This document shows, in pieces, positions 1-64,000 of a DNA stretch of 64,000 bases. Positions within the stretch are counted from its first letter, which is position 1; each line of letters starts with the position of its first letter. The stretch comes from Micrococcaceae bacterium Sec5.8 (GTDB lineage: Bacteria > Actinomycetota > Actinomycetes > Actinomycetales > Micrococcaceae), in the NCBI GenBank assembly GCA_039636775.1, contig CP143429.1, positions 1,054,001 to 1,118,000 of the forward strand, written 5' to 3'. A model generated the notes under the pieces. The model had not been told where the DNA came from, did no database searches, and saw only the letters and a program-made list of their open reading frames with translations. Made by a program: the position numbers and the translations under genes.

Positions 1-1
1 G

Positions 2-889
2 ATGATCACCGCCCTCACTCCCGTCCCGTTCCGCGCGCCCGGCAGCGACGGTTCCGGCAGGCAGGGATACCCGCCCGCCCCCGAACCGCTTCCGGTGCCC
101 GTCATGGATAACCACACCCACCTGGACTTCCCGCACAACGAGCTCAAGGTCAGCGTCGCCGCTGCTTTGGACGCCGCTGAGGCAGTCGGGGTGCAGGGTG
201 CCGTGCAGGTGGGATGCGACCTTGAATCGTCGAGGTTCACCGTGCAGGCGGTTCAACTGGATCCCAGGCTGCTCGGTGCAGTTGCCCTGCACCCTAATGA
301 CGCGCCGGAGTACGCCGGCCGCGGCGAGTTGGAGGAGGCCCTGGCCGAGATTGAAGACCTCGCGGCGCACCCGCGGATCCGGGCCATCGGCGAGACCGGC
401 CTGGACTTCTTCCGCACCGAAGGTGACGGGCTGGCCGCCCAGCGCTACTCCTTCCGCCGCCACATTGACATCGCCAAACGCCTCGGCCTGACGTTGCAGA
501 TCCACGACCGGGACGCCCACGACGACGTGGTGCAGGTGCTGCGGGAGGAGGGCGCCCCCGAACGGGTGGTTTTCCACTGCTTCTCCGGCGGGGAGGAACT
601 CGCCCGGACCTGCAACAGCGAGGGCTGGTACATGTCCTTCGCCGGTACGGTAACTTTCAAGAACGCCGCCAACCTCCGGGCCGCCCTGTCCATAGCGGAG
701 CCCGAGCGGATCCTGGTCGAAACGGACGCCCCCTTCCTCACCCCGCACCCCCACCGGGGCCGCCCCAATGCGAGCTATCTGGTCCCTTACACCGTGCGGG
801 CCATGGCCAACGTGACTGGATGGGAACTCTCGGAACTCTGTGCCCGGATTGCCCAAAATACGGTGCAGGCCTACGGATCCTGGGACTGA
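2..889 (+). CDS. TatD family metal-dependent hydrolase (DNase)
   Basis: A 295-residue TatD-type hydrolase, expected to be a cytosolic metal-dependent 3'-5' exonuclease or deoxyribonuclease. The metal ligands of the family are all visible: HTHLDF near residue 37, the glutamate in GETGLDFF, a histidine in QIHDRDAH, another in VVFHCFSG, and the aspartate in ETDAPFLTPHPHRG. About 34 proline-rich residues precede the first metal motif. A start at the internal ATG at 104 (MDNHTHLDF) would give a typical family N-terminus, so the true start is uncertain, and the gene lies at the window edge. The family assignment is secure; the physiological substrate is not. Confidence 0.9.
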   Translation: MITALTPVPFRAPGSDGSGRQGYPPAPEPLPVPVMDNHTHLDFPHNELKVSVAAALDAAEAVGVQGAVQVGCDLESSRFTVQAVQLDPRLLGAVALHPNDAPEYAGRGELEEALAEIEDLAAHPRIRAIGETGLDFFRTEGDGLAAQRYSFRRHIDIAKRLGLTLQIHDRDAHDDVVQVLREEGAPERVVFHCFSGGEELARTCNSEGWYMSFAGTVTFKNAANLRAALSIAEPERILVETDAPFLTPHPHRGRPNASYLVPYTVRAMANVTGWELSELCARIAQNTVQAYGSWD

Positions 890-938
890 TCCCGGCACAA
901 CTGCGCCGCTTCTATGAATACGTAGTATGCACAATTTG

Positions 939-968
939 TTGGTTGCTTTATAACGCTCCGGTTACAGT
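939..968 (+). promoter_or_regulatory. Possible promoter of rpfB
   Basis: TTGGTT at 939-944 and TACAGT at 963-968 are 18 bp apart and resemble a weak sigma-70-type -35/-10 pair upstream of rpfB. If used, transcription would begin near 975 and leave a leader of almost 200 nt before the start codon. This is inferred from hexamer resemblance only. No riboswitch consensus was recognised in the leader. Confidence 0.3.
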
Positions 969-1171
969 GAGAACCATTAGCCGGGGTCGGGGAAGGCCAA
1001 CGGATAATTTCACTCCTGCAGGGCGCGCATCGTGGCCAACGATCCATGGGCGCGCTCTCGTTTGTGAGTGTGGCAGTGCACGCAGCTGCCGCGGACATGA
1101 TGCACCGGTTCCGGTGCTGGCCCCCGGGCCGTCCGCGGCGGATTGAACGGTGCACTTTTCCCCGTGCCCGG

Positions 1172-2440
1172 ATGGTCCAAAAGATACGGGCAATCGTGGT
1201 CAAGTTCTTCACATCGGATGGCAAATTCAGCTACGTCAAAGTCGGCACGCAGCTCGTGGTGCTCGTGGCACTCGTTCTGGGGCTCGTCGCTTTCGTCGGC
1301 AACAACAAGACAGTAACCCTCAACGTAGACGGCAGAGTCAGCTCCGTCCAGACGTTCGGCGGCACCGTCGGCCAAGTGGTCAAGGGCGCGAGCGTCGAAC
1401 TCCAGCCGTCCGACCGGATCACGCCGGCGGCTGACTCCCACGTGCTGGACGGCTCCGTCATTAACGTCAACCTCGCCAAAGCCGTCAAGGTCAACCTGGA
1501 CGGCGCCGAGCGGACCATCAGAACGACCGCTCCCACCGTCGAAGGCCTTGTCAGCGAACTCGGTGTCGCGGGTTCCTCCGATGTGTCCGTTCCGAAAGAT
1601 GCCCAGCTCACCGTCACCGGTTCCTTCGTGTCCATTTCGACGCCGAAGTCCGTGAGCATCGTCGCGGACGGCAAGGCCGCCACGACCTCCACCACGGCAG
1701 CCAACGTCTCCCAGCTCCTGGCCGACGCCGGCATCACACTGGCCGCCACCGACCGGACCTCGCAGCCGGGCAACGCGCCGGTGGTCAATGACATGGTGAT
1801 CAAGGTCTCCCGCGTGGACGCCGGCAAGACCGAAGATGCTGCCGAGGCCGTACCGTTCGAAACCGTCACCACCGAGGATCCGGCGATGACCAAGGGCGAG
1901 AAGAAGGTCACGCAGGCAGGTGTCGCCGGCACCCGCAGCAAGAGCTTCAAGCTGGTCCTGGTGGACGGTCGCGAAGCGTCCCGCACCCTCGTTTCCGAGA
2001 CCGTCAGCACACCGCCGGTCACCGAGCAGATCAGCGTCGGCACCAAGGAGAAGCCCAAGCCGGCAGCCCAGGCCGCCGCGGCCAGCCCCGGCGTCGCCGC
2101 CAGCCCCGGAGCAGCCGCCAGCCCCAGCGTCGCCGCCAGCCCCCGTGCGGCAGCCAGCACCGGTGCCAACACCGGCGCCGCAGCACCGGCCATGATGAAC
2201 GAAGCCATGTGGGACAAGGTCGCGAAGTGCGAGTCCGGCGGCAACTGGTCCATCAGCTCCGGCAACGGTTACTACGGCGGATTGCAGTTCGACGTCCGGA
2301 CCTGGCTGGGCTCCGGCGGCGGCGCCTATGCCCCGACCGCAGCAGGGGCCAGCAAGGCCCAGCAGATCGACATCGCCAACCGCGTCTACGCACAGCGCGG
2401 CCTGCAGCCCTGGGGCTGCGGCTGGGCAGCTTCACGCTAA
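1172..2440 (+). CDS. rpfB: Resuscitation-promoting factor, RpfB type
   Basis: A cell-wall lytic transglycosylase-like growth factor acting outside the membrane on peptidoglycan. The ATG at 1172 gives a 422-residue protein with a short basic N-terminus and one membrane segment (about residues 27-45). It continues with three DUF348 repeats, a G5 domain (about 215-290), a low-complexity Ala/Ser/Pro linker, and a C-terminal Rpf domain with the catalytic glutamate in KCESGGNW and the GLQF and GCGW signatures. This is the RpfB architecture of mycobacteria, and the position just before rsmA and ispE matches the actinobacterial order tatD-rpfB-ksgA-ispE. An in-frame ATG at 1046 would add 42 residues lacking domain similarity. 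No strong ribosome-binding site was seen at either start. Confidence 0.93.
   Translation: MVQKIRAIVVKFFTSDGKFSYVKVGTQLVVLVALVLGLVAFVGNNKTVTLNVDGRVSSVQTFGGTVGQVVKGASVELQPSDRITPAADSHVLDGSVINVNLAKAVKVNLDGAERTIRTTAPTVEGLVSELGVAGSSDVSVPKDAQLTVTGSFVSISTPKSVSIVADGKAATTSTTAANVSQLLADAGITLAATDRTSQPGNAPVVNDMVIKVSRVDAGKTEDAAEAVPFETVTTEDPAMTKGEKKVTQAGVAGTRSKSFKLVLVDGREASRTLVSETVSTPPVTEQISVGTKEKPKPAAQAAAASPGVAASPGAAASPSVAASPRAAASTGANTGAAAPAMMNEAMWDKVAKCESGGNWSISSGNGYYGGLQFDVRTWLGSGGGAYAPTAAGASKAQQIDIANRVYAQRGLQPWGCGWAASR
2072..2158 (+). repeat. 18-bp tandem coding repeat in the RpfB linker
   Basis: About four and a half imperfect copies of an 18-bp unit encode hexapeptides of the form x-V/A-A-A-S-P between the G5 and Rpf domains. 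The repeat is in frame, so slippage would alter linker length without breaking the gene. Confidence 0.75.
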
Positions 2441-2525
2441 AGCAGGCACGCCCCGTTTCGGCTCCGGCCGGCGGGCAACCGATGTGGAACGGGATCCGCG
2501 GTGACTGACCACCACTGCGGCCCCT

Positions 2526-2565
2526 GGCGCAGGCCGGGTCCGGGTTCCCGGGCCCGGCCTGCGCC
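2526..2565 (+). terminator. Hairpin terminator after rpfB
   Basis: A perfect 13-bp inverted repeat (arms 2526-2538 and 2553-2565) whose loop can pair further through CCGGG and CCCGG. No U-tract follows, as is common in high-GC actinobacteria. It separates rpfB from rsmA. Confidence 0.7.
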
Positions 2566-2599
2566 ATGTCCGGGCCGGGCCGCGGGATAGGATACCAAG

Positions 2600-3499
2600 G
2601 TGACTGAACCGACCCCCTCCGCGCCAGGTCCGGCGCCAAAGAGCGCGCCAGCCCCCCTCATGGGAGCCTCCGATATCCGCAGACTGGCTGAGGAAATCGG
2701 CGTCCGGCCCACCAAGACCCTCGGTCAGAACTTCGTCATCGACGGCAACACCATCCGCCGGATCGTGGCCGCTGCGGACATCCACCCGGATGAGACCGTC
2801 CTGGAGGTCGGTCCCGGGCTGGGATCCCTCACCCTGGGTCTGCTGGACGCGGCCCGCTCCGTCGTCGCCGTGGAGATCGATCCGGTCCTCGCCGGAAAGC
2901 TGCCCGCCACCGTCGCGCAGTGGCGCCCGGACGCCGTCGAGAACTTCCATCTGGTCCTTGCCGACGCGATGCGGGTCACCGAGCTCCCGGTGGAGCCGAC
3001 CGCCCTCGTGGCGAATCTTCCTTACAACGTCGCCGTTCCGGTGGTCCTGCATTTACTCCAGCATTTTCCGGGCCTGCGGCACGGCCTGGTCATGGTCCAG
3101 GATGAGGTCGCCGACAGGCTGGCCGCCGGCCCCGGCTCCAAGACGTACGGTGTCCCCTCGGTCAAATCGGCCTGGTACTCCAGCATGCGCAAGGCCGGGG
3201 TCATCGGCATGAACGTCTTCTGGCCGGCACCCAAGATCCACTCCGGTCTCGTCGCCTTCACCCGGCGGGAACCCCCGGTCACCACGGCCACCCGGGAACA
3301 GGTGTTTGCTGTCATCGATGCTGCCTTCGCCCAGCGCCGCAAGACCCTGCGGGCCGCACTGGCCGGATGGGCCGGCAGTGCAGCGGAGGCAGAACGGTGC
3401 CTGCGCGCTGCCGGCGTCGACCCCACCGCCCGCGGCGAGGTCATCGATATCGCGGCGTTTTCCCGGATCGCCGAAGCGCACGGCCGCCCGGCCCAGTGA
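2600..3499 (+). CDS. rsmA: 16S rRNA adenine(1518/1519)-N6 dimethyltransferase RsmA/KsgA
   Basis: This enzyme dimethylates two adjacent adenines in the 3'-terminal hairpin of 16S rRNA late in 30S assembly, using S-adenosylmethionine. The 299-residue protein shows the family N-terminus [10 protein letters not shown] (about 38-47), the SAM-binding loop [11 protein letters not shown] (about 72-82), the acidic residue in VVAVEID, and the catalytic motif [10 protein letters not shown] (about 140). The C-terminal region with [11 protein letters not shown] is the usual KsgA helical domain. The start is a GTG at 2600. The order with rpfB and ispE is conserved in actinobacteria. Confidence 0.96.
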
Positions 3500-3508
3500 C
3501 ACCCGCGG

Positions 3509-3536
3509 CCGCGCCGGGAAGGTGACACCGGCGCGG
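3509..3536 (+). terminator. Possible weak hairpin between rsmA and ispE
   Basis: A 9-bp GC-only inverted repeat (arms 3509-3517 and 3528-3536, 10-nt loop) lies in the gap between rsmA and ispE. No T-run follows, so it may be a weak terminator or simply spacer. Confidence 0.35.
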
Positions 3537-3578
3537 ACTGTGCTTGGACCCTGCCTCGCCATGCCATAGCGTGGAGCC

Positions 3579-4541
3579 ATGAACGCAGTGAGAGGGCGCT
3601 TTGCAGCGAGGACCGTCCGGGTCAAGGCTCCCGGCAAAGTAAACGTCTCACTGGATGTGGGGCCTCTCCGGGCTGATGGCTACCACTCGGTGGCCAGCGT
3701 TTATCTGGCGGTATCCCTTTATGAGGAAGTCGCAGCCACCAGCACCGACACCGGCGACATCACGGTCAGCATCAGCCCCGCCAGCACCCTGGACCTCGAC
3801 GGCGTTGACATTCCCCTCGACGAGCGGAACCTGGCCTATAAAGCTGCGGCCATCATGGCCGATGTCTCGGAGCACTCCACCGGCGTCCACCTTGAAATCA
3901 CCAAGCGGGTGCCCGTCGCCGGCGGCATGGGCGGCGGATCAGCCGACGCCGCTGCCACCCTGCTGGCCTGTGACGCCCTCTGGAACAGCGGACTGTCGCG
4001 GGACGAACTCGCCCATCTGGCCGCCGAACTCGGCGCCGACGTGCCGTTCTCCCTCCTCGGCGGAACCGCCGTCGGGCTGGGGCTTGGCGACGAACTCTCG
4101 CCCGCGCTGGTTAAGGCTCAGACGGACTGGGTCCTCGTGGCCGCAGACTTTGGCCTGCCCACCCCGGAGGTCTACCGGACCCTGGACCGGTTGCGTGCGG
4201 CCGAAGACGCGGCCACCGAGGAACCGACCGCGGTGGACCCCCTGATCCTCCAGGCCCTGCGGGCCGGCGACGCCGACGCTTTGTCCCGGGTGCTGGTCAA
4301 CGATCTGCAACGCGCGTCCATTGAGCTGGCGCCCGGTCTCCGGGACACCCTGGGATTGGGCGAATCACTGGGGGCGATCGCCGGTATTGTCTCCGGTTCC
4401 GGCCCCACGGTGGCGCTGCTGGCCCACAGTCCGGCCGCGGCGGAGGGACTCGCCGATGACCTCCGGCACCACGGCCTCGATGCCATCGCGGTGCACGGCC
4501 CGGTTCACGGCGCGCGCATCATCTCCGATACGCTCCTTTAA
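3579..4541 (+). CDS. ispE: 4-diphosphocytidyl-2-C-methyl-D-erythritol kinase IspE
   Basis: A GHMP-family kinase that phosphorylates the 2-hydroxyl of CDP-methylerythritol in the MEP pathway of isoprenoid precursor synthesis. The protein has 320 residues. The N-terminal motif VKAPGKVNVSLDVG carries the substrate-side lysine and asparagine. The ATP-binding glycine-rich loop is PVAGGMGGGSADAAA (about 108-122), and the third GHMP motif GIVSGSGPTVALL lies near 270-282. The start ATG sits about 80 bp after rsmA, suggesting a loose operon with it. Confidence 0.96.
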   Translation: MNAVRGRFAARTVRVKAPGKVNVSLDVGPLRADGYHSVASVYLAVSLYEEVAATSTDTGDITVSISPASTLDLDGVDIPLDERNLAYKAAAIMADVSEHSTGVHLEITKRVPVAGGMGGGSADAAATLLACDALWNSGLSRDELAHLAAELGADVPFSLLGGTAVGLGLGDELSPALVKAQTDWVLVAADFGLPTPEVYRTLDRLRAAEDAATEEPTAVDPLILQALRAGDADALSRVLVNDLQRASIELAPGLRDTLGLGESLGAIAGIVSGSGPTVALLAHSPAAAEGLADDLRHHGLDAIAVHGPVHGARIISDTLL

Positions 4542-4646
4542 TAGGATTGCCGCCGTCATCAGCGCGGCGCACCGGCCCGGCCCCATCGGGCCCGGCCTAA
4601 AAAAGACGTTGCTCGACATTAGTTACCTCTAGGAAAGCAGTTCCCC

Positions 4647-6476
4647 GTGGCACACCTGCTCGGCGGCGAAAACCTCACGGTCTCGTACGCAACCCGCACC
4701 GTCCTCGACGGCATTACCCTCGGCCTGGAAGAGGGCGACCGGATCGGGATGGTGGGCCGCAACGGCGACGGCAAGTCGACCCTCATGCGGCTGCTGGCGA
4801 TGCGCTCCACCCCCGACACCGGCCGCGTGACCAAACGCAGCGAGGTCAACATCGGCTACCTGGACCAGAGCGACGTGCTCGACGGCGACCTCACCGTCGG
4901 CGCCGCGATCGTCGGTGACCAGGCCGATTATGAATGGGCCCGCAATCCGCAGATCCGCGAGGTCATGGGCGGACTCGTGTCCGACGTCGACTGGCACGCG
5001 AACGTCCATGCCCTCTCCGGCGGGCAGAAGCGGCGCGTGGCGCTGGCGAAGCTGCTCATCGAGGACCACGACGTCATCATGCTGGACGAGCCGACCAACC
5101 ACCTCGACGTCGAAGGCGTTGCGTGGCTGTCCCGGCACCTCAAAACCCGCTGGCGGCCCAACCAGGGTGCTTTCCTCGTGGTCACCCACGACCGGTGGTT
5201 CCTCGATGAGGTCTGTACCAAGACCTGGGAAATCCACGACGGCATCATGGACCCGTTCGACGGCGGCTACGCGGCGTACGTGCTGGCCCGCGCCGAGCGC
5301 GACCGCTCCGCGTCCGTGGTCGAAAGCAAGCGCCAGCAGCTCGTGAAGAAGGAGCTCGCATGGCTCCGGCGCGGCGCTCCTGCCCGCACCGCGAAGCCGA
5401 AGTTCCGGATCGAGGCGGCCAACGCCCTGATCGCGGACGTCCCCGAACCGCGTGACTCGACGGCACTGAGCAAGATGGCCACGGCCCGGCTTGGCAAGGA
5501 CGTTCTGGACCTTGAAAACGTCTCCCTCGACTTCCTGGGCGGCGACCCGGGACAGAAACTCTTCGACAACATCATTTTGCGGCTCGCCCCCGGTGAACGG
5601 TTGGGTCTCGTCGGCGTCAACGGCGCCGGCAAGACCACACTCCTGAAGCTCCTTAACGGCGAAATCCAGCCCTCCTCGGGAACTGTGAAGCGCGGCAAGA
5701 CGGTGGTCACCGCGGTGCTGACCCAGGAGGTCAAGGAACTCGACGACGTCTCGGACCTGCGGGTCATCGAAGTAATCGAACGCGAAAAGCGCTCGTTCAA
5801 CGTCGGCGGCAAGGAATTCACCGCCGGCCAGCTCGTGGAGCAGCTGGGATTCACCAACGAGAAGCAGTGGACCCCGGTTAAGGACCTCTCCGGCGGGGAA
5901 CGCCGCCGCCTCCAGCTCCTGCGCCTGCTCGTGGGAGAGCCCAACGTGCTGATGCTCGATGAGCCCACCAATGATCTCGACACCGACACCCTGGCCGCCG
6001 TCGAAGACGTGCTTGACGGCTGGCCGGGCACCCTCGTCGTCGTCAGTCACGACCGCTACCTGCTCGAACGCGTCACGGACCACCAGATGGCCCTCCTGGG
6101 TGACGGCAAGATCCGTGCCCTGCCCCGCGGCGTCGACCAGTACCTTGAATTGCGCGAAGGGGCCCTGGCCGGTTCCACCATCACCGGCGGCGGTAATCCC
6201 GTCACCGCTGCCAGCGGCACCTCTGCCGCCGCAGCGGACGGACCGTCGGAGGCCGAGAAGCGGGACGCCCGCAAGGCCAAGAACAGGATCGACCGCCAGC
6301 TGGGCAAGCTCAAGCAGCAGGAAGACAAGATCCACGCCCAGATGACCGCGACGGCCGCCGACGCCTCCGCCGTGGGCGATCTCGCCGGGCTCAATAAAAA
6401 GCTCAAGGACCTCGCAGTCGAGCGCGAAGGCCTTGAACTTGAATGGCTGGGAGCGCTCGAGGTCCTCGGGGAGTAA
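4647..6476 (+). CDS. ABC-F family ATP-binding protein
   Basis: A soluble twin-ATPase protein of the ABC-F class, whose members act on ribosomes (translation factors or antibiotic protection) rather than as transporters. Both nucleotide-binding domains are intact. The first has Walker A GRNGDGKST (about 36), signature LSGGQKRR and Walker B VIMLDEPTNHLD. The second has GVNGAGKTT (about 326), LSGGERRR and VLMLDEPTNDLD. There are no membrane segments. A charged, lysine-rich C-terminal stretch (about 535-609) looks like a coiled coil. The start is a GTG at 4647 preceded by AGGAAAG. The exact ABC-F subfamily was not resolved, and nothing nearby points to resistance. Confidence 0.92.
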   Translation: MAHLLGGENLTVSYATRTVLDGITLGLEEGDRIGMVGRNGDGKSTLMRLLAMRSTPDTGRVTKRSEVNIGYLDQSDVLDGDLTVGAAIVGDQADYEWARNPQIREVMGGLVSDVDWHANVHALSGGQKRRVALAKLLIEDHDVIMLDEPTNHLDVEGVAWLSRHLKTRWRPNQGAFLVVTHDRWFLDEVCTKTWEIHDGIMDPFDGGYAAYVLARAERDRSASVVESKRQQLVKKELAWLRRGAPARTAKPKFRIEAANALIADVPEPRDSTALSKMATARLGKDVLDLENVSLDFLGGDPGQKLFDNIILRLAPGERLGLVGVNGAGKTTLLKLLNGEIQPSSGTVKRGKTVVTAVLTQEVKELDDVSDLRVIEVIEREKRSFNVGGKEFTAGQLVEQLGFTNEKQWTPVKDLSGGERRRLQLLRLLVGEPNVLMLDEPTNDLDTDTLAAVEDVLDGWPGTLVVVSHDRYLLERVTDHQMALLGDGKIRALPRGVDQYLELREGALAGSTITGGGNPVTAASGTSAAAADGPSEAEKRDARKAKNRIDRQLGKLKQQEDKIHAQMTATAADASAVGDLAGLNKKLKDLAVEREGLELEWLGALEVLGE

Positions 6477-6493
6477 GCCCGCCCGGTCCCGGG

Positions 6494-6900
6494 GGACATG
6501 CCCACTCGCAGGCCGCCGTGTCGGGCATGCCCATCTGTGCAGGCGCTCAGCGGATATGTCCATCGGGCGGCTTGGTTTCCACCGGACATGCTCAGTGGTG
6601 CACGCGGGCAGTGGGCATGTCCCTTGGTCGCCTGGGAGTCCACCGGACATGCTCAGTGGTGCACGCGGGCAGTGGACATAGTGGGTTTATGTCCATTGCT
6701 CGCGGCCGGAAGAGGGCATGTCCTGCGGCGCTTGGGGCTTAGTCAGCTGCCGCCAACGGACGTCGGAGACTGGGGCGGTCCCAGCGATGGACATGTCCGG
6801 TGTGCCAGGTCAATCCCGACGGGCATGCTCAGTGGTGCACGCGGGCAGTGGACATAGTGGGTTTATGTCCATTGCTCGCGGCCGGAAGCGGGCATGTCCC
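6494..6900. repeat. CATG-centred palindrome family with a 79-bp long repeat
   Basis: Short palindromic units of the form GGRCATGYCC recur at 6494, 6523, 6552 (variant), 6613, 6714, 6789 (a perfect GGACATGTCC) and 6890. A long repeat covers 6645-6723 and 6821-6900, nearly identical over about 78 bp, and a partial third copy lies at 6584-6623. Each long copy contains an 8-bp inverted repeat with a 7-nt loop (6673-6695 and 6849-6871). The compact spacing, internal hairpins and lack of coding capacity resemble REP/BIME-type intergenic elements. Confidence 0.8.
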
Positions 6901-6910
6901 GCGGCGCCGT

Positions 6911-6958
6911 GGGCAGCATCCACTGGGCAGCATCCACCCATAAGCATCCACCCATATA
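6911..6958. repeat. Short direct repeats of GCATCCAC
   Basis: Three successive imperfect copies start at 6911, 6925 and 6944. The first two share GGGCAGCATCCAC, and the last two share GCATCCACCCATA. They lie directly after the long CATG repeat and probably arose by slippage. Confidence 0.7.
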
Positions 6959-7124
6959 CACCCACGACAGGCCCTCCACGGCAGGCCGTTCGCTGCAGCG
7001 GATCCGCCGCAGAGCAGGTGCCGGCGAGGACACTGCCAAGGCCGCCGACGTGGCGCCCGCACGGAGGGGCAACGCAGTGTGGCAGAATTGATTCTCGTGC
7101 CGCAGGCTCAGCGCCTTGGCACGG

Positions 7125-7196
7125 TCCGCCCTGGTGTAATGGCAGCACCCCGGCCTTTGGAGCCGTGGAGTATAGGTTCGAGTCCTATGGGCGGAA
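7125..7196 (+). tRNA. tRNA-Gln (anticodon UUG)
   Basis: A complete cloverleaf can be drawn. The acceptor stem pairs 7125-7131 (TCCGCCC) with 7189-7195 (GGGCGGA). The D-arm has GTG pairing with CAC. The 7-nt anticodon loop at 7155-7161 reads CTTTGGA, with anticodon TTG at 7157-7159. The T-arm ATAGG/CCTAT has loop TTCGAGT, and A7196 is the discriminator base. CCA is not encoded. The gene lies alone upstream of glmU. Confidence 0.93.
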
Positions 7197-7304
7197 CAGT
7201 GGTGGGTCGGGTTGCCCGGCAAGGCCCGGGAAGCCGGGGCCCCGCGGGAGTCCAGTAAGATGAATCTGGCGCCGCGACCGGATTCTGGTCCGGCCCGGCC
7301 GCGC

Positions 7305-7357
7305 GGATCCGGCACCCGGGTTCACTTCCGGGCCCCAGCCGCGGGGCGCCCGGATCC
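7305..7357 (+). other. Structured leader upstream of glmU
   Basis: GGATCCGG at 7305-7312 pairs with CCGGATCC at 7350-7357, enclosing a second stem CCCGG/CCGGG (7315-7319 with 7328-7332). The structure lies between tRNA-Gln and glmU and could be processing- or terminator-related. No known riboswitch class was recognised. Confidence 0.35.
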
Positions 7358-7404
7358 ACCAGAGAGTGGCATGAGCTAAGCCATTGAGCAAGGAGAGCCC
7401 GTAC

Positions 7405-8895
7405 GTGAGCCCCGAGAACACCGGCCCAGCCGCCGTCATCGTCCTAGCTGCAGGTGCCGGTACCCGGATGAAATCCCGTACCCCTAAAATTCTCCACGAA
7501 ATCGGCGGTCGGTCCCTTGTCGGCCACGCATTGCATGCTGCCCGCACCATCCGCCCGCAGGAGCTGGCTCTGGTCGTCCGGCACGAACGCGACCTCGTGG
7601 CCGCCCACATCGGCGCCGTCGACCCTGCGGCCCTGATCGTCGACCAGGACGAGGTCCCCGGCACCGGCCGTGCCGTCGAAGCCGCCCTCGCGGCCCTCGA
7701 CGCGCTGCACTCCGACAGCCGGCTCAGCGGAACTGTCGTGGTCACCTACGGAGACGTCCCCCTGCTGACGGGCGGGCTGCTGGCCGAACTCGTCGCCAGC
7801 CACGAGACTGACCGCAATGCCGTCACCGTCCTCACCGCCGTCCTCGATGACGCCACCGGCTACGGCCGCATCCTGCGTGCCGCCGACGGTACCGTCACCG
7901 GGATCCGGGAGCACAAAGACGCCACAGACGCGGAGCGTGGAATCCGCGAAATCAACTCCGGCATTTATGCCTTCGACGCCGCCGTGCTCCGTGATGCACT
8001 GGCCCACGTCACCACCGACAACGCCCAGGGTGAGATGTACCTCACGGATGTGCTGGGCCTCGCCCGGGCAGCGGGAGGCCGCGTCGCCGCCGTCGTGACC
8101 GAAGACCGCTGGCAGGTCGAAGGCGCCAACGACAGGGTCCAGCTCTCGGCCCTCGGCGCCGAACTCAACCGGCGCACCGTCGAGGCCTGGATGCGCGCCG
8201 GTGTCAGCGTCGTTGACCCCGCCACCACCTGGATCGATGCGACCGTCACCCTCGACGAGGACGTCCGGCTGCTGCCCAACATCCAGCTCCACGGCAGCAC
8301 CACCGTGGCGCGCAACGCCGTCGTCGGACCCGACACGACCCTCACCGATGTGCAGGTGGGTGAGGGTGCCACTGTAGTCCGCACCCACGGTTCCGGCTCG
8401 AGTATCGGCGCCCGCGCGAGCGTGGGGCCCTTCACCTATCTGCGCCCCGGCACGGTGCTTGGTGAGACCGGCAAGATCGGCGCTTTCTACGAAACCAAGA
8501 ACGTCACCATCGGCCGCGGTTCCAAGCTCTCCCACCTCGGCTACGCCGGCGACGCCGAGATCGGCGAGGACACCAACATCGGCTGCGGCAACATCACCGC
8601 GAACTACGACGGCGAGACGAAGCACCGCACGGTCATCGGCTCGGGCGTGCGCACCGGCTCCAACACCGTCTTTGTTGCGCCCGTCCAGGTCGGCGACGGC
8701 GCCTACAGCGGCGCCGGCGCGGTGATCCGCCGCGACGTCCCGCCCGGCGCCCTGGTCTTGTCCCTGGCGAAGCAGCAAAACGCCGAGAACTGGGTCCTCG
8801 CGAACCGGCCGGGATCGGTGTCCGCGTCCCTGGCCGAGGCCGCCGGCGCCACCACAACTTCCTCCAGTACTCCGGCATCTACAGAAGAGGGCTAG
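7405..8895 (+). CDS. glmU: Bifunctional UDP-N-acetylglucosamine pyrophosphorylase / glucosamine-1-phosphate acetyltransferase
   Basis: GlmU makes UDP-GlcNAc, the precursor of peptidoglycan and of many surface glycans, in two steps. The N-terminal pyrophosphorylase domain (about 1-240) carries the nucleotide-binding signature LAAGAGTRMKSRTPK and the metal-site region TYGDVPLL. The C-terminal half is a left-handed beta-helix acetyltransferase with hexapeptide repeats and the conserved segments LRPG, KNVTIG and NYDG. The GTG at 7405 is chosen because AAGGAG lies 6-7 bases before it; the upstream in-frame TTG at 7384 lacks such a site. The product is 496 residues. The following prs gene starts 5 bases after the stop, so the two are probably co-transcribed. 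Confidence 0.96.
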   Translation: MSPENTGPAAVIVLAAGAGTRMKSRTPKILHEIGGRSLVGHALHAARTIRPQELALVVRHERDLVAAHIGAVDPAALIVDQDEVPGTGRAVEAALAALDALHSDSRLSGTVVVTYGDVPLLTGGLLAELVASHETDRNAVTVLTAVLDDATGYGRILRAADGTVTGIREHKDATDAERGIREINSGIYAFDAAVLRDALAHVTTDNAQGEMYLTDVLGLARAAGGRVAAVVTEDRWQVEGANDRVQLSALGAELNRRTVEAWMRAGVSVVDPATTWIDATVTLDEDVRLLPNIQLHGSTTVARNAVVGPDTTLTDVQVGEGATVVRTHGSGSSIGARASVGPFTYLRPGTVLGETGKIGAFYETKNVTIGRGSKLSHLGYAGDAEIGEDTNIGCGNITANYDGETKHRTVIGSGVRTGSNTVFVAPVQVGDGAYSGAGAVIRRDVPPGALVLSLAKQQNAENWVLANRPGSVSASLAEAAGATTTSSSTPASTEEG

Positions 8896-8900
8896 CAATA

Positions 8901-9881
8901 ATGAGCGAAATTACGGCACGCGGCGAGAAGAAGCTGGTGCTTGCCGCTGGGCGCGCGCATCCTGAGCTGGCGAAGGAGATCGCCAAGGAGCTCGGAACCG
9001 AGCTGCTGCCCCTGGATGCCTACGACTTCGCCAACGGTGAGATCTACGTCCGGGCCGGCGAAAGTGTCCGGGGCACCGATGCCTTCGTCATCCAGGCCCA
9101 CCCGGCCCCGCTGAACAACTGGCTGATGGAACAGCTCATCATGATCGATTCGCTCAAGCGGGCCTCCGCCAAACGCATCACCGTGGTGTCGCCGTTCTAC
9201 CCGTACGCCCGCCAGGACAAGAAGGGCCGCGGCCGCGAGCCCATCTCCGCGCGCCTGATCGCTGACCTGTACAAGACCGCCGGTGCCGACCGGATCATGA
9301 GCGTGGACCTGCACACCTCGCAGATCCAGGGCTTCTTCGACGGCCCGGTGGACCACCTCATGGCCATCCCGCTGCTCGCGGACTATATCCGCACCCGCGT
9401 CGGCGCCGACGACGTCACGGTGGTGTCCCCGGACACCGGCCGCGTCCGGGTCGCCGAACAGTGGGCCGAGCGCCTGGGCGGCGCGCCGCTGGCGTTCGTG
9501 CACAAGAGCCGCGACCTCACCGTTCCAAACCAGGCCGTGTCCAAGACCGTCGTGGGCCAGGTCGAGGGCCGGACCTGCGTCCTGATCGATGACATGATCG
9601 ACACCGGCGGCACCATTTCCGGTGCCGTCCAGGTTCTCAAGAACGCCGGCGCCAAGGATGTCATCATCGCTGCGACGCACGCCGTCTTCTCCGACCCCGC
9701 AGCCCAGCGGCTCTCCGAGTCCGGCGCCCGCGAGGTTGTGGTCACCAACACCCTGCCGATTGAAGCCAGCAAGCGCTTCCCGCAGCTCACGGTGCTCTCC
9801 ATCGCCCCGCTGATCGCCCGCGCCATCCGTGAAGTGTTCGACGACGGTTCGGTCACCAGTTTGTTCGACGGCAACGCCTAG
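8901..9881 (+). CDS. prs: Ribose-phosphate pyrophosphokinase
   Basis: Makes PRPP from ribose-5-phosphate and ATP for nucleotide, histidine and tryptophan synthesis. The 326-residue protein has the usual length. Visible motifs are the flexible-loop region YPYARQDKKGRGREPISA (about 94-111), the metal- and substrate-binding VDLHTSQIQGFFD (about 136-148), and the PRPP-binding loop VLIDDMIDTGGTI (about 230-242). The ATG at 8901 follows glmU by 5 bases, a conserved glmU-prs pairing. Confidence 0.97.
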   Translation: MSEITARGEKKLVLAAGRAHPELAKEIAKELGTELLPLDAYDFANGEIYVRAGESVRGTDAFVIQAHPAPLNNWLMEQLIMIDSLKRASAKRITVVSPFYPYARQDKKGRGREPISARLIADLYKTAGADRIMSVDLHTSQIQGFFDGPVDHLMAIPLLADYIRTRVGADDVTVVSPDTGRVRVAEQWAERLGGAPLAFVHKSRDLTVPNQAVSKTVVGQVEGRTCVLIDDMIDTGGTISGAVQVLKNAGAKDVIIAATHAVFSDPAAQRLSESGAREVVVTNTLPIEASKRFPQLTVLSIAPLIARAIREVFDDGSVTSLFDGNA

Positions 9882-9890
9882 CCAGGCACC

Positions 9891-9924
9891 GTGCGGGCAC
9901 GTTTTTACGAATCCGTGCCCGCAC
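9891..9924 (+). terminator. Hairpin after prs
   Basis: A perfect 11-bp inverted repeat (9891-9901 and 9914-9924) with a 12-nt loop that starts with a T-run. It begins 10 bases after the prs stop and probably ends the glmU-prs transcript. Confidence 0.65.
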
Positions 9925-10128
9925 TGGTAGCCTTGTAGTGAAACCTTGGCGAGGGAGAGCGCCGGTGATCCGTTGCCACGGAACCCGGAACTGTCCGTTA
10001 TCGACTGGGTCTGAATCTCCTTCTGAAGCTCAGCTGCACGGCAGCCGGCGTTGAAGGTCGTAAACAGACCTCCGCCCTTGCTGATGACCGTCCAGTCCCA
10101 CCGCTTGAAACCCCACCAGGAGATATCC

Positions 10129-10731
10129 ATGTCTGAGCAGAAGCTCGCAGCAGAAGTACGCACCGAATTCGGCAAGGGCTTCGCCCGCCGCGCCCGCATG
10201 GCCAACCTGATCCCGGCCGTCATCTACGGCCACGGCGCCGAGCCGATCCACATCACCCTTCCGGCCAAGGCCACCACGCTGGCCGTCCGTGTTGCCAACG
10301 CCCTGCTCACCCTGGACATCAACGGCGAAAAGCACCTGGCCCTGGTCAAGGACATCCAGCGCGACCCGATCAAGCAGATCATCGAGCACCTCGACCTCTT
10401 GACCGTCCGCACCGGCGAAAAGGTCACCGTTGACGTTCCCGTTCACGTGACCGGCGAGCTGGCTCCGGGCAACGTGTTCAACCAGGAAATGACCGTCGTG
10501 TCCCTCGAAGCCGAGGCAACCCACCTGCCGACCGGCATCGAGGTCAGCATCGAAGGCCGTACCGCCGGCGAGCACATCCACGCCGCGGACCTGGTCCTGC
10601 CGACGGGTTCGGTCCTGCTGGCCGACGCTGAGGCCCTCGTCGTGCACATCTCCGAGGCCACCGAGGTCTCCGAGGACGAAGCATCCGCTGACGTCACCGC
10701 AGGTTCTTCGGTCTCGGACGCAGCCGAGTAG
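10129..10731 (+). CDS. rplY: 50S ribosomal protein L25/general stress protein Ctc
   Basis: Binds 5S rRNA in the central protuberance of the 50S subunit. The 200-residue protein has an N-terminal L25 domain (about 1-90, starting KLAAEVRTEFGKGFARRARMA) and a C-terminal beta-rich Ctc/TL5 domain (about 95-180), then an acidic, Ser/Ala-rich tail. The ATG at 10129 is preceded by AGGAGA at 10118-10123; the upstream in-frame start at 10051 has no ribosome site. It lies immediately before pth, a common bacterial pairing. Confidence 0.95.
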   Translation: MSEQKLAAEVRTEFGKGFARRARMANLIPAVIYGHGAEPIHITLPAKATTLAVRVANALLTLDINGEKHLALVKDIQRDPIKQIIEHLDLLTVRTGEKVTVDVPVHVTGELAPGNVFNQEMTVVSLEAEATHLPTGIEVSIEGRTAGEHIHAADLVLPTGSVLLADAEALVVHISEATEVSEDEASADVTAGSSVSDAAE

Positions 10732-10746
10732 TTCCGGCGCTTTTCC

Positions 10747-10777
10747 GGTGGCCGGGTCCCTTTGGGGCCCGGCCACC
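10747..10777 (+). terminator. Hairpin terminator after rplY
   Basis: A perfect 10-bp inverted repeat (10747-10756 and 10768-10777) with an 11-nt loop, followed by a short T-containing stretch. It sits 16 bases after the rplY stop. Confidence 0.75.
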
Positions 10778-10834
10778 GTCGTTTCCCCGGGCAACGCCAC
10801 CCCGCTGCCGGCCCGCTTACCGAAGGACTGACCC

Positions 10835-11422
10835 ATGACAGAGACGTGGCTGATCGCCGGCCTTGGCAACCCGGGGGCGGAGTATGCCCACAACCGGCAC
10901 AACGTGGGGCAAATGGTGCTCGACGAGCTCGCCTCGCGGACAGGGGGCGGCTTCAAGTCGCACAAGTCCCGTGCCCAGGTCCTGGAAGGGCGGCTGGGCG
11001 TTGGCGGCCCGCGGGTAGTGCTGGCCAAACCGTTGTGCTATATGAACGTCTCCGGCGGCCCGGTCTCGGCGCTTGCCAGGTTCTACGACATCGCGCCGGG
11101 CCGGGTCATCGCCGTGCACGACGAAATCGACATTCCCTTTAATACAGTGAAGCTGAAACTGGGGGGCGGCGAAGGTGGACACAACGGGTTGCGGGACATC
11201 TCCAAGGCCCTCGCCACGAAGGATTATCTGCGGGTCCGGGTCGGCGTCGGACGGCCGCCGGGAAGGATGGACACAGCGGATTTTGTGTTGAAGGATTTCT
11301 CCGGCACCGAGAAAAAAGAGCTGCCCTTCCTGATCGACGCCGCCGCCGACGCCGTGGAGGCCCTGGTCCGCAATGGCCTCCAGGCGGCGCAGCAGCAGTT
11401 CCACCCGACGAAAGCCCCATAG
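10835..11422 (+). CDS. pth: Peptidyl-tRNA hydrolase
   Basis: Hydrolyses peptidyl-tRNA released by stalled ribosomes so the tRNA can be reused. The 195-residue protein matches family length. It shows the N-terminal [17 protein letters not shown] with the catalytic histidine, the substrate-binding [13 protein letters not shown] (about 64-76), the aspartate in VHDEIDIP, and [13 protein letters not shown] (about 110-122). The start ATG at 10835 has GAAGGA a few bases upstream. Confidence 0.97.
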
Positions 11423-11608
11423 CCGGAGCGCCCGCGGACCTCGTCCGGAGCTTGCCAAGGCACCCAGCGCGCCGGCTCCTGAAATACTTCCACGCTTCCT
11501 GAATTGCGGATATGATCGCCCTACTCTCATGTCGGGGGATAGGGATACGCTACTGCTAAGCGGACGATGTCAGACTTGCTGTCCGCAAAGCGGTACGAAG
11601 GAAATTAG

Positions 11609-14350
11609 ATGTCGAGGGAATCGCTGGGCTGGGGGAATGTTTCCACTACATTGGCACCCGCCGAACAAGAACCTGTAACCGGTACTTTGGACCGGCACAG
11701 GTGGTCAGGTCTCGCGCGCACTGCCGACGCCGACCTCGTCCGCAGTGCCCTGCTCTCCGACGAGCATGTGGGCGTCGTCATCACCGGTGACCGCGGAGTG
11801 GGCAAAACCCAGGTGGGCCGCGCCGTCATCGCGGGCCTCGGACCCGACGTCCATACCCTCCAGTTGCGCAGCGCGGGACCGGGTTCAGCGACCCCCTACG
11901 GCTGCCTGGCCTTCACTCTTGCCCGCCTGCCGCAGAGTTCCCTCGGCTCGCCGACGGCCATTCTGCAAGGCATTACCTCCCTGCTCCACGATGACGCCGC
12001 CGGACGAAAGTGCGTCATCTTTCTGGACAACGCGGGGACACTGGATGAGCTCAGCACCGGCGTCCTGCTGAACCTTGTGCAGACCCGGACCGCGCGGCTC
12101 GTTGCCACCGTCCCGCGGACCACGGACCTGCCGCCTGATTTCTACCGGCTCATCACCGCCGGGCAGCTGGCCGAGGTCAGGCTCGCCAACCTCACGGAGG
12201 TGGAAACACTGGACGTGCTTCAGGCGGCCCTGGGCTACAGGGTTTCAAGTGCCCTCGCCAGCCAGTTGCACCATCTGGTCGGCGGCAGCCCCACACTGCT
12301 GCAGGCTGTGGTCTCGGAACAGATCGAACGCGGCAACCTCGTGCTGTCCGGCTCTGTCTGGACCTTGATCGACGAAGTGGTCCTGGACGGGCGAACTGCC
12401 CTGGAGGACATCGTCCGGGCGCGGTACGCCCGGGAGACACCCGTGGCACGTGAACTGATCGAGGTGCTGTCCTGTGCCCGTACCCTGCCCTTGGCCCGGC
12501 TCGCGCGGATGTACAGCCCCGGCGTCATTGCGGATATGGAAGATGCGGGCCAGATCGTCATTGACCGGGCTGACCGGCACCTGGTGTCGCTCGGTGACCG
12601 CTATCTGGGCGACATCGTCCGCAACTGGCTCAGCGTGGAGCGCCGGCTGGAGTTGCGGGACAAGGTCCCCGGCCACCAGCAGGACGAGCTGAACGAGTTG
12701 ACCGTCGAGGACCTGCTGGCCTACGCAGCATGGACCCACGACTGCGGTGCGCCCCTGTCGTCCGCCCACGCCGTGGCAGCTGCCGCCGCCGCCGTCCGGC
12801 TCTTCGACCCGAAGTTTGCGCTTAGATGCGCCGGAAACCTGAGCCCGCAGGATCCCGAATGGACCGAGGGGCAGCTACAGAAGTCCGCCGCTTACCTGCA
12901 GCTGGGACTGCCTCTGCAGGCGATGGCTGCCCTGGATGATGTCTCCGACGCCCAGCTCAGCGCACTGGGCGCCGAAGCGTACGCAGAGCTGATCGCCGCC
13001 AAGGTGGACTGCATGTCCTGGCTCTCCGACCGGACGGGTCAGGTCCCTGACCTGATCAAGCGGGCCCGGGCGCATCTCGAAGAGCCCGGGATCCGGTCGC
13101 TGACGTCGCCGGAGGAACTCACCCGTTCCCGGCTGTCCCTGGACCTCTGCGAATACAACTACCTCTCCTTCGTCGGGAACTACGCGGCGATGATGGACCG
13201 GCTGACCGCGGCGGCGTCTTCGGACCTGGACGAGGTCAACCCGGTGCACCGGCTCAGATCCGGCATCATCCTGATGGAAGCCCTGTGCATGACCGGAAAG
13301 GAAAGCGAGGCCCGCACGCTGCTGGGCGAGATCGGCGATCAGCTGGGGGAGTGGTCCAACGTTCCGCGGATCCGGGAAAACTATGCCTGGCGGTCCGTCA
13401 ACGTACTGCTGCTCTCCGGACACTGGCGCCAAAGCATCGACATGCTCAAGGACGCCAGCGGCCGGGCCGGGCACGGACTCCATACCGGCAGTGCGTCCAC
13501 TGACCTTGCCGTTGGACTCGCCTACGTCTACGCGGGCCGTGGTTATATGGCCCTGGACCCGCTCCTTGCAGCCATCGCGCAGCTTGAGGTCAGGCCGAGC
13601 CTGCATTCGTTGCGCCAGGCCTACGCGGCGACCGCCTTCGCCTACGCGCAGACCGGAAATTCGGTTCAGGCCACGGTCTATCTGGACCGGGCACGCTCAG
13701 CCAACGTCCCGGCGAGGTTCTCGATCCGCAGCTCAGCAGACTTCTGCATGGACATGGCCTCGCGGTGGCTGGGCGATCCGGCGGCGAAGGCCAGGCTGGT
13801 GGCGGCGGCCGAGGAACACTTCCAGGAGCACCGGTACACCCTGGCCGGCATCTTCATGCTCGGGGCCACCGTCAGTGGCAACACCCACGACTTTGAATTC
13901 CTGGAGGAGATCGCGGCCCTGCGGCAGGGTCCCCTCGCTGAGCTGTCCCGGACCGTTGCCGTGGGCAGCCGCAAAAAGGACGCCGCCATCATGCTGGAAG
14001 CCGCGGCCCAGGCCGCGGTCCTGGAACTTGACGCCGTCCAGGCGCGCTGCGCTGCCCTCGCATTCGACTTTGCCAAGGCAGCCGGGCTCAGCGGCAAGGC
14101 CAGTGCCGCGCACATCATGCTGGAGAGCCTCGCCGAGTCTTTACCGGCATTGCCGATCACGCCCAGGAACAAGGGGCCGCTGCTTACTGACAGGGAACGG
14201 CAGATCGCCACCCTCGCCGGCAACGGCGTCACCAACAAGGACATAGCCCTGGCCGTCGGCATATCCGTCCGCACCGTGGAAGGGCACCTGTACCAGGTGT
14301 TCACCAAGCTTGGAGTTTCCTCGCGAAGTGATCTGCTTGGACTCATCTAG
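11609..14350 (+). CDS. LAL-type LuxR family transcriptional regulator 1 (AAA ATPase + TPR-like + HTH)
   Basis: A 913-residue regulator of the LAL (large ATP-binding LuxR, MalT-like) class. The N-terminal ATPase has Walker A GDRGVGKT (60-67) and Walker B CVIFLDNA (135-142). A long alpha-helical, TPR-like middle follows. The C-terminus (about 857-913) is a LuxR/GerE helix-turn-helix with TDRERQIATLAGNG, NKDIA and RTVEGHLY. Such proteins usually bind ATP and a ligand or partner and activate promoters. The ATG at 11609 has GAAGGAAA just upstream. Its 3' end overlaps the next LAL gene, so the two are translationally coupled. It is one of four paralogues bracketing the polysaccharide locus. The inducer is unknown. 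Confidence 0.9.
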   Translation: MSRESLGWGNVSTTLAPAEQEPVTGTLDRHRWSGLARTADADLVRSALLSDEHVGVVITGDRGVGKTQVGRAVIAGLGPDVHTLQLRSAGPGSATPYGCLAFTLARLPQSSLGSPTAILQGITSLLHDDAAGRKCVIFLDNAGTLDELSTGVLLNLVQTRTARLVATVPRTTDLPPDFYRLITAGQLAEVRLANLTEVETLDVLQAALGYRVSSALASQLHHLVGGSPTLLQAVVSEQIERGNLVLSGSVWTLIDEVVLDGRTALEDIVRARYARETPVARELIEVLSCARTLPLARLARMYSPGVIADMEDAGQIVIDRADRHLVSLGDRYLGDIVRNWLSVERRLELRDKVPGHQQDELNELTVEDLLAYAAWTHDCGAPLSSAHAVAAAAAAVRLFDPKFALRCAGNLSPQDPEWTEGQLQKSAAYLQLGLPLQAMAALDDVSDAQLSALGAEAYAELIAAKVDCMSWLSDRTGQVPDLIKRARAHLEEPGIRSLTSPEELTRSRLSLDLCEYNYLSFVGNYAAMMDRLTAAASSDLDEVNPVHRLRSGIILMEALCMTGKESEARTLLGEIGDQLGEWSNVPRIRENYAWRSVNVLLLSGHWRQSIDMLKDASGRAGHGLHTGSASTDLAVGLAYVYAGRGYMALDPLLAAIAQLEVRPSLHSLRQAYAATAFAYAQTGNSVQATVYLDRARSANVPARFSIRSSADFCMDMASRWLGDPAAKARLVAAAEEHFQEHRYTLAGIFMLGATVSGNTHDFEFLEEIAALRQGPLAELSRTVAVGSRKKDAAIMLEAAAQAAVLELDAVQARCAALAFDFAKAAGLSGKASAAHIMLESLAESLPALPITPRNKGPLLTDRERQIATLAGNGVTNKDIALAVGISVRTVEGHLYQVFTKLGVSSRSDLLGLI

Positions 14351-17042
14351 ACAACACGCCGCCACTCCCGACGGAGCAGAGGAATCCACGGTCCTCACCG
14401 GACGGTCGGAGGACCTTCGTTCGGCGGTGGAGGCCATTCAGGGATCCACCCACGTCGCTGTCCTCCTGCTCGGGGACAGCGGCATCGGAAAATCCACCCT
14501 CTTGGAAGCCGTCGCGGCCGAACTGCAGAGCTCTGTGACGCCGGTCCGGATCTATGGCAGCCCGTCGCTGGCGAATGTGCCGTATGGTGTGCTGGGTCCG
14601 TTTCTCGTCGGGTTGCCTGTGCAGGAGGCCACCTCGCAACTGGCGGTACTCAGGACCTTCTGGGCCCGTCTGGAGGAGGAACGCCAGAGTTCGGAAAAAC
14701 CGTTGCTGCTTATCGTCGACGACGCCCACGACCTCGACGAGTCGACCGCCGGCATTCTGGTGGAACTCGCCGCCGCAGGTTGGGCGAAACTCCTGGTGGC
14801 TTCCGCTACCAGGCCCGGTTTGCCTGAACCGCTGCTCCAGCTGTGGTTTGAGGGCCTGGCGGAACGCCTGGATCTCCGCCCCTTGACCAGTCAGCATACG
14901 AACGACATTCTGCTTCGCGCGCTGGGACCGCAGGTGCTGCCCAGCGTCGCCGACACCCTCTGGGAGGCTTCCGAGGGCAACCCCTTGCTGCTCAACGGCC
15001 TCATCGAGGACGCGAAAAGCGACGGCACGCTGCGCAAACACAACGAGGTATGGCTGCTGACGCGCCCGCTTGAAAGCCACGGTGATCGGCTGACCGAGGT
15101 AGTGCGCCGGCAGTTGCTCCGGCGCTCGCCGGCGGAGCGCCAGGCCCTGAACCTGATCGCCTTGTCCGAACCGGTGTCCCGGGAACTCATTGAGTCCACC
15201 GTGGGCGAAGACCCCGTGGCGGCACTCCTGGAGCATGAAATGATCCGCGTCACGCCCTCACCGCATCCGCAGTTGCGCCTGTGGCACCCGGTCTACGGCG
15301 ATGCGCTGCGCAACCTCATCTCTCCGGCCCGCAGCCTGCAGCTGCGCCAGAGCCTCCTGCGGCGGATGGACAGCGAACCGACGTCGGCCGAGGGCCTGCT
15401 GCGCCAAGTCAGCTGGTCGATTGAATGCGGCGCCGACATTGAGGACCGGCAGTTGTTGCGGGCGGCCGTTCTGGCCAGCCGGCTGCACCAGGACGAGCTG
15501 GCCCGCAGGGCAGCCGCCCTGATCAAGGACTCCGAATTGCAGGTCGCCGCACGGGCCGTGACAGCACGGACCTACTTCAACACCGCGGACTACGCTGCGG
15601 CCCGCGACATCCTGGAAGGTGACTTTGCGCAGGGGCTGAGCGTGGCTGTTCTGCTGACGGGAACATTGATGTGGGCGGCCGTGCAGGCCGCACTTGGACA
15701 CGCGCCTGCGGACATCATGGCCCGCGCCCGGGCCCTCCTGGAAGCGGGGGAAGAGCTGGCCAGAAAGAACCCGGACGATGCTGAGGGCATTCTTGCGGCC
15801 ACCAGGGAACGTTATGCCACCATGCAAGCGATGGTTTATGCGCTGGCGGGGGAGTACCCGGAGGATTCGGGCGCGGAAGGTAAGGACGGGGCAGGCCCGC
15901 CTGCCAACGCCTTCGAAGCCGCTTTCAGGCTGGCGCTGACATCGGAGCAGCTTCTGGTGCAGGGCAAGTCAGTCCAGTCTTTCGCCGCGGTCTCCGCGGC
16001 CTTGGACACCGCTGGCTCCGGCCACGACGAACTCCACTTCCTCGCGGAATTCCTCGTGGCGCGGGCAGCGGCGGCTGTCATCCACGGCGGCGACTGGCAG
16101 GGCGCCGAAGCTCTGCTGTCCGGAGTCGCCGCCGGACAGGCGCCCCACCTCATCTCATTCGGCGGGGGCGTGCACGCGGCGAACGGCATCATCCTGCTGT
16201 ACCAGGGCAAAACCGGCCAGGCCTTGGGCACCCTCAGCGCCGCCCTCGAGTCACTGCGGCTCGCGGACCCCCAACAGCTCTTCGCCCTGACCGCGTCCAT
16301 GGCTTTCGCAGCTGCCGCTGACGCCGGCGCCAAGGACAGGGCGGCAGCTTTCCTGGCCGACTACGAAACCGCGCCGCGGGCGGTGTCACGCTACCTGCGC
16401 GTTCTCTCGCAGATGGCAGTCGTCTACGGAAAGGCGCGGCTTGGCCATTACCCCGGCGCCGTGACCGAGCTCCGCGCGCTCGGCCGGCCGCACGGTGATG
16501 GGTCTACCCCGGGCCTGGAATTCGACGCGCTGGTGTTCTGCCTTGCCTTGGGAGACCGGGATGCGGCCGGCAGACTGCTGGAGCTGCAGCCCCAGCTGGA
16601 GGGCCCCAGGGCCGCCGCTATCTGTTCCTTCGCATTCGCCGTCGACACCGACCAGGCCGCAGACCACCTGGAAGCCGGCAAAAACTGCGAAGCCGCCGAA
16701 CTGTGGGGCTTTGCGGCCCTCGCCTATGACGCCGCCGCGAACGGATACAAAGCGGCCGGTGACAGCATGCGCGAGCGCATGGCACTGTCCCAGCGGAAGC
16801 GCTGCCTGGCCAGGGCAGACAACGTCACCGGCCTGGAGCCGGAACCGGAGTCCGGCGCGCTTGGTCTGCTGACCCGGCGTGAGCGCGACATCGTAGCGCT
16901 GGCGGTGCGCGGCCTCAGCGACCGCCAGATCGCCGCCGAGCTGCAAGTGTCTATCCGGACTGTCGAAGGGCACCTTTACCGAAGCTACGCCAAGCTCAGC
17001 GTTAAAGGCCGGGATCAGCTGCCGGGCATCGCCGGCAGCTGA
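14328..17042 (+). CDS. LAL-type LuxR family transcriptional regulator 2
   Basis: A second large ATP-binding LuxR regulator, about 904 residues from the GTG at 14328. Alternative in-frame starts are TTG at 14310 and TTG at 14337. All lie inside the 3' end of the preceding LAL gene, so translation is coupled. Walker A is GDSGIGKS (49-56) and Walker B is LLLIVDDAH (126-134). A helical middle region follows, then a C-terminal LuxR helix-turn-helix with TRRERDIVALAVRG, DRQIA and RTVEGHLY. Sequence outside the motifs is only loosely like LAL 1, suggesting old duplication and divergence. It is the last gene before a 700-bp gap and the polysaccharide locus, whose first gene points the same way. Confidence 0.9.
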   Translation: MICLDSSRQHAATPDGAEESTVLTGRSEDLRSAVEAIQGSTHVAVLLLGDSGIGKSTLLEAVAAELQSSVTPVRIYGSPSLANVPYGVLGPFLVGLPVQEATSQLAVLRTFWARLEEERQSSEKPLLLIVDDAHDLDESTAGILVELAAAGWAKLLVASATRPGLPEPLLQLWFEGLAERLDLRPLTSQHTNDILLRALGPQVLPSVADTLWEASEGNPLLLNGLIEDAKSDGTLRKHNEVWLLTRPLESHGDRLTEVVRRQLLRRSPAERQALNLIALSEPVSRELIESTVGEDPVAALLEHEMIRVTPSPHPQLRLWHPVYGDALRNLISPARSLQLRQSLLRRMDSEPTSAEGLLRQVSWSIECGADIEDRQLLRAAVLASRLHQDELARRAAALIKDSELQVAARAVTARTYFNTADYAAARDILEGDFAQGLSVAVLLTGTLMWAAVQAALGHAPADIMARARALLEAGEELARKNPDDAEGILAATRERYATMQAMVYALAGEYPEDSGAEGKDGAGPPANAFEAAFRLALTSEQLLVQGKSVQSFAAVSAALDTAGSGHDELHFLAEFLVARAAAAVIHGGDWQGAEALLSGVAAGQAPHLISFGGGVHAANGIILLYQGKTGQALGTLSAALESLRLADPQQLFALTASMAFAAAADAGAKDRAAAFLADYETAPRAVSRYLRVLSQMAVVYGKARLGHYPGAVTELRALGRPHGDGSTPGLEFDALVFCLALGDRDAAGRLLELQPQLEGPRAAAICSFAFAVDTDQAADHLEAGKNCEAAELWGFAALAYDAAANGYKAAGDSMRERMALSQRKRCLARADNVTGLEPEPESGALGLLTRRERDIVALAVRGLSDRQIAAELQVSIRTVEGHLYRSYAKLSVKGRDQLPGIAGS

Positions 17043-17082
17043 TCCGCACGGAGCCGAGTAGCCCGGTAGACCGCAACCTGGG

Positions 17083-17134
17083 AAAACAGGTAGCCGCGGA
17101 ACGTTGGGTCCCGCAAAACGGGTAGCCGCGGAAC
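17083..17134. repeat. Paired 20-nt direct repeats containing GGTAGCCGCGG
   Basis: Copies at 17083-17102 and 17115-17134 differ at one position (AAAACAGG versus AAAACGGG). They are offset by 32 bp, about three helical turns, as expected for two regulator molecules on the same DNA face. They lie just after the LAL 2 stop codon. Confidence 0.65.
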
Positions 17135-17153
17135 TCGGTGGACCGGTCGGCAA

Positions 17154-17169
17154 CGGGTGCCGGCACCCG
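17154..17169. other. 16-bp GC-rich palindrome
   Basis: CGGGTGCCGGCACCCG is a perfect palindrome 112 bp after the LAL 2 stop. It could be a regulator site or, less well with no loop, part of a terminator. Confidence 0.5.
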
Positions 17170-17495
17170 CTAATGAGCGCCGCCGCTGCCACAAGAGGTG
17201 GTTCGAGGCCCTGCCTGGCCAATCGGCGGGCGTCGTCGGCACGCCCCCACGGCCAGTGATGCTCGGGACGGGGTGCCGGCGTGGTTCCGGACTGTGGGCG
17301 TTGGACGGGGCGGTTCGGCCCCCGTTTGCAAGGAATTCCGGCAGTTTCCGATGCCTGCCAGCAAACCCCTGACCCTGCCGTAAACCGTAAGGATGCCCGC
17401 AGGTGCAGTCCCCGCGGCCAGGCCCGTTGCCGGCTAAACCACGCCCTGACGAGTGGGGAGCGCCTTCCCCAAACGGGGCGATGCAAGGTGATTTT

Positions 17496-17559
17496 CGGGT
17501 AGTCCGCCGGAAGCGGCACGTAGCGGCCACGCGCAGGCGGCAACTCCGGCGGGTAGTCC
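17496..17559 (+). promoter_or_regulatory. Repeated CGGGTAGTCC elements upstream of the sugar transferase gene
   Basis: Two identical 10-mers at 17496-17505 and 17550-17559 are offset by 54 bp and lie 200-260 bp upstream of the first polysaccharide gene. A one-base variant is found on the minus strand at 38168-38177, upstream of the minus-strand gene at the other end of the locus. They are candidate binding sites for a shared regulator; this is inferred from recurrence only. Confidence 0.4.
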
Positions 17560-17758
17560 ACCCGGCCGAACACCATGACAGGGCCGGGAAGATAGGTGGA
17601 ATGTACTCGTGTGCCCCTCGTGCCCGGCCCATAAGTTTGCGATAGCAATCAGTCATTAATCGCTACGGCCACGAATTGGGTCTCGAAATGCGCACGTCAC
17701 TTCCTTCAGTTTTGCCTTCTGCCGGGGACGGCGTTGCCTTCCGCGCCTGGGTGCGCCC

Positions 17759-19297
17759 GTGACCGCCGTTCGTGACTCCGCCGCGGGTCCTGTCCTTGCC
17801 GCAGGCGCAGTCGGCTTCCCCCGGGTTGCAGCCTCACGGCCGCTGCAACACCGGGCACGTGTCGTCGGGGAGGGAACGCGTTGGAGCAACAAGTACCGCC
17901 GTGTGCTGGCTATCAACGATGTGTGCGTCATTTTCTCGGTTACCCTGACGGCCCAGGTAGCGAGGTTCGGGCTCGATGACGTCCAAGTGGCGGTGGGCAG
18001 GTTCAGCCTCGGATACTTCCAGGTCTCCCTCCTGATAGCGGTGGCCTGGATGGTGGCGCTCGGGACATACCGGACGCGCGACGCCCGAATCGTCGGAATC
18101 GGCGTTGACGAGTACAAACGGGTGGTGAGTGCCACCGTGGCACTGCTGGGCGTCCTCGCCATGCTGTGCCTTTTGTTCCAAGTGGACATCGCCCGTAGTT
18201 ACTTTGCCTTGGCCTTCCCCTTAGGAATGGCAGGCCTCATTGCCTCCCGATGGGCGCTTCGCCGCTGGCTCAGCCGACAGCGCACCAAGGGGCACTACCT
18301 TTCACAGGTTTTGGTGCTCGGAAAGCCCAAAGACGTGAGCTACGTCGTCAACCAGATTGAGAAGAAGTCCGGTGCCGCCTATCGCGTCGTCGGTGTCTGC
18401 TTGACCGGAAACCCCGGGATGAAATGGCTGAGCCTTGGGCGGCGCGCAGTTCCCGTTGTGCAGGAATCCGGGTCAATTGTGGACGCGGTCCGCGAGCTCG
18501 GCGCTGATGCAGTGATCGTGGCCGGCCCAGGCAAAGGCGGTGGCAAGTACATCCAGGAACTTGGCTGGCAATTGGAGGAGTCGTCCACCGAACTGATCCT
18601 CACCACCGGGCTGACCAACGTGGCGGGCCCCCGGATTCATGCACGTCCGGTCGAGGGCTTGCCACTCATGCACGTCGAGCTTCCGCAGTACACCGGGGCC
18701 CGCCACACCCTGAAGCGCGTCTTTGACGTCGTGGCTTCCGCCTCCGCCCTGCTCATTTTGCTTCCGGTCTTCCTGGCGCTGGCGATCCTGATCAAGCGCG
18801 ACAGCCCCGGCAAGGTGTTGTTCCGCCAGGAGCGTGTCGGCAAGGCCGGCAAGAAGTTCCTGATGGTCAAGTTCCGGTCCATGGTGGAATCCGCCGAGGA
18901 CGACCTCGCCGGGCTGCTGGATCAAAACGAGGGGTCCGGGGTGCTCTTCAAAATGCAGCACGACCCCCGGGTGACAGAGGTCGGTCGCTGGATGCGCAAA
19001 TACTCCCTGGATGAGCTCCCGCAATTTTGGAACATTCTCAAGGGGGATATGAGCCTGGTCGGACCCCGGCCACCGCTTCAGCGCGAGGTCGATGGCTACA
19101 AGAACCGGGCACACCGCCGGCTCTACATCAAGCCCGGACTCACGGGGATGTGGCAGACAAACGGCCGGTCGGAACTGAACTGGCAGGACAGCATCCGGCT
19201 GGACCTGTACTACGTCGAGAACTGGTCCCTGGCCGGGGACCTCATCATCATCTGGCGCACCGCGCTGCAGATGATCAAACCCGTCGGCGCTTACTGA
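17759..19297 (+). CDS. Polyprenyl glycosylphosphotransferase (initiating sugar-phosphate transferase)
   Basis: Transfers a sugar-1-phosphate from a nucleotide sugar to undecaprenyl phosphate, the first membrane step of repeat-unit assembly. The 512-residue protein has the WbaP/CpsE-like layout: several N-terminal membrane helices, a cytosolic Rossmann-like region (about 180-290), one membrane helix (about 325-345), and the C-terminal catalytic domain. Family motifs are [27 protein letters not shown] with the Asp-Glu pair, LVGPRPP and KPGLTGMWQ. The start is a GTG at 17759 without an obvious ribosome site, so a later start is possible. It opens the polysaccharide locus. The sugar donor cannot be read from the sequence. 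Confidence 0.93.
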
Positions 19298-19354
19298 ACG
19301 GCCAGCACCGGCTCAAGCTCCCCACCGACAGCCCCAGGTAGTAAGGACACCCCA

Positions 19355-19810
19355 TTGAACACTCGCATTGGCTACGCAGCCGGAGCTTTCGACCTCTTCC
19401 ACGTCGGGCACCTCAATCTCCTGGCCCAGGCCCGGCAACGCTGTGACTTCCTCATCGCCGGCGTGGTCTCGGATGAGCTGCTGCTGGCGACCAAAGGCCG
19501 GGCGCCCGTTGTACCGCTGGCTGAACGGCTCGAAATCGTTCGGAACATCCGGTACGTGGACGAAGCGGTGGCCGAGGTCCATCCCAGCCGCCTCGACACC
19601 TGGCGGGACACCCCTTTTGACGTTTTCTTCAAGGGCGACGACTGGCGGGGCACGGAGAAAGGGATCTCGCTCGAACAACAACTCTCGAGTATCGGAGTGG
19701 AAGTCGTCTACTTCCCCTACACGATGCATACCTCCAGCACGGTTTTGCGCCGCGCGCTGGGACAGATTTTGGAGTCCGAACAAGGAAACACGACAGCAAA
19801 CTTCGCTTAG
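19355..19810 (+). CDS. TagD-like glycerol-3-phosphate cytidylyltransferase family protein
   Basis: A 151-residue nucleotidyltransferase of the cytidylyltransferase-like superfamily. It has the nucleotide-binding HVGH (16-19) within GAFDLFHVGHLNLL, and a second motif near HTSSTVLRRAL in the place of the family ISTT motif. TagD enzymes make CDP-glycerol from CTP and glycerol-3-phosphate; related proteins activate other phosphorylated alcohols or sugars, so the exact substrate is open. The start is a TTG at 19355 with TAAGGAC about eight bases upstream. It lies between the initiating transferase and a WecG/TagA glycosyltransferase, which suggests a phosphodiester-containing polymer. Confidence 0.85.
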   Translation: MNTRIGYAAGAFDLFHVGHLNLLAQARQRCDFLIAGVVSDELLLATKGRAPVVPLAERLEIVRNIRYVDEAVAEVHPSRLDTWRDTPFDVFFKGDDWRGTEKGISLEQQLSSIGVEVVYFPYTMHTSSTVLRRALGQILESEQGNTTANFA

Positions 19811-19847
19811 CTGCCTGGTTGCACATTTTCCGAGGGGGAAAATTTAC

Positions 19848-20651
19848 ATGGTCTCAACTTCACATTCCGGGCATGGCGGGGGTCTCCTGTCATCGACCCT
19901 GCGCGTGGACATCTTGGGCATCCGCATAAGCGCGGTGAATATGCCGCAGGCCCTGGACCGCCTGATTCGCCACATCGGCGATGGGCGTCGGGGCTACGTC
20001 TGCGTCACGGACGTCAACGCGTTGCTTCACGCACGCCGTGACCCGGAACTCCGCCGGATCTTTAACGCGTCCACTATGACTGTTCCGGACGGTGTGCCCC
20101 TGGTGTGGGCCGGCAAGAGCGCAGGTGCTGACTGGATGGGCCGGGTGTGCGGGCCTGACCTGATGCCGGCGCTCCTGAAGGCCGCCGCCGAGCGCGGATG
20201 GTCGTCGTACTTTTTGGGCGGTGCGCCACACGTCGCGGAAGAAATGATCGCAAATTTCAGCCGGACCATCCCCGGGCTCCAGGTTGCCGGATGCCAGTCC
20301 CCTCCCTTCCGCGAGCTAACTCCGGACGAGGAAACGGCTTTGACTCAGGAAATCAACGATTCGGGCGCCAAGATCGTCTGGGTCGGGCTGGGTGCACCCA
20401 AGCAGGAGAGCTGGATGGACCACTACCGCGGCCGCCTCAACGCGCCGCTGTTGATCGGCGTCGGTGGCGCTTTTGATATGCACGCCGGGCGAGTCAGCCG
20501 GGCGCCTCTCTGGATGCAGCGGAACGGCCTCGAATGGGCATTCCGCTTTGCGCAGGAACCCGGCCGCTTGTGGAAGCGCTACACCCGCAACGTCCCCGTC
20601 TTTGCTTTGGCGCTGTGCCGCAGTGCACCGAAGCTCGTGGAATCTACGTGA
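19848..20651 (+). CDS. WecG/TagA/CpsF family glycosyltransferase
   Basis: A GT26-type enzyme expected to add the second sugar (often a ManNAc-type residue) to the lipid-linked first sugar. The 267-residue protein has the conserved blocks VTDVNALLHARRDPELR, TVPDGVPLVW, SSYFLGGAP, VWVGLGAPKQESWM and GVGGAFDMHAG. The ATG at 19848 is chosen because GAGGGGGA lies just before it; the in-frame extension from 19368 overlaps the cytidylyltransferase gene in another frame and is spurious. Its stop overlaps the GTG of the flippase gene, indicating coupling. Confidence 0.93.
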   Translation: MVSTSHSGHGGGLLSSTLRVDILGIRISAVNMPQALDRLIRHIGDGRRGYVCVTDVNALLHARRDPELRRIFNASTMTVPDGVPLVWAGKSAGADWMGRVCGPDLMPALLKAAAERGWSSYFLGGAPHVAEEMIANFSRTIPGLQVAGCQSPPFRELTPDEETALTQEINDSGAKIVWVGLGAPKQESWMDHYRGRLNAPLLIGVGGAFDMHAGRVSRAPLWMQRNGLEWAFRFAQEPGRLWKRYTRNVPVFALALCRSAPKLVEST

Positions 20652-22009
20652 GAGTCATGACAAGAGCCGATGCTGCGCCCGGCCAGGTCAGAGGGCGCCG
20701 CGCCCGGTCGTGGCACGCCGGGGCGGTGAAACGAGTCGGCTGGGGGCTCGGAGACCAGGCCCTCAGCAGCATGACCAACTTCGCAGTTGGAATCCTCGTG
20801 GCCAGGTCCGTCAGCGTTTCGGATTTCGGCGCCTATGCACTGGCCTTCTCCGCCTACTGCTTCATCCTGGGGATCTCCAGGGCTCTTGCAACGGAACCCT
20901 TCGCCGTCAGGTTCGTCATTGGCGAGCCGGAGGACCTTCATCGGGCCCGGGCCGCTGTCACCGGAGTGGCTCTCCTGACCGGGGTTGCCTTTCTAGCGAT
21001 GGCATTGGTGCTCAGCCAGATGCTGACGGAGGAGTACCGGTCACTGGCTGTCTGCTTGGGTGTCAGCCTCCCGGGGCTGCTGGTTCAGGACAGCGTCCGC
21101 CAGATCCTCTTTGGGGCGGGGCGCGGACGGTCCGCCTTCAATAACGATCTGCTGTGGGCCGCACTCATGGCACCGGCCTTCGCTGGCGTTATCCTCTCCG
21201 GCAATGCCAACTCAGCCACGTTAATCCTTGCCTGGGGCGCCGCGGCTACCGTGGCTGCCATTGTCGGATGTTTCCAGTGCCGGGTGGTACCGGGAATCCG
21301 CCTGATCAATGCCTGGCTGAACTCCCAACGTGGGCTCTGGGCACCCTTCCTCGTTGAAGGCGTAGCCATCAATGGTGCCCAACAGATTGTGTTTTTCGCG
21401 ATTGGCGGCTTTGTCGGGCTCTCGGCAGTGGGCGAAATGAAATTGGCTCTTGTTCTGCTGGGTCCGGTCAACGTGTTGGTCCAGGGACTTGGTGTCGTCG
21501 CGGTGCCAGAGGCTGCCCGAGCCCTCGCCTTTGGACGCTCGCGATTTTTGCGCGTCACATCGGTGTTTTCCCTGGTCGTGGCGTGCGGGGCTCTCCTCTG
21601 GGGGCTCGCCGTCTTGCTTCTGCCGGCATCCTGGGGTGCCGGGCTCGTCGGGCGCGGCTGGTTGACGGCTTCAGTGCTGGTGCTTCCCCTGTTCCTCGTC
21701 CAGGTGTTCAACGGAGCAAAGACGGGCGCGGCTGTTGGTTTGCGCGGCATGGGAGCCGCCAAAAGAAGCATGTGGACCCGGATGGCGACCTCGTCTCTGG
21801 TTGTCATCCTCTCGGTCGCGGGGGCGGCCGTCGCGGGAGTTCAGGGGGCAGCCTGGGGGCTCGCCCTGGCTGCCGCTTTCAACGCGGTGCTCTGGTACCT
21901 GCAGTTCAGAAATGTCATGGCGCAGTATCCATTCAAGACTGCGAAGTCTGACTTTGCCCGCCGCACGGCGGGACGGTCTCAAGCCGGAGAGGTTGGGGGT
22001 CCCCGATGA
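20648..22009 (+). CDS. Wzx-like polysaccharide flippase
   Basis: A multi-pass membrane protein of the MATE/MOP flippase group, likely moving undecaprenyl-linked repeat units across the membrane. Starting from the GTG at 20648, which overlaps the previous stop as GTGA, it has 453 residues and about 12 hydrophobic segments separated by short loops. An alternative ATG lies at 20657. Its place between the glycosyltransferase and the Wzz-like and Wzy-like genes supports the role. Its stop overlaps the next start codon (ATGA). Confidence 0.85.
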   Translation: MRVMTRADAAPGQVRGRRARSWHAGAVKRVGWGLGDQALSSMTNFAVGILVARSVSVSDFGAYALAFSAYCFILGISRALATEPFAVRFVIGEPEDLHRARAAVTGVALLTGVAFLAMALVLSQMLTEEYRSLAVCLGVSLPGLLVQDSVRQILFGAGRGRSAFNNDLLWAALMAPAFAGVILSGNANSATLILAWGAAATVAAIVGCFQCRVVPGIRLINAWLNSQRGLWAPFLVEGVAINGAQQIVFFAIGGFVGLSAVGEMKLALVLLGPVNVLVQGLGVVAVPEAARALAFGRSRFLRVTSVFSLVVACGALLWGLAVLLLPASWGAGLVGRGWLTASVLVLPLFLVQVFNGAKTGAAVGLRGMGAAKRSMWTRMATSSLVVILSVAGAAVAGVQGAAWGLALAAAFNAVLWYLQFRNVMAQYPFKTAKSDFARRTAGRSQAGEVGGPR

Positions 22010-23595
22010 ACGAATCGTGGTCCGTTTGGCATGGAGCCAAGCAACTGCTCAGAATGCACTGGCATATCATCGTTGCCTTCACACTGATCGGTGGACTTGC
22101 CGGTGCGGGAATAGCGTTACGCAACCCCGTCACCTACACGGCGCGTGCAGAGCTGGTCACCGGAAATTACTCGCTTCCAGTGGAAGTTGCATCGCAACCG
22201 GCAATCGCCAAGGCGGGTGCACTTGGCCTGGAGCTGCCTGCTGAAACGCAGGCGCGCATCATAGCGAGCCCGACCATTGTGGACGTGGCCGCTCAAGCCT
22301 TACGTCTTGATGAACGGGGTTCGTCTTCGCTCCGGTCCAGCGTCAAGGCAACAGCAACAACAGATAATTCCTTCGCGGTCTCGGCGGTCGGGTCGACCCC
22401 GCAAGAAGCGTCGGAGAACGTCAATGCTGTCGCCGCCGCATTCCTGCAGTACCGGGCCGACATCGGCCGTGCTGACATGAGCATCCTCGCGGAGCGGGCT
22501 CACGCAGCCGCCAAGGACGCACTCGCCTCGGCGGCTTCGCTCGCCGATCCTCTTGCCAGCGCCCAGGCATCCAACGCCGGCTTCGCCGCGAGCATCCTCA
22601 CCAAAAAGGAAGGATTCGAACACGCAGCGATCAGTGCGGAATCGACAGCGGCTGCACTCGATGACGCTGTAAAGAACTTCAACGGCGGCGGTTCAGTGCT
22701 TCGCCCCGGCAGCTCAGCGAACGTGGATGCGTCACCCTCGATGCTGATGTTCATCCTCCTCGGGCTCGCTGTGGGCCTGCTGGGCGGCGTGGCTTTTGCT
22801 GTCGGTCGCCGGCAAATCAGCGACCGGATCATGGACCGTCGGGACATCGTGCGGGCCACCGGGCTCACTGAGATCTTCGAACTGGGCGGTCAACAGCGCA
22901 GCGGGGCCGGTGAGTTGGTGTTCCGTTCCGTGCAGAAGTCGACCACGATGCTCGGAATGTCCTCGGAGCAGGTGGCAGTCAGGCCGCTGACGCCCACTAC
23001 GCTCGGCGCAGCCGTGCTGCTGGACTTGGCAGCAGGTGGGCATGGGAGCCTGGGCTCCGTGGCGGTCGCCGCCCTCTCCAAGGAAACCGGGGCCGATATC
23101 GCCCATCTCCTTGGCATGAGGGAGAGTTACACACCTCTGTGTGCGCTGTCCGGTCGCGAGCTCGCAAGTGTCAACAGTGACATCGGATGTGAAGCGTCAG
23201 CCGTTTTCGGCACCACCCCGTCGCCAACCGGAACATACGATCTGCTGCTGCTGGCAACCGGTCCGCACCTCGAGGCCGGCGGAACCCACAACGGCCTGCC
23301 TGCGGGTTTCTCCGGTCCCACTGTCCTGACGGTGCAGCTGGGGAAGGACCGGGTCCAGAATCTGGAACGGGCCGTGGCTGAACTCAACGCGGCCAATCTG
23401 CCAGTTGTGGCAATCCTCGTTGCCGATCAGGCCAAGGGTGGAGGACGACAGCATCGTTCCGGCACCCGGTCAGGGTCCCTGAAAGCACGGAAAGCCGGCA
23501 CCGAGCGGACCGGTTCCAGCCGGGCCCTGCGCTCCGAGATGCCGACCGCCGAAACGGACCCTAAGTTGCCCACGACGGCGGGGACAAAGTCATGA
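22006..23595 (+). CDS. Wzz/YveK-like polysaccharide co-polymerase with a degenerate kinase-like domain
   Basis: Predicted to control chain length and couple polymerisation to export. The 529-residue protein has one membrane helix near residues 18-38, an extracytoplasmic domain with YTARAELVTGN and a coiled helical part (about 150-225), a second helix (about 245-265), and a cytosolic C-terminal region. That region resembles a BY-kinase fold: AAVLLDLAAGGHGSLGSVAV where Walker A is expected and YDLLLLATGP where Walker A'/B is expected. The P-loop lysine is missing and the tail has no tyrosine cluster, so it is probably inactive. Its start and stop overlap both neighbours (ATGA). Confidence 0.8.
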   Translation: MNESWSVWHGAKQLLRMHWHIIVAFTLIGGLAGAGIALRNPVTYTARAELVTGNYSLPVEVASQPAIAKAGALGLELPAETQARIIASPTIVDVAAQALRLDERGSSSLRSSVKATATTDNSFAVSAVGSTPQEASENVNAVAAAFLQYRADIGRADMSILAERAHAAAKDALASAASLADPLASAQASNAGFAASILTKKEGFEHAAISAESTAAALDDAVKNFNGGGSVLRPGSSANVDASPSMLMFILLGLAVGLLGGVAFAVGRRQISDRIMDRRDIVRATGLTEIFELGGQQRSGAGELVFRSVQKSTTMLGMSSEQVAVRPLTPTTLGAAVLLDLAAGGHGSLGSVAVAALSKETGADIAHLLGMRESYTPLCALSGRELASVNSDIGCEASAVFGTTPSPTGTYDLLLLATGPHLEAGGTHNGLPAGFSGPTVLTVQLGKDRVQNLERAVAELNAANLPVVAILVADQAKGGGRQHRSGTRSGSLKARKAGTERTGSSRALRSEMPTAETDPKLPTTAGTKS

Positions 23596-24974
23596 ATACG
23601 CTCCGGGCCGCAACCGGTCCAGGCCGAATCTTTGAAGGGAACTTCCCGGACGCTCCAGTACCTGAACCATGGGCCAGGGCCGGCCGGCTCACCAACGGGA
23701 CAGCCCTTATCGTGCTCGTTCTCGTCCTGGGACTGCTGCTGCTCACAGTGCAGCCCTGGTCCCGGGTGGACCCCGCCGTGGGGGGAGACAGCAGCAGCAG
23801 CAGCGCCCTCAAGGGGGCCGCGCTGATGCTGTGCGTCGTTGCCCTCCTTCTGGTGCTGCCGCCGAGGGCAGCACTGCGGATCCCGGCACCCCTGGCACTG
23901 TATCTGCTTTACGGCACGTACGTGGTGATCTCTTCAGCCTTCCAGCCGGACGCGCTGCAGGCCATGCTGCGCGGCACCCGGCTCGTTCTGGCTCTGATGG
24001 TGCCGGTTTTGCTCTGGTCAGTCGTGCGCGGGCGCTTCCAGCTCATTGTTTACGCAAACACGGTGGCTTACGCCGGCCTGGCACTAACAGTTGTTGCCGG
24101 AGTTTTCCTTTCGCCACAGTTGGCCTGGCAGGAGGGAAAGCCCTTCCAGTCGGCCCGTCTGGTGGGGGCTTTCCTGCCAATGATGGCTCCCCGGGTCGGG
24201 GAAATAGGCGCCGTACTGGTGGGCTTGACGGCGATCCTGTGGGCGCAGCGGAAGATTGGCCTCCCCGCCCTGATCCCCGCCATCGTTGTCGGAACTGCCC
24301 TCGTCGTCTTTAGCCACACGCGCACGGCGGCGCTGGCCTTGGTGCTGGGGCTCCTCGTCGCTTTCGGAGCTGCGATGAAGTCACCGGCCGGACGCCGCGG
24401 CCTCGCCTTAGTGGGGGGATCCCTCGCCCTGGCCCTGCCCTTCCTTCCCGGAATCATTGACTGGGCGATGCGGGGCCAGGACAGCGAGCAACTACAGAAG
24501 CTGAGCGGCCGCACCGCGGCGTGGGATTTCATCCTCAGCCGACCCTACGATCCGCAGCTGTTCTGGTTTGGCCACGGTTTGGGGGACAAGCGCATCCTCC
24601 TCCGCCGTGGACAGGGCGATATCAACGTGGTGCCGATTGACAACAGTTGGCTCGACAGTTTCTGGGAGACCGGGGCGGTGGGGGCCGCGCTCGTTGCGCT
24701 GGCTGTCCTAGCAGCGTCGGTGTACGCCCTCAGAACGCCCGGATATTCCGCCCGGACGTTCGCCGGGTTCCTCATGACGTACGTCCTGGTTGCCTCCGTC
24801 AACGAGAGCGGTCTCTGCGACTTCTCCTCGATGACGCTCCTGGTTCTCGTTGCAGTCCTGATCAGTGCAGTGGACAGGGCTGATAAGCGGGACCAATCTG
24901 CGGTCCGACAGGTCCGGCAGCCACAAATTAGCCATCGGTTGCGCCGGTCTTCCACGCAGCCCGAGACCATCTAA
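23592..24974 (+). CDS. O-antigen ligase/polymerase-like (Wzy-type) membrane protein
   Basis: A 460-residue protein with ten or more hydrophobic segments and a large extracytoplasmic loop (about 290-350) containing HGLGDK and DNSWLDSFWETG, the layout of Wzy polymerases and WaaL-type ligases. It is predicted to join repeat units into the polymer outside the membrane. Its start overlaps the stop of the Wzz-like gene. Wzy proteins are poorly conserved, so the call rests on topology, the loop features and gene order. Confidence 0.8.
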   Translation: MNTLRAATGPGRIFEGNFPDAPVPEPWARAGRLTNGTALIVLVLVLGLLLLTVQPWSRVDPAVGGDSSSSSALKGAALMLCVVALLLVLPPRAALRIPAPLALYLLYGTYVVISSAFQPDALQAMLRGTRLVLALMVPVLLWSVVRGRFQLIVYANTVAYAGLALTVVAGVFLSPQLAWQEGKPFQSARLVGAFLPMMAPRVGEIGAVLVGLTAILWAQRKIGLPALIPAIVVGTALVVFSHTRTAALALVLGLLVAFGAAMKSPAGRRGLALVGGSLALALPFLPGIIDWAMRGQDSEQLQKLSGRTAAWDFILSRPYDPQLFWFGHGLGDKRILLRRGQGDINVVPIDNSWLDSFWETGAVGAALVALAVLAASVYALRTPGYSARTFAGFLMTYVLVASVNESGLCDFSSMTLLVLVAVLISAVDRADKRDQSAVRQVRQPQISHRLRRSSTQPETI

Positions 24975-24986
24975 GAGAGGTACGCG

Positions 24987-27900
24987 ATGTACACAAGACA
25001 CATATTGCGCCCCGCCGGAGTTGTGGCAGCCCTGCTGCTGCTGCTGGGAGGACTTGTTTCGCCTGCTTTCGCACGGGAGACGGCGCTGTCAGCCACGAGC
25101 TCACCCATGTGGCAGACCAACAACACCGTCCGGGCTCTGGCCTACGCCAAGGGCAAAGTCTTTATCGGCGGCGAGTTCACCGCAGTACGGCCGCCTGGTG
25201 CAGCCGCGGGGACCCAGGAAACCTCCCGGACCTATCTGGCTGTCGTCGATGCCGCGTCCGGAAACCTGCTGTCCTTTGCGCCACAGCCCAACGGTAAGGT
25301 CTGGTCCCTGGCGGCGTCGGAGGACCAAAGCCGTGTTTACGTCGGCGGCGACTTTACCCAGATCGCGGGGCAGTCGCGGCAGCGGATCGCCGCCATTGAC
25401 ACCAACACCCTGACTCTGGTGTCGAACTTCCGGCCCAACGTGAGCTACCGCGTGGCTACGATCGCCGCGCAGGGTACAAAAGTCTTCTTTGGCGGGTCGT
25501 TCGGAGCCGTTTCAGGCGCCGTCCGGAACCGGCTGGCTGCTGTGCAGGCCAGCGACGGGGCCCTTCTGCCCTGGAACCCGAACGCAAACTTCGACGTCAA
25601 GGTGGTGCGCCCTGCGCCCGACGGAAGCAAGGTCTACGTGGGCGGTGCGTTCGACACACTCGGTGGACTTCCCTCCTGGGCCGTCGGCCTTGTAGACAGC
25701 GCGGAGGGTGCACTGCTGCCTTTCCCGGCAGCGACGGCGGTTCCGCCCAAGAGCGCCGGGTGCGTCTCGATTGTGCGTGACATCATCACGGACCAAAACA
25801 CCGTCTACTTCGCCAACTCCGGCGACGGCGGAGGCTGCTTTGACGGCACGTGGGCCGCGGACCTCACCAGCGGCGCGCTGAAGTGGAAGAACAACTGCCT
25901 CGGTGCCACGGAAGCAATCGCCCTCGTTGGAGGCTGGCTCTACAAGGGCTCGCATGCCCACGACTGCAGCAGCGAGGGAGACTTCCCCCAGGTTGGCAAC
26001 CGCTACTTGCTGGTACAGCGCCCCGACAACGGAAAGCTGGCTGGCTGGTACCCGCAGACAAATGCGGCGGGAGTGACCAAGGTTGGTCCTTTCGCCATGG
26101 CCACCGATGGCAAACAGCTCTGGGTTGGTGGAGATTTCACCACGGTCAACGGGGCCGTCCAGCAGGGCGTGACGAGGTTCCAGGCAGATCCGGAAACAGC
26201 CCCGACACGACCCTTGACTCCGTCGGCCTCAAGCACCCGCCCGGGCCAAGTCAAGGTCACCTTCAAGGCTACGACCGATAAGGACGATGAAAACCTGACC
26301 TACAACCTCTACCGGGCAGGAAGCACTCAGCCGATCCTGACGCAGGTCATCCGGTCCCGGTTCTGGGACATCCCGACGCTGACATTCATTGACAAGAATC
26401 TCACCCCGGGTACACAAGCGGCCTACCGGATCGAAGCATCCGACGGTACCGTCGCGGTCCAGTCCTACTGGACGCCGTATGTCACTGTTGCCTCACAGTC
26501 CGCAAGCTATCAGGACACCGTGAAGGGCGACGGCGCCGGCAGCTTCTGGCGCTTTGAGGAGACCAGCGGAACGACGGCGGCAGATTCCGCCGGCAGCAAC
26601 ACCGGAACCTACCGGACCATGAACCTGGGCGGGCCCGGGATCCTGGCCAGCACCACGTCCGTTGATCTGACGGACAGCAACAGCAGCATGGCGAGCAGCG
26701 TGTCCCAGACCGGTCCGCAGACCTTCTCCCTGGAATCCTGGATCAAGACCACCACCACCTCCGGCGGACGGATCGTCGGCTTCGGTAACAGCCAGGCGGA
26801 CCAGAGTGGCAGTTACGACCGCCACATCTTCATGCAGAACGACGGCAGGGTGGTCTTCGGTGTATGGACCGGCTCAGCCACGACGGTCACCAGCGGCTCC
26901 GCACTTAACGACGGGAAATGGCATCACGTCGTCGCCACCATGGTGCCGGGGCGTTCCGAACTGTTCGTGGACGGCGTCAGTCAAGGCACCAATACCCCGG
27001 CGGCTGCGCAGGGATACGCTGGTTACTGGCGGGTGGGAGCGGACAACCTCAACGGCTGGCCGAATCAGCCCGCATCGCGTGCCATGGTGGGCAGCGTTGA
27101 CGAAGTGGCCGTCTACCCGATCCAGCTGACCTCCTCGGACGTCCAGTGGCACTACAACCTCGGCAGCGCCAATCAGGCCCCGGTTGCTTCCTTCAGCCAA
27201 GCGTGCACGGGGCTAAGCTGCGGGTTCGATGCCTCCGCCTCATCCGATCCCGACGGCACTGTTTCGGAAATGGCGTGGGATTTCGGCGACGGACAGACCG
27301 ACGTCGGCACCACGCCGTCGCACGCGTACGCAACAGCCGGGACCTTTCAGGTCCGGCTGACCGTGACCGACAACCTTGGCTCGAGCAGCAGCGTCACGCA
27401 ACCGGTCACAGTCACGGCTCCGAACGAAGCGCCGGTGGCTGCGCTGACCGCCTCGTGCGATGCGCTCAGTTGTGCCTTTGACGCGTCGACCTCGTCGGAT
27501 CCGGACGGAAGTGTCACCTCGTGGCAGTGGGACTTTGGCGACGGGGCGACGGGCACCGGCAAGACCGTGACCCATGCCTACACCACGGCTGGGAGCTATG
27601 ACGTCAAGCTCACGGTGACCGATGACAAGGGCGCTACAGCCGAAGCAACCCGGGGCGTCACTCCCGAGGCCGCTCCCGCTGGTTCGGTGCTCGCCAAGGA
27701 CACTTTCGCCCGGGTTATCGCACAGGGTCTGGGCACGGCCGATACCGGGGGAGCCTGGACAGTGCTGGGTTCGGCCAGCCGGTATTCTGTTTCCGGCGGG
27801 GTCGGCAAGTGGATCATGCTGGGGCCGGGGAACGCGCCGGGCGCCTATCTGAAGAATGTCACGGCAACCGATACAGATCTCTCGTTCAAAGTCTCACTCG

Positions 27901-28331
27901 ATAAGCCGGCCACCGGCGGTGGAGTCTACCTGGCCGCTGTGGGACGTTCGGTTGCCAACCAGGGCGAGTACCGTGCCAAGGTCCGGTTCACCTCGGCGGG
28001 GAAGATGACCTTCGCCATTGTCAGGACCACCGCGGCCGGTGCCGAGACATACCTGACGCCGGAAACCGTCATCGCAGGGCTGACCGGAACCAACAGCCAG
28101 CAGCTCGGGGTCCGTGTCCAGGTCACGGGTCAGGGGACCACCGCCATCAAGGCAAAACTGTGGGCAACCAGCGGTGCGGAACCGGGTGCATGGCAGCTTG
28201 AGGCCACCGACACCACGGCCGCACTGCAAGCGCCCGGCTACACGGGTGTGCGGGCACAGCTATCAGGTTCAGCATCAAACCCTCCCGTTACGGCCCGGGT
28301 GTCCGATTTCTCCCTGACGACTCCGCGTTGA
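24987..28331 (+). CDS. Large secreted protein: beta-propeller, LamG-like and two PKD domains
   Basis: A 1114-residue exported protein. A signal peptide covers about residues 1-30 (LLLLLGGLVSPAFARE). Next come repeats with KVFIGGEFT, RVYVGGDFT and KVYVGGAFD, typical of delta-60/beta-propeller repeats (about 35-400); a fibronectin-III-like region (about 400-500); a LamG/concanavalin-like domain (about 510-720); two PKD domains (about 725-815 and 815-900, each with WDFGDG); and a C-terminal beta-sandwich. Each PKD domain has a Cys pair (CTGLSC, CDALSC). There is no sortase motif or membrane anchor. In a polysaccharide locus it may bind, organise or modify the polymer. No catalytic motif was recognised. 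Confidence 0.85.
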   Translation: MYTRHILRPAGVVAALLLLLGGLVSPAFARETALSATSSPMWQTNNTVRALAYAKGKVFIGGEFTAVRPPGAAAGTQETSRTYLAVVDAASGNLLSFAPQPNGKVWSLAASEDQSRVYVGGDFTQIAGQSRQRIAAIDTNTLTLVSNFRPNVSYRVATIAAQGTKVFFGGSFGAVSGAVRNRLAAVQASDGALLPWNPNANFDVKVVRPAPDGSKVYVGGAFDTLGGLPSWAVGLVDSAEGALLPFPAATAVPPKSAGCVSIVRDIITDQNTVYFANSGDGGGCFDGTWAADLTSGALKWKNNCLGATEAIALVGGWLYKGSHAHDCSSEGDFPQVGNRYLLVQRPDNGKLAGWYPQTNAAGVTKVGPFAMATDGKQLWVGGDFTTVNGAVQQGVTRFQADPETAPTRPLTPSASSTRPGQVKVTFKATTDKDDENLTYNLYRAGSTQPILTQVIRSRFWDIPTLTFIDKNLTPGTQAAYRIEASDGTVAVQSYWTPYVTVASQSASYQDTVKGDGAGSFWRFEETSGTTAADSAGSNTGTYRTMNLGGPGILASTTSVDLTDSNSSMASSVSQTGPQTFSLESWIKTTTTSGGRIVGFGNSQADQSGSYDRHIFMQNDGRVVFGVWTGSATTVTSGSALNDGKWHHVVATMVPGRSELFVDGVSQGTNTPAAAQGYAGYWRVGADNLNGWPNQPASRAMVGSVDEVAVYPIQLTSSDVQWHYNLGSANQAPVASFSQACTGLSCGFDASASSDPDGTVSEMAWDFGDGQTDVGTTPSHAYATAGTFQVRLTVTDNLGSSSSVTQPVTVTAPNEAPVAALTASCDALSCAFDASTSSDPDGSVTSWQWDFGDGATGTGKTVTHAYTTAGSYDVKLTVTDDKGATAEATRGVTPEAAPAGSVLAKDTFARVIAQGLGTADTGGAWTVLGSASRYSVSGGVGKWIMLGPGNAPGAYLKNVTATDTDLSFKVSLDKPATGGGVYLAAVGRSVANQGEYRAKVRFTSAGKMTFAIVRTTAAGAETYLTPETVIAGLTGTNSQQLGVRVQVTGQGTTAIKAKLWATSGAEPGAWQLEATDTTAALQAPGYTGVRAQLSGSASNPPVTARVSDFSLTTPR

Positions 28332-28595
28332 GAAAGGACCGGACCGTGCAAGCTTCCATTGATGCCCGCGGAGCCGGCGCCCACGGTTGGCGTCCGGTGC
28401 CGATTAATGCGGACGCACGCGGTCCGGTGACGGGTGCGGGGCTCGGCGGCGGGCCGGTAATTTTCCCGGCCAGCCGCCGACCCGGCGGGTATTTGGCCCG
28501 AACCAGGGGTCGTTATGAGGCCCTTGGGCGAGCGACGACGACGTGCGGGCGCCCCGGTACCCCCGAACGCACGCCCTACAGAGGGGCAGAACGCC

Positions 28596-30077
28596 TTGTT
28601 CCCTAGCAAACTATCTCAGAACGTGCCCCCGAGCCGGGCCCTGTCACGGCGCCAGCTGCTGACGGCCCTGGGAACCGGGGCGCTGCTCACTGCCTGTGGC
28701 GGAGCTGAAGTGCCGAACAGCGAAGGGGCCCGCGCCGGCGGGTCACCGCCGGCAGCGCGGGTGCACACACTCACGGACCTCATGTCCACAACGCCGTTTT
28801 ACATCGCCCACCGCGGGTCGGGTGACAATTGGACCGAACACACAGCCGAGGCCTATTCACACGCCCTTCAATCCGGTGCGAAGGCAATTGAGGTCTCCGT
28901 CTCCGCCACGAGTGACGGAGTCCTCGTCTGCCATCACGACCTCAGTACCGAACGGATGACGGGCCGGAACCTGCTGATCAGCGAGGTGACTTTTGAGGAA
29001 CTCGGGACCTTGCGCAATGACTCGCGGTCCTGGATCGGGCCGAAGGCACCGCTCGCGACCATTCCACGACTCAAGGATGTGCTGGATGCGCACGCAGCCA
29101 CCAGCGTCATTTTCCTTGAGGACAAGCAAGGTACGAATACCACGGCCCTCTTGGATCTTATGGACAGCTATCCAAATTCCAGAGAGCACTTTGTGTGGAA
29201 GCAGACCGCGGCCGCCAAACACCTTGCGGAGGCCAAAGCGCGGGGATATAAGGCGTGGGGCTACTTTGTTGACAACGTCCAGATCCGGTTTGCGGACTTC
29301 GCGGCGGGCTTTGATTTTCTGGGCATTTATCACGGCGCCTCCGACGAGGAGATTAAGGCCCTCGTTGCCTACGGTAAGCCGGTGATCTGCTGGGAGATCC
29401 ATACCCGGTGGATGCGCGAACGGGTGAGGGCACTGGGCGTCGCGGGGCTTATGTGTTCGAACTTTCCCTACGCCGCCGGCAACAACCCAATCAACACGCG
29501 GGACGATTTCGCATCCGGTGTTCGGGCCGCCGGAGATTTGCCCTGGATCCTGGCGCCGAGCTACCAGCCCACGCTGCAGCCGGAGTTTTCCTCCGTCAGC
29601 CTGAACAATGAGGCCAGCTCCAGCTACACGCTCGGATCCATGTGCCCCGTAACAAAGGACACCTACTCGCTTTCTTTTGACATGAGGTGGCCGATGGCTG
29701 TTCCGGACAAGAGCGGCTCCGCCGGAATCGCGTTCGGCCAGGCCGATGATCAGCCGTACCGCCCCACCGTGCCAGCCACGGTGGCCGGCTACCACGTCAG
29801 CATTGATAAGGCGGGCACCCTGCGGCTCTTCGCCCGGGAAGCTGGATCGCTGGACGGGGAGCTGCTGGGCGAGGCTCGATCGGATGCGCCCGAGGCAGGT
29901 GTGTGGATGCGGTTCCGGGTGGATGTCAGCCCTCGGGAGATCACCTTTGCCCGGCTCGACGGGAAGGAGACCCGCGCAGTAGCGCGCACTGCGTCCTACC
30001 GGGGCGGTTACTTCGGGCTCACCAAGAACTATCAAGGAAAGCAGCCGGTAGAGTTCCGGCAGGTTGAGGTCGGCTGA
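28596..30077 (+). CDS. Tat-exported lipoprotein related to glycerophosphodiester phosphodiesterases
   Basis: A GDPD-fold protein with a C-terminal concanavalin-like beta domain. The N-terminus has a twin-arginine signal (SRRQLLTALGTGALLTAC; Arg18-Arg19) ending in a lipobox with Cys34, so it should be a folded, lipid-anchored outer-surface protein. The GDPD segment reads HRGSGDNWTEHT (72-83), then EVS (99-101) and HHD (113-115). The second acidic metal ligand, Asp in the usual E-x-D, is Ser101 here. About 180 C-terminal residues form a beta-rich domain. The start is a TTG at 28596 behind GAGGGG; ATG 28515 and GTG 28623 are alternatives. It could cleave glycerophosphodiesters, but the altered metal site makes that uncertain. 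Confidence 0.8.
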   Translation: MFPSKLSQNVPPSRALSRRQLLTALGTGALLTACGGAEVPNSEGARAGGSPPAARVHTLTDLMSTTPFYIAHRGSGDNWTEHTAEAYSHALQSGAKAIEVSVSATSDGVLVCHHDLSTERMTGRNLLISEVTFEELGTLRNDSRSWIGPKAPLATIPRLKDVLDAHAATSVIFLEDKQGTNTTALLDLMDSYPNSREHFVWKQTAAAKHLAEAKARGYKAWGYFVDNVQIRFADFAAGFDFLGIYHGASDEEIKALVAYGKPVICWEIHTRWMRERVRALGVAGLMCSNFPYAAGNNPINTRDDFASGVRAAGDLPWILAPSYQPTLQPEFSSVSLNNEASSSYTLGSMCPVTKDTYSLSFDMRWPMAVPDKSGSAGIAFGQADDQPYRPTVPATVAGYHVSIDKAGTLRLFAREAGSLDGELLGEARSDAPEAGVWMRFRVDVSPREITFARLDGKETRAVARTASYRGGYFGLTKNYQGKQPVEFRQVEVG

Positions 30078-30122
30078 AGGGAGCTTCCCGCCCCGGACAT
30101 GTCAGGGGCGAGGAGCTCCCTT
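30077..30122. terminator. Bidirectional hairpin between convergent genes
   Basis: A 9-bp inverted repeat (30077-30085 and 30114-30122) with an inner CCCC/GGGG pairing. It lies at the meeting point of the plus-strand lipoprotein gene and the minus-strand glycosyltransferase gene and overlaps the latter's last codons. Confidence 0.6.
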
Positions 30123-31289
30123 GTGCGCAACGACATCGCCGTAGATGGCTTCAAGGGCGTCCAAGTTGGCCGTCGGAGTGAAGTGGGAGAGGTAGTCCAC
30201 TCGGGCTGCCGCCCCGAGCCGCACGGAGACTGCAGGGTCACTGATCTCTTGCAGCACCCGACGCAAGGACAGCGGATCCCCGGGCTGGAAGGTGAAGCCG
30301 TTCTGGCCATTGCGGACCAGTTCCGGAAACACTCCCTGATTCGGCACCACCGCGGGAACGCCATGGGCAAACGCTTCCACTACGCTCAGTCCGAAAGTCT
30401 CAAACGCTTTCGACGAATTGACAAGATAGCGGGCATTCAACAGTAATTCCAGGGCCGCGGGGCGGTCCAGCGAACCGAGAAAACGGACGGAGTTGCCGTG
30501 CCGGGCTGCTTGCTCTTCCAGTTTTTGGCGCAGCGGGCCGTCACCGGCAATCATCAAGGTCCCAAGCGAGGGGTCCCAGGCCTCGATGAGGGTTGCGACG
30601 CCTTTCTCCACGGAGAGCCGTCCGAGGTAGAGCCCATAGGTTCCTTCTCCCTCCCGGACTCGGGAAGGGGTCGGAATGAAATGGGGCTTTATGGTGATTT
30701 GTTCGGCCGGTAAACCAGCCTCCGTCATGATCCCTTGGGCAAATTTGCTCATCACGATGAAGCGCTTGACGCCCCGCTGCCAGGTTCCCAGGGCGCGGTG
30801 CGCTCCAATCGATAAAGCCAGCGGAGCGGTGGCGACGCGACTATTGCGGTAACACGCATGTGTGAGCGCCGGCAGCGGTGAGCCGTGGAGGCACTCGAAA
30901 CAGGGACCGCCGTCGCGCAACAGCGTTCCGGCAGCGCACACAAGGCGGTAGTTGTGGAGGGTCGCAACGACTGGAACATGAGATTGGCGGGCGGCGGCCA
31001 AAATAGACGGACTGATCAGCGGAAAAGAATTATGCAGATGGATAACGTCGAAATCTTGCCGCCGCAGTTCATTCATCATCGCTAATTGATCCTGCAGTGA
31101 CCACGTGACCCGCAGCGGCAGCTCTGCTTTACGGGCGACCGACATGCCGGAAATGTCGTCACTGCGGCGGATATATTCGGCCACCTCATGCCCGGCATCC
31201 TTAAGCAGTTTGCGCTCCTGCTCCACTACCATGTCCTCTCCGCTAGGATGATCCGAACGGTAGCGGTTGTGGACCAATAAGATGCGCAA
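30102..31289 (-). CDS. GT4-family glycosyltransferase
   Basis: A 395-residue GT-B glycosyltransferase of the retaining GT4 group. The N-terminal domain starts MRILLVHNRYR and includes IHLHNSFPLISP and VVATLHNYR. The C-terminal nucleotide-sugar domain has LYLGRLSVEKGV and the E-x7-E region FGLSVVEAFAHGVPAVV. No membrane helix was seen. It is expected to add a sugar to the lipid-linked repeat unit on the cytosolic face. It is the only gene in the core of the locus on the minus strand and is divergent from the beta-helix lipoprotein gene, so it has its own promoter, probably in 31290-31369. Donor and acceptor are unknown. Confidence 0.9.
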   Translation of the reverse strand: MRILLVHNRYRSDHPSGEDMVVEQERKLLKDAGHEVAEYIRRSDDISGMSVARKAELPLRVTWSLQDQLAMMNELRRQDFDVIHLHNSFPLISPSILAAARQSHVPVVATLHNYRLVCAAGTLLRDGGPCFECLHGSPLPALTHACYRNSRVATAPLALSIGAHRALGTWQRGVKRFIVMSKFAQGIMTEAGLPAEQITIKPHFIPTPSRVREGEGTYGLYLGRLSVEKGVATLIEAWDPSLGTLMIAGDGPLRQKLEEQAARHGNSVRFLGSLDRPAALELLLNARYLVNSSKAFETFGLSVVEAFAHGVPAVVPNQGVFPELVRNGQNGFTFQPGDPLSLRRVLQEISDPAVSVRLGAAARVDYLSHFTPTANLDALEAIYGDVVAHKGAPRP

Positions 31290-31369
31290 ATGGTTCCGTT
31301 CGTTAGGCGGGCTGAATTAGCTCGCATGCTACCGGATCCGATCGGTTCTTGCTAGAGAAGGATGTCGAC

Positions 31370-32911
31370 GTGATCCGTGGTGAATTCGGATATCCGATTG
31401 CCTTGCTGCTCGCCGTTTCATTGGTGCTGAGCGGCTGCAGCGGGGCCGTTTCGACGAGTCCGCCGGAAGTCCCGGCAACAACCACTCCGGTGGCGACCGA
31501 TGCAGGACCACGGGCCACCGAAACCAGCAGTGCTCCGGCAGCACCCTGCACCGTTACGGTGGAACCCGGAGCAGACCTGGATGCTGCGGTGAATGATCAA
31601 CCGGAGGGGGCTGTCATTTGCCTGGCTTCTGGGCTCTTTAGAGTGGCCCGGACCGTGAGGCCCAAAGCTTCACAAACTCTCCGAGGCAGTGAGAATACGG
31701 TGCTGAGCGGAGACATCCCGGTAGAGCGCTGGAAACCGGACGGGGCGATGTGGTCCGCCCGAGGCTATCTCCCTCCAGATTATGAGAAGACCGGGCAGTG
31801 TGAGGACACTGAAGCCAATCCGTGCCAGGTCGCCGAGGACCTCTTTGTGGATGGAAAACCGGTACGGCGCGTCATGAAGAAAAACGCCGTCGACGCCACG
31901 ACCTTTTATGCGGACTACGCTGCCGATGTCATTTACCTCGGCCAAAATCCGGCGGGCCGGGCTGCGACGCTGGCCCGCACCAGAACGGCAGTGACCTCCA
32001 GTGCGCCAGGAGTGGTCATTGAGCACCTGACCATTCGGGGATTTGCCAATCTGCCCCAGCAGGGTGCGTTAGTGATCGGGGGCAAGGACTGGACCGTCCG
32101 CGATTCCACCATCACGTCAAATCACGGGGTCGGGGTCATGATCGCACAGGCGGACAATGCGCGTGTCACGGGCAACGATATTAGGGAAAACGGGCAGCTG
32201 GGTTTAGGTCAATACCGCTCTCAGAATGGCCGCATTGACAACAACAGGATTACTAACAACAACACTGCAGAATTTTGGCGTGCCGACTGGGAAGCGGGAG
32301 GTATTAAGGTCACCAGATCGTCCTCAACCATCAGCAACAATGACGTTTCGGACAACCTTGGCGTTGGCATCTGGATTGACCTTGCAGGTGACCGCGTGGC
32401 CATTACTGACAACACGATAGGGGGAAATGCGGCTTGTGGCGTCCGTTACGAGATCAGCCGCAACGGGCGCATTGCCGGCAACACCGTCACCGGCAACGGA
32501 CTCGCCCTCAAGCGTGGCGCTGGAACCGGCCTGCTGACCGGGGCGGGCATCACCGTGAACACCAGCAGCGCTGTGACCATTGAGCACAATGACGTCGCAG
32601 GCAATCTCAACGGAATCGGGATCCAAGCCCGCCCGAGGGGTGACGGTCCGTGGGGCGAATACGTGCTCGAAAATGTGATGGTCGCGGATAATCTCGTTGA
32701 CCTGCGGGGCCCGGACACCGCGACTACCGGCTATGTTGAGTCCGGTTCGCCAACGCTTCCACCGGGCCCCGGCAGCGTCAGATTTCAGAACAATCGATAC
32801 GTCCTTCCGGATCCCGCAGCACCCAGATTCAAATTCAAGGGTGATTCCCTGAATTTTGCGGGTTGGCAGGGGGCCGGCAATGACACCGTGGGGGCAGTCA
32901 CCCCGGCCTGA
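31370..32911 (+). CDS. Secreted right-handed beta-helix lipoprotein
   Basis: A 513-residue exported protein with a lipoprotein signal (lipobox LSGC near residue 22) and a Ser/Thr/Pro-rich linker. The main domain is a right-handed parallel beta-helix with repeated N-x-I/V turns such as RVTGNDIRENG and RIDNNRITNNN (about 210-430). Proteins of this fold include polysaccharide lyases, epimerases and glycan-binding proteins. The GTG at 31370 is chosen for AGAAGGA upstream; a TTG at 31349 adds seven residues. It is clearly paralogous to the next gene: both share a GQC...NPCQ segment and ADWEAGG. No catalytic residues could be assigned. Confidence 0.85.
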   Translation: MIRGEFGYPIALLLAVSLVLSGCSGAVSTSPPEVPATTTPVATDAGPRATETSSAPAAPCTVTVEPGADLDAAVNDQPEGAVICLASGLFRVARTVRPKASQTLRGSENTVLSGDIPVERWKPDGAMWSARGYLPPDYEKTGQCEDTEANPCQVAEDLFVDGKPVRRVMKKNAVDATTFYADYAADVIYLGQNPAGRAATLARTRTAVTSSAPGVVIEHLTIRGFANLPQQGALVIGGKDWTVRDSTITSNHGVGVMIAQADNARVTGNDIRENGQLGLGQYRSQNGRIDNNRITNNNTAEFWRADWEAGGIKVTRSSSTISNNDVSDNLGVGIWIDLAGDRVAITDNTIGGNAACGVRYEISRNGRIAGNTVTGNGLALKRGAGTGLLTGAGITVNTSSAVTIEHNDVAGNLNGIGIQARPRGDGPWGEYVLENVMVADNLVDLRGPDTATTGYVESGSPTLPPGPGSVRFQNNRYVLPDPAAPRFKFKGDSLNFAGWQGAGNDTVGAVTPA

Positions 32912-33106
32912 GGAAACACACCTCACCGCGACGCCGCCTTACAGTAGTCAGAGGGTGATGTCAACGACCGATGGGTGCTGTTGTGCAACGAGTTTGCGCT
33001 AGAGTGTGCAACCGTAATGCCGTTCGTGTGCTCGGGGCGCGGTTTTCGCTGGGGGAGTCGCGCCCGAGCCCGAAGTTCGGACTCGCCAACAGGAAGAAAA
33101 CTTCTT

Positions 33107-34669
33107 ATGAAGGTCCCCCCTCCGATGTTCATTTTCAACCACAAATCTCCTCGTCCCCGACCCAGTCTCCGCGCTCTTGCCGTGGCATCGGTTGCGGCTG
33201 TGTTCAGCCTCGGATTTATTGCCCCGTCCACCGCAGCCACCCCCGTCGTGGATGCCACCGTCGCCGCCGGCGCCTCGATTCAAGCGGTCATTAACGGCGC
33301 ACCGGAAGGTGCCCGCATCGGGCTGTCGGCTGGCACATACCGGCTTAGCAGCCCCATCAGTCCCAAACGAGGTCAGAAACTGCTCGCACTGGGCGGCGCA
33401 GGGACCGCTGTCATCAAGGGCTCGAATGTTGTGACCGGATGGCTTAAAGATGGCTCAAATGCCCGCTGGTACAAGAACGGGCTGCTGCCCGCAGCCTACG
33501 CGGACCCGGGCCAGTGCGAAGTGAACAGCGGCGCGGCTGCCAATCCGTGCCAGAAGCGGGAGCAGGTGTACCGGAACGGTGTTGCGCTGACCCGTGCGAT
33601 GCAACTCTCCGATCTCCGCGCGAACGGCTTCTACCAGGACTACCAGAGCAACCGCACGTGGCTGGGCAGCGATCCCGCCAATACGACCACCGAGATTGCC
33701 CGGACACCTCACGCCATCAACTCCGGGGCCTACGGGGTCACCCTGAGTGGCCTGACATTCACCAACTTTGCCACCCCGTCCCAAAAAGGTGCCGTCATGG
33801 CTGGCGGCGCCAACTGGGTCATCGAGGGCTGCGTCTTCAAGCGTAACCACGGTATTGGGCTGCAACTTTCCAACGCGGACAGGGCTGTCGTCCGGAACAA
33901 CACCATGATTGAAAATGGCCAGCTTGGTATGGCACATTACTCCTCCGACAACACCGTGGTGGAAAACAATGAAATTGCCCGGAACAATACCGGCGGTTAC
34001 TGGGGGGCCGACTGGGAAGCTGGAGGATTCAAGAGCACCTACTCCAACGGTGTGATGCTTCGCGGCAACAACGTCCACGATAATCGGGGCACAGGTGTTT
34101 GGTTTGATATCAGCAATATCAATGTCAACATTCTCGGGAATTCCATCAACACGAATTACGCAGATGGAATCCGTTATGAGATCAGCTACAAGGCGCTCAT
34201 CAGCGACAACAGGCTGACTGGCAACGGATACGGGTTGGCGACCGGCGGAGGACGCGGAATGGACTACTCGCTGTACGCCGTAGCCGCCATCAATGTCAAC
34301 TCCTCACCTGATGTGGAGATCAGGCAGAACGTCCTCGGAAAAAACCAGAACGGCATCACCGCCCAGATGCGAAGCCGGGGCAGCGGTACCTATGGCGCCT
34401 ACGACCTGCACAACCTCTACGTCCACCACAACGACGTTACCCTCGCCACGGGAAGCCGGACAGGCGAAGGCGTTCAGGGATTGGGCACCTTGTCTCCGGT
34501 TTCGCCGACAACGTACTACACCGCGAAGAACAACCGCTTCGACTACAACACGTACCGGATGGACGCCACGAGCGCCAAGCGCTTCTCGTGGAACAAGTCC
34601 TACATCACGTTCGCCTCCCTTCAGGCCGCCGGTCAGGAGCGCAACGGACGGGTAGTTCCAGCCACGTAA
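33107..34669 (+). CDS. Secreted right-handed beta-helix protein
   Basis: Paralogue of the preceding lipoprotein, 520 residues, with a cleavable signal peptide (about residues 1-45, ending near STAAT) and no lipobox, so it should be released or wall-associated. It shares with its neighbour the N-terminal block around PGQCEVNSGAAANPCQ, the central ENGQLGMAHY and ADWEAGG segments, and the repeat pattern NNTMIENG, NNEIARNN and GNNVHDNRG of a parallel beta-helix. The ATG at 33107 follows AGGAAG; the 44-residue extension from 32975 has no support. Possible roles are polymer cleavage, epimerisation or binding. Confidence 0.85.
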   Translation: MKVPPPMFIFNHKSPRPRPSLRALAVASVAAVFSLGFIAPSTAATPVVDATVAAGASIQAVINGAPEGARIGLSAGTYRLSSPISPKRGQKLLALGGAGTAVIKGSNVVTGWLKDGSNARWYKNGLLPAAYADPGQCEVNSGAAANPCQKREQVYRNGVALTRAMQLSDLRANGFYQDYQSNRTWLGSDPANTTTEIARTPHAINSGAYGVTLSGLTFTNFATPSQKGAVMAGGANWVIEGCVFKRNHGIGLQLSNADRAVVRNNTMIENGQLGMAHYSSDNTVVENNEIARNNTGGYWGADWEAGGFKSTYSNGVMLRGNNVHDNRGTGVWFDISNINVNILGNSINTNYADGIRYEISYKALISDNRLTGNGYGLATGGGRGMDYSLYAVAAINVNSSPDVEIRQNVLGKNQNGITAQMRSRGSGTYGAYDLHNLYVHHNDVTLATGSRTGEGVQGLGTLSPVSPTTYYTAKNNRFDYNTYRMDATSAKRFSWNKSYITFASLQAAGQERNGRVVPAT

Positions 34670-34683
34670 CTCCGCTGCTGGCC

Positions 34684-34717
34684 TCTGCGGCGGGAGCGCG
34701 ATCGCACCCGCCGCAGA
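34684..34717 (+). terminator. Hairpin terminator after the second beta-helix gene
   Basis: A perfect 11-bp inverted repeat (34684-34694 and 34707-34717, 12-nt loop) beginning 14 bases after the stop. It suggests that gmd-fcl have their own promoter in 34718-34884. Confidence 0.75.
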
Positions 34718-34884
34718 AGCCGGTGTGGGGTGGGCAATCCTTCATATCTTGCCTCGTGAATGCCGAGAAACGCTCGCATGTGTGATCTGCGTCATCTATC
34801 ATGACAGCACAGATCGTGTGGAGCCCTTATGACCGGGGTCCGGACATTTGCCGTTCATCATCGTTCGAGACTTCGGGGGACCAT

Positions 34885-35919
34885 GTGGCTAAACGCGCGC
34901 TTATTACCGGTATTACGGGCCAGGACGGTTCGTACCTGGCCGAACTCCTCCTCATGAAGGGCTACGAGGTCCACGGCCTTATTCGGAGGGCGTCCACCTT
35001 TAACACAGTACGGATAGAGCACCTGTATGTTGATCCACACGAGCCGGATGCGAGGCTCTTCCTCCACTACGGGGATCTGAGTGACGGAGCCCGGCTCGTC
35101 ACGCTGATCGCGAAAATTAAACCCGACGAGGTATACAACCTGGCAGCCCAATCGCACGTCCGGGTCTCTTTTGACGAACCGGAACACACGGCCGACACCA
35201 CCGGCGTCGGCTCCGTGCGCATGCTCGAAGCTGTGCGCCTGGCGGGAATTGAAACCCGCTATTACCAGGCATCCTCGTCGGAGATGTTCGGCGCTACGCC
35301 GCCGCCACAAAGCGAGGACACACCGTTCTACCCGCGCTCCCCCTACGGAGCTGCAAAGGTTTACAGCTACTGGATGACCAAGAATTATCGGGAAGCCTAC
35401 GGCATGTACGCTGTCAACGGCGTGCTGTTTAACCACGAGTCACCCCGACGCGGTGAAACCTTCGTTACGCGCAAAATTACCAGGGCCGTGGCAGCCATCA
35501 GCGCCGGGCTTCAAGACACCCTGTACATGGGCAATCTCGACGCGGTCCGGGACTGGGGATACGCAGCCGAATATGTCGAAGGCATGTGGAGAATGCTGCA
35601 GGCCGAGGAACCTGACGACTTCGTCCTCGCGACGGGTGCCGCCTACACGGTTCGTGACTTCCTGGAGATTTCCTTTACCCACGCCGGCCTCAACTGGGAA
35701 GACCACGTCGAGTTCGACGAGCGCTATCTCCGTCCTACGGAAGTGGACGCGCTCGTGGGCGATGCGTCCAAGGCACGGGAGAAGCTCGGGTGGAAGGCCA
35801 CGGTGGAGACTCCTGAGCTGGCCCGCCTGATGGTGGATGCCGACATGGAGGCTTTGAAGCATCCCGGTGGTTGGATCGACACGGTGGACCTGGGCAGCTG
35901 GGGCAGCAGGGATGCCTGA
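34885..35919 (+). CDS. gmd: GDP-mannose 4,6-dehydratase
   Basis: Converts GDP-D-mannose to GDP-4-keto-6-deoxymannose, the first step to GDP-L-fucose and related deoxysugars. The 344-residue protein has the NADP-binding [14 protein letters not shown] near the N-terminus, the catalytic Ser/Glu in SSSEMFG, the YxxxK pair in [12 protein letters not shown], and [16 protein letters not shown]. The GTG at 34885 is chosen because GGGGGA precedes it and homologues start at this point; the upstream ATG at 34801 adds 28 unconserved residues. The stop overlaps the start of fcl by 8 nt. Confidence 0.96.
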
Positions 35920-36883
35920 GGCCCCCTCTTTCATCCCCGGCCCCCTTGACCGCGGTGCATCCTTCTACATCGCAGGCCATCGCGGACTGGCCGGATCAGC
36001 GCTGTGGCGCACACTGACAAGGAGAGGGTTCACGAACCTGGTTGGCCGCACGTCCCATGAACTGGACTTGAAAGACCGAAACGCCACGTTCGAGTTCTTT
36101 CGTCAAGCGAAGCCGCGGTACGTCGTCCTGGCGGCCGCCAAGGTCGGCGGGATTATGGCCAACAACGCCTATCCCGCAGATTTTCTCAGTGAGAACCTCC
36201 AGATCCAGGTCAACGTGCTCGATGCGGCCCAGCAGGCAGGAGTTGAACGGCTCCTGTTCCTCGGGTCGTCCTGTATCTACCCCAAGATGGCAGCTCAGCC
36301 GATCAAGGAGGAATACCTCCTCACGGGGCATCTGGAACCGACCAACGACGCCTATGCCATTGCGAAAATTGCCGGTATTCTCCACGTCCAAGCGGTCCGG
36401 CGACAGCATCAAAGGGCCTGGATCTCGGCCATGCCGACCAACTTGTACGGCCCGGGAGACAATTTCTCGCCCCAAGGCTCGCATGTGCTCCCGGCGCTGA
36501 TCCGCCGCTACACGGAGGCCGTGGCCGCCGGCGTGGATTCGGTGACAAACTGGGGCACCGGTTCGCCGCGCCGAGAGTTCTTGCATGTCGATGACATGGC
36601 TGAGGCCTGTCTGCACTTGATGGAACATTACGACGGCCCCGAGCACGTCAATGTAGGCACAGGGACCGATGTCAGTATCGCCGAAGTTGCCAGCCTGGTG
36701 GCGGATGCAGTCGGTTTTGCCGGATCGACCGACTGGGACGCGTCCAAACCGGACGGGACACCGCAGAAGCTGCTCGACGTCTCCAAACTTGCGGACGCGG
36801 GCTGGAAGTACCGTATTCCCTTAGAGAAGGGCATCGCGGAGACCGTGGAGTGGTACCGGCTGCAGGAGTCGGTCCGGCAATAG
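35912..36883 (+). CDS. fcl: GDP-L-fucose synthase
   Basis: Epimerase-reductase that turns the Gmd product into GDP-L-fucose with NADPH. The 323-residue protein shows the dinucleotide-binding [10 protein letters not shown], the catalytic region GSSCIYPK, the YAIAKIAG tyrosine-lysine pair and [12 protein letters not shown]. The ATG at 35912 lies inside the end of gmd. Together with gmd it indicates L-fucose (or a related 6-deoxy sugar) in the polymer. No GDP-mannose-making gene is in the locus, so the precursor must come from elsewhere. Confidence 0.95.
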
Positions 36884-36976
36884 CGTCAAGAAACATCGGG
36901 TAAAAGGAGAGGTCCGCAGCCGGCGGCGGTCCGCTTCGGGCCTTTCCTGCCTCCGCAGTTTCGTGAGGGGTGTTTC

Positions 36977-37804
36977 CTAGACTTTGTCGGCTGCGCCGTA
37001 ACTGCGCATTTCGCGGTACCAGCGGGGCAACGCCAGCAGGAGGAAGCACGCGTTGATTCCAAAGAAAACCGCATAGACCACCGAAAATACCGGCGGGATA
37101 GACCACAGGAGAAATGCCAGGCACAGCACTCCATATTCGGTGGGCAACACGGCCAGGGAGTAAAGAACTGATGAGCTGCCCTCCCCGGCCAGACGGGTAG
37201 CGGTGGAACCGCGGTGCGCCCGCCGCATCTGGTCGGTCAGGATGATCGCGAAAAACAGCACGACGGCAAGGAGCTGGTACAGCAAAGGAACGGCCAGCCA
37301 GGCGCTGCTTTCGGCGTAGCCCTGGTACCACGCCACGAGCACAGCCAGATGGAGGGACGCCATCTTGACCGCGTCGACCACGTGGTCCAGCCACTCACCT
37401 GCAAAGCTTCCGCCGCCGCGCAGCCTGGCCAGCTGCCCGTCCGCCGAGTCCAGGGCGTAACCAAGTACGAGCAGCAGGGCGATCAATACACTGACGACCG
37501 GCGTTGCCGGAGCAAACGCAATCAGCCCAATACCGGCGAAACTGCAGAAGGCGCTGACCGCTGTTACTCCGTTGGGGGTCATATGCAACCGGTAAGCCAG
37601 CGCGGCAAAATGCCGGCCCGCAGGACGGTTTAAGTAACGTGCGTAGGCGGACGCGCCCTTGGACGTTTTTTGCTTTGACCGGAGGGCTTGAACCAGTTGG
37701 TGATGGGAGGACGACGGGGCCAGCGGCGGCCCGGTCTGCTCTACCTGCACGGCGACACCTCGGTTGCGGCCAGTTTCCGAAGCCTGCACGCTGACTTTTT
37801 CCAT
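36977..37804 (-). CDS. CDP-alcohol phosphatidyltransferase family membrane protein
   Basis: A 275-residue integral membrane enzyme with the full family signature D-G-x2-A-R-x8-G-x3-D-x3-D: Asp119, Asp122, Gly123, Ala126, Arg127, Gly136, Asp140, Asp144. It has about six hydrophobic segments. The first 60 residues are polar and probably cytosolic. Family members transfer a phosphoalcohol from a CDP-activated donor to another alcohol. It does not look like the usual PgsA, PssA or inositol-phosphate synthase, and it lies at the end of a polysaccharide locus that also has a cytidylyltransferase. It converges with fcl. A specialised role in polymer or anchor modification is plausible but unproven. 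Confidence 0.88.
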   Translation of the reverse strand: MEKVSVQASETGRNRGVAVQVEQTGPPLAPSSSHHQLVQALRSKQKTSKGASAYARYLNRPAGRHFAALAYRLHMTPNGVTAVSAFCSFAGIGLIAFAPATPVVSVLIALLLVLGYALDSADGQLARLRGGGSFAGEWLDHVVDAVKMASLHLAVLVAWYQGYAESSAWLAVPLLYQLLAVVLFFAIILTDQMRRAHRGSTATRLAGEGSSSVLYSLAVLPTEYGVLCLAFLLWSIPPVFSVVYAVFFGINACFLLLALPRWYREMRSYGAADKV

Positions 37805-38167
37805 TGCATGCAGTCATCGTAGCGGCACCGGCCTGCGGGAACGACTATTTTCCCGGGCCGTTTATTTCTCCGGCGCGTCAGCGCAGCTATGGCCTTCCAA
37901 CCCGGGTGATGTCCTTCCTGGTGCCACTTCCGGACAGCGTCCCAGCGGCGATCAGGCAGTGATGTCCTTGCCTCCATGCCGGCAACAGGTTGGCATTGCC
38001 GCCCAGGTTCAGCAGCATGCGGGTAACTGCGGAGGCCCGGCAAGTAGGGACCGCGTTTCCCGGGTACGGGGACCGCGTAGCCTGACCGTGCGCGACCCAA
38101 TGCCCGGGCGAGGTGGCAAGTACCCTCGCTCGCGGTTCCTTCGCAGCCACCCCGCTAATTCGAGTAC

Positions 38168-38177
38168 GGACTACCGG
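38168..38177 (-). promoter_or_regulatory. CCGGTAGTCC element on the minus strand
   Basis: The plus-strand GGACTACCGG reads CCGGTAGTCC on the minus strand, one base different from the paired elements at 17496 and 17550. It is about 365 bp upstream of the minus-strand CDP-alcohol transferase gene. Confidence 0.35.
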
Positions 38178-38439
38178 TGCGCGGGTGGCGTCCGATTCGC
38201 TAAATTGTAGTCAGCACCAGAAACCACCGGACAAAGAATCCTGACGAGGAATCCCGACCAGGGATCCCCCAAGGAACTTCGAACGGTGGAGCCATGTCAG
38301 CAACAGCGGCCCGGTACCCGATGAAGCTACCGGGACCACCAGCGCGTGGACAATGGTCGGCCCTGGTGCAGCTAACAACAGATCCCTTCCGAAACGGTCT
38401 CCCTGAATGGTTCCCGCCGTGTGCGTGAACCCCCTAGAC

Positions 38440-38501
38440 GGAGCCGACGGCGTCGGAACCTTCTGAGACCGAGGTTCCTCCCCCCAGCCGCCGTCGGCTC
38501 C
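38440..38501. other. Long nested inverted repeat
   Basis: Perfect 13-bp arms at 38440-38452 and 38489-38501 enclose a second 6-bp inverted repeat (38455-38460 with 38473-38478). As RNA this would be a two-tier stem with an internal loop, larger than an ordinary terminator. Confidence 0.6.
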
Positions 38502-38530
38502 CCAAGCCTCCAGTGGCCCCAGTCCTGGCT

Positions 38531-38555
38531 CGGCCGCCCGATAACCGGGCGGCCG
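38531..38555. terminator. Perfect 10-bp GC hairpin
   Basis: CGGCCGCCCG (38531-38540) pairs with CGGGCGGCCG (38546-38555) across a 5-nt ATAAC loop. There is no U-tract. It may be a terminator or attenuator, or part of a structured RNA with the preceding nested repeat. Confidence 0.55.
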
Positions 38556-38739
38556 TGCCAGCACTGTGATGGCCCGCAGCGGAGTCCGCCCGGACTGCGT
38601 TCCCCCGCGGTCGGCACCCCGTCGCGGTTCGGCGGACCGCACTACTTGGTTTGAAGCGTGCGGCTCCCGGCAGCTACTGAGTACAACCACGTAGCAGGGA
38701 GGCTGCCGCTACACAGGTATTCGAGTAGCTCTTACGCAT

Positions 38740-38754
38740 CCGGTAGATTACCGG
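38740..38754. promoter_or_regulatory. Inverted repeat CCGGTA-GAT-TACCGG upstream of LAL 3
   Basis: A perfect 6-bp inverted repeat with a 3-bp centre, 55-69 bp before the LAL 3 start codon, followed by a related CGGTAGTC at 38775-38782. Its position suits an operator or activator site. The core matches the GGTAG elements found elsewhere around the polysaccharide locus. Confidence 0.5.
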
Positions 38755-38808
38755 CATCAATATGTTGGACCTATCGGTAGTCAAACTTTGATTGCGAAGG
38801 TCTCTCAC

Positions 38809-41556
38809 ATGTTTCAGCAAGAATCCGCCGTGCCTGCGGGCAGCGGCAGAACAGATACGATTTCAGCCGTCCAACGCCAGGGGAGGCGGCTCGAGAAACA
38901 GTACACGCGCCACCAGACCGTCGGGGAAGTGGTCACGGCGCTGACGTCCGGATCAGGCTGCGGGGCCGTGATAGTCGGGGAACACGGGGCAGGAAAGTCC
39001 TTCATTGCCCAACGGGCGCTCGAACAGCTCGGTGAGGACTACTTGGTGGTCCATGTCCGGGGCAGCTCGATCTCCTCCAAGCTGCCGTACGGTGCCCTCA
39101 GTGTCCTGCTCAATGAGCTCGACGCCTCCCATCTTGAGCATCCGCTGATGGTGCTCCGTGGCTTGACCCAGTTGCTTGCCACCCGGGCGCAGGGCAGGAG
39201 CGTCGTGCTGTTCGTCGACAACGCCCACGACCTCGATGAATTGTCCACGATGATGGTTGCCCAGCTCTGCGCCGGGGGACACGTCCTGCTGCTGGCGGCC
39301 TGCGTTGACCTGCCCAACCTGGGCACCGACATTATGGGGCTCTGGAAGGACGATCTCCTGCGCAGGGTGGACCTGGCACCCTTCGATTTTAGCGAAACAG
39401 CCGACAGCCTCGCCCGGGAGTACGGTGGCCAATTCTCGCACACAGCGGCTCGGGCCCTGTGGAATGCAAGCGGCGGCAACGCGCTTTTCCTGCATTCCCT
39501 GGCGCGGGAACAGATCAAAGTCGGCACCATCGTCCGCCGCGGGGATTCCTGGGTGCTGGGTGATAAGCCGGTGGCATTGGCCGGTGAGATCCGGGACGTG
39601 CTTAAAGCCCGTCTAAACCGCCTTAGCCCCGGCCAGCGCGATGTCTTTGAACTGTTGTCGCTCGCCGGCGCTTTGCCTCTGCAAACCCTGATGAGCGTGT
39701 CCAAGGCGCAGGACATCGACACACTGCAGGAACGGGCGCTGATTGCCGTCAGCCATGACCACCCGCCCATGGTGAGCATCGCCAACCCGGTCACAGCAGG
39801 AATTGTCGCCAGTGTGGTGCCGCCCGGCCGGAGCGCGGAACTGCGCCGCCGTTTGGGGGTTGTGCTCCAGGACCAGGACCTCGACGAATTCACGGGATCC
39901 ACCGCGGTCGCGTGGGCACTGGACTGCGGAGAACACGTGGAACCCGGACTTGCCCTCGCGGCGGCCCGTCTGGCGAACAAGGTATCCGACCCGCAGTCCG
40001 CGTTGAGGTTTGCCCGGGAAATTGCGGGCCAGGAGAAGCTGGCCGACGTGGCGGTGGAATCCGCCAGAGCGCTGGCGTCCCTGGGCAATGCTGAAGCGGC
40101 CCGACGCGTCCTGGCAGATGCTGAATTGCGGATTGGTGACGGATTGGCGCTGGAAGAGTGGGCGTCGCTCCAGCTGCTGTGGGCCGAGTTGGACCGGCGC
40201 AGCCCGGCCACGGCGGCAAGGGCTCTGGCCAGGCTGCAGGAGGTCGAACGGCGGCTCAATGAAGCGGGTGCGGAGGGCATCCCGGTCGCCGAGCGGGTGC
40301 GCCTGGCTTATGCCGAGCGGGTGCGCTTGGCCTACGCCGAGCTGGCCGCCTTCGAGGGCCGGTTCACTGATGTCCTGCTAATTCTCCAGGGTTTGGACTC
40401 CACTGACCTGGGCAGCGAAACGAAGCTTGTAGCCGCGAGCGTCCTGAGCGAGGCCAAAGCGGTCACCGGGGACGTTCTGGGCGCTGTTGCGCTCGGCAGG
40501 CAGGTGATCCTCGCCACCGGCGGCCTGGACTTGTCCGATGCCACGATCCGGCAAGTCCGCGGACGGTTCCTGTTACTCCTGCTGCTGGCCGCTAAGTTCC
40601 GGGAAGCCGCGGATTTCCTGGCCGCCACCTCCGAATCCCGCGACGAGCAGGCCCGGTTGGGCGGAATGTTTGAGATCGGGCAGGGAATCGTGGACCTCCA
40701 CCGCGGCCAGCTCACGCGGGCGCTTCAGCGTCTGCAGTCCGGCGTCTGGCAGCTGCGCGTGCAGGATCCGGACGCAGTGGCCGGACTCGCCGCCGCCGCC
40801 TGCGCCTTTGCCCTCGCACTCCAGGGCGATGAGGACAACGCCGGCGCCATGTTGTCGGACGCTGAAAAGCCGTTGCCCCGGGCATCATGGCTGGTGAACC
40901 GCGTCACCCGGTACTTCGAGCTCTCCGCCAAGGCGGAAATCGGGCAGAAGACCGAGGCCCTGCGCGCCATGAAGCTGGAAGCAGACCTGGATATCGACGC
41001 CTCGGCTCTTACTACCGGCCTGCAGTTCCTCTCGGCGGTGGCCCGGCTGGGAGATCGGCAGGCGAGCCAGAAACTCAACGACCTCGCCGGCCAGGTCACC
41101 GGGCACTTCGCTGGCCTGTGCGTGCGGCTTGCCGACGGGTTAAAGGATTCCGACAGCGAGGAGCTGTTGGCAACGTCCAAGGACGCCGATGCGGCCGGCA
41201 ACGCCATCTTCGCCCGGGACGTGACCAGGAAAGCGGTTACGTGCGCCAATGACGCGGGCAACCGCATCTCCCTCAGACTGGCCCAGCGCACCCAGCAATC
41301 CCTGGAAGACCGGTTCGGCAACCCCCGGAACGGTGTACTCTCGCTGCTGAGCTCGACGTTGACAGCCCGGGAATCCGAGGTTGCCGTGCGGGCGGCCGCG
41401 GGCACATCCAACCGTAAAATCGCGGACGAGATGCACGTTTCTGTCCGGACAGTTGAAGGACACCTTTATCAGGTCTACGCAAAGCTCCACGTCGCAAGCA
41501 GGTCGGAACTCAAAGATGTCATCACCGGACCCGTGGAACACGCCCGCATCGGCTGA
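38809..41556 (+). CDS. LAL-type LuxR family transcriptional regulator 3
   Basis: A third large ATP-binding LuxR regulator, 915 residues from the ATG at 38809 (GCGAAGG just upstream; TTG 38788 is an alternative). Walker A is GEHGAGKS (57-64) and Walker B is VVLFVDNAH (132-140). The helical middle domain contains an exact 8-residue tandem duplication (AERVRLAY at 494-501 and 502-509). The C-terminal LuxR helix-turn-helix has TARESEVAVRAAAG, NRKIA and RTVEGHLY. It appears closest to LAL 1 in length and motif wording (DNA in Walker B; GHLYQV). It follows a 1-kb gap and precedes LAL 4 in the same direction. Confidence 0.9.
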   Translation: MFQQESAVPAGSGRTDTISAVQRQGRRLEKQYTRHQTVGEVVTALTSGSGCGAVIVGEHGAGKSFIAQRALEQLGEDYLVVHVRGSSISSKLPYGALSVLLNELDASHLEHPLMVLRGLTQLLATRAQGRSVVLFVDNAHDLDELSTMMVAQLCAGGHVLLLAACVDLPNLGTDIMGLWKDDLLRRVDLAPFDFSETADSLAREYGGQFSHTAARALWNASGGNALFLHSLAREQIKVGTIVRRGDSWVLGDKPVALAGEIRDVLKARLNRLSPGQRDVFELLSLAGALPLQTLMSVSKAQDIDTLQERALIAVSHDHPPMVSIANPVTAGIVASVVPPGRSAELRRRLGVVLQDQDLDEFTGSTAVAWALDCGEHVEPGLALAAARLANKVSDPQSALRFAREIAGQEKLADVAVESARALASLGNAEAARRVLADAELRIGDGLALEEWASLQLLWAELDRRSPATAARALARLQEVERRLNEAGAEGIPVAERVRLAYAERVRLAYAELAAFEGRFTDVLLILQGLDSTDLGSETKLVAASVLSEAKAVTGDVLGAVALGRQVILATGGLDLSDATIRQVRGRFLLLLLLAAKFREAADFLAATSESRDEQARLGGMFEIGQGIVDLHRGQLTRALQRLQSGVWQLRVQDPDAVAGLAAAACAFALALQGDEDNAGAMLSDAEKPLPRASWLVNRVTRYFELSAKAEIGQKTEALRAMKLEADLDIDASALTTGLQFLSAVARLGDRQASQKLNDLAGQVTGHFAGLCVRLADGLKDSDSEELLATSKDADAAGNAIFARDVTRKAVTCANDAGNRISLRLAQRTQQSLEDRFGNPRNGVLSLLSSTLTARESEVAVRAAAGTSNRKIADEMHVSVRTVEGHLYQVYAKLHVASRSELKDVITGPVEHARIG
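40288..40335 (+). repeat. 24-bp in-frame tandem duplication in LAL 3
   Basis: Two adjacent 24-nt copies (40288-40311 and 40312-40335) differ only at synonymous positions and encode AERVRLAY twice. The duplication lies in the TPR-like region and adds about two helical turns. Confidence 0.85.
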
Positions 41557-41687
41557 AGGACCCGGATCCCGATCGATGGGCCCCCGCTCCATCGCCGCCC
41601 GACCCGCCGGGCCTCCGGACGCGTCGGACGGTCCCGGGCGGGCCGGGCGGGCCGGGATCCGTTGCGGACCGGCAGGAGGGGCAGCGG

Positions 41688-44261
41688 GTGGAAAGCCTGA
41701 CTGAATCTGCCACGCTGGTGGGCCGCTCCGGCGTCGTCAAAGACATTGTCAAGTGCCTGCGCGACGGCGTGCTCTCCGGCGCGCTCATCGTTGGGAACCC
41801 GGGCACGGGGAAGACGGCCGTGTTGAGGGCCGTGATCCGCGAACTCCATCCGCAAACAGCCGTGATTCGCCTCGCGGCAACGCCGGCGCTGTCGGCAGTA
41901 CCGTTCGGCGCGTTGGCGCCCTATCTGGGCCGGCTGCCCGCCCACGATCTGGACTCGTTCTCCGCCGTCGTCAAGGCCGTGACGGACAACATCAAGGCCG
42001 AGCCCAGCAAGCCGCTCTTTGTGATCGACGATGCCCAATGCCTGGACCGCGGGACAACAGAGCTCGTCGCGCAGGCAGTCGCCACCGGCGCTGCCATCAT
42101 CCTGGCCACCTGCCGGCCAGGGTTGCTGATTCCCGAGGAATTCCTGGCCCTTTGGGACGACGGGATCCTGGCCAAATTTGATCTGGAGCCGCTCACCCGG
42201 CCCGAGGTGCACCAGCTTTGCGAGCAAGTGCTCCGCGCCGATGTCTCGCCGTGGGCCAGTGCGGTGCTGGCGGACGCCTCCGCCGGCAACCCGTTGATGC
42301 TGCTGTCCTTGGTGGAGCACGCCCGCAGCACGGGGGCCCTCGGACTGCGCCGGGGCATCTGGTTCCTGCTCACGCCCCCGGTCCTGGCCGATGTTCCGGT
42401 TGCCGACCTGATCGGTCACGAGTTGCGGTCCATGTCAGCGGAGGAACGGACAGCGGCTGCGATAGTTGCGCTGGCGGGACCGCTTCCGCTCGGCCAGCTC
42501 CTGGGCTTCGGCGGCCCGAAGGCTGTCGACGCTTTGGAACGGGCCGGGATCATTACCGTGTCGAGGGGTGCCGCCAGGACGGTCCAGCCCGCGAGCCCGC
42601 TCATTGGCGCGATCATCCGCCGCTGGGTCCCTGCCGGCCGCAGCGCCAGCTTGCGGGCCAGCTTTGTGGCACTGCCCCCGGGGGCGACAGTTCCGCCGGA
42701 AGCATTCCTCAACCGGGTGCTGTGGGCTTTGGATTGCGGTGCGGCGGTGCCAGCGGACAGCCTCCTCGAAGCGGCCTGCCTTGCCAATGTGGGGCTCGAC
42801 GCGCAGACGGCGATGAGGGCCGCACATGCGGTGTCCGATGCTGCCAAGCTCCCGCTGGCCCGCCTGCAGCTCGCCTACGCACACTACTTGGCCGGTGACC
42901 GCCAGCGGTCCTCGGCCGTCCTGCAGCTTGCGGATCCCGTTCCGACCGGGGAAACCGGCTACCTGGCTGCCTTGTTGTCCGCCCGGCTCCAGGGGCCTGC
43001 CTGGCTGGACCTGGCGGCCGTCGCCACGATGGCGGGCGTCGGGGACGGTCTGCCGGCCCACGAACCGGAGGACCGGGAAAATGGTCTGAACCGGCTGATC
43101 CTGGCGGCGGGCGGGCGGCCGGGTTTGAAGATTCCGGCGGAGTCACTGCTGGCTGAATTGCTTTGTGCCAAGGGCAGGGTGGCAGAAGGCCTGGGGCTGG
43201 CCCGCGAAGCCTGGCACGGGGCGCGCAGTGCAAGCCGCGCGTTGCCGCTGGTCTATGAAGACCTCCTGGTGCGCTACAGCCTGAGCCTGATCTGGGCAGG
43301 GGAGTGGGAGGCCCTCGGTTCGGCGCTGGATGGGTACGAGGCCGATTACCCCTCGAGGCTGCTGCTCAGCGGCGGCATCATGCATCTCATGCGCGGCCTC
43401 GCCCGCGTCCGCCAAGGGCGGATGCCGGAGGGCATCGCCGAGTTGGTTCCCGGGGTTGAAGAACTCACCATCGCTGATCCCTGGGACCTGTTGCCCTTTG
43501 CCCATTCAGTCGCGGCGTACGCCAACTTCGTCGTCGGCCACCCGGGTGAGGCCGAGGACCACGCGGCCGCGTTCCGGCTGTCCCGGTACCGCGGGCAGGG
43601 GGCGCTGCCGCTGCTCGCCGACGCTTATTCCACCGCGGCCAGCGAGGCTCCGGGCGGAGCAGGCGGCGTGAGCCGGATCCTGGCAGGCCTGGCCGCAGAG
43701 GCCGGCCGGCAGGGCTTGCGGGGGATTGAGACGGACATCAGACGGCTGGCGGTGCGCCGCGGGGACACTGCGGCGGCGGACGGACTTGCCCGCAGCAGCC
43801 TGGCCGTGGAGGGCCGGGAGGCCGGGATGCTGCACGACTACGCGCTCGCGGTGCTGCAGGCGGACGACGCCGAACTTGTCCGGATCAGTGACAAGGCACT
43901 GCGCGCCGGTTTCGTGTTGCTGGCCCTCGAAGCCGCCCAGCAGGCCGAACGATGCCTGGCCGAGACCACAGACAAGCGCAAGCTGCTGGCCGTCCAGCGC
44001 AAGATCCAGAACCGGATGACAGCTGCCGGGATGGCCTCCCACATCGACCTCGTCCGTCCCGAGCAGGACGCGGAACTCACCGCGCGGGAAACCGAAATCC
44101 TGGACCTGGTGTCCGGCGGAGCGACCAACGCCGAGATCGCCAGCCGGCTCTGTGTATCCCAGCGCACCGTGGAGGGACACCTCTACCGTGTCTTCGCCAA
44201 ACTCGGCGTCAGCCGGCGGATCGACCTCATTGACACGGGCGGCGATTCGCGCCGGCCCTGA
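41688..44261 (+). CDS. LAL-type LuxR family transcriptional regulator 4
   Basis: The fourth large ATP-binding LuxR regulator, 857 residues. The GTG at 41688 has AGGAGGGG seven bases upstream. Walker A is GNPGTGKT (36-43) and Walker B is LFVIDDA (110-116). The TPR-like middle is shorter than in the other three. The C-terminal helix-turn-helix has TARETEILDLVSGG, NAEIA and RTVEGHLY. It starts 131 bp after the LAL 3 stop without an obvious terminator between them, so they may share a transcript. Downstream is the unrelated sufS-sufU pair. Confidence 0.9.
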   Translation: MESLTESATLVGRSGVVKDIVKCLRDGVLSGALIVGNPGTGKTAVLRAVIRELHPQTAVIRLAATPALSAVPFGALAPYLGRLPAHDLDSFSAVVKAVTDNIKAEPSKPLFVIDDAQCLDRGTTELVAQAVATGAAIILATCRPGLLIPEEFLALWDDGILAKFDLEPLTRPEVHQLCEQVLRADVSPWASAVLADASAGNPLMLLSLVEHARSTGALGLRRGIWFLLTPPVLADVPVADLIGHELRSMSAEERTAAAIVALAGPLPLGQLLGFGGPKAVDALERAGIITVSRGAARTVQPASPLIGAIIRRWVPAGRSASLRASFVALPPGATVPPEAFLNRVLWALDCGAAVPADSLLEAACLANVGLDAQTAMRAAHAVSDAAKLPLARLQLAYAHYLAGDRQRSSAVLQLADPVPTGETGYLAALLSARLQGPAWLDLAAVATMAGVGDGLPAHEPEDRENGLNRLILAAGGRPGLKIPAESLLAELLCAKGRVAEGLGLAREAWHGARSASRALPLVYEDLLVRYSLSLIWAGEWEALGSALDGYEADYPSRLLLSGGIMHLMRGLARVRQGRMPEGIAELVPGVEELTIADPWDLLPFAHSVAAYANFVVGHPGEAEDHAAAFRLSRYRGQGALPLLADAYSTAASEAPGGAGGVSRILAGLAAEAGRQGLRGIETDIRRLAVRRGDTAAADGLARSSLAVEGREAGMLHDYALAVLQADDAELVRISDKALRAGFVLLALEAAQQAERCLAETTDKRKLLAVQRKIQNRMTAAGMASHIDLVRPEQDAELTARETEILDLVSGGATNAEIASRLCVSQRTVEGHLYRVFAKLGVSRRIDLIDTGGDSRRP

Positions 44262-44354
44262 AGGCCGCCTCCCCAGCTGGTCCCGCCCGGAGCGGGGTGC
44301 CGTTCCGTGGGAAGATGGACACTAGTCCACCAGACCCGATCCGAGGAGGCCAGC

Positions 44355-45668
44355 GTGGTTTTTGTGCCCACGTCCGAGTCCCAGGCGCTGCCCGCGCCTG
44401 CACTGACCGACGATGAGGTGTTGCGGATCCGCAATGACTTCCCCATTCTCGCCAGGGCCATGGGCGGACAACCCTTGATCTACCTGGATTCCGGGGCAAC
44501 GTCGCAAAATCCGCTGAGCGTCATCGAGGCCGAGCAGGAATTCTATGAGCAGCGCAACGCCGCCGTGCACCGCGGCGCCCACCTCCTTGCCGTCGAGGCC
44601 ACGGACTCCTTCGAGGACGCCCGCGAAACGCTCGCTGCCTTCCTGGGCGCAGCGGCCGATGAGATCATCTGGACCTCGAACGCCACCGAGGGCCTGAACC
44701 TGCTCAGTTACGCGTTTCTGAATTCTTCCCTGCCTGGCGCCGCGGCGCCGGCAGCACGGTTCGCGCTGGGCGCCGGCGACGAGATTGTGGTCACGGAGAT
44801 GGAACACCACGCCAACCTCATTCCGTGGCAGCAACTTGCTGAGCGGACCGGCGCCACGCTCCGGTTCATCCCCGTCGACGACGCCGGTGCACTTGACCTC
44901 GATGCTGCTGAAGGCATCATCGGCCCGGCCACCAGGATCCTCGCCTTCAGCCACGCCTCCAACGTTTTGGGCACCATCAACCCGGTCAGGACCCTGGTGG
45001 CGATGGCTGGCAAGGCCGGCGCCCTGACAGTGCTCGACGCCTGCCAGTCCGCGCCGCATCTGCCGCTGGATGTGAAGGATCTCGGTGTCGACTTCGCGGT
45101 CCTCTCCGGACACAAGATGCTCGGGCCTACCGGAATCGGCGTGCTGTACGGCCGGTCGGAGTTGCTGAACGCGTTGCCGCCGTTCCTCACCGGCGGATCG
45201 ATGATCACTACTGTAACGATGGAGCGTGCCGCGTTCCTGCCGGCGCCGCAGCGCTTTGAAGCCGGAACCCAGAAAGTGTCCCAGGCCATCGCGCTCGCCG
45301 CGGCGGCCAACTACCTCACGGAAACAGGAATGGGCCGCATCCACGCCTGGGAGTCCCTGCTGGGCCAACGCCTCGTCGAGGGGCTCACCGCAATTCCCGG
45401 CGTCCGGGTCCTCGGGCCCGCTCCCGGGGAGGAACGGATCGGCCTCGCCTCGTTCGACGTCGCGGGAGTGCACGCGCACGACGTCGGGCAGTTCCTGGAC
45501 AGCAAAGGCATCGCTGTCCGGGTGGGCCACCACTGCGCGCAGCCCCTGCACCGCCGCCTGGGACTGACGGCCAGCACCCGGGCGAGCACCTACTTGTACA
45601 ACACGACGTCGGACGTGGACGCGTTCCTCGCGGCAGTCGCCGGGGTCCGCGCCTACTTCCGAGCCTAA
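44355..45668 (+). CDS. sufS: SufS-type cysteine desulfurase
   Basis: A PLP enzyme that removes sulfur from cysteine for iron-sulfur cluster and other sulfur-transfer pathways. The 437-residue protein has TSNATEGLNL, the metal/PLP region EMEHHANLIPWQ, the PLP lysine in LSGHKMLGPTGIGVLYG, and the persulfide cysteine in VRVGHHCAQPLHRR. The GTG at 44355 follows GAGGAGG; the upstream ATG at 44307 has no such site. SufU follows after 12 bases, the usual partner arrangement in Gram-positive bacteria. The rest of a suf operon is not here. Confidence 0.93.
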   Translation: MVFVPTSESQALPAPALTDDEVLRIRNDFPILARAMGGQPLIYLDSGATSQNPLSVIEAEQEFYEQRNAAVHRGAHLLAVEATDSFEDARETLAAFLGAAADEIIWTSNATEGLNLLSYAFLNSSLPGAAAPAARFALGAGDEIVVTEMEHHANLIPWQQLAERTGATLRFIPVDDAGALDLDAAEGIIGPATRILAFSHASNVLGTINPVRTLVAMAGKAGALTVLDACQSAPHLPLDVKDLGVDFAVLSGHKMLGPTGIGVLYGRSELLNALPPFLTGGSMITTVTMERAAFLPAPQRFEAGTQKVSQAIALAAAANYLTETGMGRIHAWESLLGQRLVEGLTAIPGVRVLGPAPGEERIGLASFDVAGVHAHDVGQFLDSKGIAVRVGHHCAQPLHRRLGLTASTRASTYLYNTTSDVDAFLAAVAGVRAYFRA

Positions 45669-45680
45669 GGAAACTTCCCC

Positions 45681-46136
45681 ATGAGCCTTGAACAGCTGTA
45701 CCAGCAGATCATTCTGGAGCACGCGAAGCTGCGCACCGGCAGCGGACTGGCGGAGGCGCCCGTTCCCGCGGACGCGGCCACCGGACAGTCCCACCAGCTC
45801 AACCCGGTCTGCGGGGACGAGATCACCGTCCGGGTGGCGGTGTCCGACGGCAAGGTAGCCCAGCTGCGCTGGGACGGGGCGGGATGTTCGATCTCCATGG
45901 CGTCGGCCTCGGTCCTCACCGAACTTGCCGAGGGCATGGACGTGGAGAGCTTCACGGCAGTGATCGGTAACTTCCGTGAGGTCCTGCGATCCCGGGGAAA
46001 AGTGGCCGCGGACCCGGAGATCCTCGGCGACGCGTCAGCCTTCGAAGGTGTCGCGAAATACGCTGCCAGGGTCAAGTGCGCCATGATTTCCTGGGTTGCG
46101 GCCGAGGACGCCCTGGCCCAGGCGCTGACACCCTAG
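45681..46136 (+). CDS. sufU: SufU iron-sulfur cluster assembly protein
   Basis: A 151-residue SufU family protein that accepts persulfide sulfur from SufS through a zinc-bound site. The three conserved cysteines are present in NPVCGDE, GAGCSIS and RVKCAMISW. An insertion between the second and third motifs is typical of SufU rather than IscU. The ATG at 45681 has AAGGAAA upstream. Its last codons overlap the convergent minus-strand gene by 4 bases. Confidence 0.94.
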   Translation: MSLEQLYQQIILEHAKLRTGSGLAEAPVPADAATGQSHQLNPVCGDEITVRVAVSDGKVAQLRWDGAGCSISMASASVLTELAEGMDVESFTAVIGNFREVLRSRGKVAADPEILGDASAFEGVAKYAARVKCAMISWVAAEDALAQALTP

Positions 46137-46354
46137 CTCAGCAGGCCGGCAATCCCGATGGCCGCCGTCGCCGCCCCGAGCAGCATCGAAATGCTGACCA
46201 GGACAAGGTGAACGGTGAGGAATCGGGTCGCTTTGCCGTTGGCGTCCCGGGCCCTGGGATCCTTCCGGACCCGGCGCAGGAACTGCGGCCAGACGGCGAG
46301 AGACCACACGCCCGCCACCATCAGGACGACGGACAGGAATGCCGGCAACTCCAC
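46133..46354 (-). CDS. Small two-helix membrane protein (SCO4848-like)
   Basis: A 73-residue protein with two hydrophobic helices (about 3-24 and 46-70) separated by a charged loop with RRVRKDPRARDANGKATRF. The pattern GVWSLAVWPQFL and FLTVHLVLVSISMLLG resembles a small conserved actinobacterial membrane family (SCO4848-like). Function is unknown. It is 2 bases downstream of the SRPBCC gene on the same strand, so the two are probably co-transcribed. Confidence 0.7.
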   Translation of the reverse strand: MELPAFLSVVLMVAGVWSLAVWPQFLRRVRKDPRARDANGKATRFLTVHLVLVSISMLLGAATAAIGIAGLLS

Positions 46355-46356
46355 CG

Positions 46357-46854
46357 CTAGTGGCTTTCGAGCCAGGCCTGGGCCTGGGTGGACTGGAGCT
46401 TCAGGGCCTTGCCCACCATCGGCTCCGCCGCGTCGGCGATCTTGCCGCCCAGGAACGGCACCGAGGACGTGACCGTGCCCTCAAGCTCGATCCGGGTGCC
46501 GCCGCCGTCGGTGACGAGGCGCTGGACCGCGTTGACGTCCAGGGGTGCGCCGGAGACCTTCAGGGTGATGGTGCTTTGCCGCGAGCCGTCAGTCGCGGGG
46601 GCATCCCACTTCTCCAGCTGCGTCACTTTCAGGCTTTCACCGACGAACTTGCGGGCCATGTCCGGCATCCGGTCGGTCGGGATGGTGCGCACCGTGGTGG
46701 TGCTGAAGGCGCCGGCGGGATCGCCGTCCACCGCGAAAGACTCCAGGGTTCCGCCGACGAGCGCACTCGTGTGGCGCAGGAAGTCCTCGTTCACGAAGAC
46801 CGCCGTGACGCGGTCAACGCTGTGGGGAAGGTGGGTGGATGCGCTTAATGCCAT
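46357..46854 (-). CDS. DUF2505-like SRPBCC-fold protein
   Basis: A 165-residue soluble protein whose pattern (N-terminal LPHSVDRVTAVFVNEDFLR, a middle LEKWD, and ELEGTVTSSVPFLGGKIADAAEP near the end) fits the DUF2505 family of START/SRPBCC-fold proteins, which may bind hydrophobic ligands. The ATG at 46854 has GGAGGA nine bases before it on the minus strand; the longer frame reaching 47181 overlaps another gene. It sits between the small membrane protein and an SDR/DUF2867 protein on the same strand. Confidence 0.75.
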   Translation of the reverse strand: MALSASTHLPHSVDRVTAVFVNEDFLRHTSALVGGTLESFAVDGDPAGAFSTTTVRTIPTDRMPDMARKFVGESLKVTQLEKWDAPATDGSRQSTITLKVSGAPLDVNAVQRLVTDGGGTRIELEGTVTSSVPFLGGKIADAAEPMVGKALKLQSTQAQAWLESH

Positions 46855-46898
46855 GGGGGTCCTCCGGGTGGAACGGGTGTTTTCGGGCTTCTGACATC

Positions 46899-48434
46899 CT
46901 ATGCGGTGTGCCCGGCAGGCTCCGATTCCGCATCCTGGAGGGCCTTCGCCGCGGCGGTGATGTTCCGCGACATCGCCGGGAAGATCAGGCTGTGGAAGGG
47001 CAGCACCGCCAGCCAGTACAGCCGCCCGCTGAGGCCCTTGGGGAAGAAGATCGCCCGCTGGCGGTACCGGCTGCCGGTTCCTTCCGGCTCCACCGAGAGC
47101 TCCAGCCAGGCCCGGCCGGGGGCACGCATCTCGGCGCGCAGCCGGAGCAGCCGGCCGCGGTCGATCCGCTCCGCCCGCCACCAGTCCACTACCTCGCCTT
47201 CGGCCAGCAGGTGCGGGTGGCGGCGGCCGCGCAACAGCCCGGCTCCGCCGGTGAGCTTGTCCAGCAGGCCGCGGACGCGCCAGGCCAGAGGCATGGAGTA
47301 CCAGCCGTTCTGCCCGCCGATCCCTTCGATGATGGTCCAGATGTGCTTCGGGTCCACGTCGCTGGAGTAGCTGCGTTCATCCAAGTACACGCGGTGGCCG
47401 GCCCACTCGGGGTCGGACGGCAGCGGATCGGCGTCGGCGCCCGCGCTGGCCCAGGTGGTGGCCACCTGGCCGTCGCGCTCCTTGCCCAGGGCGAGCGCCA
47501 CTGCCCGGCGGTAGGGGGTGAGGCCGCCTTCCGGCGCGGGAATGTACGCGTCGATGTCGCGTTCCCGGGTGACGGCGTCGTGCTGGAGGGACTCCACCAG
47601 CGGCAGGGACATTGACAGCGGAATGGGTGTGGTCAGTGCCACCCACATGCCCGCAAGTTTGGGCGCGGGAATGGGGAGCGCCAGCACCACGCGGTGGGGG
47701 AGCCCGGCCTCTGCGGCGTATTCCTGCATCATGCCCGCGTAACTGAGGACCTGGCGGCAGCCGATGTCGAAGGTACGGTTGATGGGACCGTCCAGCGCTG
47801 CCGCCCCGACGAGGTAGTGCAGGACGTCGCGGACCGCAATCGCCTCGATCTTGTTGCGGACCCAGCTGGGGGCCGGCATCAGGGGCAGGGTCTCGGACAG
47901 GTGCCGGATCATCTCGAACGACGCCGAACCGGAACCGATCACCACCCCTGCCTGGAAGACGACGGCGTCCACCGGGCTGTCGAGGAAAACCTTGCCCACG
48001 GCCTCGCGGGACCTCATATGGGTGGACAATTCGGAGCCGGCCGGGTGCAGGCCGCCCAGGTAGACGATCCTGTCCACGCCGGCGTCTGTTGCCGCCTTCG
48101 CCGCGGTCTGGGCCATCGCCTGTTCCTTGGATTCAAAGCCCGACCCGGCAGCCATGGAATGGACCAGATAGTAGAGCACGTCCACGCCGTCCAGTGCCGC
48201 CTGGAGCGCCTCGCCATCGTCGAGGCTGCTTTGAACCACCTCGACGTCGGCCAGCCACGGGACCCCGGCGATCTTGGCCGGCGTCCGGACCAGGACCTTC
48301 ACGGTGTGCCCGGCCTCCAGCAGCCTGGGCACCAGCCGGCCGCCGATATAGCCGCTGGCGCCGGTGACGAGCACCGTCCTGGGCGGAACGGTGTGCGAGG
48401 ATGCGGTCTGGGGGGTTTCGGGGGTGCCGGTCAT
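46899..48434 (-). CDS. SDR-family NAD(P)-dependent protein with C-terminal DUF2867 domain
   Basis: A 511-residue two-part protein. The first 300 residues form an extended short-chain dehydrogenase fold with VLVTGASGYIGGRL and the nucleoside-diphosphate-sugar epimerase-like segment VDVLYYLVHSM. The last 170 form a DUF2867 (SRPBCC-like) region with RAIFFPKGLSGRLYWLAVLPFHSLIF. The usual YxxxK pair of active SDRs is not obvious. The ATG at 48434 has AAGGAG seven bases upstream. Such proteins are common in actinobacteria, and substrates are unknown. Confidence 0.85.
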   Translation of the reverse strand: MTGTPETPQTASSHTVPPRTVLVTGASGYIGGRLVPRLLEAGHTVKVLVRTPAKIAGVPWLADVEVVQSSLDDGEALQAALDGVDVLYYLVHSMAAGSGFESKEQAMAQTAAKAATDAGVDRIVYLGGLHPAGSELSTHMRSREAVGKVFLDSPVDAVVFQAGVVIGSGSASFEMIRHLSETLPLMPAPSWVRNKIEAIAVRDVLHYLVGAAALDGPINRTFDIGCRQVLSYAGMMQEYAAEAGLPHRVVLALPIPAPKLAGMWVALTTPIPLSMSLPLVESLQHDAVTRERDIDAYIPAPEGGLTPYRRAVALALGKERDGQVATTWASAGADADPLPSDPEWAGHRVYLDERSYSSDVDPKHIWTIIEGIGGQNGWYSMPLAWRVRGLLDKLTGGAGLLRGRRHPHLLAEGEVVDWWRAERIDRGRLLRLRAEMRAPGRAWLELSVEPEGTGSRYRQRAIFFPKGLSGRLYWLAVLPFHSLIFPAMSRNITAAAKALQDAESEPAGHTA

Positions 48435-48604
48435 GATGACTCCTTGTCGTCTGGAAGGCATTCGGAGCGCCAGCCCGTTTGGACGGCCGTGTATCCTGCC
48501 AGCCTAGCCCCGGGCGGGCGGTAGGCTGGAGGTACCCGGGATTCTCGCGAATTCCGGCTATTCGTGTTGCCTGCATTCCCGTGATCCCTTCAGGAGTTAC
48601 AGCT

Positions 48605-51600
48605 ATGAGCCCCAACGGCCCCTCTCTCACCGGTCTGCGCCGTGTACTTGCCGAGGACCGGAACTACGCCCGTGTCCGCGCTGAGGCGGCCCGCGGATTC
48701 GCGGCCCGCAGCGAGGATTACCAGATCAGCGCCCCCGCCGGCCTGCGCTCGGCGCTGTTGGCGGAAATGGCGGATGGACTGACTGCCCTGGCGGACAACG
48801 CGGCGGAGAACACAACGGACAGCACAGCCGACGGCGCAGCAGCCACCACGGCCAACGCGTCCGCCGACGGGGCAGCGAACGGCCGCGTGGCGCCGGTAGT
48901 GCTGGCCATCACCGCGACCGGCCGTGAAGCCGAAGACCTCACGGAGGCGTTGCGCGCGTTCCTGCCGGCCGACGCCGTCGCCGAATTCCCCAGCTGGGAA
49001 ACGCTCCCGCACGAGCGGCTCTCGCCGCGCTCGGATACCGTGGGACGGCGCTTGTCGGTGTTGCGCCGGCTCGCCCACCCCGAATTGTCCGCTGCCGGTG
49101 CCTTGCGCGTCGTGGTGGCCCCGGTGCGCGCCGTGGTCCAGCCGATCGTGGCGGGTCTCGGGGAGTTAGTTCCTGTCATGCTGAAAGTGGGCCAGGAGGT
49201 TCCGTTCAGCGACGTCGTCCGGAACCTCGCCGACGCCGCTTACGCCCGGGTGGACATGGTGACCCGGCGCGGCGAGTTCGCCGTCCGCGGCGGCATGCTG
49301 GATGTCTTCCCGCCCACGGAGGACCACCCCATCCGGGTGGAGTTCTTCGGCGACGAAGTGGACCAGATGCGCTGGTTCGCGGTCGCCGACCAGCGCTCGT
49401 TGAGCGCACCCGGGGTGCACCACCCCACAGAGCTGCACGCTCCGCCGTGCCGGGAAATCCTCATCACGCCGTCTGTGATGTCCCGCGCCGCGACGCTGAA
49501 ATCACAGCTGCCAGCCGCCGCGGACATGCTGGAAAAGATTGCCGGCGGCATCGCCGTCGAGGGTATGGAGTCCCTGGCTCCGGTGCTGGTGGACGCCATG
49601 GTGCCGTTCCTGGACCAGTTCCCGCCCGGTTCGATGGCGGTGGTGATCGAGCCCGAAAAGGTCCGGACCCGCGCCCATGACCTCGCCGCCACCAATGAGG
49701 AATTCCTGGAGGCGGCCTGGTCCACCGCGTCCGACGGCGGCACGGTGCCTCTGGCCTTGGACACTGTCCTGACCTCCGCGGCGTCCGCGGCGCTGCATTC
49801 GGCGAGCTTCCGGTCCCTGACCGAAACCCGTTCCGCAGCCCTCAGCCACGAGGTGTCCTGGTGGTCCATCACCTCCCTGGCCACCGACGAGGAGCTGCTG
49901 CCCGACGTCGACGTCCTGAACCTGCACGCCCGCGAACCGCGCGGCTACCAGGGCGACGTCGCTGAAATGATGGCGTTCATCGGCTCCAGGGTGCGGGAGC
50001 AGTGGCGGATCGTGGTCGTCACCGAAGGCCCCGGCCCCGCCCAGCGCCTGGCGGAACTTCTCCACGACCACGACATCCCGTGCGCCCGCGTCGATTCCCT
50101 GGACGGGGACCCCCAGCCCGGGTTGATCGAACTGACCACCGCGGCCCTCGGCCGCGGGTTTGTGCTGGATCCGCTGAAGCTTGCGCTCCTGACCGAGGCT
50201 GACCTGCTGGGACGGACCTCCGCCGGTTCCACCAAGGACATGCGCCGGATGCCGTCCAAGCGGCGCAACGCCGTCGACCCCCTGCAGCTGGTGGCCGGAG
50301 ACTCCGTGGTGCACGAACAGCACGGCATCGGCCGGTTCGTGGAACTGATCCAGCGCAGAGTTGCTGGCGGCGGGGACGGGGTGCGCGAGTACCTCGTCCT
50401 CGAATACGCGCCGTCCAAGCGCGGCGCTCCGGGTGACCGGCTCTTTGTGCCCACGGACCAGCTGGACCAGGTCACCCGCTACGTCGGCGGGGACACCCCG
50501 GGGCTGAGCAAGATGGGCGGTGCGGACTGGGCCAGCACCAAGTCCAGGGCCCGCAAGGCGGTCAAGGAAATTGCCGGTGAACTGATCCGGCTCTACTCGG
50601 CCCGGATGGCGTCCCGCGGTTACGCTTTCGGACCCGACACCCCGTGGCAGCGTGAGCTCGAGGAAGCCTTCCCGTACGTGGAAACCCCGGACCAGTTGAC
50701 CACCATCAACGAGGTCAAGGCCGACATGGAGCGGGAGATCCCCATGGACCGGCTGATCTCCGGCGATGTGGGCTACGGAAAGACCGAGATCGCCGTGCGG
50801 GCGGCGTTCAAGGCCGTCCAGGACGGCAAACAGGTTGCCGTGCTGGTACCCACCACCCTGCTCGCGCAGCAGCACTATGAAACCTTCACGGAGAGGTTTT
50901 CCGGCTTCCCGCTGGTGGTCAAGCCGCTGTCCCGCTTCCAGAGCGGCAAGGAAGCGAAAGAGACAGCCGAAGGCGTTAAGGGCGGTTCCGTGGACGTCGT
51001 CATCGGCACCCACCGGCTCCTGTCCAAGGACTTCGCGTTCAAGGATCTGGGCCTGGTGATCGTGGACGAGGAGCAGCGCTTCGGCGTCGAACACAAGGAG
51101 GCGCTCAAGAAGATGCGCACCAACGTTGACGTCCTGGCGATGAGTGCCACCCCGATTCCCCGAACCCTGGAAATGTCGCTGACCGGCATCCGTGAGACGT
51201 CCACCCTGGCCACCCCGCCGGAGGAACGCCACCCGGTCCTGACCTACGTCGGCCCCTACACGGACAAGCAGACGTCCGCCGCGATCCGCCGCGAACTCAT
51301 GCGCGAAGGCCAGGTGTTTTTCGTGCACAACCGGGTCTCCACCATTGACCGCACCGCGGCGAAGATCCGCGAGCTGATCCCGGAAGCCCGGGTGGAGGTG
51401 GCGCACGGGCAGATGTCCGAGAGCCGGCTGGAACAAATCATCGTGGATTTCTGGGAAAAGCGCTTCGACGTGCTGGTCTGCACCACCATCATCGAGACCG
51501 GCCTGGACATCTCCAACGCGAACACGCTGATCGTGGACGGTGCCGACAAATACGGTCTTTCCCAGCTGCACCAGCTGCGCGGCCGGGTGGGCCGCGGCCG

Positions 51601-52348
51601 GGAACGCGCCTACGCCTACTTCCTGTACCCGTCGGAGAAACCGCTGGGCGAGGTGGCGCTGGAGCGGCTCAAAGCCGTCGCCACGCACAACGAGCTCGGT
51701 GCCGGCATGCAGCTGGCCATGAAGGACCTTGAGATCCGCGGTGCCGGCAACCTCCTGGGCGGGGAGCAGTCCGGGCACATCCAGGGCGTCGGATTCGATC
51801 TCTACATCCGGCTGGTCGGGGAGGCCGTGGCGGAATACCGGGGCGAGGCCGAGGAGAAGGCCGCGGAGATGAAGATCGAGCTGCCGGTCAACGCCCACCT
51901 GCCGCACGACTACGTGCCGGGTGAACGGCTGCGCCTGGAGGCCTACCGCAAGCTCGCCGGCGCCATCACCTACGAGGCGATCGACGAGGTGCTCGCCGAG
52001 CTCGTGGACCGCTACGGGGAGCTGCCGCTGCCCGCAAAGAACCTGATCGACGTCGCCCGCTTCCGGGTGGGCGCCCGCGAGGCCGGACTCAGCGACGTAG
52101 CGCTGCAGGGCAACTTCATCAAGTTCTCCCCGGCGCAGCTGCCCGAGTCCAAGCTCATGCGGCTCACCCGGATGTACCCCGGCGCACAGTCCAAGCCGGC
52201 CCTGGACACGGTGCTCGTGCCGAAGCCCAAGACCGCCCGGATCGGCGGCCGGGACCTCCAGGATGCCGAAATTCTCGAGTGGGCCAACGGCGTCATCCGC
52301 AACATCTTCTCCGACGCGCCGCTGGCCGTCTCACCGGCGGTGAAATAA
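48605..52348 (+). CDS. mfd: Transcription-repair coupling factor Mfd
   Basis: An ATP-dependent translocase that removes RNA polymerase stalled at DNA lesions and recruits UvrA. The 1247-residue protein has the N-terminal UvrB-like domain, the RNA-polymerase-interacting CarD-like domain (about 560-640, with GDSVVHEQHGIGRFV), and the RecG-like helicase domains with Walker A GDVGYGKTEIAVRA, the DEEQ box VIVDEEQRFG, SATPIPRTL, and TTIIETGLDI with QLRGRVGR. The C-terminal TRCF domain is complete. The ATG at 48605 follows CAGGAG; the extension from 48479 is unsupported. An Ala/Thr-rich insertion lies near residues 62-95. Confidence 0.97.
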   Translation: MSPNGPSLTGLRRVLAEDRNYARVRAEAARGFAARSEDYQISAPAGLRSALLAEMADGLTALADNAAENTTDSTADGAAATTANASADGAANGRVAPVVLAITATGREAEDLTEALRAFLPADAVAEFPSWETLPHERLSPRSDTVGRRLSVLRRLAHPELSAAGALRVVVAPVRAVVQPIVAGLGELVPVMLKVGQEVPFSDVVRNLADAAYARVDMVTRRGEFAVRGGMLDVFPPTEDHPIRVEFFGDEVDQMRWFAVADQRSLSAPGVHHPTELHAPPCREILITPSVMSRAATLKSQLPAAADMLEKIAGGIAVEGMESLAPVLVDAMVPFLDQFPPGSMAVVIEPEKVRTRAHDLAATNEEFLEAAWSTASDGGTVPLALDTVLTSAASAALHSASFRSLTETRSAALSHEVSWWSITSLATDEELLPDVDVLNLHAREPRGYQGDVAEMMAFIGSRVREQWRIVVVTEGPGPAQRLAELLHDHDIPCARVDSLDGDPQPGLIELTTAALGRGFVLDPLKLALLTEADLLGRTSAGSTKDMRRMPSKRRNAVDPLQLVAGDSVVHEQHGIGRFVELIQRRVAGGGDGVREYLVLEYAPSKRGAPGDRLFVPTDQLDQVTRYVGGDTPGLSKMGGADWASTKSRARKAVKEIAGELIRLYSARMASRGYAFGPDTPWQRELEEAFPYVETPDQLTTINEVKADMEREIPMDRLISGDVGYGKTEIAVRAAFKAVQDGKQVAVLVPTTLLAQQHYETFTERFSGFPLVVKPLSRFQSGKEAKETAEGVKGGSVDVVIGTHRLLSKDFAFKDLGLVIVDEEQRFGVEHKEALKKMRTNVDVLAMSATPIPRTLEMSLTGIRETSTLATPPEERHPVLTYVGPYTDKQTSAAIRRELMREGQVFFVHNRVSTIDRTAAKIRELIPEARVEVAHGQMSESRLEQIIVDFWEKRFDVLVCTTIIETGLDISNANTLIVDGADKYGLSQLHQLRGRVGRGRERAYAYFLYPSEKPLGEVALERLKAVATHNELGAGMQLAMKDLEIRGAGNLLGGEQSGHIQGVGFDLYIRLVGEAVAEYRGEAEEKAAEMKIELPVNAHLPHDYVPGERLRLEAYRKLAGAITYEAIDEVLAELVDRYGELPLPAKNLIDVARFRVGAREAGLSDVALQGNFIKFSPAQLPESKLMRLTRMYPGAQSKPALDTVLVPKPKTARIGGRDLQDAEILEWANGVIRNIFSDAPLAVSPAVK

Positions 52349-52351
52349 CGC

Positions 52352-53185
52352 ATGATGGGAGGACACCACGCCGCATCGGGAGCCGCGGCGTGGGTGGCTG
52401 TCGCGTCGACGGGTCCCTACGCGCTGGGCTGGTATCCGCTGGACGCCACCGGGATTGTGATCGGCGGGATGGCGACGGCGGGAACAGCCCTGGTCTGCGA
52501 CTGGGACCACCGCTCCAGCACCGTGGCGCACGCGCTTCCGCCGCTGTCCAACGTGATCGCGGCGGGCATCGAGAACGCGTCCGGCGGCCACAGGCAAGGC
52601 ACGCATTCCCTGCTCGGCGCGGCGTTCTTTGTGCTGCTCGCGGCGCTCGCCGGGCAGTTCCAGCTGCAGACGGACTGGGGGCTGCTGTCGGTGGGCGCCG
52701 GGCTGCTGTGCATGTTCATGATCAACATCGCCGCCAAAGCCCTCAAACTCTTCCCGAAGTACGGCTGGATCAGCAACTGGGTCTTCGCCCTGACGATGGC
52801 CGGGCTGGTCACCTGGTTTGCCCCGCACCAGTGGATCTGGCTTCCGGTCTCGATGCTGACCGGAGTGCTGGTGCACATCGTCGGGGATATGATCACCACC
52901 GGGGGAGTGCCGCTGCTCTGGCCGGTGGTGATCAAGCCGCCGAAAGTCCTGCGGAAGCTGCCGCTGCTCAAGAACGTGTGGCGCGCCAACGGGGCGTTCT
53001 CGATTCCCCTGCTGGGCCGTGCCGGCTCACGGCGGGAATGGTTCGTGCTGATCCCGGTCAGTGCCTACGCCATGATCGGCATGTTCGGCGCGGCGCTGGA
53101 CCTGGCCGAGGTGCACTGGCCGGCCGCCGTCGCGCTCGGAACGGGGCTCGTCAGGAGCCTGTACAGGCTGCTTGCCGCAGCATAG
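52352..53185 (+). CDS. DUF457/YdjM-like membrane-bound metal-dependent hydrolase
   Basis: A 277-residue membrane protein with five or six hydrophobic segments. It carries the conserved acidic/histidine pattern of this family: CDWDHRSST, GGHRQGTHSLLG and VHIVGDMITTGGVPLLWP. Family members are annotated as membrane-bound metal-dependent hydrolases, and the E. coli member YdjM is SOS-induced. The ATG at 52352 lies 3 bases after the mfd stop, so it is very likely co-expressed with the repair gene. The substrate is unknown. Confidence 0.85.
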   Translation: MMGGHHAASGAAAWVAVASTGPYALGWYPLDATGIVIGGMATAGTALVCDWDHRSSTVAHALPPLSNVIAAGIENASGGHRQGTHSLLGAAFFVLLAALAGQFQLQTDWGLLSVGAGLLCMFMINIAAKALKLFPKYGWISNWVFALTMAGLVTWFAPHQWIWLPVSMLTGVLVHIVGDMITTGGVPLLWPVVIKPPKVLRKLPLLKNVWRANGAFSIPLLGRAGSRREWFVLIPVSAYAMIGMFGAALDLAEVHWPAAVALGTGLVRSLYRLLAAA

Positions 53186-53239
53186 TGCCGGGCCGGGGAC
53201 TCATCGCAACGTCCTTGCCAGGCCGTCCTGGTTAAAGAA

Positions 53240-53269
53240 CTGAAGCTCCGGGAGAACCCGGAGCTTCAG
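53240..53269. terminator. Strong bidirectional terminator hairpin
   Basis: A perfect 13-bp inverted repeat (53240-53252 and 53257-53269) with an AGAA tetraloop. It lies between the plus-strand mfd unit and the convergent minus-strand gene, with a T-run shortly after it on the plus strand. Confidence 0.9.
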
Positions 53270-53290
53270 TCGGTGGGGTTTTAGGGTGTT

Positions 53291-53524
53291 CTAGACTTCG
53301 CCCGCGGAATCCGAGCGGCCCAGAAGGGTCTGCGGCACCCAGAACGCCGCGGCGAACAGGGCGAGGCAGACGGCCATCGGCCACGGGTTGTCCAGCGTCA
53401 GGAAGCTCAACGAGTAGAGGGCCCCGCCGAAGAGGACCATCATCAGGACGAACAAGGTAATGCTGGAGCCAAGGCTGTTCTCGTTCTGCGGCGTCTGCTC
53501 GGTCTGCGCGGTGTTGCTGGACAT
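53291..53524 (-). CDS. Small two-helix membrane protein
   Basis: A 77-residue protein with a polar, Gln/Thr-rich N-terminus (about 1-20) and two hydrophobic segments (about 22-45 and 48-68). A GAGGAG-type ribosome site lies just upstream of the ATG at 53524. No named family was recognised. It is oriented like deoC but is separated from it, and it ends at a strong terminator. Confidence 0.75.
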   Translation of the reverse strand: MSSNTAQTEQTPQNENSLGSSITLFVLMMVLFGGALYSLSFLTLDNPWPMAVCLALFAAAFWVPQTLLGRSDSAGEV

Positions 53525-53587
53525 TCGTTCCTCCTCGGCCCCGTAGGGCTCAAAACTGTGGCGGCAGCGGTTGTTTTCGGAAAGCGG

Positions 53588-54322
53588 TCAGTACGCGGAC
53601 GAACCCTGTTCGCCCTTGACGATCGCGATGCCGGAGCTGGCGCCAATACGTGTTGCACCAGCAGCAATCATAGCCTGTGCGTCGGCGAGCGAGCGCACCC
53701 CGCCCGAGGCTTTGACGCCGAGTCCGGGACCAACTGCGCGGCGCATCAGGGCGACATCCGCAACCGTGGCGCCGCCGCCGTTGAAGCCGGTGGAGGTCTT
53801 CACGAAATCGGCGCCCGCCTCGACGGCCGCCTCGCAGGCGAGCACCTTCTGGGCATCATCCAGGAACACGGTTTCGATGATGACCTTCAGGATCGCACCG
53901 CCCTCGTGCACGGCATCGGCGACGGCACGAATGTCATCGGCCAGGGCGCCCTTGTCGTTGGCACGGGCAGCGGCAATGTTGATCACCATGTCCACTTCCT
54001 CGGCGCCGTCCAGCACCGCGCCGCGGGCCTCAAAGGCCTTGACGTCGCTGGGGGTGGCACCGAGGGGAAAGCCGACTACGGAGCACGTCAGCACACCTGT
54101 TCCTTTCAGGGCCTTCTTGACCGTCTTGACCCAGACCGGGTTGACGCACACGGATTTGAACCGGTATTCGGCGGCTTCGGCACAGACCGTAAGGATCTCG
54201 GTCTCACTCGCTTCCGGCTTGAGCAGGGTGTGGTCAATGTAGGAGGCAATATTCCCGGCGGTACCGTCGTCCCCGGCGGCTGGCGCGGCGCCCTCGGCAG
54301 CAGTGGCGGCTTCGTTGCTCAT
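53588..54322 (-). CDS. deoC: Deoxyribose-phosphate aldolase
   Basis: Cleaves 2-deoxyribose-5-phosphate to acetaldehyde and glyceraldehyde-3-phosphate in nucleoside catabolism. The 244-residue protein has [33 protein letters not shown] with a catalytic lysine, VKTSTGF with the Schiff-base lysine, and VKASGGVR. The ATG at 54322 gives a family-like N-terminus preceded by a polar Ala/Glu-rich stretch; the longer frame to 54385 is unlikely. Functional partners in the window are the sugar-phosphate mutase and the purine nucleoside phosphorylase. Confidence 0.95.
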
Positions 54323-54445
54323 GGTGGTCCCTTCGTGGCTTCTCAGGTGTCCATCTTGCCATAGCGGCCCTTCGCCGGAGGTCATCCCCGCAGGGCACCC
54401 GCGCAGTGCCCTGCCCAGGGTCCAGGTGTCTGGTCAGCCGGCAGT

Positions 54446-55306
54446 TCAGGCGGCTTCGGCGAGGGGTTCGGCCAGGCCGGCACGGAGCAACTGGGCGGCG
54501 CAGACGGAGGCAGCGGAGGAGGCTGCCACGAGCAGTCCCAGCCGGACGCCGTCGAACACGGCAGCGTCCCCGATGGCCCAGATCCCCGGGACGGACGTGC
54601 GGAAGTCGCGGCGAATGACGATTCCGCCCTGCCGGGCTGTCGTCAGGCCGGCGCTGACGGCGAGCGCGTCGCGGGCAATCGGCTCCTCGGCCAGGACCAC
54701 GAGGTCCCCGGCCATGCTGGAGCCATCCTCGAACACGATCCCGGCGGCCGGGATCGTGGACCCGGCCAGGGTGGGAACCACGGACGCCGGCCGCTGCGAG
54801 GTCCGGACGGGCCGGACGCCGCGGGCGCGCAACACCGCCTCGGCCTGGCCCGCGGCGGTCCCGGTGCCGACCAGGATGCCCAACGGCCGCCGGCCCAGTA
54901 CCCGGGTGACGTCCTTGACGGCCTCGCCCAGCCGGGCGGCGTCGTCGATGGTGGAGTAGCTCAGGCACCGGCCTTCCCCTGCCAGCGGCGGGCCGGCCGG
55001 GGAGGACCCGGTGGCGATGACCAGCTGGTCGTAGCTGAATTCCAGGCCGTCCGAGGTGGTGACATAACGGCTGTCCGGGTCGATGTAGCTGGCGGGCTGG
55101 CCGAACCGCACGGATACCTGCGGGAGGGCCGCGAGTTCCAGGAGCTCCTCGGACGCGTCGTCCCGGTTGCTCAGCACAGTGATTCCGCCGGCGAACTGCG
55201 CCCGGGTGAGCTGGCGGACCAGGGCCTGCGCGGCCGGGCCCGCGCCGGCGATGACGATCCGGGGGCGGGTCTGCGAATCGCCGGGAACGGTGGTGGTGGC
55301 GGACAT
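54446..55306 (-). CDS. FAD/NAD-dependent oxidoreductase (NirB N-terminal-like)
   Basis: A 286-residue pyridine nucleotide-disulfide-type reductase fold. It has an N-terminal FAD-binding GAGPAAQALVRQL, the central LVIATGSSP motif, an NAD-binding region around GILVGTGTAAGQAEAVL, and the second FAD motif GIWAIGDAAVF near the C-terminus. It lacks the dimer-interface domain of full-length reductases and resembles the flavin part of NirB and rubredoxin reductases. It lies next to genes with nitrite-reductase and siroheme connections, so it may serve nitrogen metabolism, but its electron partner is unknown. Confidence 0.82.
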   Translation of the reverse strand: MSATTTVPGDSQTRPRIVIAGAGPAAQALVRQLTRAQFAGGITVLSNRDDASEELLELAALPQVSVRFGQPASYIDPDSRYVTTSDGLEFSYDQLVIATGSSPAGPPLAGEGRCLSYSTIDDAARLGEAVKDVTRVLGRRPLGILVGTGTAAGQAEAVLRARGVRPVRTSQRPASVVPTLAGSTIPAAGIVFEDGSSMAGDLVVLAEEPIARDALAVSAGLTTARQGGIVIRRDFRTSVPGIWAIGDAAVFDGVRLGLLVAASSAASVCAAQLLRAGLAEPLAEAA

Positions 55307-55454
55307 GGTGGGTCCCTTTCGCTGGTGGCCCGTGGTGCGGCCTGCGTGCTTGTTGGACCCAGCCTAGGCGGGTGATCTTTCCAGCGTGTTTCCCCGGTGT
55401 TGCCGGATTTGCGGTGCCCGTTCGCCAATGTTTACCGGCCGGTAATGGCGTGGG

Positions 55455-56234
55455 TCACACCCGTAGCCGGTATCCGCGCTTCACCACGGTTTGCACGAGC
55501 CTGCCATCCGGCAGGGCGGTGCGCAGCCGGCTGACTGTCGTATCCAGGGCGTGCACCGAACCGCGGAGTTCCAGCAGTTCGGCGAGGGAGTCGCGGGACA
55601 GCACCGCGCCGCCGGCGCCCAGCAACGCCCGCAGCAGCAGCAGTGGGGCCGGAGCCAGCTCAACGGGCTTGCCGTCGATCCGCAGCGAGCGGCCGCGCAG
55701 TTCCAGCCGGCCCGAGCCGGTGTCCAGGCGGCGGACGTGGTTGAGGGCGAGGTGTTCCACCACGAGCCGGATCAGGGCGCTCAGGCGGGACCGGTCCGGC
55801 ACCAGCGGCCGAATGCCGGCATCGATGAGCGGTTGCGCCGTGAACGGCCCGATGACCGCGGTGGTGACGGTGCTCTTGAGGCTCGCCACGAGCTGGCTGT
55901 ACAGGCCCATCTCGTGCGCGGTGCTCCACACGGCGTCCACCGCAGGGGCGCTCGTGAAGGTCAGCACGTCCAGGTTGCCGCTGCAGGCGGCCTCGATCAA
56001 CCGTGGCAGCCGGTCGGCGCCGTCGGAGGTGACCCAGCGGTACGGCGTCACGATCAGGCGCATGTCCTCCTGCGCGGGGGCGATCTGCAGGGCCGGTGCA
56101 TGCAACACCTGGGCGCCACGCCGTTCCAGGGCCTCGATCAGGTCCTGGGAGCCCCGGTGCGAGGTCACCCCGATCCGGAAGCCTTCCAGGGGCAGTTCAA
56201 GCGGCGGCACCGCCGGTGCGCTCACGGCTCTCAC
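55455..56234 (-). CDS. Uroporphyrinogen-III synthase fused to a winged-helix DNA-binding domain
   Basis: A 259-residue two-domain protein. Residues about 15-170 resemble HemD (GFRIGVTSHRGSQDLIEALERRGAQVLHAPALQ; DVLTFTSAPAVDAV; TTAVIGPFTAQPLIDAGI). Residues about 175-259 are an OmpR/PhoB-type winged helix (RLELRGRSLRIDGKPVELAP; LRALLGAGGAVLSRDSL; VSRLRTALPDGRLVQTVVKRGYRLRV). This HemD plus response-regulator DNA-binding fusion is known in actinobacteria near nitrite-assimilation genes. The GTG at 56234 overlaps the upstream small gene by 4 bases, indicating coupling. It may sense a tetrapyrrole or regulate siroheme-linked genes. Confidence 0.85.
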   Translation of the reverse strand: MRAVSAPAVPPLELPLEGFRIGVTSHRGSQDLIEALERRGAQVLHAPALQIAPAQEDMRLIVTPYRWVTSDGADRLPRLIEAACSGNLDVLTFTSAPAVDAVWSTAHEMGLYSQLVASLKSTVTTAVIGPFTAQPLIDAGIRPLVPDRSRLSALIRLVVEHLALNHVRRLDTGSGRLELRGRSLRIDGKPVELAPAPLLLLRALLGAGGAVLSRDSLAELLELRGSVHALDTTVSRLRTALPDGRLVQTVVKRGYRLRV

Positions 56235-56488
56235 GCTCCCATCAGGGACGCGGCGAGCCGGTCCAGTTCGGCCTGGGCTTCCGCGCAGCCGCGGTTGGCC
56301 CCGGCCACCCGGACGACGCCGCCCAGGACCGGTACCGCCGGATTGCTGCAATCGGCCACCAGCAGTTCCTCGATGCCGGCCTGGCTCACCGGCTGGTGGC
56401 CGGGCCGCTTGCCCACATCCACCAGTTCGGCTGTGGCCAGGGCCGGCAGGCCCTGGATCGGAGCCAGCAAATCGATGGTGAGGTCCAT
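56231..56488 (-). CDS. Small hypothetical protein in the NirB-remnant operon
   Basis: An 85-residue soluble protein of unrecognised family with two cysteines (VADCSNP, NRGCAEA) and Ala/Val-rich composition. It starts 2 bases after the stop of the upstream NirB-like remnant and overlaps the HemD-fusion start by 4 bases, so the three genes form one coupled unit on the minus strand. It might be a fragment of a siroheme-related chelatase or transferase, but no diagnostic motif was seen. Confidence 0.55.
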   Translation of the reverse strand: MDLTIDLLAPIQGLPALATAELVDVGKRPGHQPVSQAGIEELLVADCSNPAVPVLGGVVRVAGANRGCAEAQAELDRLAASLMGA

Positions 56489-56490
56489 GG

Positions 56491-56856
56491 CTATGCCTCG
56501 TTCTCGTCGCGTGCACGGACCGGGATGGACGAACCGATCAGGACCGGCTGGTTACCGGCCAGGGCCTTGTCCTGGCGCTCGCCGGTCTGCAATGTGAGGA
56601 ACTTGTGGTCCGACAGGAAAGCGCTCAGGGTGAGGTCGACGGCGGTATCGGTGGGGGCCGTGCGCAGCGCAACGCGGTCATAGGGAGGGTGCGCTTCCCC
56701 GGTCAGGACGGAGACATCCCAGCCCTCGAGGCCCCGGGCGTGCAGGGCGTCCGCGAACCGGTGGGCGGCCGGTCCGCTTCCGGCAGCCACAATCCGGTGC
56801 GGTGCTGCCGCGGGTTCTGCGCCCTGATGGTGGGGGCTTGACGTCTGTCCGGTCAC
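56491..56856 (-). pseudogene. Truncated NirB-like nitrite reductase remnant, possibly fused to a NirD-like tail
   Basis: A 121-residue frame. Residues about 18-75 match the N-terminus of the NADH-nitrite reductase large subunit (RIVAAGSGPAAHRFADAL and VLTGEAHPPYDRVAL). A full NirB has over 800 residues, so almost all of the enzyme is missing. The last 40 residues (HKFLTLQTGE ... PVRARDENEA) vaguely recall the C-terminus of the small subunit NirD, as if an internal deletion joined the ends of nirB and nirD. It is open and well coupled to the next gene, so it may still be translated, but it cannot be a nitrite reductase. Confidence 0.55.
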
Positions 56857-57187
56857 GGTGGGCCTTTCGCGTGGACCGCAGCCGGTATTCTGCGGCCGTC
56901 TCCGTCGAGGTGTCCGTTCAGACTAGGCAGCCGCAGTTTCGCTGTAGTTTCCCTGATGTTTCGGCGTCTTAACGTCTGCATCACGGAGGCGTTTCGGGCG
57001 GGGTGAGGGCTCGTTGAGCCGCCGGGCACATGGTCTGTACGCAGCCGAAACGCCCCGGAACTACCTTGGGTGGTACGCCGCAGCAGCTGCTCAGCCCGAA
57101 CGGAGCCAGGGAGCGCCGTAATGACTGCCGTACGTGGCAGCGCAACACCGGGATTGTGGGCGGGTACCTTGAGGTCGAGCGCCAGGG
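56857..57187. other. Intergenic region with the promoter of the NirB-remnant operon
   Basis: About 330 bp between the minus-strand remnant and the minus-strand mutase gene. It holds the GTTTC array described separately. Otherwise only short shadow frames are seen. Confidence 0.65.
56936..56962 (-). promoter_or_regulatory. GlnR-like box (three GAAAC units at 11-bp spacing)
   Basis: On the minus strand three GAAAC pentamers are separated by exactly six bases each (plus-strand GTTTC at 56936, 56947 and 56958). The actinobacterial nitrogen regulator GlnR binds GTnAC/GAAAC half-sites with six-base spacers, so this is a good candidate site 80-106 bp upstream of the NirB-remnant start codon. Confidence 0.55.
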
Positions 57188-58930
57188 CTACAGCCCGAGC
57201 GCCTCGCGGACGTCCGCGAGGACCGCGTCGAGAGCTGCGCGGGCCTCGAGCCGGGCCGCGGGCAGTTCGGCGGCTGATCCGACGCTTTTGATGACCTCCA
57301 GGTAGCACTTGAGCTTCGGCTCGGTGCCGCTGGGCCGGATGATGATCCGGCTCAGATCCCGGGTCAGGTACAGCAGGCCGTCGGTGGGCGGCAGCTGGGC
57401 GCTGCCGTCGGCAAGATCGGTGACAGTTTCGACTGCGGAGCCCCCGAAGGATTCCGGTGGACTGACGCGGAGCCGGTTCATCATCGCGTCCAGCAGGCCC
57501 AGGTCCGCGACCCGGATGCTGAGCTGGTCGCTCGCGTGCAGTCCGTGGACCAGATACAGCTCATCGAGCGTGTCGAAGATGGTCTTGCCGCCGGCCTTGG
57601 CAGTTGCCGCGAGCTCAGCGATCAGCACAGCCGCGGAGATGCCGTCCTTGTCACGGACCTGGGTGGGGGCGACGCAGTACCCCAGCGCTTCCTCGTAGCC
57701 GTACAGCAGCCCGGGAACACGGGCGATCCATTTGAAGCCGGTGAGGGTTTCCTCGTGCGCGTAGCCTGCCGAGGCCGCGATGCGTGCCAGTAGCCGGGAA
57801 GACACGATTGAATTCGCGAACACCCCGGCTGGAGTCTGTTGCCCGCCGGCCGCCAGCCGGGCCACGATGTGCGCGCCCAACAGGGCGCCTACCTCGTCGC
57901 CGCGCAGCATCCGCCAGGACCCGGTGTCCGGGTCCTTGGCGGCGACAGCGGCGCGGTCCGCATCGGGGTCGTTGGCGATCACAATATCCGCCGCCACCCT
58001 GGCAGCGGTGTTAAGGGCCAGGTCCAGGGCGCCGGGCTCCTCGGGATTGGGGAAATTCACGGTGGGGAAGTCGGGGTCGGGTGCTGCCTGCTCGGCCACC
58101 AGGGTGACGTCGGCAAAGCCGGCCGCATGCAGCACCGACACGGCGGTCTCCCCGCCCACCCCGTGCATGGGGGTCAGCACAATTTTGAGGTCGCGGGCCG
58201 GGAAATGCCTCGTGTCGGCCAGGGCCGCGGTGGCGGCCTCATACCCGGCGGCGATGGACGGATCCAGCACGGTCCAGCCTTCCGCGGCCAACGGAATTCC
58301 GGACAGCTCACCGACAGCGTCGATCTCCGCAGCGATCAGGGCATCGTACGGCGCCACGATCTGCGCGCCCCGCCCGCTCTCCTCGACCGCGTGCCGGCCC
58401 AGGTAGACCTTGTAACCGTTGTCCTGGGGCGGGTTGTGGCTGGCGGTCACCATCACGCCGCCGTCGCAGTCCAGCGCCCGCACCGCATACGCGAGCAGTG
58501 GGGTGGGCAGGGCAGATGGCATGAGGAACGTCTCGACGCCGGCTGCGGTGAGGATCGCGGCCGTTTCCGCCGCGAAGATGTCCGAGTTGTACCGGGCGTC
58601 GTAGCCGACGACGGCGCGCGGCCGGGTTCCGGGCGCGGCCTGGGCGACCGTGCCGGTGAGGAACGCCGTGAATCCTGCGGCGGCGCGGCGCACCACCACG
58701 CGGTTCATCCGGTTCGGGCCGGGGCCGAGGGCCGCGCGCAAGCCTGCGGTGCCGAACTGCAGGGTGCCGCTGAAACTGTCCGCGAGTTCCTGCTGCGCCG
58801 CGGCAGCGCCCTCGTCGGCGCGGCGGATCAGCTCCGTCAGGGTGGCGGCAGTGGCGGGATCCGGATCCTGGGCAGCCCAAGTCCGGGCGTCGCTCAGCAG
58901 GCGGGCGGGATCGGCAACAGAAGACGTCAT
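57188..58930 (-). CDS. Phospho-sugar mutase (phosphoglucomutase/phosphomannomutase family, PmmB-like)
   Basis: An alpha-D-phosphohexomutase family enzyme of 580 residues. The phosphoserine loop is TASHNPPQDNGYKVY, the metal loop is DPDADR, and the substrate loop region GEE-like segment is replaced by LRGDEVGALLG. The C-terminal phosphate-binding motif is RPSGTEPKLKCY. The ATG at 58930 gives the usual N-terminus; the extension to 59140 overlaps the Rrf2 gene. Family members of this length next to a purine nucleoside phosphorylase (as in mycobacteria) may act as phosphopentomutase or glucose-1,6-bisphosphate-dependent mutases. With deoC and the phosphorylase this suggests ribose-1-phosphate salvage. 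Confidence 0.9.
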   Translation of the reverse strand: MTSSVADPARLLSDARTWAAQDPDPATAATLTELIRRADEGAAAAQQELADSFSGTLQFGTAGLRAALGPGPNRMNRVVVRRAAAGFTAFLTGTVAQAAPGTRPRAVVGYDARYNSDIFAAETAAILTAAGVETFLMPSALPTPLLAYAVRALDCDGGVMVTASHNPPQDNGYKVYLGRHAVEESGRGAQIVAPYDALIAAEIDAVGELSGIPLAAEGWTVLDPSIAAGYEAATAALADTRHFPARDLKIVLTPMHGVGGETAVSVLHAAGFADVTLVAEQAAPDPDFPTVNFPNPEEPGALDLALNTAARVAADIVIANDPDADRAAVAAKDPDTGSWRMLRGDEVGALLGAHIVARLAAGGQQTPAGVFANSIVSSRLLARIAASAGYAHEETLTGFKWIARVPGLLYGYEEALGYCVAPTQVRDKDGISAAVLIAELAATAKAGGKTIFDTLDELYLVHGLHASDQLSIRVADLGLLDAMMNRLRVSPPESFGGSAVETVTDLADGSAQLPPTDGLLYLTRDLSRIIIRPSGTEPKLKCYLEVIKSVGSAAELPAARLEARAALDAVLADVREALGL

Positions 58931-59023
58931 AGGAACCAAACTAGTGCCATTCGCCGCGGATGCCGTGCCGACAAGCGAGAGGCGGCCATTCGGACAGGTC
59001 CCGCCGTGCTGCGCCCTCAAGCC

Positions 59024-59053
59024 TTGACAGCCATTTTTCCGGACACGTAACGT
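59024..59053 (+). promoter_or_regulatory. Promoter of the Rrf2 gene, probably leaderless
   Basis: A perfect TTGACA at 59024-59029 is followed after 18 bases by TAACGT at 59048-59053. The expected transcription start would be at or next to the ATG at 59061, so the mRNA is probably leaderless, which is common in actinobacteria. No ribosome site is seen. Confidence 0.6.
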
Positions 59054-59060
59054 CTGGAAT

Positions 59061-59543
59061 ATGAGGCTGGGCCGTGGGGTGGAATGGGCTGTGCATAGTT
59101 GCGTCACTATGGCGTGGACGCCGGCCGGGGAAGCAGTCAACAGCGCCCGGCTGGCTGAGTATTACCAGCTTCCCGGCGCCTATCTGAACAAGCAGCTCCA
59201 AGCGCTGGTCCGCGCCGGGATCCTGGGCTCCGTCTCCGGCCCGCGCGGCGGATTCTATCTGGCGCGCAGGCCGGAAAACGTCACGGTCCTGGACATTGTC
59301 CTGGCGCTGGAAGGCCCCGATCCGGTGTTCCGCTGCGAAGGCATCATGGGCGAGGTCCCGGACGCCGAAACCGGACAGAACTTCGTCCGGAGCTGTCTAA
59401 TTTCCCAAACCATGAGGCAGGCCGAACTCGCCTGGCGGCAGGCGCTGGCCCGGCAAACCGTCGCAGGAATCGCGGACTCCATGGAGCGGCGGTGTCCGCA
59501 GGACGCAGAAAAGGCTGTGCGCTACCTCGCGCCCGGCAGCTGA
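59061..59543 (+). CDS. Rrf2 family transcriptional regulator
   Basis: A 160-residue winged-helix regulator. The N-terminus MRLGRGVEWAVHSC and the recognition region YLNKQLQALVRAGILGSVSGPRGGFYLAR are typical of Rrf2 proteins (IscR, NsrR and relatives). Two cysteines sit in the C-terminal half in the expected ligand region (FRCEGI, RSCLIS), with a third, RRCPQD, further on. An iron-sulfur or redox-sensing role is possible, but the spacing differs from IscR. It is divergent from the mutase gene. Confidence 0.9.
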   Translation: MRLGRGVEWAVHSCVTMAWTPAGEAVNSARLAEYYQLPGAYLNKQLQALVRAGILGSVSGPRGGFYLARRPENVTVLDIVLALEGPDPVFRCEGIMGEVPDAETGQNFVRSCLISQTMRQAELAWRQALARQTVAGIADSMERRCPQDAEKAVRYLAPGS

Positions 59544-59558
59544 GCCCGGCCGCCGGGC
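59544..59558. terminator. Small hairpin between convergent genes
   Basis: GCCCGG and CCGGGC (59544-59549 and 59553-59558) form a short stem with a 3-nt loop, immediately after the Rrf2 stop and before the end of the minus-strand phosphorylase gene. Confidence 0.4.
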
Positions 59559-59570
59559 GGACTGGGACCC

Positions 59571-60389
59571 TTAAAGTTTGGCGATGATTTCGGCGAGCAG
59601 CTTGGAGATCCGCGGTCCCGCTGCCTGGCCGGCTTCGAGGACCTCCCCGTGGCTCAGGGGCACCGGGCTGATGCCCGCGGCGAGATTGGTCACGAGGGAA
59701 ATGCCAAAGACCTCCATGCCCGCGTGGCGGCCGGCAATGGCCTCGAGGGCGGTGGACATGCCCACCAGGTCCGCGCCGATCCGCTTGGCGTACTGCACTT
59801 CCGCAGGGGTTTCGTAGTGCGGGCCGGTGAACTGGGCGTAAACGCCCTCGTCGAGTGTGGCATCGACCTCACGGGCCAGGCCGCGGATCCGGGCGGAGTA
59901 CAGGTCGGTGAGGTCCACGAAAGTGGCGCCTTCGAGCGGGGAGGTGGCGGTGAGGTTGATGTGGTCGCTGATCAGCACGGGGGTCCCCGGCGTCCAGTCC
60001 TCATTGAGGCCGCCGCAGCCGTTGGTCAGGACCAGGGTCCCGCAGCCGGCTGCCGCAGCGGTGCGGACGCCGTGGACAACGGCGCGAACGCCTTTTCCCT
60101 CGTAGTAGTGCGTGCGGGCGCCCAGAACCAGGGCGCGCTTGCCCTCCCGGGTCAGCACCGAGCGGATGGTGCCGACGTGCCCCACCACCGAGGGGGAGGA
60201 GAACCCCGGGACCTCGTCCGCGGAAAGGGTGGCGGTGGTCTGGCCGATCAATTCAGCGGCGTCGCCCCAGCCCGAACCAAGCACCAGGGCGACGTCATGC
60301 TTGTCGATGCCCGTCTCTTCGGCGATGTAGTCGGCGGCGGCGCGGGCGGCGTCGAAGGGGTCCGTGTTCAGGAATTCTGTTGTACTCAC
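59571..60389 (-). CDS. punA: Purine nucleoside phosphorylase
   Basis: Cleaves purine (deoxy)nucleosides with phosphate to base and (deoxy)ribose-1-phosphate. The 272-residue protein is of the trimeric type with LVLGSGWGD (phosphate loop), GARTHYYEGKGVRAVVHGVR, LTNGCGGLN, QFTGPHYETPAEV, and VGMSTALEAIAGRHAGMEV. The ATG at 60389 gives a normal N-terminus. It is divergent from the LpdA-like gene, with the two starts 118 bp apart. The order with the mutase and LpdA matches the mycobacterial deoD region. Confidence 0.95.
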   Translation of the reverse strand: MSTTEFLNTDPFDAARAAADYIAEETGIDKHDVALVLGSGWGDAAELIGQTTATLSADEVPGFSSPSVVGHVGTIRSVLTREGKRALVLGARTHYYEGKGVRAVVHGVRTAAAAGCGTLVLTNGCGGLNEDWTPGTPVLISDHINLTATSPLEGATFVDLTDLYSARIRGLAREVDATLDEGVYAQFTGPHYETPAEVQYAKRIGADLVGMSTALEAIAGRHAGMEVFGISLVTNLAAGISPVPLSHGEVLEAGQAAGPRISKLLAEIIAKL

Positions 60390-60507
60390 CGGTACAAGTT
60401 ATCCTGCCGGCGTCGTGCTGCCCAGCCCATTCCGCCGGGTCTGTGCCGGTGCGGTGCCGGCGGTGTTTCTTGGTGGTGCAGGTCCGGATGGTGGACAATG
60501 GCTGATT

Positions 60508-61923
60508 GTGACTACGCATCCCGATTTCAGCTCACCCCGCATCGCAATCCTGGGCGGAGGGCCCGGTGGCTACGAAGCTGCTATGGTCGCCGCCTCCCTT
60601 GGCGCGAAGGTCACCATCATCGAGCGGGCGGGGCTTGGCGGCTCCGCGGTGCTGACCGACGTCGTACCGTCCAAGACCCTGATCGCGACGGCGGACCTGA
60701 TGACCCGCGTCGGTGAGGCCGGTGAGCTCGGTGTCAAGTTCGACCTCGACGGCGGCGACTGCACCCCGACGATGCGAGCGGATCTCAAGCACATCAACGA
60801 CCGCCTGCTGGGCCTGGCCCGGCAACAGTCAACCGACATTCAGAAGGGCCTGGAAGGCCAGGGCGTGCGGATCCTGCTCGGATCCGGAAAGCTCCTGGAC
60901 AACCACACCATCGAGGTCCTCACCGCCGACGGCACGGAAACCATCGAGGCGGACGCGATCCTGCTGGCCGTCGGTGCCCACCCGCGCGAGCTTCCCACCG
61001 CCCGCCCGGACGGTGTCCGGATCCTGAACTGGGCGCAGATCTACAACATGGACGAGCTCCCTGAGCACCTGATTGTGGTTGGTTCCGGCGTGACCGGCGC
61101 CGAGTTCGCCTCCGCCTACAACGGCCTGGGGTCCAAGGTCACCCTGATTTCCAGCCGCGACCGCGTGCTGCCCGGCTCCGACGCCGACGCCGCCGAGGTC
61201 CTGGAAGGCGTCTTCGAACGCCGCGGTGTTAAGGTCCTGTCCCGAGCGCGCGCAGAGAGTGTGGAGCGCACCGACGACGGCGTCATCGTCACCCTCGGCG
61301 ACGGCAGCCAAGTCACCGGCAGCCACTGCCTGGTGGCCGTGGGCTCCATTCCCAACACCGCCGGGATCGGCCTGGAGGAGGCCGGGGTGGCGCTCAGCGA
61401 GAGCGGCCACATCAGCGTCGACGGCGTCTCCCGCACCACTGCACCAAACATCTACGCCGCCGGTGACTGCACCGGTGTGCTGGCGCTCGCCTCGGTGGCC
61501 GCGATGCAGGGCCGGATCGCGATCGCCCACTTCCTTGGCGACAGCGTGACGCCGCTCAAGCTGCACCAGGTGGCCTCCAACATCTTTACCTCACCGGAGA
61601 TCGCCAATGTGGGCGTCTCCGAGGCGGACATCGAATCCGGCAAGTACCAGGCCGACGTCGTGAAGCTTTCGTTGCGCAGCAACGCCCGCGCCAAGATGCG
61701 CAACCACAAGGACGGCTTCATCAAGATTTTCGCCCGCAAGGGTTCCGGCACCGTAATCGGCGGTGTGGTGGTGGGGCCGAACGCTTCCGAACTGATCTTC
61801 GCCATCTCCCTGGCGGTCACCCAGAAGCTGCACGTCGACGACGTCGCCAGCACCTTCACGGTGTACCCGTCACTGAGCGGGTCCATCTCCGAAGCAGCGC
61901 GGCGGCTGCACGTCCACATGTAA
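60508..61923 (+). CDS. lpdA: NAD(P)H-quinone dehydrogenase (LpdA-like flavoprotein)
   Basis: A 471-residue pyridine nucleotide-disulfide reductase-fold flavoenzyme. It has the FAD motif AILGGGPGGYEAAMVA, NAD-binding IVVGSGVTGAEFASAY, the second FAD motif IYAAGDCTGVLALA, and a C-terminal dimer domain ending HVHM. The redox cysteine pair of lipoamide dehydrogenases is absent: the segment reads GLGGSAVLTDVVPSK. This fits the mycobacterial LpdA (Rv3303c) class of NAD(P)H:quinone reductases, which also lacks the functional disulfide. The GTG at 60508 starts at the conserved N-terminus; the extension from 60364 overlaps the phosphorylase promoter. Confidence 0.9.
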   Translation: MTTHPDFSSPRIAILGGGPGGYEAAMVAASLGAKVTIIERAGLGGSAVLTDVVPSKTLIATADLMTRVGEAGELGVKFDLDGGDCTPTMRADLKHINDRLLGLARQQSTDIQKGLEGQGVRILLGSGKLLDNHTIEVLTADGTETIEADAILLAVGAHPRELPTARPDGVRILNWAQIYNMDELPEHLIVVGSGVTGAEFASAYNGLGSKVTLISSRDRVLPGSDADAAEVLEGVFERRGVKVLSRARAESVERTDDGVIVTLGDGSQVTGSHCLVAVGSIPNTAGIGLEEAGVALSESGHISVDGVSRTTAPNIYAAGDCTGVLALASVAAMQGRIAIAHFLGDSVTPLKLHQVASNIFTSPEIANVGVSEADIESGKYQADVVKLSLRSNARAKMRNHKDGFIKIFARKGSGTVIGGVVVGPNASELIFAISLAVTQKLHVDDVASTFTVYPSLSGSISEAARRLHVHM

Positions 61924-61975
61924 TTAGGGCCGAAAGCACCCTATGCCCGGCAGCGTTCGCTGTTAGGCTCGGCCC

Positions 61976-62734
61976 ATGATTGGGCTTCCCTTCGCAGGGA
62001 ACGGGCTGGTGCACTCCGGCCTGGTAGGGCTGGGAGTCATCGCAGCCCTGCTGTTCTTCGCTTATGAGAAGCGACGCCGCGGCCTCACCGACCCCCGGCT
62101 GTGGCCGATTGCAGGCTTCGCCATCGCTTTCGGGGCGATCGGCTCCAGGGTGCTCACCTGGGATGCCTCCCGCCAGGTGTCCCTGGCGGACTGGTGGGGA
62201 AACGGCGACCGCAGCATCCTCGCCGGCCTGGTCGGCGCATGGTTCGGGGTCCATCTCGGGAAGCGGATGACGGGCTACCGCGAGTCCACCGGGGATCTGC
62301 TGGCGCCCGCAGTGGCTCTGGCGCTGATCGTCGGACGGGTAGGGTGTCTCACCACCGAGCTGCCCGGCACCCCGACCGGGGGAGAGTGGGGAATAGTCCT
62401 CACCCCGGCGCAGGCTGCATTGACGGGAGGGCCGGCCGGGGTGGGTCTTCATCCGTCCTTTGCCTACGAGATGGTGTTCCACTTGGCCGCCTTCGCCGCA
62501 ATGTGGCACTTCCGAGACCGGCTGGCCCATTCCGGTGACCTCTTTGTCTGTTACGTGGCCGCGTACGCCCTGTTCAGGTTCGGTGTGGAGTTTGTCCGCG
62601 GCAACGAGGTGCTTTGGCTGGGCATGAGCCGGCCCCAATGGTTCCTCCTCGCGGTTTTGCCCCTGCTGGGCTGGCGGATGCGGCGGGTGTTCGGGAAACC
62701 GGCTCGCCATGAATTAGAAGGAAGTGCCGCGTGA
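61976..62734 (+). CDS. Prolipoprotein diacylglyceryl transferase (Lgt)-like membrane protein
   Basis: A 252-residue membrane protein with about seven hydrophobic segments. It carries Lgt-type patterns in modified form: IGRVGC in GRVGCLTTELPG (where Lgt has an R-x-GNF-x-N-xE element), HPSFAYEMVFHL (Lgt HPxxLYE) and LFRFGVEFVRGNE (Lgt R-x3-E-x2-R). It is a divergent paralogue rather than the housekeeping Lgt. Its stop overlaps the next gene's GTG (GTGA), and that gene overlaps a radical SAM gene, so the three are a tight operon. It may transfer or modify a lipid group. Confidence 0.82.
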   Translation: MIGLPFAGNGLVHSGLVGLGVIAALLFFAYEKRRRGLTDPRLWPIAGFAIAFGAIGSRVLTWDASRQVSLADWWGNGDRSILAGLVGAWFGVHLGKRMTGYRESTGDLLAPAVALALIVGRVGCLTTELPGTPTGGEWGIVLTPAQAALTGGPAGVGLHPSFAYEMVFHLAAFAAMWHFRDRLAHSGDLFVCYVAAYALFRFGVEFVRGNEVLWLGMSRPQWFLLAVLPLLGWRMRRVFGKPARHELEGSAA

Positions 62735-63093
62735 GCGCCGACACCCCCGACGGTCCCCAGATCCCACCCCAGTGGTCGGATGTGCCCGGCCCGTCGCAAC
62801 AGCCACGAGGCGGTTCCGTGGGACTTGGGCTCCTGCTCGGGGCTGCGGCCCTCTACCTGTTCTACGTGGGGGCCTTCTTCCTCTTCGGGCCCGGCGGACC
62901 GCCGCCGCCTGGCCTCACCGGAGCGGGAGCGTTCATACCGCTTGGCGTGTATCTGCTGGTGGCCATTCTGCTGGCGGTGCAGCGCCGGACGTCGCTTTTC
63001 GGCGCGGGACTCCTGATTGGCTTCGGAATTTGGACTTTACTCGGCGGCGGACTCTGCATGGCGTCCCTTGCTCAAGCCGGAGGGCTGCCATGA
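62731..63093 (+). CDS. Small hypothetical membrane protein
   Basis: A 120-residue protein with a polar, Pro/Gln-rich N-terminus (about 1-28) and three hydrophobic segments (about 30-52, 62-82 and 90-112). No family was recognised. It overlaps both neighbours by 4 bases (GTGA at its start, ATGA at its end), so it is translationally coupled between the Lgt-like and radical SAM proteins and is probably a partner of them. Confidence 0.75.
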   Translation: MSADTPDGPQIPPQWSDVPGPSQQPRGGSVGLGLLLGAAALYLFYVGAFFLFGPGGPPPPGLTGAGAFIPLGVYLLVAILLAVQRRTSLFGAGLLIGFGIWTLLGGGLCMASLAQAGGLP

Positions 63094-64000
63094 ATCCTTT
63101 ACCCCGGAGCTCCACGCACCCGCTGCCCGGTCCCGGCCAGCCCTTGCGGGGCGACAGAATTCACCGCTACGTCACCGCATTCTGTCCCCGCTGCCACGAG
63201 ACCAACCCCCCGCTCGCGCAGGTACGGCGGCTGTCCGGGGCGCTGCTGATCCGCGACGGGCGGGTATGGCTTGAACGCGGGTGCCCGGATCATGGGCTGG
63301 TCCGCACACTGTATGACGAATCGCCCGAAATCCTGCGGTACTTGGAGAAGTGGCAGGCGCCCACCAAGCAGCATATTCCCGACCAAACGGATAACTTCCG
63401 TCCGGTCCCCGAGGCCTACGCCTTCGGCCTTCCGGCCATGCAGACGCAGCACACATGCATTTTGCTGCAGGACATTATCGAGCACTGCAATCTTCGTTGT
63501 CCCACCTGCTTCACCGCCTCGGGCCCCCAGTTGCAGGGGGTGGCGCCCCTTGCAGAAGTGCTCGCGAACATAGACGCAAGGCTTGCCCGCGAGAACGGAC
63601 GGCTGGATGTGCTGATGCTCTCCGGCGGGGAGCCGACACTGTATCCCCAGCTGGCCGAACTGCTGCAGGAGCTCGTTGCCCGGCCAATCGTCCGGATCAT
63701 GGTGAACAGCAACGGCATGCTGATCGCGACAGATGATGACCTGCTTGCCCTCCTGGCCAGCCACCGGGACCGGGTCGAGGTGTATCTGCAGTACGACGGG
63801 CCGTCCAAGGAGGCGTCAATCCACCACCGCGGGGGAGATCTGACCCGTTTCAAGGATGCTGCCATCTCGCGCCTCTCCGAGGCGGGCATCTTCACCACAC
63901 TGACAATGACCGCCACGCTCGGTATCAACGACGGCGAGGTCGGCGCCGTCGTGATGCGTGCTTTGGAAACCCCGTTCATCGGTGGAGTCGCGCTGCAGCC
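63090..64000 (+). CDS. Radical SAM protein (Tes/MJ0619-like), truncated by the window end
   Basis: The first 303 residues of a radical SAM enzyme; the 3' end is beyond the window. The iron-sulfur motif CNLRCPTC has Cys133, Cys137 and Cys140, followed by LSGGEPTLYPQL. Before it lies a small metal-binding-like domain with CPRC (32-35) and CPDH (65-68). This layout is found in the MJ0619 family, which includes archaeal tetraether-lipid synthase (Tes) and enzymes annotated as pterin methyltransferases. The ATG at 63090 overlaps the previous stop. Coupled to an Lgt-like protein, a lipid substrate is plausible. Confidence 0.85.
   Translation, partial: MNPLPRSSTHPLPGPGQPLRGDRIHRYVTAFCPRCHETNPPLAQVRRLSGALLIRDGRVWLERGCPDHGLVRTLYDESPEILRYLEKWQAPTKQHIPDQTDNFRPVPEAYAFGLPAMQTQHTCILLQDIIEHCNLRCPTCFTASGPQLQGVAPLAEVLANIDARLARENGRLDVLMLSGGEPTLYPQLAELLQELVARPIVRIMVNSNGMLIATDDDLLALLASHRDRVEVYLQYDGPSKEASIHHRGGDLTRFKDAAISRLSEAGIFTTLTMTATLGINDGEVGAVVMRALETPFIGGVALQ

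Follow-up and report, generated by a model that had tools for sequence, protein, structure and literature searches.

The 64,000-nt stretch of the Micrococcaceae bacterium Sec5.8 genome analyzed here (the window) carries four large ATP-binding LuxR-type (LAL) regulator genes as two tandem pairs, LAL1-LAL2 and LAL3-LAL4. In the preferred reading, whose chances are evenly balanced, the pairs are two copies of one LAL-A/LAL-B unit at a core site after pth, an island of polysaccharide genes lies between them, and A-B would drive a hairpin RNA (HPN) and polysaccharide genes. Four elements of this reading were established by sequence comparison: separate A and B lineages, an inequality between them in the Walker B motif, the proximity of pairs to genes for the exopolysaccharide polyprenyl glycosylphosphotransferase (PGT) outside the genus, and the occurrence of HPN with its usual upstream box in Micrococcaceae-type genomes. 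MalT is the type member of the LALs. The family has been called poorly studied (PMC3282765), and it is known mainly from antibiotic clusters.

Four LAL genes in the window

The initial annotation had described four very large LALs as two tandem pairs flanking a polysaccharide locus, and open reading frames were indeed found at these positions (Table 1). The described overlap of LAL1 and LAL2 and the adjacency of LAL3 and LAL4 were confirmed as well: the former frames share 41 nt, and the latter are separated by 131 nt. All four proteins show the features of the LAL family, i.e., a length of about 900 aa, an N-terminal ATPase with Walker A and Walker B and a C-terminal LuxR helix-turn-helix. 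GerE was detected at the C-terminus of each with a score above the Pfam cut-off. AAA_16 and/or AAA_22 exceeded their cut-offs in LAL2, LAL3 and LAL4; the ATPase of LAL1 was matched by AAA_22 alone, and below the cut-off (22.2 vs. 27 bits). Walker A was intact in all four, as had been annotated; the same claim for Walker B held for LAL2 and LAL4 (hhhhDD), but not for LAL1 and LAL3 (hhhhDN). LAL2 to LAL4 share 24–29% identity with LAL1.

With LAL3 as query against the 3.87-Mb Sec5.8 genome, these four LALs were the sole full-length relatives, and the remaining match (7e-4) was a short LuxR protein. Two more LuxR genes lie in open frames of >900 aa elsewhere in Sec5.8; thus, the four LALs are not necessarily its full set of large LuxR proteins. 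The accompanying statement that LALs usually occur singly was too strong, since the nystatin cluster has three LALs according to a review (PMC9774167).

Table 1. Features of the window discussed in the text.
Feature	Position	Strand	Description
LAL1	11609..14350	+	A-type (first-position) LAL, 913 aa; Walker A GDRGVGKT; Walker B end DN
LAL2	14310..17042	+	B-type (second-position) LAL, 910 aa; Walker B end DD
Polysaccharide island	17043..38028 (approximate limits)	.	About 21 kb; GC 0.627 vs. 0.669 and 0.678 on the flanks
Leader ORF, 24 codons	17688..17762	+	Predicted from sequence only; GGTCTC (17679-17684) ahead; overlaps PGT start
PGT, exopolysaccharide polyprenyl glycosylphosphotransferase	17759..19297	+	TIGR03025 413.8 bits, cut-off 295.55
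Cytidylyltransferase-like protein	19355..19810	+	
WecB/TagA/CpsF glycosyltransferase	19848..20651	+	Start codon overlapped by GGTCTCA
ORF in place of Wzx flippase	20534..22009	+	Without family match
Wzz-like protein	22006..23595	+	20.5 vs. Pfam cut-off 25.5 (below)
Wzy_C protein (O-antigen ligase/polymerase family)	23592..24974	+	PF04932 36.1 vs. 31.7 bits
Large protein	24987..28331	+	Laminin-G-like and PKD domains
GDPD, GT4 glycosyltransferase (-), two beta-helix proteins, GDP-mannose dehydratase, epimerase	28515..36883	.	
CDP-alcohol phosphatidyltransferase family protein	36977..37804	-	
Box GAGTACGGACTACCGGTG	38162..38179	+	1 mismatch from GAGTACNNNCTACTSGTG
HPN hairpin RNA	38436..38505	+	Structure backed by covariation; putative transcript
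Second GC-rich inverted repeat after HPN	38520..38566	+	Terminator-like, without T run
LAL3	38788..41556	+	A-type (first-position) LAL of second pair, 922 aa; Walker B end DN
AAGGTCTCTCACATG	38797..38811	+	At likely LAL3 start, ATG 38809
LAL4	41688..44261	+	B-type (second-position) LAL of second pair, 857 aa; Walker B end DD

A and B proteins form separate lineages with unequal Walker B motifs

In a tree of 77 LALs, first- and second-position proteins fell into separate halves, with extra third and fifth LALs in the second half. A tree of 27 pairs and 7 single LALs, which like the former was calculated with quick settings and contains long branches (G029, G241 and others), placed all 27 second-position (B) proteins in one clade with a support of 99 and all 27 first-position (A) proteins in another, the single LAL of G127 lying inside the A clade. 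Nineteen of these pairs came from 15 genomes outside the genus; this tree did not include G304, which nearly duplicates G122, or the middle one of the G122 LALs, and it contained seven of the nine singles (all but G142 and G181). Thus, the A-B split is older than the two families that hold pairs (f1 and f6). A precedes B in every pair. The unit that emerges from these comparisons is one tandem pair, composed of two old, separate lineages in fixed order.

An acidic Walker B dyad was present in 4 of 26 A proteins, 23 of 27 B proteins and 6 of 7 singles (A vs. B, p 3e-7 with kinship ignored; one truncated A row, G136b, is not counted). The exceptions were accordingly four A proteins with the dyad and four B proteins without it; Walker B is reversed in G192 (ED in A, DN in B), and neither A nor B has the dyad in G029 and G109. 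Two of 26 A proteins lacked the Walker A lysine, as did 3 of 27 B proteins. Both Walker B aspartates are reported to matter in MilR, whereas the second is dispensable in PikD (PMC5015266), and the effect of the Walker B inequality on hydrolysis is therefore a prediction. Lineage split and Walker B difference suit, rather than show, hetero-oligomers of A and B.

The polysaccharide island

The locus between the pairs had been annotated as Wzx/Wzy-type, and its PGT, WecB/TagA/CpsF and Wzy_C genes are in keeping with this. With its score above the TIGR03025 cut-off, the PGT represents the initiating glycosylphosphotransferase of such a locus, and the Wzy polymerase is represented through PF04932, a family that also takes in ligases. 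However, no Pfam or NCBIfam family was hit by the candidate Wzx ORF, and the Wzz-like protein scored below its cut-off. The locus is thus likely, though not fully shown, to be of the Wzx/Wzy type.

About 760 nt just before LAL3 of the window (38029-38791) can be aligned, at 70%, with the spacer that separates LAL2 from LAL3 in G014. The bracket is read here as an island that was probably placed in the spacer between two neighboring pairs. 

At up to two mismatches, the palindrome CCGGTAgatTACCGG (38740-38754, before LAL3) has eight sites in the window compared with 2.3 expected, and none of 100 shuffles reached eight. It was set aside because it is absent from the LAL2-LAL3 spacers read in five genomes (G010, G014, G018, G019 and G024).

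A core site of the LAL array in the genus

The genus-level set comprised 39 genomes (Sec5.8 and 38 others), 25 from the genus of the window and 14 from other families. LAL matches at 1e-20 were obtained in 26 of the 39, i.e., in all 25 genus genomes, Sec5.8 included, and in one of the 14 others (G029). The array is directly preceded by pth in 25/25 genus genomes, and sufS is mostly next. A PGT homologue adjoins the core array in three of the 25 (Sec5.8, G005 and G019), and an island separates the pairs in Sec5.8 only. In ten other genus genomes (G010, G012, G014, G018, G019, G020, G022, G024, G178 and G206), the two pairs are contiguous. Homologues of the cytidylyltransferase, CDP-alcohol and LamG genes follow nifU in G004, where the PGT is absent. 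G013 and G018 possess LALs, yet a PGT match at 1e-40 was not found in them. In G024, an additional pair, situated on a different contig, is 4.9 kb away from a PGT that has 67% identity to the PGT of the window. In a sister genus, G064 carries pth as well as homologues of PGT, GMER and GMD between two of its pairs; thus, the bracket arose at least once elsewhere.

These data bear on the proposal of the initial annotation that a single dedicated circuit made up of all four LALs serves this polysaccharide locus, which is now very improbable. It accords with the position of the sole full-length LAL3 relatives of Sec5.8 on both sides of the locus and with the similar placement of PGT, GMER and GMD in G064. 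Against it, LALs are core to the genus (25/25) with an adjoining PGT in 3/25, and the ten contiguous sets of four have no island between their pairs. Because of these contiguous pairs, the symmetric circuit was rejected as a conserved unit, G064 being a partial counter-example.

A further alternative is that the LAL array is merely prone to insertion, polysaccharide islands being its cargo and the LALs controlling something else, e.g., neighboring core genes. This is possible, although on the doubtful side. The island is poorer in GC than its flanks and missing at this site in most genus genomes, the LALs persist without an adjoining PGT in 22 of the 25, and G028 has PGT, CDP-alcohol and LamG homologues by pth with no LAL found.

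Tandem pairs are linked to PGT genes outside the genus

An order-level sample of 297 genomes contained at least 33 with LAL matches, and the surroundings of the LALs were read in all 33; LAL counts in this sample are lower bounds, with three candidates scored per genome. Of the 16 non-genus genomes with tandem pairs, 15 had a PGT no farther than 8 kb from one, compared with 0 of 9 single-LAL genomes (p 5e-6, which is overstated since the genomes are related and were treated as independent). The 8-kb limit was set because the flanks of single LALs reached at least 8 kb. Adjacency was judged within the fetched stretches, and in G014 the upstream side of the PGT is off its contig. Counted per genome, the association was seen in seven of the eight that represent other genera of the family (G136 being the exception), in all eight of family f6 and in one of eight from the genus. 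G241 and G294 each have another single LAL at a second site; these two stand outside the counts, and the fetched stretches around them also contained no PGT. Hence, the proposed link between LALs and polysaccharide genes is supported outside the genus, but not inside it. The initial annotation had itself stated that its link would be refuted if most relatives had the LAL pairs independently of the polysaccharide genes. Such a distribution was found within the genus and was not seen beyond it.

The end of the B gene is 211–768 nt upstream of a PGT on the same strand in twelve loci, which speaks against mere cargo, as does the recurrence of the pair-PGT link at other sites, i.e., at the second pair of G024, in G241 and in family f6. 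Among 11 genus PGT loci off the array, seven have a different, third-type LAL 108–160 nt before the PGT, and the PGTs of these seven loci form one clade. When 33 PGTs in a tree were labeled for a nearby pair, the labeling required 3 changes compared with a shuffle average of 10.8. Since HPN is missing from G241 despite its pair and PGT, and since the pairs and PGTs of family f6 come with neither HPN nor the exact box, RNA and box are dispensable for the pair-PGT link.

A putative structured RNA near the LAL genes

HPN, located between the LALs and the gene that follows, is predicted to fold as a single long hairpin; its loop has eight bases, and there is also a C-rich internal loop. The 161-nt stretch comprising HPN and the second hairpin folds better than shuffled sequences (z -6.8). 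In a first count with 17 copies, both-sided changes were seen in 6 of 19 pairs; in a larger count with 64 distinct copies (95 in total), they were seen in 14 of 22 pairs compared with a shuffle mean of 5.4, the structure being the fold of one of the counted sequences. Paired cells made up 95% of the alignment (shuffle mean 91%). Frequent G-U pairs on the HPN strand, which are A-C on the opposite strand, suggest that the RNA is made in the direction of the LALs.

A covariance model at 0.01 detected HPN in 25/25 genus genomes and in 0/14 others; as regards a comparison with repetitive extragenic palindromes, this amounts to 1–7 matches per genus genome (E≤0.01), with divergent secondary copies. 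The best copy lies no more than about 700 nt from a LAL gene in 22 of the 25, and in G012, G020 and G022 it is farther away, in the gap before a fifth LAL. In the order sample, searched at 1e-5 with stricter filters, HPN was found in 15 of 297 genomes, all from the family of the window, where it occurs in 15 of 16 LAL-positive genomes (not G241) and 0 of 8 LAL-negative ones (p 1e-5, kinship ignored). In 14 of these 15 (not G206), the best copy is again within about 700 nt of a LAL gene. When named genomes were scanned with a pattern, 97 stretches were obtained; among the 80 listed, 77 are from genomes named Arthrobacter, Pseudarthrobacter or Paenarthrobacter. The upstream neighbor was a LAL in each of the 70 listed loci where it was recognized, and the downstream neighbor was sufS, a LAL or a PGT in each of 71, neighbors being recognizable only when related to genes of the window.

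The loop sequence TGAGACC is unpaired in 62 of 64 predicted folds. Its conservation among the 80 listed loci is circular because the pattern scan had searched for the loop; 13 copies outside the pattern selection also retain YTGAGACC, and these were found with a model built on similar sequences. A search of Rfam 15 at E≤1 over 11-45 kb gave no match, and at E≤10 over 481 nt it gave six matches, all from 38505 onward and far under gathering scores. HPN was thus rejected as a member of an Rfam 15 family, with no credible match over the hairpin.

It is unlikely that HPN is a leader or terminator element read by another RNA-binding protein, e.g., one with an ANTAR domain, and has no direct tie to the LALs. 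Such a role would fit a secondary copy at the 5' end of an ANTAR-domain gene in G021 and the leader-like position of HPN, 2–250 nt upstream of sufS or PGT, in several loci. However, the closeness of the best copy to a LAL in 22/25 genus genomes speaks for a tie to the LALs. Moreover, ANTAR-target RNAs, which have been reported in Arthrobacter, are described as dual stem-loops with hexanucleotide loops (PMC8164766), unlike the single hairpin with its eight-base loop, and HPN was rejected as an ANTAR target on these grounds.

A conserved box upstream of the hairpin

The box GAGTACNNNCTACTSGTG is found upstream of HPN; in most cases, 160–190 nt separate it from the loop, whereas the distance reaches about 380 nt in others. 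At up to two mismatches, it was present at 71 of 76 named HPN loci (the 80 listed minus four near contig edges) and in 0 of 790 random windows. Exact sites numbered 70 in 19 of the 25 genus genomes, with none in the 14 others. When one mismatch was allowed, 127 sites were counted in the genus vs. 58 for the reversed control, and 7 vs. 37 in other families. The Sec5.8 genome has a single site at this stringency, at HPN and none at its PGT. In G008 and G023, the box lies 82–85 nt upstream of a PGT off the array, which again disfavors the view of the islands as cargo, and it also occurs within the PGT loci of G007, G011, G017 and G021. The box is a promoter-like, conserved element, usually ahead of HPN, and a putative LAL-binding site.

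Complementarity of the loop to start sites

In 130 intergenic regions that precede LAL, PGT and sufS genes, GGTCTC was the one of all 4096 hexamers that occurred most often shortly ahead of a start codon. It was present in 19 regions, the runner-up hexamer in 18 and the best other permutation of its letters in 10. It precedes the LAL-A2 start in all 11 sets of four LALs and the PGT leader ORFs of Sec5.8, G005, G019 and G294. In a second design, GGTCTC was joint fourth of 30 letter permutations and had no special rank, and neither AGGTCTC nor GGTCTC-N-TG was enriched within the window. With up to one mismatch, AAGGTCTCACNATG had 53 sites in the 25 genus genomes (reversed 30) and 14 in the 14 other-family genomes (control 1). 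Thus, there is no HPN-specific excess genome-wide, and genome-wide trans targets of the loop were rejected. Support for base pairing between the HPN loop and start sites is mixed, and such pairing is regarded as a lead.

A possible mechanism

According to the preferred reading of two A-B copies at a core site, A and B would act jointly as a hetero-oligomer in which hydrolysis is mainly performed by B. In MalT, ATP and ADP forms switch activity (PMC5015266). Upon a signal, A-B would bind the box and activate HPN, the second pair and polysaccharide genes, and HPN would then tune the gene after it. As one candidate step, the HPN loop CUGAGACC would pair with GGUCUC beside the starts of LAL-A2 and the PGT leader ORFs. 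Joined into one mixed circuit, i.e., a two-protein LAL switch with its own RNA, comprising an A-B hetero-oligomer with hydrolysis mainly by B, a box-driven HPN, loop-GGUCUC pairing and feedback on the core array, these steps make up a tentative and rather doubtful whole. If it were true, feedback would act on a core regulator array to which differing polysaccharide islands became attached.

The unequal A-B pair offers a natural system for LAL assembly and for the division between ATP binding and hydrolysis. The box defines a testable regulon in Arthrobacter and its kin, and HPN adds a structured RNA for which Rfam has no model and which is linked to a protein regulator. Pair, box and HPN together could explain how exchangeable surface-polysaccharide islands fall under existing control.

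Comparison with known systems

Neither the LAL class nor the presence of a variable polysaccharide island is out of the ordinary. The old, unequal A-B pair, its association with PGT in two families and the covarying RNA with its box, which occur with the pair in the family of the window, are new as far as the literature searched and Rfam 15 reach; in that literature, no description of the A-B pair, the box or HPN was found. The locus resembles actinobacterial Wzx/Wzy-type exopolysaccharide loci in its PGT, WecB/TagA/CpsF and Wzy_C genes, but differs in a flippase that family models do not recognize and in being an accessory island that adjoins a core regulator array. HPN shares with the ANTAR-target RNAs of Actinobacteria the character of a structured leader-type RNA (PMC8164766). 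MalT has the overall architecture of the window LALs; it is encoded by a single gene, whereas the window LALs are paired, and of MalT only the HTH model matched LAL3 and LAL1, weakly. The Streptomyces LALs PikD, MilR, NysRI-III and AmphRI-III are likewise about 900 aa long, with an N-terminal ATPase and a C-terminal LuxR helix-turn-helix, and several may share one cluster (PMC9774167, PMC3282765, PMC5015266). In contrast to these LALs of antibiotic clusters, those described here form a fixed A/B tandem with unequal Walker B motifs, polysaccharide neighbors, and an RNA and a box.

Further Copies of the Hairpin RNA

In the genome that contains the window, a second, weaker copy of HPN, the covarying hairpin RNA upstream of LAL3, was located near a gene for an AI-2E family transporter, with a metallo-beta-lactamase-fold gene downstream. 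In another genome of the genus (G021), a secondary copy coincides with the 5' end of an ORF whose product has an ANTAR (RNA-binding) domain. A gene for a polyprenyl glycosylphosphotransferase (PGT) was preceded by two tandem copies. HPN was also present on a short contig of a metagenome-assembled genome (MAG) labelled Acidobacteria, which probably reflects wrong binning or transfer.

A 19-codon ORF overlaps HPN in the window; it is preceded by GGTCTC, the candidate pairing hexamer, and its stop codon lies inside the HPN loop. G014, of the same genus, has a near copy of this ORF.

Repeats and LAL Variants

The palindrome CCGGTANNNTACCGG occurred at 8 sites in the window with at most two mismatches, as compared to 2.3 expected. 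Two 20-nt direct repeats, 95% identical and with a spacing of 32 nt, were observed between LAL2 and PGT.

In seven genomes of the genus whose PGT gene is not located at the A-B array, a third LAL type (~900 aa) is encoded 108–160 nt upstream of PGT. In G022, two overlapping ORFs take the place of an intact fourth LAL gene.

Coordinates of the features (L, fetched sequence stretch)
Feature	Position	Strand	Remark
Weaker HPN copy	G000:C1:1880090-1880161 (L239:2591-2662)	-	
HPN at ANTAR gene	L240:1983-2050	-	
Tandem HPN copies	L320:491-558, 608-675	-	
HPN, MAG contig	L284:128-195	-	
19-codon ORF	window 38407-38466		
Palindrome CCGGTANNNTACCGG	window 38740-38754		seven other places
Direct repeats	window 17083-17134		
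Third-type LAL	L211:8443-11253	+	six similar loci besides
Split LAL	G022:C1:1212983-1215663	-	
LAL bracket, sister genus	G064:C1:554742-592839		

In G064, which belongs to a sister genus, two LAL pairs enclose homologues of PGT, the epimerase GMER and the GDP-mannose dehydratase GMD together with pth, a bracket resembling that of the window.
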